Virus record (IMG/VR): IMGVR_UViG_3300020430_002305
Span: 1 to 26,842 of that record
DNA from: a virus
Length of the DNA stretch: 26,842 nt
Strand: one strand, 5' to 3'
The notes below the pieces were generated by a model. That model was not told the origin of the DNA. It saw only the letters and a program-made list of their open reading frames with translations, and did no database searches. The position numbers were made by a program, and so were the translations under genes. Each line of letters starts with the position of its first letter. Position 1 is the stretch's first letter. Of the stretch, positions 1-26,842 are shown in pieces.

Positions 1-7
1 TTAGTAT

Positions 8-35
8 ATTGTATAACAGATTGGTGATCTGTCAA
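8..35 (-). promoter_or_regulatory. sigma70-like promoter with a dyad in its spacer, firing out of the window
   Basis: On the minus strand TTGACA (35-30) is followed by a 16-base spacer and TACAAT (13-8). This is close to a bacterial sigma70 consensus and predicts transcription starting near position 1, for a gene beyond the window edge. The spacer and the -35 box hold a perfect inverted repeat, ACAGAT (16-21) and ATCTGT (27-32), around a 5-base loop. It could be an operator. There is no T-run, so a terminator is less likely. Confidence 0.6.
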
Positions 36-45
36 TGAGTGGTAA

Positions 46-381
46 TTATTTAGACTTCCTACTTGAACCTGTATAAAGTCCGAACCAGGCCGCACCTGCA
101 CCAACAACAATCGATATAAGTCCTGATTGCTCAAGTGTTGGATTTGGTAAGTTCATGTACCATATAACACACTTGTATAGGAGGACTATGTACGTGGTGA
201 TGAATATTCTTGGAAATATTCTCCAACTGTCTATCGCTCTTGCAAGGTGAATCAATCTTGCGTATGGGTTAGGGCCTAGGTCTTTTGCTGATGTATCGAC
301 TTCTAGTTCTACTTTAACTTTTTTGTTCGCAGTAGATTTATCTGCCGGCACAACCAATTTATCTTCATTTAATTCAGCCAT
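46..381 (-). CDS. Holin-like two-segment membrane protein
   Basis: The product has 111 residues. A charged N-terminal third (1-50) is followed by two hydrophobic segments at about 55-77 and 86-104, the second rich in Gly and Ala (VVGAGAAWFG), and a short basic tail (SSRKSK). Two membrane segments with a basic tail, at the end of a block holding an endolysin and spanin-like genes, suggest a holin or another membrane lysis protein. That role is inferred from context and topology; I see no diagnostic motif. I chose the ATG at 381 because it overlaps the stop of the upstream gene as TAATG and has AAAGG about ten bases upstream. An upstream in-frame start at 459 would give an unlikely Cys- and Lys-rich extension read through the upstream gene. 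Confidence 0.75.
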   Translation of the reverse strand: MAELNEDKLVVPADKSTANKKVKVELEVDTSAKDLGPNPYARLIHLARAIDSWRIFPRIFITTYIVLLYKCVIWYMNLPNPTLEQSGLISIVVGAGAAWFGLYTGSSRKSK

Positions 382-971
382 TATTTTGCACCTTTTATTT
401 TTGCGTTTCTTTTTCTGTGACCATTCCATGCAACAAAACCACCTAGCCTTAATGACCAATAAGCAAGTCTATTCATTGTGTAGAAGCCATTCACTATGAT
501 GTTGATGTCTCTGAAAATCTCATCTGCTCTTTTCTGCGTAATATCACCCATTGTGTCTTTTTTGTTTGCTTGGAGCAGTGTTTTATATTTGTATGCGTAG
601 TCGTGTACCAGTCCGCCTATCAGTAAAACGCCAACTGGTGAGAAGAATGTTCTCAAGAACTTTGGAATACTTGCACCATCGAATTGGAAACCTTTTGGTA
701 TCACGTATTCTGTGCCATCGATGTTGTACTTCCAATCATCAGTCAATATCCAGTTCCTTGTGGCCAATAACCAACATACTATACCACCCCAGAATCCTTT
801 TCCTTTTGTTGGAATAGGCACAGGTTGTAACTTAGGCATTCCCTTGAAATTGAATTTCATTTTTGTTTTTGCTCTTTTGTCTGTGAAGTTTATCACTGCG
901 GCTATGATCACAACAGCAATTAAAAGTGTCCACTGCCAAAATTTCATTGCTAATGATAAAATAAATTCCAT
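381..971 (-). CDS. DUF1353 family membrane-anchored protein
   Basis: The product has 196 residues. A hydrophobic segment at about 11-29 is followed by a soluble domain with the marks of the DUF1353 family: FDGASIP at 97-103, a Gly-rich hydrophobic stretch, and HDYAY at 123-127. DUF1353 proteins are common in phages and have no agreed biochemical function; the His-Asp-x-x-Tyr motif suggests a metal or catalytic site, which is inference. The gene lies in the lysis block, so a role in envelope breakdown or lysis control is plausible. The ATG at 971 has GAGGG about ten bases upstream and a late promoter box (AATAAATA) at 1008-1001. It is translationally coupled to the holin-like gene downstream (TAATG). 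Confidence 0.75.
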   Translation of the reverse strand: MEFILSLAMKFWQWTLLIAVVIIAAVINFTDKRAKTKMKFNFKGMPKLQPVPIPTKGKGFWGGIVCWLLATRNWILTDDWKYNIDGTEYVIPKGFQFDGASIPKFLRTFFSPVGVLLIGGLVHDYAYKYKTLLQANKKDTMGDITQKRADEIFRDINIIVNGFYTMNRLAYWSLRLGGFVAWNGHRKRNAKIKGAK

Positions 972-1000
972 AATTTTTTCCCTCTAATTAATAATATACG

Positions 1001-1008
1001 TATTTATT
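1001..1008 (-). promoter_or_regulatory. T4-type late promoter (AATAAATA)
   Basis: AATAAATA reads on the minus strand about 29 bases before the DUF1353 ATG, with a Shine-Dalgarno sequence (GAGGG) between them. It overlaps the stop of the nuclease gene. The 18 bases at 991-1008 recur exactly at 3009-3026, upstream of the i-spanin-like gene. Confidence 0.7.
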
Positions 1009-1438
1009 CAATGTCGCCTTGGACAGTACCTGCTTTTACTAATTTCCTTCTATTTGCCATGTGTTTGGCTTTAAGTTTTGCCTTGTTGCCACCAAAGTAA
1101 GGCACCGCGAAACCCTCGCGACACATTAGTTTTGACACAGGTTTGCCCTTGTACAAAAAGTCTCCAAGAACTCTACCAAACTTACCCTTCATGTCGACCC
1201 CTTTTTTATTGATGGTTGTTTTCAAAACTGTGTTTTTGCCGAGTACTCTTTTTAACATTGCCTTACTGGCCAACCCAAACTTCTTCTCAATTTTGTCTCT
1301 TGTTCTCGATTCGGGAGTGTCTATGCCCATGATCCTCACACGTTCATTCTTCTGCCAGATACCAAAGCCTAGGTCAATGTCAACATCTACTGTGTCACCG
1401 TCTATGACTCTGATCACTTTTGCTCTATAGGTCCACAT
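1004..1438 (-). CDS. Staphylococcal-type nuclease (SNase-like)
   Basis: The 144-residue product is a single SNase domain (PF00565 type, OB fold) that cleaves DNA or RNA phosphodiesters with calcium. Visible family features are VIDGDTVDVD at 11-20, RIMGIDTPE at 35-43, which supplies the catalytic Arg35, Asp40 and Glu43, and GKFGR at 85-89, which supplies the second catalytic Arg89. There is no signal peptide, so it should act inside the cell, for example on host DNA, unless released at lysis. It starts two bases from the stop of the preceding gene (TAG, one base, ATG), with GGAA about six bases upstream. The catalytic set is complete, so activity is expected. Confidence 0.92.
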   Translation of the reverse strand: MWTYRAKVIRVIDGDTVDVDIDLGFGIWQKNERVRIMGIDTPESRTRDKIEKKFGLASKAMLKRVLGKNTVLKTTINKKGVDMKGKFGRVLGDFLYKGKPVSKLMCREGFAVPYFGGNKAKLKAKHMANRRKLVKAGTVQGDIE

Positions 1439-1439
1439 A

Positions 1440-1649
1440 CTATTCCAATATTATTGCTTTTATTGATTTTTCGCCCATGTATATTTCGATTTTGCCTTTG
1501 CCTTTCCAACATTGATACTTTACATTTGGACTATAATTTCTTTCGGCTGTACGTTTGCCTCGCAAACAAAGTGCCATGCTGTCTTGGATTCTGTGTTCTT
1601 TTATCTCGCCATTCACGAACATCAATAAGGCTACCACTGTCTCTATCAT
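1440..1649 (-). CDS. Small conserved phage protein, function unknown
   Basis: This 69-residue protein has a hydrophobic N-terminus (IETVVALLMFVNG) and two Cys, at 28 and 47. It could be a short signal peptide or the first strand of a small beta-rich domain. I know of no function. Proteins like it sit next to the SNase and the membrane coiled-coil gene in marine T4-like phages (from memory, not searched). The ATG overlaps the stop of the upstream gene as TAATG, with GGAAA upstream, so the two are translationally coupled. Its place inside the late lysis and membrane block is the only functional hint. Confidence 0.7.
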   Translation of the reverse strand: MIETVVALLMFVNGEIKEHRIQDSMALCLRGKRTAERNYSPNVKYQCWKGKGKIEIYMGEKSIKAIILE

Positions 1650-2083
1650 TAGTTTCCGTTCTTGTAGACGATCTCTCTGTCAGCGTCTTTTAATTTTTCG
1701 ATTGATTCTTGTGCTTTTTCCATCTGCTCTTTAAGGAACTCTATGTTGACCTTGTTATTGGCCATATCATCAAGATGCTTCTGCATCCTTTCAACGGACT
1801 TGTATAGGTCTTCAATTAACATGAATTGTTCTATGTCTTGCGAACTTTGACCTAACTCACCTCTGGGATATCTTATTCTGAAGTCTGTGTTTTTTGTCAC
1901 TTCATTGTGTAGTCTTTCGTCCTCTGCTGTCATGTCTTTTTCTAGGAGGACAGATTGTGTTTCAAGTTTGTTCAATCTTTCAATAACGCCAAAGTATGCC
2001 CAAACTCCAACCGCTACTGCGGCCACTATAGAAATAAGGTTTCGCATTGGCATCGAAATTGATGTGCTATCACTGATTTTCAT
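1649..2083 (-). CDS. Membrane-anchored coiled-coil protein
   Basis: The product has 144 residues. One hydrophobic segment at about 14-32 (LISIVAAVAVGVWAYFGVI) is followed by a long helical, heptad-rich region running to the end, with many Glu, Lys and Leu. The topology, N-terminus in and a coiled coil in the periplasm, resembles i-spanins, but a better i-spanin candidate lies two genes upstream, so this may be another envelope-spanning component. Function is unknown. The ATG at 2083 follows a late promoter (AATAAATA at 2099-2092) by only eight bases, and no Shine-Dalgarno sequence is visible. Either the late mRNA is almost leaderless, or an internal Met (residue 11 or 13) is used. Confidence 0.8.
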   Translation of the reverse strand: MKISDSTSISMPMRNLISIVAAVAVGVWAYFGVIERLNKLETQSVLLEKDMTAEDERLHNEVTKNTDFRIRYPRGELGQSSQDIEQFMLIEDLYKSVERMQKHLDDMANNKVNIEFLKEQMEKAQESIEKLKDADREIVYKNGN

Positions 2084-2091
2084 AATAGTAG

Positions 2092-2099
2092 TATTTATT
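2092..2099 (-). promoter_or_regulatory. T4-type late promoter (AATAAATA)
   Basis: The box sits eight bases before the ATG at 2083. A T4-type late start about six bases past the box would leave almost no 5' untranslated region. Confidence 0.7.
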
Positions 2100-2490
2100 G
2101 ATTATTACCAGAGTCTTCGTAGTACTTCTTGTATTCTTCAAGCAGGTTGTTGGTCTCCTGAAGTTTCTGTCTGATCTGTGCGAAATTTCGGGCAAGTACC
2201 TGAAAGTCCTTGTCCGTGATTCCGAACAGTACGGGGTCTATGCCGGCATCCTCTAGTCTTTTGAACACTTCATCCGCGTTTGCAGAAGTGATTATAATCC
2301 ATTTGATTTCTTCCATCTGCAAAGGTGTAGGCATTTCATAATTCAACTTCTCTCTTGGTTTTTCAACAGAGAAAATTTTAATTTTCTTTTCGCCACCTAT
2401 ACTACATCCTGTGAGTGCCAGAATCAATAGAACTAGAATGACGCCTTTGAAGAATGAAACCCAGTAAGTGCCATAGTGAGACATCTTCAT
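2095..2490 (-). CDS. Lipoprotein, o-spanin-like
   Basis: The product has 131 residues from the chosen start. It has a lipoprotein signal: a short N-region, the hydrophobic core VILVLLILAL and the lipobox LTGC, followed by SIGG. A Pro-containing linker and a compact domain ending in a helical Tyr- and Glu-rich segment follow. Outer-membrane lipoproteins next to an i-spanin-like gene are the usual sign of an o-spanin, which joins inner and outer membrane during lysis. I chose the ATG at 2490 because GGAG lies seven bases upstream and the signal peptide then has a normal length. An in-frame ATG at 2544 would overlap the upstream gene and add 18 charged residues before the signal. The spanin role is inferred from topology and neighbours. 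Confidence 0.75.
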   Translation of the reverse strand: MKMSHYGTYWVSFFKGVILVLLILALTGCSIGGEKKIKIFSVEKPREKLNYEMPTPLQMEEIKWIIITSANADEVFKRLEDAGIDPVLFGITDKDFQVLARNFAQIRQKLQETNNLLEEYKKYYEDSGNNQ

Positions 2491-2536
2491 TGCCTGTCTC
2501 CATTTCTCACACCAATTTTTGTGCCATTGTATGATC

Positions 2537-3010
2537 TTATTCATGATGTACATAATTCGGATTTGCAAGTGCTGGGCACTCTGGGTTAATTTTAGATTTC
2601 AAAGTTGCTTTTAATTCTTCTTCGGTGTGTTCGGCTCCCGATGCCAGTTCTATGCACCTCGCCGCATTCTTGCCACCTTTGTTTATAATTCTTTCCATTG
2701 CCTCTGTTCTCTTGATTGAAAGTTTTCCTATGTCTCTGTTCTTCTTTGTGAAACGCTGATCTAGATCCTCTAGATCTTTTTTAAACGTGTTTATCAACAC
2801 ATTCAGTTTTTTATTGCTTTCCATTATGGCCTCGAAGTCTGCTTTCTGCTGTTCAAGAACTTTATTCTGTTCGGCCACGGCTGTTTCAAGTTTTATTTGA
2901 TTTGCCTTCAACGTGGCGTTGTCCGCTCGTAGTTTTATTACGTACATACCCGCACCCGCGATACCTGTGATAAGCAATATGGTTATAACCATTCTTATTG
3001 AACTAAACAT
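2537..3010 (-). CDS. i-spanin-like membrane coiled-coil protein
   Basis: The product has 157 residues. An N-terminal hydrophobic segment at about 6-25 (RMVITILLITGIAGAGMYVI) is followed by a long coiled coil (about 28-110) and a C-terminal part with two Cys (RCIELASG and PECPAL). This is the layout of Rz-type i-spanins: one inner-membrane anchor and a periplasmic rod. The next gene downstream is a lipoprotein, matching an Rz/Rz1 pair, and the endolysin is just upstream. The late promoter AATAAATA (3026-3019) lies eight bases before the ATG at 3010. No Shine-Dalgarno sequence is visible, so the late transcript would be nearly leaderless. The assignment rests on topology and position. Confidence 0.75.
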   Translation of the reverse strand: MFSSIRMVITILLITGIAGAGMYVIKLRADNATLKANQIKLETAVAEQNKVLEQQKADFEAIMESNKKLNVLINTFKKDLEDLDQRFTKKNRDIGKLSIKRTEAMERIINKGGKNAARCIELASGAEHTEEELKATLKSKINPECPALANPNYVHHE

Positions 3011-3018
3011 AATATACG

Positions 3019-3026
3019 TATTTATT
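3019..3026 (-). promoter_or_regulatory. T4-type late promoter (AATAAATA)
   Basis: The box lies eight bases before the ATG of the i-spanin-like gene. The surrounding 18 bases (3009-3026) are identical to 991-1008. Confidence 0.7.
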
Positions 3027-3486
3027 GGATAAGACCTGGCTTATAAACTGTTTTGCCATTCTCCTTCATTGCTGTGAGGACATGTTTCCTATTTGCGTCG
3101 TGTTTGTAAGAAACGTGTACCCAACCAGAGTCTGGTATACCAGGTGTGTAGAATTCCAATATCAACTGGTCAAACTCAGTGTTGTCTTTGATCCAATTGG
3201 CAACATCGTAGTTTGGCGTACCCGGGCACTCTATATCAACTGCTTCACCTTTGCAGTGTTGTGATTTTGCTGATCCTCCTATCGCTTCATTTAGTGCTGG
3301 TGCTCTATAGCCAGAATTGATTACTGTAACCCCAAAATGATCCCTCACTGGTTGCACCACGTGAGCAAAAAGCATTTTTGCATTTTGAAGGTGTATAGGA
3401 CTAGGGGTGTTATCTAAGCCTTGCCTTGTTGCAGTCTGGCTTTTTATAAATTCTTGTAACGTGAAATTTTTGCTTAACCTTACCAT
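3022..3486 (-). CDS. Peptidase M15 endolysin (D-Ala peptidase type)
   Basis: The product has 154 residues. It is a single peptidase M15 domain of the kind that cuts peptide cross-links in peptidoglycan, using zinc. The motif SGYR lies at 58-61. Zinc ligands are visible as SQH (His77), VDIE (Asp84) and WVHVS (His124). No signal peptide is present, so export would need a holin, and a holin-like gene lies about 2.6 kb downstream in the same block. It overlaps the end of the upstream gene by seven bases. Together with the spanin-like pair it forms a lysis cassette. The length is typical of a single-domain phage endolysin, with no separate wall-binding domain. Confidence 0.9.
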   Translation of the reverse strand: MVRLSKNFTLQEFIKSQTATRQGLDNTPSPIHLQNAKMLFAHVVQPVRDHFGVTVINSGYRAPALNEAIGGSAKSQHCKGEAVDIECPGTPNYDVANWIKDNTEFDQLILEFYTPGIPDSGWVHVSYKHDANRKHVLTAMKENGKTVYKPGLIQ

Positions 3487-4220
3487 CCAAACTTACTTAA
3501 TAGAACTGAGTCACCACCTTTGCTGAAAATGAACCTGTCCTCGGTAGTTTTGGTAATTTGATATGGTCCAAAATATTTGGTTAAGAACATACACTCACTC
3601 ATGGACTCTTGATCTAGTCTGAATGCTTTCACTTCGTTCATTATGAGATTTGTGGTCCCAAACGCATGTAATTCAAATTTTAATTCATCTGCATCTTTTT
3701 TCTTTATCGTAACCAAATTATTGTCTAGTTTAAATTCCATCATTTGGAATCTATCAAAGAAATCTTTTACTTCACCTAACCGCAGTGCATTCACTTTTTG
3801 ATTGTATGCTTCTGGCGTTCTCGGAAGTACATTTGATAAGTTTTCTCGCGATGCTTTGAAAGGCTTTGTTCTTTTATGATAAGTGAATTCGAATTCTTCA
3901 ATGTTTGTAAGTTTTTTTAAATCATCTAAGAATCTAGTTATCTTTTGGTCTACATTTTCTTGCCTCGCAAATTCAATAAAAACCCTGTGTTTTCCATCTT
4001 CTAGTGTGCCCGGTGTTGCATCCGCATCTAGGATGTCTTTGTATCCTGTCTCAGCAAAACGCTCGAGATCTTTTGCCGGGGCCTGCCCATCAACGGAGAA
4101 TGCAAGAACCATTATGTTCTTATCATCACCCATTTTTGATTTATACTGGTCGACAGAGAATCTATTAGATATTACTCCGTCAAGGTCTCCTGCCTTCAAA
4201 CCTTCATTAACTAATGTCAT
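3480..4220 (-). CDS. Conserved T4-like marine phage protein, probable virion component
   Basis: The product has 246 residues. The N-terminal half, with RFSVDQYKSKMGDDKNIMVL and ILDADATPGTLEDG, looks like a compact alpha/beta domain that I associate with proteins conserved in marine T4-like phages and often listed as structural. That is recollection, not a search. The C-terminal half (about 150-246) ends in a segment with TKYFGPYQITKTTEDRFIF. No enzyme motif, signal peptide or membrane segment is visible. It overlaps the next upstream gene by 14 bases and the endolysin by 7, so the three are probably co-translated from the late promoter near 4700. Confidence 0.75.
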   Translation of the reverse strand: MTLVNEGLKAGDLDGVISNRFSVDQYKSKMGDDKNIMVLAFSVDGQAPAKDLERFAETGYKDILDADATPGTLEDGKHRVFIEFARQENVDQKITRFLDDLKKLTNIEEFEFTYHKRTKPFKASRENLSNVLPRTPEAYNQKVNALRLGEVKDFFDRFQMMEFKLDNNLVTIKKKDADELKFELHAFGTTNLIMNEVKAFRLDQESMSECMFLTKYFGPYQITKTTEDRFIFSKGGDSVLLSKFGW

Positions 4221-4683
4221 TTAAACTTGTATCTCCTATGGCTACATTACTGCCTTCGCTGTCAATTTCGTCCTTGCCATGTTTGAAGTTTCCTATCAAT
4301 TCTTTGGGCATTTTTATCTCAACCACCCAAATATCATGTGCATCAATCTTGCCTTTGGTTGTTCCTGGTCTGTAATCATTTGGAGTTTTAATTTTTCTAG
4401 GTTTAAGTAATTCGTCTTTTTTGTATGTGACTTTACAGCCTTTGTCAAGCAATCTCTTTCCACCTGCAGGATCAGGCATTTTGTCTGCTGGCCACATAAA
4501 AGAACAAGTTACAAAATGTCTTGAGTCTTCAGGACCAGAAAGCAATTCGCCATCTTCCCAATTGGCAAATACATACACGTCCAACTCGTCGATCACACGT
4601 TCAAAATCCTTTAATATTGATAGTGTAGGCCCTACGGAGTATAGCGATTGTACGTTTTTGATTATGTCTAATACATCATGCAT
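4207..4683 (-). CDS. Conserved T4-like marine phage protein
   Basis: The product has 158 residues. The N-terminal region is helical (VLDIIKNVQSLYS). The middle holds FERVIDELDVYVFANWEDGEL and MPDPAGGKRLLDKGCKVTYK, and a strand-rich part (DIWVVEIKMPKELI) follows. I recognise it only as a protein conserved in marine T4-like phages, where a structural role is suspected. No catalytic motif is visible. The ATG at 4683 follows a late promoter (GATAAATA, 4700-4693) by nine bases, without a Shine-Dalgarno sequence. It is the first gene of the run leading through the 246-residue protein to the endolysin. It also marks a strand switch, because the next genes to the right are on the plus strand. Confidence 0.78.
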   Translation of the reverse strand: MHDVLDIIKNVQSLYSVGPTLSILKDFERVIDELDVYVFANWEDGELLSGPEDSRHFVTCSFMWPADKMPDPAGGKRLLDKGCKVTYKKDELLKPRKIKTPNDYRPGTTKGKIDAHDIWVVEIKMPKELIGNFKHGKDEIDSEGSNVAIGDTSLNDIS

Positions 4684-4692
4684 AGTAATTCT

Positions 4693-4700
4693 TATTTATC
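4693..4700 (-). promoter_or_regulatory. T4-type late promoter (GATAAATA)
   Basis: The box lies nine bases before the ATG at 4683, on the minus strand. It heads the operon that ends with the endolysin. Confidence 0.6.
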
Positions 4701-4748
4701 TTAAAGATCTGTGTTGTAAAATATGCATACTTATTTTGGTATTTTCAC

Positions 4749-4756
4749 AGTAAATA
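4749..4756 (+). promoter_or_regulatory. Possible late promoter (AGTAAATA) for the plus-strand island
   Basis: A TAAATA core preceded by AG lies seven bases before an ATG at 4764, the same geometry as the minus-strand late promoters. It differs from the NATAAATA consensus at the second base. It would make this gap a divergent promoter region with the box at 4693-4700. Confidence 0.4.
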
Positions 4757-4763
4757 TTTGTAC

Positions 4764-4865
4764 ATGAGTCGACTACGAAGACACATCAAATCACTACACA
4801 ACATAACCTACGAGGAATCATATGCTATTTTACAGAAGCCTACAAATGCGGCCTTTATTCCATAG
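4764..4865 (+). CDS. Possible 33-residue leader ORF
   Basis: A short frame begins at the ATG seven bases after the AGTAAATA box. It encodes a basic N-terminus (MSRLRRHIKSLHN) and ends at a TAG inside the next ORF, overlapping it by 44 bases in another frame. No Shine-Dalgarno sequence is seen, as with other nearly leaderless late genes here. It may be a real micro-protein or a leader whose translation affects the downstream ORF. Support is limited to position and start geometry. Confidence 0.3.
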   Translation: MSRLRRHIKSLHNITYEESYAILQKPTNAAFIP

Positions 4866-5049
4866 AAAACTATGGAAAATGATGAGGAAACAACGAGTGT
4901 ACGACAAGAGAGTGAAGTTATACATATTGAATCAACAATGGCTCAAAATTAGAAAACAAAAAGACAGAAGAAGGAGAAGGGTACTACGGAAATTATACAA
5001 GGCAAGTCAATTGTCTATGTTGAAACGTATGTACAGACAAGTTATTTGA
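4822..5049 (+). CDS. Very basic Arg/Lys-rich small protein on the plus strand
   Basis: This 75-residue frame is one of only a few supported plus-strand genes. It is extremely rich in Arg and Lys, with runs such as KQKDRRRRRVLRKLYK, plus Tyr, Leu and Met, and almost no acidic residues. That would suit a nucleic-acid-binding or RNA-binding helix. A good Shine-Dalgarno sequence (GAGGA) sits about seven bases before the ATG. No competing minus-strand frame exists across 4764-5041, which supports plus-strand coding. Its stop overlaps the stop of the convergent minus gene by eight bases. I recognise no family. The alternative is a non-coding, purine-rich transcript. Confidence 0.5.
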   Translation: MLFYRSLQMRPLFHRKLWKMMRKQRVYDKRVKLYILNQQWLKIRKQKDRRRRRVLRKLYKASQLSMLKRMYRQVI

Positions 5050-5317
5050 CGAATTGATCCATAGCCTCGGCATACCACTTTCGGTAGTGCTGTTCAATTT
5101 TTTCATAAGGAATATCATCCCTCTGGGCAACAGGAATTCCTGGCAATTCATTTTTCATAACCTCTTTGTTTACAAGATCTAAAATCACTGTGTATTCTCT
5201 GGCCTTACCTGGACCAATCTGTTTCTTTGACAGTTCAACAAATTCATCAAACTTTTTATCTGGTTTGATAATGTATTTTACACAGAAAAATCTTTTTTTA
5301 TTGTGTTTCTTCCCCAT
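5042..5317 (-). CDS. Small conserved hypothetical protein
   Basis: The 91-residue product starts with a basic stretch (GKKHNKKRFFCVKYIIKPD). A middle with REYTVILDLVNKEV suggests beta strands, and the C-terminal helix (KIEQHYRKWYAEAMDQFVK) is aromatic-rich. No catalytic motif, signal or membrane segment is visible, and I do not recognise the family. The ATG at 5317 lies inside the last 20 bases of the upstream oxygenase gene, so expression probably depends on that transcript. It ends tail-to-tail with the plus-strand basic ORF, overlapping by eight bases. Confidence 0.7.
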   Translation of the reverse strand: MGKKHNKKRFFCVKYIIKPDKKFDEFVELSKKQIGPGKAREYTVILDLVNKEVMKNELPGIPVAQRDDIPYEKIEQHYRKWYAEAMDQFVK

Positions 5318-5891
5318 TCGAATTACTTTTTTCCTCTACTGGTTCTCCCTCGAATGACATCCAGTATCTGTCTACTAAACCTGCATTACAACCTGAGTGC
5401 ATTGTTGAACCATGCCACAAGAACGCTGTTCCTCTAGGCAAGCCGTATGCAACTCTATCTTTATCCAAAAAGAATGCATGTCCAAGATGACTTGTGACAC
5501 AGACCCATACTCTCCTTACTTTTTTAATTTTTTTATCCGGGTTTGCTTTTTGCTTGAATCCGTTGTATCTGTCTATGTGTGGATGTGAAAACATTCCAGG
5601 TTTCATGGAATTAATTTTGACCACTGCGTTAGAGTATTTTATTCCAAATTTTTCAAAGTATTTTTTTGGTACACATTCCTTGACTTCTGGATAGTCTTTA
5701 CTGTGCCATTGGGTGATTCCAGTTTTTTTGGCGTACAAGGCAGTACTCTTGTCCTCAGTCCTATTACGATCAGTAGGAAAGAAAAATGCTTCTTCAACAT
5801 AAAATTCCTTAGGTTTTATATTTTTAGTGATATTGCTGATTTTGTCCCAATCGAGATCTAATACTGTGGTTTCTATATCTTTTAATGACAT
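5298..5891 (-). CDS. 2-oxoglutarate/Fe(II)-dependent oxygenase family protein
   Basis: The product has 197 residues with a double-stranded beta-helix (cupin-like) oxygenase layout. The iron site is visible as HPHID (His105 and Asp107) and a distal His165 in GSTMHSG; Arg175 in DRYWMSF is placed to bind 2-oxoglutarate. Such enzymes hydroxylate proteins, nucleic-acid bases or small molecules, and marine T4-like phages often carry several of them. The substrate cannot be read from the sequence. The ATG at 5891 follows a late-type AATAAATA box by five bases with no Shine-Dalgarno sequence. A second oxygenase-like protein lies at 9691-10716. Confidence 0.82.
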   Translation of the reverse strand: MSLKDIETTVLDLDWDKISNITKNIKPKEFYVEEAFFFPTDRNRTEDKSTALYAKKTGITQWHSKDYPEVKECVPKKYFEKFGIKYSNAVVKINSMKPGMFSHPHIDRYNGFKQKANPDKKIKKVRRVWVCVTSHLGHAFFLDKDRVAYGLPRGTAFLWHGSTMHSGCNAGLVDRYWMSFEGEPVEEKSNSNGEETQ

Positions 5892-5896
5892 AATAG

Positions 5897-5904
5897 TATT
5901 TATT
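5897..5904 (-). promoter_or_regulatory. T4-type late promoter (AATAAATA)
   Basis: The box is five bases before the ATG at 5891 and just past the stop of gene 44. It is the tightest promoter-to-ATG spacing among the consensus boxes here. Confidence 0.65.
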
Positions 5905-5906
5905 TG

Positions 5907-6830
5907 CTACTGGGATAGCCTTGCAAGTTTTATCATAACACTTGCTAGATTTATCTCAGGATCAGCAACAAATGAATGATCCACCAATCCTTGCTTTATG
6001 ATCAGCACTGCTTTGTCCTGTGCGTCCTCATCTTTGGATATTATGTCCAAGTTGTCATACAGCCATCTGTATATCTCCTCACACTCTTCTGGTCTTGCCT
6101 GGGCACACACAAGTTTTCTTGCTTCTTGTATCTTGCCTTGCTTGAACAATTCAACCATTTGCAGTCTGTAATCTTGCTGTCCTGAATCACCTGTCGCTGG
6201 TGGCATCAGTTTGCCATCTCTGCAATTTTGCTGTATCATGTTTATGCATTTTCTAAGATCAGGATATGACGCTTTGACATATGTGTCTAATGTTTCTATG
6301 TCTGGTTCCATTTTTTCTGCAATTAATATTTCTGCTGTTCTCGCCGTGAATTCATTCTTGTCGATTGTTTCCATATGGAATCCTTGACATCTGCTGTGAA
6401 GTGCTGGAATAACTCTGTTGGGATAATTGCAAGTCAATATGAATCTCGCTGAAGTGTGATACATTTCCATGACGCCACGTAGTGCCGCCTGTCCGTTTGG
6501 ACTCATGTAATCTGCTTCATCCAGCAACACATATTTGTATGCGCCAAATGGCATTATCTGTACAAACGAATTGATCTTCTCTCTTACAGTGTCTACTGAA
6601 TTTTCTCTCGAAGCATTTATTTCTAAAATGTCATAACTGCTCACCTCTAGTTCTTGGAACAGTACTTTTGCCAGTGTGGTCTTTCCCACTCCAGGAGCAC
6701 CACTCAATAGCAAGTGCGGGATAGCCTTGTCATCTATCCAAGACTGTATTTGACTGCGTTGTGCTTCATCTCGCACAACATATTCTTTCAATGTTTTTGG
6801 CCTATATTTTTCTACCCAAAGTTCTTTCAT
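5907..6830 (-). CDS. 44: Sliding clamp loader large subunit (T4 gp44 type)
   Basis: The product has 307 residues, close to the length of T4 gp44. It is an AAA+ ATPase that opens the gp45 clamp and loads it at primer-template junctions for replication and late transcription. The N-terminus ELWVEKYRPKTL is typical of RFC and gp44 proteins. Walker A is GAPGVGKT at 44-51, Walker B VLLDEAD at 101-107, sensor 1 near ILTCN at 131-135, and the SRC box with the arginine finger at 146-148. I chose the ATG at 6830 because it forms an ATGA overlap with a 39-residue membrane ORF and gives the family N-terminus; the longer frame from 6917 runs through that ORF. No gp62 partner is present in the window. Confidence 0.96.
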   Translation of the reverse strand: MKELWVEKYRPKTLKEYVVRDEAQRSQIQSWIDDKAIPHLLLSGAPGVGKTTLAKVLFQELEVSSYDILEINASRENSVDTVREKINSFVQIMPFGAYKYVLLDEADYMSPNGQAALRGVMEMYHTSARFILTCNYPNRVIPALHSRCQGFHMETIDKNEFTARTAEILIAEKMEPDIETLDTYVKASYPDLRKCINMIQQNCRDGKLMPPATGDSGQQDYRLQMVELFKQGKIQEARKLVCAQARPEECEEIYRWLYDNLDIISKDEDAQDKAVLIIKQGLVDHSFVADPEINLASVMIKLARLSQ

Positions 6831-6946
6831 AATACAAATGTCAATACTAACAAAAAAATGCCTACTATTGCAAGAAAATAAACAGGTGCATGAAGTAAAG
6901 GTATCAGGCTCACCCATCTGAGAAATTGTTTTATTTTCGTAACCAT
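6827..6946 (-). CDS. 39-residue single-pass membrane protein coupled to gene 44
   Basis: This small frame encodes a short basic N-terminus (MVTKIKQFLRW), a loop with Pro and His, then one hydrophobic segment at about 22-39 (VYFLAIVGIFLLVLTFVL) at the very end. Its TGA overlaps the gene 44 ATG as ATGA, and its ATG lies inside the end of the preceding 55-residue gene (16-base overlap). This nested coupling strongly suggests it is translated. The predicted topology is a C-terminal or tail anchor. AAGGA lies very close to its ATG, so re-initiation from the upstream gene is more likely than independent initiation. Function is unknown. Confidence 0.6.
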   Translation of the reverse strand: MVTKIKQFLRWVSLIPLLHAPVYFLAIVGIFLLVLTFVL

Positions 6947-7098
6947 TTCCTTGCCGCCTCTATGGGATTTTTTAAGCCTTCGTAAGTGCAGTCAATAAAT
7001 TTAATATGTTTGCTTAATTTAATATTTAGATCTTCAACTGTTTTTTGTAACTTATCAATCTTATCTTGCAATTTTTTAATTTCTTTATCTTTTGCCAT
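6931..7098 (-). CDS. 55-residue coiled-coil protein
   Basis: The N-terminal half (KDKEIKKLQDKIDKLQKTVE) is a heptad-patterned, Lys/Glu-rich helix. The second half holds FIDCTYEGLKNPIEAARKW, ending in a basic helix. I do not recognise it. It heads the run leading through the 39-residue membrane protein to gene 44, with overlaps at each junction. A sigma70-like promoter (TAGACA, 17 bases, TAATAT) ends six bases before its ATG, so its mRNA would be leaderless. It may be a small early accessory factor for the clamp loader or for host takeover; that is inferred from position. Confidence 0.7.
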   Translation of the reverse strand: MAKDKEIKKLQDKIDKLQKTVEDLNIKLSKHIKFIDCTYEGLKNPIEAARKWLRK

Positions 7099-7102
7099 TG
7101 CA

Positions 7103-8140
7103 CTATATTATAGTATTTTCCAGCCATTGTCTATATAATTGTTCTTGTGCCATGTTTTTACCTTTGGCCTCTGTCTGTATGTCAAAATTTTCTCGGAAAC
7201 TCAATGCCCAGTCATTTACCTTTCGGTTTGGTAACAGGTCCGAGTGTGCTCTTAGTTTTTGTTTCTTGCAACCACGTTCCAGCAACATCTTGATGTCATG
7301 CATTTCTGTATGTGTTCTATCACCAAGATTTGCAACTGCCAAGTGTTCGTCTCTTGAATACGAATAGTGCATGGTAGGACGTTGTCCACGCCACGAGTCA
7401 ATAACACGTTTGACCCTGTCATCGTTTGCGTCGATGTATTCCTCGTCTCGTATCCAGTGGTGATGTATGTCCATCACCAATGCAAGGTCTTTCTCCAATT
7501 CTAAACTGGCATCTAATCCCCAACCCATCTCGTCGTTCTCGATCGTTATCAAGTTACGTGCTTCTTGAGATAATCTAGGCAAGGCCTTACGGATGCCATC
7601 AGGTCCTTGTTTGCCTGATATATGCACATTGATCTTACAACCATCTTGGAATGACTTGCCGAAACCCATCCAACGTGCCATGTCCGCATGGTACTCGAAT
7701 TCTTCTATGCTTCGCTCAACGATATCCGGATTTACACTTGACAGTACACAGAATTGTCCTGGATGGAAACTCACTTTGACACCAAGTCTTCTTGACATCT
7801 CACCAACGGGTGCAAACAATTTTTCACAGTGATCTTGTATGTGCGGCTGTTGCCACCAAGACTTCCAATCCTTCTCTGTGTATCCTTGCAACATCTCACT
7901 ACCAAGACGCACCATCCTACGTTCAGGGGGAAGTGTGCCAACACGTTCTAGCAATCTACGTGCCGCTGTTGCGTTGTGGTTCATGATGTCCCATTGTCTT
8001 TGTTCCGCTTCGTCCTTGTGTTCACGAAGCCAACGCATTGTTGTGGATCTTCCGTTGAGTTCTCGGTCCTTGGCATTTACTTTCATACCGCCAAATTCAG
8101 ATTCGTTGTTAAGCCATTTACAGCAGAAACCTATACGCAT
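7103..8140 (-). CDS. uvsE: UV damage endonuclease UvsE/UvdE
   Basis: The 345-residue product is a TIM-barrel UV-damage endonuclease that nicks DNA 5' of pyrimidine dimers, starting excision repair. Metal-site motifs are visible along the chain: HPGQF at 126-130, NVHISG at 171-176, ENDE at 201-204, DIHHHW at 224-229, His258 in MHYS, and AHSD at 298-301. The length and motif order fit the UvdE family, so it looks intact. A near-perfect sigma70 promoter (TTGACA, 16 bases, TAAAAT) ends five bases before the ATG at 8140, pointing to early, leaderless expression. Photodamage repair suits a phage of sunlit surface water. Confidence 0.96.
   Translation of the reverse strand: MRIGFCCKWLNNESEFGGMKVNAKDRELNGRSTTMRWLREHKDEAEQRQWDIMNHNATAARRLLERVGTLPPERRMVRLGSEMLQGYTEKDWKSWWQQPHIQDHCEKLFAPVGEMSRRLGVKVSFHPGQFCVLSSVNPDIVERSIEEFEYHADMARWMGFGKSFQDGCKINVHISGKQGPDGIRKALPRLSQEARNLITIENDEMGWGLDASLELEKDLALVMDIHHHWIRDEEYIDANDDRVKRVIDSWRGQRPTMHYSYSRDEHLAVANLGDRTHTEMHDIKMLLERGCKKQKLRAHSDLLPNRKVNDWALSFRENFDIQTEAKGKNMAQEQLYRQWLENTII
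7105..7133 (-). promoter_or_regulatory. sigma70-like promoter for the 55-residue gene
   Basis: TAGACA (7133-7128), a 17-base spacer and TAATAT (7110-7105) lie on the minus strand, the last base six before the ATG at 7098. A perfect TATAAT (7112-7107) overlaps it with a 15-base spacer. Either choice puts the start within about two bases of the ATG. Confidence 0.5.
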
Positions 8141-8145
8141 ATGTT

Positions 8146-8173
8146 ATTTTAACACATATAATTTTAGTGTCAA
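8146..8173 (-). promoter_or_regulatory. Strong sigma70-like promoter for uvsE
   Basis: TTGACA (8173-8168), a 16-base spacer and TAAAAT (8151-8146) read towards uvsE. The -35 box overlaps the stop codon of the ParB-like gene. The start is predicted at the uvsE ATG itself. Confidence 0.75.
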
Positions 8174-8553
8174 TCTTTATAAAAGGCCCATTGGCCAATT
8201 ATGTCACTGCACTTCAGTTTGAACCCGTACTCTCTGTCTATGTCACGTAAAATTTTATTTGCCTTAGCCATGCTCATTCCTATGTCTGCTGGTAATGGCA
8301 ATGCTTCAATCTCTTTTTCTTTCATTGCCTTTGCGGCCTGTACTCTATGCCATCCGTCTGTCAATAGATAATAGCCAGAATCTTTTATGGGTGTGACCAA
8401 TATGGGATCAAATGCCTCATTTTGTTTTTTAAGTTTGCTGATCCATTTTCTTTTTTCCTTGTTTAACGGACGCACTGCACCAAGGCCAAGTTCGGCCATT
8501 GTCACAAGTTTATCAATAGGAACAGATATCCTTTTGAATTTAATTTTTTTCAC
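8170..8553 (-). CDS. ParB-fold (ParB/sulfiredoxin-like) protein
   Basis: The product has 127 residues. The core at about 49-88 (DPILVTP, then DGWHR at 66-70, then a helix and EIEALPLP) matches the ParB/sulfiredoxin fold, where the G-x-H-R motif binds nucleotide. Phage members of this group act as nucleases or CTP/ATP-binding switches; which applies here is unknown. No helix-turn-helix partner domain is obvious, so a segregation role is unlikely. The start is a GTG at 8553, fused to the stop of the upstream gene as TAGTG, which argues for coupling. An ATG at 8499 is the alternative but would cut into the domain's lead-in. Confidence 0.78.
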   Translation of the reverse strand: MKKIKFKRISVPIDKLVTMAELGLGAVRPLNKEKRKWISKLKKQNEAFDPILVTPIKDSGYYLLTDGWHRVQAAKAMKEKEIEALPLPADIGMSMAKANKILRDIDREYGFKLKCSDIIGQWAFYKD

Positions 8554-8792
8554 TAACTTATGCCTTTGATTTTCTTATAGGCCTTGTGTAAAACATAAAA
8601 CCACACACCGTTTATAGTTGGTTCGATCAAGGCAACTGCTCCTGCCTCCCATAAACTGGCACCTGTCATGACACTTACAACTGTCATGGCGATGATAATG
8701 TGTCCGCAAGTGTATATTATTGCCAGTCCAAGGCTAGAACCTGCTAAAATTTTTTTGAATGCTCCTTGTATTCCTTGTGTAAACTCAGTCAT
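8553..8792 (-). CDS. Small membrane protein, DUF2061-like
   Basis: The 79-residue product has two hydrophobic segments at about 19-42 and 47-67, a Glu-Pro near the second segment (ALIEPTINGVWFYVLHKAYKKI), and a basic C-terminus. The pattern of a Glu in the second segment followed by a Tyr/His-rich end resembles DUF2061 membrane proteins, whose function is not known. It overlaps the GroES-like gene by eight bases and the ParB-fold gene by a TAGTG, so these three form one transcription unit. A pore or envelope role would be a guess. Confidence 0.65.
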   Translation of the reverse strand: MTEFTQGIQGAFKKILAGSSLGLAIIYTCGHIIIAMTVVSVMTGASLWEAGAVALIEPTINGVWFYVLHKAYKKIKGIS

Positions 8793-9228
8793 TGCCAGGT
8801 AATTTTGTCATCTGTTTCATGCCGCCGGTATTAATGTAACCTGCTTGTTTGGTGTTGAATTCAGGTTCGGTGTCTGATACAAGTAAAATATCATTCTCGT
8901 CAATCATTCTCACCTCAAGTTCGACACCTTCTTTCTTAACTTTGAATGCTCTGGACCAACGTCCATGAGCGACCATTAACCACTGTCCCACTTTTACATC
9001 ATCTTGTTGTTTTCCAACTGCATAAACTTTTGCCCAACGTGGGTGTATGCCTCCCTGTGTGCCATCATCGTCTAGCATGATAATACCTCCTTTGGATTTT
9101 GTCTCGCCAAAGTGCATGTGAGACACTAGCACTCTTTTCTTAAGAGGTGTTATATCGGTATCAACGGTGTACTGTTTACCACCATGTGATCCGAAACCTT
9201 TTGTTTGTAAGTCTTCTATCTGTCCCAT
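8785..9228 (-). CDS. GroES/gp31-like cochaperonin
   Basis: The product has 147 residues. The central region follows GroES closely in order: ITPLKKRVLV at 26-35, then GETKSKGGIIM at 41-51, equivalent to the GroES mobile loop that contacts GroEL, then VKVGQWLMV at 78-86 and DENDILLV. T4 uses gp31 in the same way to fold its major capsid protein with host GroEL. The protein has an N-terminal extension of about 25 residues and a C-terminal tail of about 25 residues beyond the fold. A consensus sigma70 promoter with two bases between start site and ATG suggests early, leaderless expression. Confidence 0.82.
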   Translation of the reverse strand: MGQIEDLQTKGFGSHGGKQYTVDTDITPLKKRVLVSHMHFGETKSKGGIIMLDDDGTQGGIHPRWAKVYAVGKQQDDVKVGQWLMVAHGRWSRAFKVKKEGVELEVRMIDENDILLVSDTEPEFNTKQAGYINTGGMKQMTKLPGND

Positions 9229-9236
9229 ATAGAAGT

Positions 9237-9265
9237 ATTATACGTGATTTACTCTATTCCGTCAA
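9237..9265 (-). promoter_or_regulatory. Strong sigma70-like promoter for the GroES-like gene
   Basis: TTGACG (9265-9260), a 17-base spacer and TATAAT (9242-9237) lie within the 3' end of the upstream gene. The predicted start is about two bases before the ATG at 9228, which has no Shine-Dalgarno sequence. Confidence 0.75.
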
Positions 9266-9671
9266 GAGCCGCGTCTATGCCTTTTTTGGCTGTGCTTTCT
9301 GTTTTCGGCTTGAAAGTTTCCACAGGTTTAGTCTCAACTTTTGGTGTGACTGCTTTTTGAGGAGTAGGTTTACTTGCAACAGGTGTCATTTTTTGCACTG
9401 TTTTTTTGACTTCTGTTTTAGGTGCCGGCATAGGTCTTGGCCTGCTTGGCGTGTCGTCTACCATGCCTTTTGGTTGTTCGTAATATTTTTTGATAACTTC
9501 TGATTTAGGCGTAGTGACTCTGCCGCCTGGGCCTAACACGTCACCTCTGGCATTGACGTTCATGTTACCAACTGCCTGCACTGATTCGTTTGCCGCTCTA
9601 AGTTTTTCTATGTCTACCATACGTCCTTGCATGGTTCTGTACATTCTTTTTCTGGGTGCTCTTGCTACCAT
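9249..9671 (-). CDS. Conserved marine phage protein with Pro/Lys/Thr-rich tail
   Basis: The product has 140 residues. The N-terminal half (about 1-75) is conserved-looking and basic, with RMYRTMQGRMVDIEKL and VLGPGGRV. The second half is a low-complexity tail of Pro, Lys, Thr and Val repeats, likely disordered, ending in a short helix (IDAALDGIE). I associate the N-terminal part with a conserved protein of marine T4-like phages but cannot name its job. A good Shine-Dalgarno sequence (AGGAG) lies seven bases before the ATG. A TATAAT sits just upstream at 9688-9683, with only a weak -35. Its 3' end carries the promoter of the GroES-like gene. Confidence 0.75.
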   Translation of the reverse strand: MVARAPRKRMYRTMQGRMVDIEKLRAANESVQAVGNMNVNARGDVLGPGGRVTTPKSEVIKKYYEQPKGMVDDTPSRPRPMPAPKTEVKKTVQKMTPVASKPTPQKAVTPKVETKPVETFKPKTESTAKKGIDAALDGIE

Positions 9672-9690
9672 AATATGCTCCTATTATACT

Positions 9691-10716
9691 TTACTTATGA
9701 TCTCGTTGATCACCTGGTCCTAGAATTTCTCCTGGCAGGTCGCCGTATACGATCAAAACACTTCTGGATTGACCACTGTCGTTTACAGCGGTGTGGGTGT
9801 GCTCTAATGTGTTGATAAGATATGGTCTATCTTTTGTTGGTAGCACACCTGCTTTACCAAGTTTGAAATAATTGTTCTCAAGGTCGCCTGTCAAAGGCCA
9901 ATAGAATTTTTTACAGCCACGAATAATTGGATATTTTTCTCTTTTGTAATGATCATCACGATGTAACATTAGGTTCTTATAAGGGTGTAGTGTCTGGAGA
10001 CTAATGCTTAAAATATTCCTGTAACCAACCTTGTCAATCAGCAGTTCTTTCAGCAGTGGTGCATCTCCCCAGTTTACTTCTAGGAACGGTAGATCAGATT
10101 TTCCTGGCGAATTTGTTTTTATATCCATGACTCCATTGAATGAACCTTTGATTTCACGCACACTTATCTTTTCAATTTCAGCAATGATTTTGTCGACCGG
10201 AGGAGTTTCTATATCTAGATGCTGGTATGGAGTGTAGTCTGAGTCTACCTTCCACCAGTGAGGACCATCTCCTGTTGCCATGTAGGTCTTAATACTTTCA
10301 GAAAAATTGTTTTTTAACACACACGGCCTGTCCACAGTGAATATGTACTTGTTACCGATATCTTTGCCAAAGTCTTCGTGATCTATTTCTGTGAAAACCC
10401 TGTCGAGCAAAGTGCCTAGATTCGTGTGTATCCATAATTTAATTACTCCACCTTCGTCCCACAATGCCGCCGCGGGTTGGTGCCGATTGCCTTTACCATC
10501 AGTGTATGTTCCTGTCCAAATTGCTTCTACAATGCTCTCGTTATTGATTTTGATATCTTTAATTTTTGTTTTCTGGCCGGAGTAAGGCAAATTAAGTTCA
10601 TACCACCCGTCATCTATTTCAAAATTTTGATCAAGTTCGAAATCTATCCTTTTGTTTGACAGGTCAAGCAAGAAATTTTCAGTAATAGGTTTTGTACTAT
10701 CTATAGATATTTTCAT
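9691..10716 (-). CDS. Large protein with C-terminal Fe(II)/2OG-oxygenase-like domain
   Basis: The product has 341 residues. The N-terminal 190 residues hold strand-rich sequence with WTGTYTDGKGNRHQ and TGDGPHWWKVD. The C-terminal part carries a possible iron site: HRDD (His252 and Asp254), a later His in TLEHTHTAVND (His306 or His308), and Arg319 in SRSVLIVYG. This spacing is that of aspartyl/asparaginyl beta-hydroxylase-type oxygenases. The substrate is unknown. Two domains of comparable size suggest the N-terminal half may bind the target. The ATG overlaps the stop of the polymerase-fragment gene as ATGA, so both are expressed together. The other oxygenase (5298-5891) is shorter and not closely alike. 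Confidence 0.72.
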   Translation of the reverse strand: MKISIDSTKPITENFLLDLSNKRIDFELDQNFEIDDGWYELNLPYSGQKTKIKDIKINNESIVEAIWTGTYTDGKGNRHQPAAALWDEGGVIKLWIHTNLGTLLDRVFTEIDHEDFGKDIGNKYIFTVDRPCVLKNNFSESIKTYMATGDGPHWWKVDSDYTPYQHLDIETPPVDKIIAEIEKISVREIKGSFNGVMDIKTNSPGKSDLPFLEVNWGDAPLLKELLIDKVGYRNILSISLQTLHPYKNLMLHRDDHYKREKYPIIRGCKKFYWPLTGDLENNYFKLGKAGVLPTKDRPYLINTLEHTHTAVNDSGQSRSVLIVYGDLPGEILGPGDQRDHK

Positions 10717-11234
10717 CTCAGGAATTCCTTAATATCTAAATTGTACAGCATTGGATTAATTTTGTGTACACCTATCAAGAACAAACAAAAACTAGCCACA
10801 CTAGATCCTCTTCCAACTCCCCACACTATGTTGTTTGCCCTTAGTGTGTCTACAAAAAATATTAGAAACTGTAAAACTTTTATAAAGTCTTTCTTTTCAA
10901 ACAGGTCATATTCTGACTGCACTCTCATTTTTTCTTCATCGTTTTGACACTTATCTAACAACCACTGTAAAACATTTATTTGATAGTACTTGTCTGGCAT
11001 GTGCCAGTTGTTGCAATTTTCCTTGTCAAACTCAATACAATTTACTCTTTTGGGGGCTTTGCTGATCACTGGCAGGTCTATGCCCAATTCTTTAAGACTT
11101 CCAGAATACTTTTCTATGTCGTCGAAGTACAGTCTGGATATATCGAAATCGGGTTGGGAGTATAGCAGTTCTATTGCGTCATCTTCCGAGAAAATTACAT
11201 CGCCGTGATCATTTATTTTTGTCTTTACCGCCAT
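10713..11234 (-). CDS. DNA polymerase III alpha (DnaE)-like fragment without catalytic aspartates
   Basis: The product has 173 residues. Residues about 105-173 line up with the bacterial DnaE segment that precedes the catalytic palm: SEYDLFEKKDF, then LFxxFVDTLRANNI-type helix sequence, then VGRGSSVASF (equivalent to the DnaE GRGSxAGSL box), then INPMLYNLDIKEFLR. The protein stops exactly where DnaE would continue to its Asp-x-Asp catalytic motif, so it cannot polymerise on its own. The PHP domain is also absent. It may be a repurposed DNA- or host-replisome-binding module. The ATG at 11234 lies 26 bases inside the upstream gene. Confidence 0.72.
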   Translation of the reverse strand: MAVKTKINDHGDVIFSEDDAIELLYSQPDFDISRLYFDDIEKYSGSLKELGIDLPVISKAPKRVNCIEFDKENCNNWHMPDKYYQINVLQWLLDKCQNDEEKMRVQSEYDLFEKKDFIKVLQFLIFFVDTLRANNIVWGVGRGSSVASFCLFLIGVHKINPMLYNLDIKEFLR

Positions 11235-11844
11235 CTAAAACCTTTGGTTGGAACTCAAACACTTTAGCATGATATTCGTGCTTCTCGTCAACCGGAATCT
11301 TTTTATTGTTCCAACTGAAATGCCCCGTGTAAATGCCCTTGTCAAGTTCTTCATCATATGTTGCCGTGTCCGGTCTTAACCACCATGGGTCAAACTTGGT
11401 ATATTTGCTTGAAAACCAGTCCGGTCTATCTAAAAGTATAAGCTCTTTACTGTCTTTGTCAACCGTGTAGGTAATACCATCGCCCTGCCATGAACTCAAT
11501 GCTATATTGTTGACAGTGATGGCGCTTTCCATAATGCTGTTTGCTTTACAGAAGCACACAGCGGCCATGATTTGATCATATGGAGGCTTTGGAAGTTCGA
11601 TGAATCTGTTGTTTGTGCTGTCTTTTAAAATAGTATAAAGTGGTTCATCTCGCCATGTGGTAATAGTATTAGCAAATATCTGCTCAAACAGACTTTTTAG
11701 TCTATCGAAATATTGCGTCTGTTCTTTCAGATCGGCTGTGTGAGGTGTGATCGAAACATTTAAATTGTATTCGTTTGGGAACAATTCTCCATCAACAATT
11801 ATAATTGATTTGAATTTGGTTTTCCAAGTGAAAGTGTTTGACAT
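11209..11844 (-). CDS. Conserved hypothetical protein
   Basis: The product has 211 residues. It begins with strands (FKSIIIVDGELFPNEYNLNV), continues with a helix (DRLKSLFEQIFANTI), and later has an aromatic-rich stretch (FDPWWLRPDTATYDE) followed by GIYTGHFSWNNKK. The WW and Tyr-rich region looks like a conserved surface. I do not recognise a named family. I chose the ATG at 11844; the frame can be extended two codons to a TTG. A Shine-Dalgarno sequence is weak. It overlaps the DnaE-like gene by 26 bases, suggesting the pair is co-translated and may work together. Confidence 0.7.
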   Translation of the reverse strand: MSNTFTWKTKFKSIIIVDGELFPNEYNLNVSITPHTADLKEQTQYFDRLKSLFEQIFANTITTWRDEPLYTILKDSTNNRFIELPKPPYDQIMAAVCFCKANSIMESAITVNNIALSSWQGDGITYTVDKDSKELILLDRPDWFSSKYTKFDPWWLRPDTATYDEELDKGIYTGHFSWNNKKIPVDEKHEYHAKVFEFQPKVLDGGKDKNK

Positions 11845-11856
11845 TAACAATACTTA

Positions 11857-12111
11857 CTAGTCAATGTTGATCAGCTCTCCGATATCTGGCTCGTTCCTTA
11901 ACTTTTTATTTTTCTTGTGCCACTCTTCGATTCTTCTTTCTCTGATGGCATTCCTGTAGGTGTTAAGGGCGTGTGTAAGTTGTGCCAACATATCTGGATT
12001 GCGACCAAACCTTCTAGCACTTGCAACTTTTCGAGAAAGTTCTTTGATCCTTTTCGATATTTCCTCATCGGACATGTTGCCTATTTCTTCTTGTAATGGA
12101 TGGAAGTACAT
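11857..12111 (-). CDS. Small helical conserved phage protein
   Basis: The 84-residue product is almost entirely helical and highly charged: MSDEEISKRIKELSRKV, then basic RRFGRNPD, then a helix with many Arg (NTYRNAIRERRIEEWHKKNKK), ending in an acidic tail. It looks like a small dimerising coiled-coil protein of a type conserved in marine T4-like phages; I cannot name a function. It has the best Shine-Dalgarno sequence in this part (AAAGGAGG, five bases before the ATG), suggesting high expression. It follows the small fibre-like gene by 16 bases. Confidence 0.75.
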   Translation of the reverse strand: MYFHPLQEEIGNMSDEEISKRIKELSRKVASARRFGRNPDMLAQLTHALNTYRNAIRERRIEEWHKKNKKLRNEPDIGELINID

Positions 12112-12127
12112 GTGCCTCCTTTAAAGA

Positions 12128-12688
12128 TTAAGTGTACTGTTTACCTAGTTGGTGCATCAAGACAGTTGTTCCACCATCTGGTGACATAAACTCGTACATC
12201 ACACGTCCCAGACCTGGTTGAACAGTATCTGACGTACCGTCACTACCGTTTACATTGTCTGCTTTGATTGTTGCACTTGGAAAAATTAAATTTGTTGCTG
12301 TTGGACTTACAGTGAGGTCCAATATTATCCTACCTAAGCCGCCTGATGGAAAGTTCCTATATTCAAAAGTCGTATCTGCTGTCACTGTTGCAGTTTGGTA
12401 ATGTCCGTTGGCGTGATTCAAAATTATTGATCCAGATGATACTGAACCGTGGCCATAAACAGTTTCAGAATTGTTCTTCAGTTGGGCCTTTTGTACCTCG
12501 TTGTTGTTGAAGTCATTGGCCGCATTTAAGTTGGCCTTGTTAGCCTGCAGGCTTGTTATTTCGGTTGCCGCTTCCGTAAAATTGTCTTTTATGGCAGAGA
12601 AATTATCTCTCATGCCTTGCGAACTGTTGTCCTGTCCTGCCTTAGGATATGTTCCGTCAACGTTTCCTGGTACTATATTACTTGCCAT
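12128..12688 (-). CDS. Tail-fibre-like or decoration protein
   Basis: The 186-residue product has an N-terminus with QDNSSQGMRDNFSAIKDNF, a variant of the DGxGDxLRxAxxKIxxNFxE motif that opens the four paralogous fibre proteins upstream. A heptad-like helix (EITSLQANKANLNAANDFNN) and a strand-rich Gly/Ser/Thr domain ending in TVLMHQLGKQYT follow. This layout, an N-terminal attachment helix with a beta-rich body, fits phage fibre or virion decoration proteins. The ATG is coupled to the stop of the 833-residue gene as TAATG, with AAAGGA eight bases upstream. A GATAAATA late box lies 30 bases upstream, inside the preceding gene. Confidence 0.78.
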   Translation of the reverse strand: MASNIVPGNVDGTYPKAGQDNSSQGMRDNFSAIKDNFTEAATEITSLQANKANLNAANDFNNNEVQKAQLKNNSETVYGHGSVSSGSIILNHANGHYQTATVTADTTFEYRNFPSGGLGRIILDLTVSPTATNLIFPSATIKADNVNGSDGTSDTVQPGLGRVMYEFMSPDGGTTVLMHQLGKQYT

Positions 12689-15189
12689 TAAAATATTCCT
12701 TTATCTCTAAATTTAAGATATTTATCGTTCAATCTCTCCACCTTGATAATTGTACTTGACGAAGGTGCTTCTTTGGTAAAAGTTATTGTTGTTTTCTTGT
12801 TGGCCGTATCGTGGGTAAGTTTTGCACCAAACTCGTGATCAGCAGACCTCAATGTGCCATCTGCTGTGAGATAACTAGGGATAATGTTGTTGTCCGCTGT
12901 CACTCCTTTGCCAACAAATACCCTTTCAGACCCCTCAAGTATTTTGATGTCTTGTTCGTGAACAAGTTCATCCAATTCGAAAGATTTACTAGTGCCATCG
13001 GCCGTAAATTGATTGGAAGATATTTTGCTGTTGCTGACCGTGTATCTATCTATAATAAATTTTATGTTTTTGAATTCGAGGGCCTTGTCCTCTATTCTTT
13101 TTTTGACAAGTCCCGAAGTGCCTGGTTTACAATAGCAAATTGGCACAGCCAATACAAAACCTAATGGTGCCTTATCACCTGATTGAGTGGACTTCATCCA
13201 TAATGGTAGATAGTCCCATTCTTTGTGCCCCAGTGTCTTCATTCTTGATCTCATGTTTGCCACTGCATTTGGATACAATGTTTCAATAAATCCAAGGTCG
13301 GCACTTAACTGATTGGCATATCGAACTTTAGATCCTGACGTGCTGAACGATAATCCCCCGTCAGTGGTTATTTCATAATCAACATAATCTGTTGTCGCGT
13401 TCATGCTTGACGCTCTAGGTCCTAACATAGGTTTAGCAACCGCATCTCGTAAATTTATTGCACTAGAAACGGCCTCACCTTTGCTGTTGACCAAGTTATC
13501 TTTAATTTCAATGTACACGACTTCATACTTTGTAGTCGATCCTTCTTTGGCCACCGCTGTTTTAAGGTCTCCAAAATACAATGTCTTGGGTGCATGATTT
13601 TGTTCCATTTGATTTTGAAAAGCGGTCAGCGTTTGGGCCTCTAAACCTGCGATCATTAGCATGTCAGGTTTGAGTTTCATTCCGAAGTTAGGATCTTCTG
13701 ACCTATAAACATACTCTTCGTTGTTTATCGTTGGGTCTTGAGATACATTGTAGAATATATTTTGGTCTATGAAAGATGTGGCATGGCCTGTCATGTTGCC
13801 GTATTCGGTTTGGGTGTTTGGTATGTCTATGTTAAGCGTGAATTCTTTTTTGGTAGCCGCGGCTTGGTACTGATCACTTACTGTTATTTCAAACGTGAAT
13901 GCCCTCGTCGAATCAGTGAAATCACTAGGATCTATCTTACCTATTAAGTTACCTTGTCGAGAAAGTGTTATGCCTGTTGGTAAACTTCCAGACGTCACAC
14001 TGTAACTTAACACTCTATTTGCGTCATCTGTTGTTGCTTCAACGTTCAACAAACTTGGTTGGTCTGCTGTCAACGTTCCTATTACTGCCGGTGTTGTGAA
14101 TGATATTCCTATGTCAATCTCACCTACAACTTTCATTGTGAAGTCTTTGTCTGTAAATACCTCAACGCCAGTTGATATTACCCTCTTTGCCCTGACCGTG
14201 AAGTTGTAATCAACTTCAACTGCTGATTGCCTTGCTAACTTTCCATAGAGTTCACCAGATTTCACATCAATAGATACACCTGCCGGCAGAGCACCAGAAT
14301 TTATAGAATATTCTAAATCGCCTTGTAATGGATCGAAATCTTCAACATCTATTTTCACAACAATATTGTTGTCATGTCTGAATGTGCCAAGATCGGCCCC
14401 TGTTCTGAATACCGGTCTTCTGTTTCCACTGAAGTCCATTGTAAGTGCTGTGCCGTCCAGTTCTGTTGCATCAATTGTGATTGCTGTATTAGACACTCTG
14501 AAAAAATCTGCTGAATAAACAAATATGCTGTTGTTCTGCTCAACATAACTGACTCCATCAGACACTCTAACAATAAAATCAAAATTCTTACTTACACTTT
14601 TTGTGGTGACTGTTCTGTCATATATTCCATCAAATTTGTCATCAGGTGCACCACTATCGTAACCTCCACGTGGTGCAAATCGTTGGTCTTCTGTCAATTT
14701 AACCGTTCCTGATATTAATCCAGTTTTGCTGATTGTTATTCCGGGTGGAAGTGATCCTTTTACAATCTCGTAGACCAGTACCTGTCCTGTGGCTGTGTCC
14801 GAATCTGTTGCTTGTACCTGGAAGTATACATTTGAACCATCTACGACCCAGTATAGACCAACACTTGTGGAGTCATCCAATTGCAGTTGTCCTGCGGCTG
14901 TTGTAAATGTAGGTGTATCTGCACCCTGCACATCTAGTTTGAATGTTCTATCTGTGATAGAGGTTCCGGCCGTGGCTCGCACGACGAAGGTGTAAAGAGT
15001 TCTTTTGGCAACCTCAGCCGGAGTACCTGTTAGTAAGCCTGTAGATGTCACCTGCATTCCAGGTGGTAGGCTTCCTGCTATCACGGAGTAAGTCGTGGCA
15101 TGAGTAGCGTCCAGTTGTAGCGAATATGCCACCTGTTCTGGAATCGTTGCTAATTTACCTTCCGTGGTTGTCCACACTGGTGTTGCCAT
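12688..15189 (-). CDS. Large virion protein with four Ig-like (He_PIG) repeats
   Basis: The product has 833 residues. Four repeats carry the putative-Ig (He_PIG, cadherin-like) signature GSLPxGxxxxxxGxLxG: about 34-57, 140-163, 294-318 and 396-420. The remaining 380 residues form a different C-terminal part, with a Cys pair in PICYCKPG, and a strand-rich end (FTADGTSKSFELDE). Marine T4-like phages carry large Ig-repeat structural proteins, sometimes labelled VrlC-like (from memory); a role in adsorption or decoration is likely. AAGGAG lies eight bases before the ATG and an AATAAATA late promoter lies 20 bases before it, both pointing to strong late expression. Confidence 0.85.
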   Translation of the reverse strand: MATPVWTTTEGKLATIPEQVAYSLQLDATHATTYSVIAGSLPPGMQVTSTGLLTGTPAEVAKRTLYTFVVRATAGTSITDRTFKLDVQGADTPTFTTAAGQLQLDDSTSVGLYWVVDGSNVYFQVQATDSDTATGQVLVYEIVKGSLPPGITISKTGLISGTVKLTEDQRFAPRGGYDSGAPDDKFDGIYDRTVTTKSVSKNFDFIVRVSDGVSYVEQNNSIFVYSADFFRVSNTAITIDATELDGTALTMDFSGNRRPVFRTGADLGTFRHDNNIVVKIDVEDFDPLQGDLEYSINSGALPAGVSIDVKSGELYGKLARQSAVEVDYNFTVRAKRVISTGVEVFTDKDFTMKVVGEIDIGISFTTPAVIGTLTADQPSLLNVEATTDDANRVLSYSVTSGSLPTGITLSRQGNLIGKIDPSDFTDSTRAFTFEITVSDQYQAAATKKEFTLNIDIPNTQTEYGNMTGHATSFIDQNIFYNVSQDPTINNEEYVYRSEDPNFGMKLKPDMLMIAGLEAQTLTAFQNQMEQNHAPKTLYFGDLKTAVAKEGSTTKYEVVYIEIKDNLVNSKGEAVSSAINLRDAVAKPMLGPRASSMNATTDYVDYEITTDGGLSFSTSGSKVRYANQLSADLGFIETLYPNAVANMRSRMKTLGHKEWDYLPLWMKSTQSGDKAPLGFVLAVPICYCKPGTSGLVKKRIEDKALEFKNIKFIIDRYTVSNSKISSNQFTADGTSKSFELDELVHEQDIKILEGSERVFVGKGVTADNNIIPSYLTADGTLRSADHEFGAKLTHDTANKKTTITFTKEAPSSSTIIKVERLNDKYLKFRDKGIF
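12719..12726 (-). promoter_or_regulatory. Possible internal late promoter (GATAAATA)
   Basis: The box lies within the 3' end of the 833-residue gene, 30 bases before the ATG at 12688, with AAAGGA between. It could add late transcription of the small fibre gene. Confidence 0.45.
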
Positions 15190-15209
15190 TACTTTACTCC
15201 TTACATGGG

Positions 15210-15217
15210 TATTTATT
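15210..15217 (-). promoter_or_regulatory. T4-type late promoter (AATAAATA)
   Basis: The box lies 20 bases before the ATG at 15189, leaving room for the Shine-Dalgarno sequence AAGGAG. It sits in the short gap after the 52-residue gene. Confidence 0.7.
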
Positions 15218-15222
15218 GGCGA

Positions 15223-15381
15223 TTACCGACTATTATTCTGTGTACGAATCCAGTGTTCTAGGTGCTGTTTTAGGCCTTCACGCAGTATCGGATCTCTTTC
15301 CCTTTTGATCGCTTCTTGCAGTCGTGCTATCTCAGATTTTGGAGACCTATACCTTTTACGGTCGTTGTGATATTTCCTCAT
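15223..15381 (-). CDS. 52-residue basic helical protein
   Basis: This short frame encodes a strongly basic start (MRKYHNDRKRYRSPKSEI) followed by one long amphipathic helix (RLQEAIKRERDPILREGLKQ) and a short tail. AAAGGA lies five bases before the ATG. The frame fills a 230-base gap between two fibre-region genes, and its stop is just before the next late promoter, so it looks real despite its size. No family is recognised. It could be a small assembly factor for the surrounding fibre genes; that is inferred from position only. Its ribosome site sits in a small hairpin. Confidence 0.65.
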   Translation of the reverse strand: MRKYHNDRKRYRSPKSEIARLQEAIKRERDPILREGLKQHLEHWIRTQNNSR

Positions 15382-15386
15382 TATTT

Positions 15387-15400
15387 TCCTTTGCGAAGGA
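15387..15400 (-). promoter_or_regulatory. Hairpin covering the ribosome site of the 52-residue gene
   Basis: On the minus-strand RNA, UCCUU (15400-15396) pairs with AAGGA (15391-15387) across a 4-base loop. The 3' arm is the Shine-Dalgarno sequence of the ATG at 15381. Folding would hide the site. The stem is only five pairs. Confidence 0.4.
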
Positions 15401-15418
15401 TTACTTTTTTATTGTCTA

Positions 15419-17041
15419 TTATAGACTTATTTTGACAGTTGCACCGTCTCTGTATAATCTACCTGCCACTCCCGGATCTGAAGTTGGAAGATTAGTAAAG
15501 TCTATCTGTGATCCTGCTACAGACAAGTTACCCTGTGCCGCAACATTGGCACCGGTCATTGACAATGCAGTTGTATTTCCTGATTTAATTTCAAGGTTGC
15601 CGGCAGAGTTAGAAAAGATAGCAAAATTTGTACCGTCGTCTTTTAAATATATGTCGCCCGCGCCAGCATCAATTACTACATACCCAGATACATCAAATGA
15701 CAAATTGCCTGTCCTTGCGATTGTTTCTGTATCTAACACGATGTTTCCAGTACCCTGTGTACCTATTGTCAAGTCGCCATTGGAGGTATCAGTTGATAAA
15801 GCATCTGCTCTCACAGTTTGTGCCTCCATCAGCGTGAAGTTTGCCTCTGTGGCAGTCAATTTCACACTTGTTCCACCAACCGAAACGTTTTGTCCAGCCG
15901 CCGGTGTAAGCGTTATTCCACCTGTTGTTGAGCTGATTGTATTTCCGTCCAATCTAATGTTGTCAATGTTAAGTTGTCCTGTTGTTGTTTGTGTTCCTGT
16001 TGCCGTGATAGGACCTGTCAAAACAATGGCACCTGTTCCTGCAGGATCTATAGTGATGTCACCGTTTGAATTTGAAACAATCGTATCAGCATTAATAGAA
16101 CCTTGCACTGTCAATGCTCCTGCCACTGTGGTGTTTCCACTGACAGTTGTGTTTCCTGTTGTCGTTATGTCTGCTGTTGTCAGTGTGCCTGACACTGAAG
16201 CGTTACCTGTAATGGCTGTGTTGCCAGTGATATTGGTTGCCGCGTGTAACTCTATTGTTCCTGTTCCGCCAGGGTTTAAAGTCAAACTTCCATTTGAAGC
16301 GGTGCTTATGTCGGTGTCATTGAAAATTAAATTGTCAACAGTGACATTTCCTGTCATGGTCGCGGCGTTTATTGTTGGACTGGTTAAAACTTTGTTTGTA
16401 AGTGTTTGTGAACCTGTCAATGTTGCCACAGTTGCGTCAATATTAAGTGTAACTGTTTGGCTACCAGCCACTGATGTTAAACCTGTTCCGCCTGCAATAG
16501 TTAATGATTGCGAATCTAAATCAACTGCACCTGTGCCTGAGTCACCTGCAAGATCTAAATCCTGTGCTGTGACTTGTGAGTCCACGTATGCTTTGATCGA
16601 CTGCTGAGTGGCAAGTTGTGTTGCTGAATTTGTCGCCATATTATCTTCATCCAGAATACCTGTCACAGTTGCTCCTGTGGCCAAGGCCAATGAAGTCGCT
16701 GAACTTAACGCACCGCTTACCGATGCTGTGCCGTCAACTACTAGTCCTTCGTTGACATTGATTATTGTTGAATCATCAGAACTGATTGTTGTACCGTTGA
16801 ATTTTACTGCACCAAGTTTGATGCTTCCTGTGCCGTTTGGTGTGACTGTGATGTCACCATTTGTAACTCCAGTCGTGATCGCGAAATTGTTAACGTCTAG
16901 ATTAGCGTCTAATGTGTTGATGTCATTGTCGCTACCGTATAACTCTACGAAATTGTCATTAATTTTGTCAAATGCTGTTCTTAACGGATCACCTTGACCA
17001 TCATTTGCACTTGAGCCTATATTGATATGTTGTCTTGCCAT
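15419..17041 (-). CDS. Repeat-rich tail-fibre-like protein with DPGVAG tip
   Basis: The product has 540 residues. The N-terminus (INIGSSANDGQGDPLRTAFD, then KINDNFVELY) is the attachment motif shared by the fibre paralogues. The body is a series of about 30-residue repeats of the form N-x-I-x(4)-SNGDLTL-x(3)-GTG-x-I-x-L, probably a beta-helical or trimeric shaft rich in Thr, Ser, Asn and Gly. The last 30 residues (LPTSDPGVAGRLYRDGATVK) form a tip module nearly identical to that of the gene at 19079-19567. A GATAAATA late promoter lies 27 bases upstream. A long open frame on the opposite strand is an antisense shadow of these repeats. Confidence 0.82.
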   Translation of the reverse strand: MARQHINIGSSANDGQGDPLRTAFDKINDNFVELYGSDNDINTLDANLDVNNFAITTGVTNGDITVTPNGTGSIKLGAVKFNGTTISSDDSTIINVNEGLVVDGTASVSGALSSATSLALATGATVTGILDEDNMATNSATQLATQQSIKAYVDSQVTAQDLDLAGDSGTGAVDLDSQSLTIAGGTGLTSVAGSQTVTLNIDATVATLTGSQTLTNKVLTSPTINAATMTGNVTVDNLIFNDTDISTASNGSLTLNPGGTGTIELHAATNITGNTAITGNASVSGTLTTADITTTGNTTVSGNTTVAGALTVQGSINADTIVSNSNGDITIDPAGTGAIVLTGPITATGTQTTTGQLNIDNIRLDGNTISSTTGGITLTPAAGQNVSVGGTSVKLTATEANFTLMEAQTVRADALSTDTSNGDLTIGTQGTGNIVLDTETIARTGNLSFDVSGYVVIDAGAGDIYLKDDGTNFAIFSNSAGNLEIKSGNTTALSMTGANVAAQGNLSVAGSQIDFTNLPTSDPGVAGRLYRDGATVKISL

Positions 17042-17068
17042 ACTTGCTTATATCCTTGTTGATGTTGT

Positions 17069-17076
17069 TATTTATC
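17069..17076 (-). promoter_or_regulatory. T4-type late promoter (GATAAATA)
   Basis: The box lies 27 bases before the ATG at 17041, in the 62-base gap after the next upstream fibre gene. A weak AAGGA follows it. Confidence 0.6.
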
Positions 17077-17103
17077 GTTAATTCTATAAACCGAATGTAA
17101 TTA

Positions 17104-18075
17104 TTAAAGGTCGAAAAGTATTCTTTGGAATTTGAATACAATGCTGTCACTGGTAATGTTCGTGGCCAGCAATCTCACAAGACCATCGTCTATATCAGCG
17201 GTAAACGTGCAGAGTGGTGCTGTGTATGAAGTTGTTGAACCAAACACCGTCAAATAGGCCTCGATGGTACTGTCAGCACTTGGACCATGCAATATGTTTG
17301 CCTCTACAAGTTCAAATCTGCCATTTGTGCTGTCCGATATTGAGATGTAGTATTTTGCACTTCTGTAAGAAGCAGAATTGAAAGTGTCAACTTGGGTAGT
17401 GGCCGAAGTAGCGATAGTGTTGGTGCCATCTCCTAGTTCTGAATGACTTAAGGTTGGCGTTACAGTGGCAAAACTTAACACACCGGTACCGCTTGTCTTT
17501 AATAATTGGTTTGCCGATCCGTCCGAGGATGGCATTTTCAAACCATTTATACTAACTGTACCTGTTCCTGCCGCTGAAAGTTCTAGATCGGCGTTAGTGG
17601 CGTTGGTGGATATCGTGTTGTCCTTGACCAAGACCCCATCAAGTGTTGCACTTAGGCTCGCACTTAAAGTAGTAAACGTTCCTGCCGCTGGAGTTGTGGC
17701 ACCTATAGTTGTGTTGTCTATTGTTCCAGCATTAATGTCAGCCTTGGCTATCACAACTTGTCCTGTTCCAGACGCTGAAAGATTGAGATCTGAGTTTGAC
17801 ACAGTGGTTTTGATTTCGTTGTCTGTGATGTTGATGTTGGAATCAACAGTGAGGTTGTCCATTGTGACTATACCCGTTCCGCTTGGTTTTAACACAAGAT
17901 CGTCATTGGATCTTGTCGCCCTGATCTCGTTACCACTCAGTGAGATACCATCTTCAAATAGTGATGATGCGTATATCTCCGTGAACATAGTGTTCACATC
18001 TTGCATGGCCGATCTCAGAGTCTGACCGTCTCCAGTGTTAGCGTTTGAACCTACGTTTAAGTCAATCCTTGCCAT
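17104..18075 (-). CDS. Repeat-rich tail-fibre-like protein with RSAKY-type tip
   Basis: The product has 323 residues. It opens with the shared attachment motif (LNVGSNANTGDGQTLRSAM, then NTMFTEIY) and continues with three to four shaft repeats (for example NEIRATRSNDDLVLKPSGTG and NTISTNATNADLELSAAGTG). The C-terminal third begins at about residue 230 with YRSAKYYISISDSTNGRFEL, a strand-rich domain also found at the end of the next upstream gene. AAGG lies seven bases before the ATG, and the gene begins directly after its upstream paralogue stops, so the two are translated together. A virion fibre or decoration role is inferred from repeats and neighbours. Confidence 0.82.
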   Translation of the reverse strand: MARIDLNVGSNANTGDGQTLRSAMQDVNTMFTEIYASSLFEDGISLSGNEIRATRSNDDLVLKPSGTGIVTMDNLTVDSNINITDNEIKTTVSNSDLNLSASGTGQVVIAKADINAGTIDNTTIGATTPAAGTFTTLSASLSATLDGVLVKDNTISTNATNADLELSAAGTGTVSINGLKMPSSDGSANQLLKTSGTGVLSFATVTPTLSHSELGDGTNTIATSATTQVDTFNSASYRSAKYYISISDSTNGRFELVEANILHGPSADSTIEAYLTVFGSTTSYTAPLCTFTADIDDGLVRLLATNITSDSIVFKFQRILFDL

Positions 18076-18076
18076 G

Positions 18077-19060
18077 TTATACCTTAATTGGTCTCCTCAC
18101 AAATTTTATTACCTGGTTGTTATCGTTATTTACTTGACCTAGCAGTCTAACATTACCGCTGTTTATGTCTGCGGATATGTCAAGTGTGTCGTAGGTAGAT
18201 GAACCATCTCCCGCTCCATTGTCCACACCGCCAAACACACTGACGTATGCGTTGGTACCGTCATGTGTCACGTTCGCTTCTATCAATCTGAACCTGTTGT
18301 CTGTGCTGTCTGATATCTGGAGATGATATTTTGCACTCCTGAACATTGAAACCGCAAATGAGTCTATTGCCTGCACCGCAGATGACGATCCTGATATGGT
18401 TGCTGTACCATCAGTAAACTCTGCTAGTTCTAACAATATATCTGGTCGAAAAAATGACAGTTGACCATTTCCATTTGTTTGTAATACTCTATTTCCGATA
18501 GCATCACTAGTGGGAAACTTGATGCCACTGAACGATACCGTGCCTGTTCCTAAACCGGTTAGTTCTAAATCGGAGTTGGTGGCGGTGGTTGAAATGGTGT
18601 TATCTGTGATTGTTATTCCATCTATTGAACTTGACCCTGTCGCAGTCACAGTCGTGAAGGCACCCGTTGAAGCCGTACTTGATCCTATAGTTGTGGCATC
18701 AACTGTGCCATCATCTAGGTCTAATTTTGAAATTGCTACCGAACCTGTGCCGTTTGCTGTTATTACCAGGTCAGCATTTGATGTGTTGACCTTGATGTCG
18801 TTGTCCGATATGTTTACAGTTGAGTCTATTGTGATCTCAGATGCTGTGACTGTGCCTGTGCCACTGGCACTTAACTCTAAGTTATCATTAGATCTTGTTG
18901 CTTTCACCACGTTGCCAGAGAACTCCAAGCCAGGCAAAGTGAGGTGTGGCCTTGCATAGACCTCCGTGAAGTTGTTATTGATCTTTACTCCGGCTCCCCT
19001 AATAGTGTCGCCTGTGCCGTCATCGGCCTGTATTCCAATATTGATTATTTCCTGTGCCAT
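18077..19060 (-). CDS. Repeat-rich tail-fibre-like protein with RSAKY-type tip (paralogue)
   Basis: The product has 327 residues. Its architecture matches the downstream gene: attachment motif (INIGIQADDGTGDTIRGAGV, then KINNNFTEVY), shaft repeats (DNDIKVNTSNADLVITANGT and DNTISTTATNSDLELTGLGT), and a C-terminal domain starting with FRSAKYHLQISDSTDNRFRL and including EANVTHDGTNAYVSVFG. The two tips are clearly homologous but differ in loops, suggesting divergence after duplication. No clear Shine-Dalgarno sequence is present (GTGAG next to the ATG is weak). It follows the short fibre gene by 18 bases and probably shares its late transcript. Confidence 0.82.
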   Translation of the reverse strand: MAQEIINIGIQADDGTGDTIRGAGVKINNNFTEVYARPHLTLPGLEFSGNVVKATRSNDNLELSASGTGTVTASEITIDSTVNISDNDIKVNTSNADLVITANGTGSVAISKLDLDDGTVDATTIGSSTASTGAFTTVTATGSSSIDGITITDNTISTTATNSDLELTGLGTGTVSFSGIKFPTSDAIGNRVLQTNGNGQLSFFRPDILLELAEFTDGTATISGSSSAVQAIDSFAVSMFRSAKYHLQISDSTDNRFRLIEANVTHDGTNAYVSVFGGVDNGAGDGSSTYDTLDISADINSGNVRLLGQVNNDNNQVIKFVRRPIKV

Positions 19061-19078
19061 CTCACACTCTACCTTTTA

Positions 19079-19567
19079 TTATAGACTGACTTTAACCGTA
19101 GCACCATCTCTGTACAATCTGCCTGCCACTCCTGGGTCTGACGTTGGAAGTGCTGTGAAGTCTATCTGTGCGCCTGTTACTTTTAAATTTCCATTTACAT
19201 CAACCGCTTCTGCTATTGATATTTTCGTTGAGTCATCTGAACTAATTGTAGTGCCATTTACTTTAAGAGCACCCACAATAATGTTTCCTGATCCGTTGGC
19301 ACTCAATGTTAAGTCACTGTTTGTTGCGATTGGTGTAATTGCCGCGTTATTGATTTGTAATTGATCTATTTCAACAACACCTGCACCGTTTGGTTGAACC
19401 TTTATGTTGCCGTTTGTAACACTTGTTGTCAACAATCCTGTGTCACCGTCACCGACCAACGAGTAAACTTCTTCGAAATTCGTGTTGATCTTCGTCATGG
19501 CCGTACGTAAAGTATCGCCTGTCGCCGGGTTTCCTACTGCTCCTGTGTCTATGTTTAATCTAGCCAT
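19079..19567 (-). CDS. Short tail-fibre-like protein with DPGVAG tip
   Basis: The 162-residue product has the attachment motif (LNIDTGAVGNPATGDTLRTA, then MTKINTNFEEVY), about two shaft repeats (NAAITPIATNSDLTLSANGS) and the tip module ending in LPTSDPGVAGRLYRDGATVK. The stretch from about residue 105 to the end closely matches parts of the 540-residue protein, also at DNA level near the 3' ends (19081-19160 and 15421-15490). This points to duplication or recombination. I chose the ATG at 19567; five more residues are possible upstream but run into the promoter. The late box AATAAATA lies 14 bases upstream, and no Shine-Dalgarno sequence is seen. Confidence 0.82.
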   Translation of the reverse strand: MARLNIDTGAVGNPATGDTLRTAMTKINTNFEEVYSLVGDGDTGLLTTSVTNGNIKVQPNGAGVVEIDQLQINNAAITPIATNSDLTLSANGSGNIIVGALKVNGTTISSDDSTKISIAEAVDVNGNLKVTGAQIDFTALPTSDPGVAGRLYRDGATVKVSL

Positions 19568-19581
19568 ATATCGAATATACA

Positions 19582-19589
19582 TATTTATT
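19582..19589 (-). promoter_or_regulatory. T4-type late promoter (AATAAATA), divergent pair
   Basis: The box reads left, 14 bases before the ATG at 19567. It shares three bases with an ATTAAATA box on the other strand, so two divergent late promoters overlap here. Confidence 0.65.
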
Positions 19590-19594
19590 AAATA
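19587..19594 (+). promoter_or_regulatory. Late-type promoter (ATTAAATA), divergent pair
   Basis: The box reads right, six bases before the ATG at 19601. The same ATTAAATA variant, five bases from an ATG, occurs on the minus strand at 25243-25236, which supports it as a functional variant. Confidence 0.55.
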
Positions 19595-19600
19595 ATATTG

Positions 19601-19879
19601 ATGTTTGTCGAAACATTAAAAACTATGAGACTGTATGAACGCCAGAGTAAATGTGGCGTTTACCACACCTTCCACAGGAAAAATACTGTATTCGTGTTCA
19701 AATGTGATTCATGCGGAGTGCAATTCCTGAGACCGAGAGCGAAAGTGGATCCTGAAAGGGCCACCAATGATTACAAGCATGTCTGTTCGTGTTGTGACAC
19801 CAAGAGATTCGCACAAAAGGTGGGTGTAAAAATGCGTAAGGTCTACAAACTGGACGCGAGTAGCACACTTACTTTATAA
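19601..19879 (+). CDS. Zinc-ribbon-like protein on the plus strand
   Basis: The product has 92 residues. Two Cys knuckles, CDSC (35-38) and CSCC (62-65), are separated by 23 residues in a basic sequence (RPRAKVDPERATNDY), as in a zinc ribbon or a degenerate HNH-type fold. The strand-rich start (KCGVYHTFHRKNTVFVFK) supports a compact domain. It probably binds nucleic acid. It is one of few plus-strand genes and has its own late-type promoter. The ATG at 19601 is six bases from that box; a second ATG at 19625 (MRLYERQSK) is a good alternative and may be the conserved start. It ends against the convergent GNGESR gene with a six-base overlap. Confidence 0.8.
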   Translation: MFVETLKTMRLYERQSKCGVYHTFHRKNTVFVFKCDSCGVQFLRPRAKVDPERATNDYKHVCSCCDTKRFAQKVGVKMRKVYKLDASSTLTL

Positions 19880-20617
19880 ATTTCTCCACTTGATATCGTC
19901 CCTGTGTCCTTCTATCCATCTCTGCAGGTCAGCGTATATGCCGCATTTGATGTTGGGTTGATCGAAGTACCATCGCAGGTAAGGGTTGCCTTCCAGATAT
20001 TCTCTCCTGTTTATGAAATGGAAGTTTGTGCCTGGAAACTGCCTAAAGGTCTGCCTAAGTTGGTACATCCATTCGTATTTTAGGTATGCCTTCATGCTTT
20101 CTCTTCCGGGATAGTTGTTTGAGTCTTTGTATATGTTGTTTTGAATCCTGCTTGGGTTTTCCATTTCCCACTGCCTTGCACCCATTATGTCAAAAGACAG
20201 AATCACAATGTTCTTTATTCCAGATTCAGCCGCCATGAGGACTGCGGAACATCCTGATCCTCTGTTTTTGCTGAAATCGTTTGTTTTTATTGCACCACCT
20301 TTTTTGATATCACCACCTCTCCATACTCTGTATATCTTTAACCCCTCTGGAACATCTGTGTCTTTATCGCCATCACATATGTAGTTCCAACCACTTATGT
20401 CTTGAACACCGTGTATACGTGGTGACTCTTTTCCGTTGTTGTGCCATCTGGCCAGTTCTTCATACATCGGCGGATTTACTGCCACGATGTGGTCACACAG
20501 ATTTGGATGATCCCTGTATATGGCGTTGCAACCATATATCACACCTTTGCCTTTTAAGTTTTCTATTGGAAATATATTTCTCGACTCACCGTTGCCTATT
20601 ACAAAAGCAGTGTCCAT
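19874..20617 (-). CDS. GNGESR-motif protein, possible sugar-nucleotide or glycosyltransferase fold
   Basis: The product has 247 residues. It opens with a Rossmann-like strand and loop, VIGNGESR at 6-13, followed by YGCNAIYRD at 28-36 and a later strand (IKNIVILSFDIMG). The GNGxS loop near the N-terminus followed by CN-x-IYRD resembles the start of DUF115 and sialyltransferase-like (GT42) proteins. That is inferred from motif, not an established match. A second protein with the same opening lies at 24595-25230. I chose the ATG at 20617, which overlaps the stop of the Fe-S carrier gene (TAATG). The C-terminal part is aromatic and basic (RREYLEGNPYLRWYFD). Confidence 0.68.
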   Translation of the reverse strand: MDTAFVIGNGESRNIFPIENLKGKGVIYGCNAIYRDHPNLCDHIVAVNPPMYEELARWHNNGKESPRIHGVQDISGWNYICDGDKDTDVPEGLKIYRVWRGGDIKKGGAIKTNDFSKNRGSGCSAVLMAAESGIKNIVILSFDIMGARQWEMENPSRIQNNIYKDSNNYPGRESMKAYLKYEWMYQLRQTFRQFPGTNFHFINRREYLEGNPYLRWYFDQPNIKCGIYADLQRWIEGHRDDIKWRNL

Positions 20618-20970
20618 TACACCCCAAATGATTCTCCACAACCACAACCAGAAGATGCGTTAGGATTTGTTATTTCAAACTGTGAACCAAATACCTCTTC
20701 CTTCCAGTCTATCTTGGTGCCTGCAACGTAGAGCATACTTGCGTCGTCAACAACAAACTTGCCGGTGTGCCAATCCTCTGTGTGATCGTCTGCACCCACA
20801 TCTTCCTTTTTGTCTATGAATCCCCACTTGTATTTGAATCCTGCACAGCCGCCACCTTCGACCATTAGGCTGACTGCATATTTGTCTGGCTGTTTAGCCA
20901 ACAACTTCTCCATTTGATTCTTTGCTTCTTCTGTGATTTCAAACCACTTGTGATTTTCAAACTCTTGCAT
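20617..20970 (-). CDS. A-type iron-sulfur carrier (HesB/IscA/ErpA family)
   Basis: The product has 117 residues, a single Fe-S biogenesis domain. The three cluster-binding Cys are all present: Cys42 in GGGCAGFKY, and Cys109 and Cys111 in SSGCGCGESF. Family members pass Fe-S clusters to target enzymes; phage copies are commonly found in marine T4-like phages. Compared with bacterial homologues it has a slightly longer N-terminal helix and an acidic insert (DVGADDHTEDWH). Possible clients cannot be named from the window. A GATAAT lies seven bases before the ATG, with only a weak -35. It is coupled to the GNGESR gene downstream. Confidence 0.93.
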   Translation of the reverse strand: MQEFENHKWFEITEEAKNQMEKLLAKQPDKYAVSLMVEGGGCAGFKYKWGFIDKKEDVGADDHTEDWHTGKFVVDDASMLYVAGTKIDWKEEVFGSQFEITNPNASSGCGCGESFGV

Positions 20971-20978
20971 ACAGTTAA

Positions 20979-21293
20979 TTATCTATTCCCCTCCCCCATG
21001 TTACTAACTCCGATCGCTAACCAGAATTTTGTTGCATCTCTTTTGTATTGGAAACTCATGTAACTGTCTTGATCCTCCCAGTTATGGTGGTATGGGTTGT
21101 CCGATTCCGGTCCTTCGAACCACCAACCCCATTTACCCTCGCAATTGACCTGGCACCATTCTATGCATTCACCATTGATTCCGTTTGAATTCATGTCCAC
21201 GTTGAACCTGAATTTTTTTTCATATCCACAATCTTCTGGAATGTCTTCCAATCCGGGATTTATCTTTTTAATTTTTACTTTGCCGTAAGTCAT
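20979..21293 (-). CDS. Conserved hypothetical protein with Cys-rich centre
   Basis: The product has 104 residues. An N-terminal strand-rich part (YGKVKIKKINPGLEDIPEDC) leads to a central segment with three Cys (GECIEWCQVNCEGKWGWWF), then HHNWEDQDSYMSF, and a final helix and strand with DATKFWLAIGV. The clustered Cys and aromatics suggest a small metal-binding or disulfide-stabilised domain. I know of no function. The ATG at 21293 overlaps the stop of the glycosyltransferase gene as ATGA, with GAGGA nine bases upstream. The frame could be extended 11 residues further, but that start lies inside the upstream gene. Confidence 0.72.
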   Translation of the reverse strand: MTYGKVKIKKINPGLEDIPEDCGYEKKFRFNVDMNSNGINGECIEWCQVNCEGKWGWWFEGPESDNPYHHNWEDQDSYMSFQYKRDATKFWLAIGVSNMGEGNR

Positions 21294-21988
21294 CTCCAGT
21301 TTTCCTCCACAAACTTGTCCGCACATTCCATTGGGTTGGGTGAACCATGGAACACTGCCACCTTGTTGTCTTTTGCTATTTTTGGAGGTGTACGGAAAAA
21401 TTTCCTACCATCCTTTGTTAGTAGTTTTGTGTCCTTTAAACCTACCATTTCCCATTTGTAGGATCTTATCCAAGAGTCCGGCCACCAATTGATGTCATTC
21501 CTTGCCTTTTTGGTTATCCAGTCTTGGTCTCCATGATTTTGTTGCATGACTTCTGCTGACTTATTCTTGAATTCATTCCAGAGATAATTCATTGTTCCCG
21601 ACTGCCAACGCATACAACTGGAGTTTGACAGTTTCCAATCGTTTACCCTGCATCTGTTAAAGTCTCTAATGATCATAAACTTGCCAGGATTGTACGTGAA
21701 CAACTCGTCTATATTATCAAAAATTACAACGTCGAGGTCGAAGAAAAGTATGTTGCCCTGTACAGGCATTTCAGGTGCAAACATCCATAGTTTGCTCCAC
21801 CAAGTTTTGATATATGGATCTGTTGGCAGTTTAATAACATTGATATCTGAATCAATTCCTGCAGGATCGTCTGTCAGGCAATGAAACTGCAAAGGAACTG
21901 TTGTGTGCCTCTTGACCATACTGTGCAGTACATTGGCGTATCGAGATGTATACTTGTTGCCCCACTTAACGCACATTACGTGATTCAT
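21290..21988 (-). CDS. GT-A-type glycosyltransferase-like protein (GT8-like)
   Basis: The product has 232 residues. The fold resembles GT-A glycosyltransferases: an N-terminal strand, FHCLTDDP at 35-42, KTWWSKLWMF at 61-70, then the metal-binding DxD motif in FFDLDVV (Asp84 and Asp86), a typical gp/GT8 feature, and a late His in VAVFHGSPNP. It should transfer a sugar from a nucleotide donor; donor and acceptor are unknown. Phages use such enzymes on virion proteins, DNA bases or host surface sugars. A strong Shine-Dalgarno sequence (GGAGAGG) lies just before the ATG, and it overlaps the upstream gene by 23 bases. Confidence 0.78.
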   Translation of the reverse strand: MNHVMCVKWGNKYTSRYANVLHSMVKRHTTVPLQFHCLTDDPAGIDSDINVIKLPTDPYIKTWWSKLWMFAPEMPVQGNILFFDLDVVIFDNIDELFTYNPGKFMIIRDFNRCRVNDWKLSNSSCMRWQSGTMNYLWNEFKNKSAEVMQQNHGDQDWITKKARNDINWWPDSWIRSYKWEMVGLKDTKLLTKDGRKFFRTPPKIAKDNKVAVFHGSPNPMECADKFVEENWR

Positions 21989-23093
21989 AACCTCTCCTCA
22001 GTCCTTCCATTTGTATTTGTTTCCAATCATCGCTGTCCAATGTGTAAGGGAAATTATTTTCCACAACTTCTTTACTTCTCACGGCCATGTTCCTTATATT
22101 TAAATTATCTTTCATGATCTCGTAAATGCCAGTGAATTGACGATTCTGAAAAGATGTCTCTAAATCTACCTGTCCTATCTTGATATAGCCTAGGGAAAGT
22201 TTTGGATCTTCCCAGTCATATTTGTTTTCTTTAAGCCATGACCTAAAACCATCCATTTCCTCTTTCTTAAAGTCGTGTGTGTCCTCTGTTATAGTGTCTC
22301 CCCATTCAATGTCAAACTCACCCGAATAATATTTCTGGTGGTTGATGGCGGAACACAATGCGTCGGTCATTTTAGGTGCATGTTCGTCTCTGTAAACTTC
22401 GTACAAGGTTTTGCCTACCTGAGACCAGTGCAAGTACACACCACCCAACTCCCTATCGTATCTGTTTTCCTTAAACAAGTTGTAATCTTCTTCATGTAAA
22501 TCATATCTAGGTGCATTCAGGAAAGTGGTGATTTGTGATGGTCTTATCCACTCTGGTTCGATGAACTTTTTTCTGTATGCCTCTACCCAACTTTCGATCT
22601 CGTGGCATATGTTGTTCAACTGCCTAATTGCATATTTGGTATCATGGTCTGCTTGTTTGTAATATTCAGAAAGTTGCCAAGCCGTGCCCTGCAGATCCTC
22701 AAAATACCTGTGCAACAGGTTGCAGGCCTCATGTTTTAATCTCAGTCCTGGTGTCTTGTTGACATCTCCGTTAATAGCCTTTCCTATGGGTAGTCTTCCA
22801 CTGTATTGAAAATCGTCAGCAACAAATGGATCTATTCTTTCGTAGGGAGGATCAAACTCGAATGAATTTATTTGTTCAATGCTTCTGTTCAACTCACGGC
22901 ACAGAAAATTCAAATCCCTTTTGGAATCGGCCCAACCCAAGAAACAGAAGTTTTTTTCCAGGACCTTTTTGTTTACTAGGTTTTCTTTAAGTGCTTCTAT
23001 GAATCTTTTGCCAAGCGGGGTATCATAGACATCGATCTTGACTTTCTTGTAGTCGTAATCAATAATGATTTTATCCTCTAGTATAGATGGCAC
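21966..23093 (-). CDS. Large conserved hypothetical protein of the glycan/QueD block
   Basis: The product has 375 residues from a GTG start. It is rich in acidic and aromatic residues, with a helical middle (KHEACNLLHRYFEDLQGTAW) and later GGVYLHWSQVGKTLYEV and EFDIEWGDTITEDTHDF. I recognise no catalytic motif. I chose the GTG at 23093 because GGAG lies six bases upstream; no ATG is available, and the longest frame begins at a TTG at 23132. It overlaps the QueD-like gene by 23 bases and the glycosyltransferase by 23 bases, so these are one translation unit. Proteins of this kind appear in marine T4-like phages; that is recollection. Confidence 0.72.
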   Translation of the reverse strand: MPSILEDKIIIDYDYKKVKIDVYDTPLGKRFIEALKENLVNKKVLEKNFCFLGWADSKRDLNFLCRELNRSIEQINSFEFDPPYERIDPFVADDFQYSGRLPIGKAINGDVNKTPGLRLKHEACNLLHRYFEDLQGTAWQLSEYYKQADHDTKYAIRQLNNICHEIESWVEAYRKKFIEPEWIRPSQITTFLNAPRYDLHEEDYNLFKENRYDRELGGVYLHWSQVGKTLYEVYRDEHAPKMTDALCSAINHQKYYSGEFDIEWGDTITEDTHDFKKEEMDGFRSWLKENKYDWEDPKLSLGYIKIGQVDLETSFQNRQFTGIYEIMKDNLNIRNMAVRSKEVVENNFPYTLDSDDWKQIQMEGLRRGYESRNVR

Positions 23094-23520
23094 TGTTTGC
23101 TCCGTGTTCCATACATTCAACACTGACCACAAAACATCTATTGTTGGTTTCTGCCCTGATCATGCTGTCTGCAAAATCAAAAGCATGTTTGGCGAACATT
23201 TCAGCACCAACTCCATCCATTATCGTTAGACTTGCAAGATCCATTTCTTCCAATTCTTTGAACTTGTCTATGTGAGGATCATTTCTGTCAAGTACAAGTT
23301 TATGATCAAAACTGTTCTCTAACCATTTTTTCAATGGCTTGAGTGATCCAAAGTCCACTGCCCAGTTTTTGTTGTCAAGATCTTTACATCCAAATGTGAA
23401 TTTGAAAGCAAGACTGTATCCATGCAACAAGTGACAGTGGGAATGATCCGCATTGGGTTGTCTGAACACCGCCGATAGTCCTATGTTGTGTCCGTATGTT
23501 TTAGTTGAGTAGTAAGTCAT
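23071..23520 (-). CDS. 6-pyruvoyltetrahydropterin synthase/QueD-like protein with altered zinc site
   Basis: The 149-residue product has the tunnel-fold (T-fold) layout of QueD and PTPS: SAVFRQ at 16-21, CHLLHGYSL at 29-37, VDFGSLKPL at 55-63, FDHKLVLDRND at 71-81 and an end with ECMEHGANSAIY. Catalytic positions known from E. coli QueD appear kept: Cys29, Asp72/His73 and Glu138. Two of the three zinc His do not: the first (AAH) is Phe19 and the last (HGH) is Tyr35; nearby His26, 28 and 30 might replace them. QueD makes the precursor of queuosine and 7-deazaguanines. AAAGGAG lies five bases before the ATG. No other pathway gene is present. Confidence 0.8.
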   Translation of the reverse strand: MTYYSTKTYGHNIGLSAVFRQPNADHSHCHLLHGYSLAFKFTFGCKDLDNKNWAVDFGSLKPLKKWLENSFDHKLVLDRNDPHIDKFKELEEMDLASLTIMDGVGAEMFAKHAFDFADSMIRAETNNRCFVVSVECMEHGANSAIYTRG

Positions 23521-23550
23521 CTTTTCTCCTTTTTTTGATGACTTGCAGAG

Positions 23551-23558
23551 TGTTTATA
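23551..23558 (-). promoter_or_regulatory. Possible late-type promoter (TATAAACA)
   Basis: TATAAACA differs from T4 TATAAATA at one base and lies 30 bases before the QueD-like ATG, in the 70-base gap, with AAAGGAG between. It might instead be a -10 box. Confidence 0.35.
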
Positions 23559-23590
23559 GAGGGATGAAAGTCTTTGAGTCCTCTTGATCA

Positions 23591-23845
23591 TCAGTTCAAT
23601 TTTTTATTCATCTTATGATCTAGTTCCATCTGAAAGGCTACATCTCTGATCCGATCAGTCAGTTCGTTTGGTATATTTAATTCACCATCGATTATACTTT
23701 TTAAAAAGTGTATCATGACCGTGAATTCTCCCCTTTTTGAAACAGTCTCAGGATCGATACCGTGTTCCTCCATTGCATTGAGCATGGCTTCAGAAACGTC
23801 AACCAGTGCCTTTATGCTTATTGAATGTTTATCAAAATGTTTCAT
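23591..23845 (-). CDS. Small helical hypothetical protein
   Basis: The 84-residue product looks all helical: KALVDVSEAMLNAMEEHG, then GEFTVMIHFLKSIIDGEL, then TDRIRDVAFQMELDHKM, ending in a basic tail (KMNKKLN). There is no Cys, signal or membrane segment. I recognise no family. The ATG overlaps the stop of the Sm-like gene as TAATG and has no Shine-Dalgarno sequence, so it is expected to be made only by coupling to that gene, from its strong early promoter. A partner role to the Sm-like protein is plausible but unproved. Confidence 0.68.
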   Translation of the reverse strand: MKHFDKHSISIKALVDVSEAMLNAMEEHGIDPETVSKRGEFTVMIHFLKSIIDGELNIPNELTDRIRDVAFQMELDHKMNKKLN

Positions 23846-24150
23846 TAAGTTATAATACTGGGTTTCTTAGGCACTTCAATTTTGCTGAAAACTCTATTGT
23901 ATTCATTGGATATCTTGTCATTGATATGTGCTATTGAGGTTAATTTATCTATCGCTATATTGAAAGGCTCGTCCTGTTTGGCAGTGGAGAAAAATGTACC
24001 AAATGCAAGTCCTTGTGGACCTTGCATCAATACAAGTGCCTTTTCTATGCTTATGTATGTGTCAGCCTTACCTGTGTATTTTGCTATGACTTCTTCTCCG
24101 GAAGCCAATTTTAAAGTAATGACGTCTCCAATTTTTATTTTATCAAACAT
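23845..24150 (-). CDS. Sm-like-fold small protein
   Basis: The product has 101 residues. The first 60 residues read as a five-stranded Sm-like barrel: IGDVITLKLASGEEVIAKY, TGKADTYISIE, KALVLMQGPQG. The rest is a short helix and tail ending in KPSIIT. Sm-like (Hfq/LSm) proteins bind RNA or form small rings, so a role in RNA handling is possible but inferred. Similar proteins are conserved in marine T4-like phages, from memory. A perfect sigma70 consensus promoter (TTGACA, 16 bases, TATAAT) ends six bases before the ATG, placing the transcription start on the ATG itself. Strong early expression is expected. Confidence 0.7.
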   Translation of the reverse strand: MFDKIKIGDVITLKLASGEEVIAKYTGKADTYISIEKALVLMQGPQGLAFGTFFSTAKQDEPFNIAIDKLTSIAHINDKISNEYNRVFSKIEVPKKPSIIT

Positions 24151-24156
24151 ACCCTT

Positions 24157-24184
24157 ATTATAAACTATACTAAGATTTTGTCAA
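24157..24184 (-). promoter_or_regulatory. Perfect sigma70 consensus promoter for the Sm-like gene
   Basis: TTGACA (24184-24179), a 16-base spacer and TATAAT (24162-24157) lie on the minus strand, within the 3' end of the glycosylase gene. The predicted start falls on the A of the ATG at 24150. Confidence 0.8.
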
Positions 24185-24575
24185 TGTATTTCTTCAACTC
24201 TTTGTCTTGCACGTTGTCTGGTATGTTGTTAAAGAAAAAAATTTGGTAACTGTCAGAACCATATTTGCCGATCCCGTGCAGATCACTTGCTTCTTTTCTG
24301 TCCCAAGTCAGGTACTGTTCTGTCATCTTTCTAATCCTTTTTGAACGTACCTCCCACATACCCAAGGGTTTTAGCATCTGTTGTTGCGTTTTCAATCTGC
24401 CACGTAGGTACGCTTCGGGACTGGGATAACGTGCGAACAGTTTTGGTAAGATTATTTTCACGTGTTTCCTATAGGTGAGATTAAGGCACATCACGGCCAC
24501 CATGTGTTTCCATCTCTTATGTGGAGACTTCAGTTGTTCCTGTACCATAAGATTTTCTAACATGGGTTTGATCAT
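24165..24575 (-). CDS. HhH-GPD DNA glycosylase, MBD4-like
   Basis: The product has 136 residues. It resembles the glycosylase domain of eukaryotic MBD4, which removes thymine or uracil opposite guanine. Matching segments are FARYPSPEAY at 48-56, MLKPLGMWEVRSKRIRKM at 67-84, YLTWD at 88-92, the helix-hairpin-helix loop LHGIGKYGSDSYQIF at 99-113, and QDKELKKY at 123-130. Asp124 aligns with the catalytic Asp560 of human MBD4, and Tyr105 with Tyr540. No methyl-CpG-binding or other domain is attached. A strong leaderless-type promoter stands before the ATG. It should act with uvsE in genome repair or on modified cytosines. Confidence 0.85.
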   Translation of the reverse strand: MIKPMLENLMVQEQLKSPHKRWKHMVAVMCLNLTYRKHVKIILPKLFARYPSPEAYLRGRLKTQQQMLKPLGMWEVRSKRIRKMTEQYLTWDRKEASDLHGIGKYGSDSYQIFFFNNIPDNVQDKELKKYIDKILV

Positions 24576-24581
24576 ATAGTA

Positions 24582-24609
24582 ATTTTATATGAGATTACTT
24601 CTTTGTCAA
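24582..24609 (-). promoter_or_regulatory. Strong sigma70-like promoter for the DNA glycosylase
   Basis: TTGACA (24609-24604), a 16-base spacer and TAAAAT (24587-24582) match the uvsE promoter in both boxes and spacing. The predicted start is the A of the ATG at 24575. Confidence 0.75.
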
Positions 24610-25230
24610 CTGCCTGTTTATGAACTTGGCCATCCCGTCGTAGGTTTCCTGAAACACATTGGACTGTGCTTTCCATTCCTTTGGCATTTCCCAACGATCA
24701 TGATTTACCACTATCCATCTCGTGTCTGGATCTGAATAGCCCATCAACTTCTGGAATTGGTAGATCCAGTAACTTGGATCAACAGGTCTTTTGATATAGG
24801 TGTATCCTTCGGAGCCTGTGTACATGTTGTTGATCTTACCCTTTTCTAAAGGATGTAGGTCAAAACCCAACATGAATATTGCTTTTGGTTTGAAAGTTAA
24901 AGCAACGTTGCCGGCATGTGGTCCGGTGCCCCAGTGAAAAGGATCATCTTGCCTTCTGTCTCCTGCGTATGGAAGAACTGGTAATTTCTTGACATTTGGC
25001 CAATTGGCGAATTGTCCTGACCAATTTTCTCTGGTGTAAATTGTTGTGCCTTTACCAACTGAATTGACGGCCTGCTGACACATATGCTTATCTGCACACA
25101 CCAGATATTCGGTAATATAATCTCGATATATTGCATTACACCCAATTACCGTGCTGAACATTTTCAAGGGAGATATGTCGAATCCTCTCCTGCTTTCACC
25201 GTTGCCTATAATCGAAACATACTTGGTCAT
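24595..25230 (-). CDS. GNGESR-motif protein, second copy
   Basis: The product has 211 residues. It shares the opening of the protein at 19874-20617: SIIGNGESRRGFDISPL at about 6-22, then IGCNAIYRDY at 29-38, then LVCADKHM. A further strand (KAIFMLGFDLHPLEKG) sits where the other copy has VILSFDIMG, so the paralogy extends along the protein, while the C-terminal parts differ. A Rossmann-like nucleotide-sugar-binding or glycosyltransferase role is inferred from the GNGxS loop. The ATG follows an ATTAAATA late-type box by five bases, with no Shine-Dalgarno sequence. Upstream lies an 81-base gap with phased repeats. Confidence 0.68.
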   Translation of the reverse strand: MTKYVSIIGNGESRRGFDISPLKMFSTVIGCNAIYRDYITEYLVCADKHMCQQAVNSVGKGTTIYTRENWSGQFANWPNVKKLPVLPYAGDRRQDDPFHWGTGPHAGNVALTFKPKAIFMLGFDLHPLEKGKINNMYTGSEGYTYIKRPVDPSYWIYQFQKLMGYSDPDTRWIVVNHDRWEMPKEWKAQSNVFQETYDGMAKFINRQLTKK

Positions 25231-25235
25231 AATGC

Positions 25236-25243
25236 TATTTAAT
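25236..25243 (-). promoter_or_regulatory. Late-type promoter (ATTAAATA)
   Basis: The box lies five bases before the ATG at 25230, like the AATAAATA box at 5904-5897. The same variant occurs on the plus strand at 19587-19594. Confidence 0.5.
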
Positions 25244-25254
25244 CACCCCTTTAA

Positions 25255-25279
25255 ACGCACACAGACGCACATATACGCA
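25255..25279. repeat. Three phased ACGCA repeats, ten-base period
   Basis: ACGCA occurs at 25255-25259, 25265-25269 and 25275-25279, exactly one helical turn apart, in the gap between two minus-strand genes and just upstream of the ATTAAATA box. Same-face direct repeats suggest a protein-binding site for a regulator. Nothing else is seen in this 81-base gap. Confidence 0.6.
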
Positions 25280-25311
25280 TGGTAAAAGTGTTTCTGGAGC
25301 AGTTGTACATA

Positions 25312-25593
25312 TCAGTCATTTTCTTGTATTAAATGCCATACGGTGCGATATTGATCCCATGCTTTTTTCAGTGTTGGATGTTTTCTTCTCAATTCTATTG
25401 CTTCAACTCCTACCATTTCCAACTCCTCATATGCCTCCTGTTGGTCCTTGGCTTTTTGTGTTTGTTCTATTAATCTTCTCTCACCATTTCCTATCTGTTC
25501 GTAAACAGTTTCGCCACCATCCGGTGATGTGTATATGGGCATGGGTCTTATTTTCCTGCTTGTCTTCTTTTTTCGTTTTATTCTTTTTACCAT
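25312..25593 (-). CDS. Small basic conserved phage protein
   Basis: The product has 93 residues. The start is very basic (VKRIKRKKKTSRKIRP), followed by MPIYTSPDGGETVYEQ, which reads as a beta hairpin, then a helix-rich part ending in LRRKHPTLKKAWDQYRTVWH. I believe homologues occur in marine T4-like phages but know no function; the basic N-terminus suggests nucleic-acid or membrane contact. The ATG overlaps the stop of the HIT gene as TAATG, so it depends on that transcript. It ends before the gap with the phased repeats. Confidence 0.75.
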   Translation of the reverse strand: MVKRIKRKKKTSRKIRPMPIYTSPDGGETVYEQIGNGERRLIEQTQKAKDQQEAYEELEMVGVEAIELRRKHPTLKKAWDQYRTVWHLIQEND

Positions 25594-25994
25594 TAGTAAT
25601 ATTTGCTGTGATCTGCCCCTGGGTGTGCGTGTCTCATTCCACCATGGTGTTCTGCATCACCCTCGTGCCTTGGTATGAAGTGTATGTGAGGCCATAAAAT
25701 AGTTTGACCTGCACAAAGGCCAATGTTCATACCAACGTTGAATCCTTTCATTTTTCCTTCTTTAATCCATTCCTTGCCACAGTAGTAGGCAAGTTTGTAT
25801 GACTCGCCTATGAATACCGGATCGTCCTCCTTTGGTATGAAAAGTGTGTGTCCGGCAGTGCATGGATATTTGTCTTTGAATACTGCTGTGTGCTTGTTCT
25901 CAAATATGGGTGTGTCGTTGCCCAACCAGGTGCATTCCTCGTATCGGTCTATGGTCTCAAAGGCTTTCTTGTAGATAGGTTTTTTTGATGGCAT
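25593..25994 (-). CDS. HIT family protein (nucleotide hydrolase/transferase)
   Basis: The product has 133 residues. The HIT core is visible: FKDKYPCTAGHTLFIPK, equivalent to the usual DxxPxxxGHxLVIPK, and GQTILWPHIHFIPR at about 96-109, equivalent to GQxVxHxHxHxIPR. The first His of the triad is Trp here, but the middle His, the nucleophile in known HIT enzymes, and the third are present. The C-terminal tail is unusually His-rich (HEGDAEHHGGMRHAHPGADH) and may bind metal. HIT enzymes hydrolyse or transfer nucleotidyl groups. The start at 25994 overlaps the upstream gene by 38 bases and has only a distant AGGA. Confidence 0.87.
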   Translation of the reverse strand: MPSKKPIYKKAFETIDRYEECTWLGNDTPIFENKHTAVFKDKYPCTAGHTLFIPKEDDPVFIGESYKLAYYCGKEWIKEGKMKGFNVGMNIGLCAGQTILWPHIHFIPRHEGDAEHHGGMRHAHPGADHSKYY

Positions 25995-26316
25995 TGGTTT
26001 TTATTATTCCTATCTTAATATTACTACTATTTGGTTTGTGTTGCAACCTGATTTGTTCCCATCTTTTGGTTTTGGTTACACTCTTATTTTGATCCAACAC
26101 ATTCAAAAGATTTACGATTGCTTTCCTAACTTTTTCTGCGCCGCCATGCTTTTTGCAGGTGTCCGACCTACCAACTTCGACTATTGCGTTGTTGATTTTA
26201 ATTTTATAAACACAGGGCAATCTGATCCATTTGGTGACGGGATCTTTTCTGTGTGTTATCTTGTAATTTTTAATTGTGTAAAGGTCACTTATGTCGTACC
26301 ATTTAATATCTGGCAT
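25957..26316 (-). CDS. Conserved hypothetical basic protein
   Basis: The product has 119 residues. The N-terminal 55 residues hold KWYDISDLYTIKNYKI and LPCVYKIKINNAIVEVGRSD; the last resembles the first strands of a GIY-YIG nuclease (VYxI and xVGxS spacing), but the downstream catalytic Arg and Glu are not clear, so I do not call it one. The rest is basic (KHGGAEKVRKAIVNLL, then KTKRWEQIRLQHK). GGGG lies about eight bases before the ATG. It overlaps DexA by 14 bases and the HIT gene by 38, an unusually long overlap. Confidence 0.65.
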   Translation of the reverse strand: MPDIKWYDISDLYTIKNYKITHRKDPVTKWIRLPCVYKIKINNAIVEVGRSDTCKKHGGAEKVRKAIVNLLNVLDQNKSVTKTKRWEQIRLQHKPNSSNIKIGIIKTNAIKKTYLQESL

Positions 26317-26842
26317 TTTTTATCCCCAACTGTTTGTACACCTTCTGCACTTTTTTTGCCTGGAAGTAACAGTCTTCAAGGGCGTTGTGTAGACCTGTTC
26401 TCTTCTCATTAGGATCACGTGGCACCAGGTTGAACAATGTTCTAGAATCTCTTATCTGCCAGTATTGCCATGGCACAGGATGTCCCAGTTGCTTGTAAAT
26501 GTCTTGCAGTATGGCATAATCAAACAATGGTCCTTGACACCAAAACACATCAACACCAACAGAAAATTTATTAATTATTTTGATCATGTCGTTGAGCGCC
26601 ACTCTATTATCATCACTAAAGGCTTCATCGGATATTTCTTTAGGTTGCTTACTCCACCAGTCAACGGTTTCCTGCATAACATCTCTGCCCATGCTGGTTT
26701 GTGCGTTGACATCAACACGGAAGTACATTCCTTCTGCTGGCTCTTCCGACGTGTAAGGATTAAATTTGACACCACCCACAGTAAGGATTGTGGCGTTTGG
26801 ATTTGTGGAAAGAGTTTCCAGATCTATCATTGCGTGTATCAT
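26303..26842 (-). CDS. dexA: DexA-like 3'-5' exonuclease (DEDDh family)
   Basis: The product has 179 residues as seen. The DEDDh exonuclease residues are present: Asp7 and Glu9 in MIDLET, Asp108 in LFDYA, and His152 with Asp157 in HNALEDC. T4 DexA degrades DNA from the 3' end, and phage relatives also act on RNA. The ATG coincides with the window edge at 26842; the protein begins four residues before the first motif, which fits a natural start, but a longer N-terminus beyond the edge cannot be excluded. It overlaps the next gene by 14 bases. Confidence 0.88.
   Translation of the reverse strand: MIHAMIDLETLSTNPNATILTVGGVKFNPYTSEEPAEGMYFRVDVNAQTSMGRDVMQETVDWWSKQPKEISDEAFSDDNRVALNDMIKIINKFSVGVDVFWCQGPLFDYAILQDIYKQLGHPVPWQYWQIRDSRTLFNLVPRDPNEKRTGLHNALEDCYFQAKKVQKVYKQLGIKNARY

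Follow-up and report, generated by a model that had tools for sequence, protein, structure and literature searches.

Start-codon-fused promoters of two kinds, sigma70-type and T4-type late, were found in a virus genome fragment and in its relatives; they are very probably real promoters and would give rise to leaderless mRNAs in one lineage of T4-type phages. That the mRNAs are leaderless is what we infer from the promoter-to-start geometry and from comparative genetics. The window, meaning the whole stretch of DNA analyzed, is an IMG/VR virus fragment of 26,842 bp with a GC content of 40%, in which the predicted genes lie on the minus strand.

Protein matches place the window lineage among the T4-type large myoviruses. 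The clamp loader of the window shares 53% identity with that of Pseudomonas phage PA5oct, and other window proteins match baseplate and tail-fibre connector PHROGs; the Pfam domains UvdE, Cpn10 and HhH-GPD are present as well. The window itself is a fragment; a gp55-like late sigma factor is encoded in the close, long relative G001 (196 kb; E=1.7e-86) and also in G002. The relatives are T4-like bacterial viruses, uncultured and for the most part marine, and make up a large family. A host search through genome contigs gave hits in binned MAG contigs alone, and the taxa of these conflicted (Rickettsiales, Actinomarina, Neomarinimicrobiota, Euryarchaeota). No initiator tRNA was seen among the phage tRNAs found.

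All five sigma70-type hexamer pairs named in an earlier note on this DNA are present on the minus strand where it had placed them, each separated from an ATG by the short gap it had claimed. These promoters and their genes, together with a sixth gene at the window edge, are as follows.

24157..24184, minus strand: TTGACA-16-TATAAT, sigma70-type, driving the Sm-like gene; gap to the ATG (24150) 6 nt
23845..24150, minus strand: Sm-like gene, 101 aa, predicted leaderless; the name is that of the earlier note, with no Pfam match
24582..24609, minus strand: TTGACA-16-TAAAAT, sigma70-type, driving the glycosylase gene; gap to the ATG (24575) 6 nt
24165..24575, minus strand: HhH-GPD (MBD4-like) DNA glycosylase gene, predicted leaderless; Pfam HhH-GPD E=6e-4, under the gathering score
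8146..8173, minus strand: TTGACA-16-TAAAAT, sigma70-type, driving uvsE; gap to the ATG (8140) 5 nt
7103..8140, minus strand: uvsE / UvdE UV-endonuclease gene, predicted leaderless; Pfam UvdE 3e-30
9237..9265, minus strand: TTGACG-17-TATAAT, sigma70-type, driving the GroES-like gene; gap to the ATG (9228) 8 nt, with a predicted leader of about 2 nt
8785..9228, minus strand: GroES-like (Cpn10) gene, with little or no leader predicted; Pfam Cpn10 8e-7
7105..7133, minus strand: TAGACA-17-TAATAT, weak, driving the 55-aa gene from within the uvsE 3' end; gap to the ATG (7098) 6 nt
6931..7098, minus strand: 55-aa gene
26303..26842, minus strand: 3'-5' exonuclease-like gene, with its ATG at the window edge

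The proposal that these promoters are packed into the 3' ends of the preceding genes was borne out, since they are located within or overlapping those ends; the -35 box of the Sm-like promoter, for example, lies inside the 3' end of the glycosylase gene. Shine-Dalgarno motifs are absent at the adjoining starts, most of which the note had said lack one, and an AAGGG beside the Sm-like ATG is too close to it for such use. Sites matching the hexamers at 11/12 or better number five in the window, four of which have an ATG at offset 5-8 (0.5 expected). At 9/12, the total over the whole window is near the shuffled expectation with no clear excess, and therefore the case must rest on the relatives.

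Homologous upstream regions were drawn from 344 related loci and then made non-redundant, with start codons set by homology to the window genes and a small search for nearby starts. Hexamer matches of at least 10/12 were sought in the 60 nt upstream of the homolog start. By this measure, the promoter was found at 5-8 nt in 53/53 non-redundant homologs of the Sm-like gene, at 5-7 nt in 69/71 of the glycosylase (exactly 6 in 65), at 5-7 nt in 70/89 of uvsE, and at 5-9 nt in 50/57 of the GroES-like gene. The exonuclease-like gene behaves in the same way, 52 of its 69 homologs carrying TTGACA-16/17-TATAAT 5-6 nt before the ATG; one of them, L373:18520-19053, matches the exonuclease phrog_255 and Pfam PF16473. 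Shuffled upstream regions of the five families contain such a site in 0-4% of cases, and almost no promoters were found farther from the start within the 60 nt examined.

The -35 and -10 hexamers, at 16-18 bp spacing, are conserved above background while the spacer drifts. At the four strong sites, hexamer identity in homologs is 93-100% versus 73-80% for spacer and flank (Sm-like 1.00 vs 0.80, glycosylase 0.98 vs 0.76, GroES-like 0.95 vs 0.79). Most other window sites of at least 10/12 have no such excess of hexamer identity in homologs, the exceptions being a coding site at 11462-11435 (0.94 vs 0.87) and an edge site at 35-8 for which only 4 homologs were available. The promoter of the 55-aa gene scores 9/12 and is weak alone; its homologs mostly retain TAGACA and, 6 nt from the ATG, a hexamer resembling a -10 box.

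The uvsE family shows how the two elements move together. Many uvsE homologs begin two to four codons farther upstream than the window gene, and as the start codon shifts by 0, 6, 9 or 12 nt between homologs, the promoter shifts equally, so that its distance to its own ATG is 5-7 in nearly all while its distance to the aligned residue runs from 5 to 19, two outliers aside. The earlier note had let its reading depend on conservation of the promoter-to-ATG distance in relatives; this distance is conserved, at 5-9 nt in nearly all promoter-bearing homologs, and follows moved starts. In the GroES-like genes, mostly at a distance of 8-9, the seventh base past the -10 box is an A in 96%, which would give a leader of 2-3 nt.

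The spacing was also enriched without any gene calls. Among 255 non-redundant sites of at least 11/12 from all loci, an ATG occurs at offsets 5, 6, 7 and 8 in 28, 80, 16 and 6 sites, or 130/255, versus about 7 per offset farther downstream (binomial P ~3e-54, sites treated as independent), and the modal offset of 6 corresponds to a canonical +1 exactly on the A of the AUG. A strict 37-nt pattern allowing 3 mismatches was too loose to inform. Chance was rejected as an explanation by the homolog conservation, the shuffles and the offset profile. A near-consensus promoter conserved in several relatives, TTGACACATTC...GCTATAATTTGGAAYCC, has no ATG at offset 5-8, and therefore leadered sigma70 transcripts exist too.

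T4-type late promoters were found in the same position. Their core (ATAAATA) lies 5-9 nt before five window genes, and a variant core stands before two further starts.

25236..25241, minus strand: late core TAAATA upstream of gene 24595-25230, gap to its ATG 5 nt; distance 5 in 67/78 homologs
5897..5902, minus strand: late core (AATAAATACTATT-ATG) upstream of gene 5298-5891, gap to its ATG 5 nt; distance 5 in 3/3 homologs
4693..4698, minus strand: late core upstream of gene 4207-4683, gap to its ATG 9 nt; distance 6-9 in 33/33 homologs
3019..3024, minus strand: late core upstream of gene 2537-3010, gap to its ATG 8 nt; distance 5-8 in 21/22 homologs
2092..2097, minus strand: late core (AATAAATACTACTATT-ATG) upstream of gene 1649-2083, gap to its ATG 8 nt; distance 8 in 6/7 homologs
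11851..11856, minus strand: variant core TAAGTA, 6 nt before the ATG at 11844; TAAATA at distance 5-6 in 26/63 homologs
3494..3499, minus strand: variant core TAAGTA upstream of gene 3022-3486, gap to its ATG 7 nt

When late abutment was defined as a NATAAATA site followed at 4-9 nt by the ATG of an ORF of at least 40 aa, 102/202 sites in the longer relatives qualified versus 7/132 in control phages, and six of those 7 belong to Pelagibacter phage HTVC008M. Late cores at a distance of 12-34 make up a second class, mostly with a Shine-Dalgarno sequence; a T4-like leader with a Shine-Dalgarno between core and start is absent in the abutting class. As expected, the gene classes differ: the late-abutted genes include those of tail tube, baseplate and head proteins, and the sigma70-abutted genes those of primase, clamp loader, dNMP kinase and exonuclease; the latter would be early genes, judging from promoter type and from functions in replication or metabolism. 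The idea of an architecture shared among early genes thus holds at the sigma70-type promoters but is too narrow in being confined to them, T4-type late promoters abutting starts just as often.

Promoter abutment and Shine-Dalgarno sequences are distributed in a reciprocal manner. Where a sigma70-type promoter abuts the start, a Shine-Dalgarno match of at least 4 nt occurs in 2% of cases, and where a late core does so, in 9%; the share is 70% when the late core stands 12-34 nt away and 53% for the remaining starts. Within families, with related sequences taken as independent for all P values after an identity filter only, it occurs in 8/19 uvsE genes without an abutting promoter vs 0/70 with one (P=1e-6), in 8/17 vs 0/52 in the exonuclease family (gene 26303; P=3e-6), and in 7/11 vs 1/67 in the family of gene 24595 (P=1e-6). 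Within families, abutting promoter and Shine-Dalgarno thus substitute for each other.

The pattern was compared with that of other phages. For the late core, group and control records were scanned whole against a reversed-pattern control, and the group records had many more matches than control. No excess was seen in T4 (5 vs 8), PA5oct (14 vs 17), S-PM2 (4 vs 6) or P-SSM2 (7 vs 11); HTVC008M (17 vs 3) and Mosig (13 vs 4) had one, and the annotated gene starts of HTVC008M confirm late cores at 5-6 nt. Sigma70-type sites (TTGACA-N16-18-TANNAT) abut an ATG in 42/109 cases in the group vs 39/386 in 17 other phages, with no enrichment in HTVC008M or Mosig (1/10 each). A trait of all T4-type phages was rejected, since T4, S-PM2, P-SSM2, PA5oct, Atu_ph07, S-TIM54 and phiM12 lack the pattern. 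A trait of all alphaproteobacterial phages was not supported either, Sinorhizobium phiM12, Phosso and Agrobacterium Atu_ph07 having no clear excess.

In the mechanism proposed, a host sigma70-type RNA polymerase would recognize TTGACA-16/17-TATAAT and begin transcription about 7 bases past the -10 box, an E. coli-like rule that may not be the host's, which would place +1 at the A of the AUG or no more than three bases from it. With +1 at or beside the AUG, the mRNA would be leaderless and translation would initiate at the 5'-terminal AUG without a Shine-Dalgarno. The T4-type late promoters (ATAAATA), read by the gp55-like late sigma factor, would likewise yield leaderless mRNAs of virion genes, while genes inside transcription units, or 12-34 nt behind late promoters, would mostly retain their Shine-Dalgarno. 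This mechanism predicts the actual 5' ends, the time at which the genes are expressed, and that the host ribosome initiates at a 5'-terminal AUG.

Other explanations account for parts of the data. The promoters could be real but serve as secondary boosters, with translation occurring mainly from longer polycistronic mRNAs begun upstream. The genes sit close together on a single strand, and intrinsic terminators occur no more often than in shuffles, so some read-through is likely; a start without a Shine-Dalgarno on such an mRNA would nevertheless need coupling, and neither the fixed promoter-ATG distance nor the loss of the Shine-Dalgarno exactly at promoter-abutted starts would be explained, which makes this account improbable. 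It is very improbable that the pattern is an artefact of compaction, in which short gaps push promoters near starts and TAAATA holds a stop codon that naturally precedes them. The gaps are indeed short, and it is common for a late core to share bases with the stop codon of the gene upstream; however, the compact genomes of T4, S-PM2, PA5oct and Phosso lack the late pattern, distances peak sharply at 5-8, and the uvsE distance is kept when the start moves. The window promoters are already inside upstream genes and hence free to sit farther away. Compaction is thus largely refuted by the controls.

AT-rich initiation regions without a Shine-Dalgarno are an alternative to Shine-Dalgarno initiation, and the conserved AT-rich block could by that token be a translation signal, an unstructured S1-binding AU-rich region, instead of a promoter. 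This is hardly credible, as TTGACA and TATAAT are both conserved at 16-17 nt spacing with a drifting spacer, and replication and virion genes carry two different promoter consensuses.

Leaderless mRNAs as such are already known, from lambda cI and phiYS40. Lambda PRM places +1 on the AUG of the cI mRNA. That mRNA, cited as leaderless (PMC9031893), comes from a single gene, whereas the architecture here would be lineage-wide. Phage phiYS40 of Thermus has many leaderless middle and late mRNAs (PMC3594737), but its host is a thermophile of a phylum in which leaderless genes abound, while the present group consists mostly of marine T4-type phages with sigma70-type and gp55-type promoters. In Deinococcus-Thermus, leaderless genes with a -10 box adjoining the ORF were described (PMC12340547), and TA-led bacterial genes are known (PMC3160421). 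Both resemble the phage group in having the -10 box about 10-12 bp before the start codon, no Shine-Dalgarno and a predicted 5'-AUG mRNA; they are cellular genes, those of Deinococcus weakly dependent on other elements, whereas the phage group has near-consensus -35 and -10 boxes and a second, phage-type promoter class.

The T4 late promoters (TATAAATA, gp55/gp33/gp45) share with the group the ATAAATA core, the gp55-like sigma (found in a relative) and the virion genes downstream. They differ in that the T4 core lies well upstream of starts bearing a Shine-Dalgarno, with 39 matches at spacing 19-30 vs 5 at 4-9. The Pelagibacter myophages HTVC008M and Mosig EXVC030M, both assigned to Kyanoviridae, share the late-core abutment (5-6 nt in HTVC008M) but not the enrichment of sigma70-type abutment. 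No report of late-promoter abutment in SAR11 myophages was found in the literature searched. In an earlier study, late promoters of pelagimyophages were not predictable with cyanophage-derived methods (PMC7029224); abutting late cores may explain why they were missed.

What would be new is that one T4-type lineage uses leaderless starts systematically behind both of its promoter classes, in evolutionary exchange with the Shine-Dalgarno sequence. An abundant group of uncultured phages is predicted to skip the Shine-Dalgarno step at many genes, with promoter and start codon evolving as a single unit and evolution being able to exchange a promoter for a Shine-Dalgarno. From the geometry also follows a simple rule by which annotated start codons and promoters can be corrected. 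We suggest tentatively, as a possibility we hold somewhat short of an even chance, that the sigma70 and gp55-type systems converged on start-fused promoters, the SAR11 myophages sharing the late half, because these phages or their hosts favor leaderless initiation in the course of infection; altered initiation factors, which have been proposed for phiYS40, would be one such means. If so, leaderless translation would be a general expression strategy of an abundant marine phage group, and the usual prediction of promoters and gene starts would tend to overlook it.

Start-adjacent late cores (TAAATA) are enriched in the Pelagibacter myophage Mosig EXVC030M as they are in HTVC008M, judged by whole-record counts. 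In HTVC008M, an isolated Pelagibacter phage, annotated starts are preceded by such cores with a gap of 5-6 nt:

6280, 7562, 11972, 18943, 19456, 24712 and 31132, plus strand
18916 and 16007, minus strand

A variant core, TAAGTA, was found in the window at two places:

11851-11856, TAAGTA
3494-3499, TAAGTA

In many homologs (families g11209, g3480 and g3022) this variant lies 6-7 nt before start codons, as does TAAATA, and its matching distance suggests a relaxed late-promoter consensus.

Among sigma70-type promoters, the near-consensus TTGACACATTC..GCTATAATTTGGAAYCC is conserved across four relatives, with no ATG at an offset of 5-8 from any of these sites:

G009, 29450-29477
G010, 32678-32705
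G011, 46425-46452
G012, 4449-4476

This promoter would be either a leadered exception or the driver of an RNA gene. In another relative (G004:5900-17130), one strand is densely lined with TTGACA...TATTAT/TAATAT promoters, often with ATA instead of ATG at offset 6; the run is possibly an early region.

The window genes 19874-20647 and 24595-25230 share the motif GNGESR...GCNAIYRD and are apparently paralogues; a Pfam search with the latter gave no match. The window's MBD4-like glycosylase gene also occurs on contigs L413, L414 (Rickettsiales MAG MED657) and L415-L418, binned to MAGs of conflicting taxa, a conflict that is likely a binning artefact.
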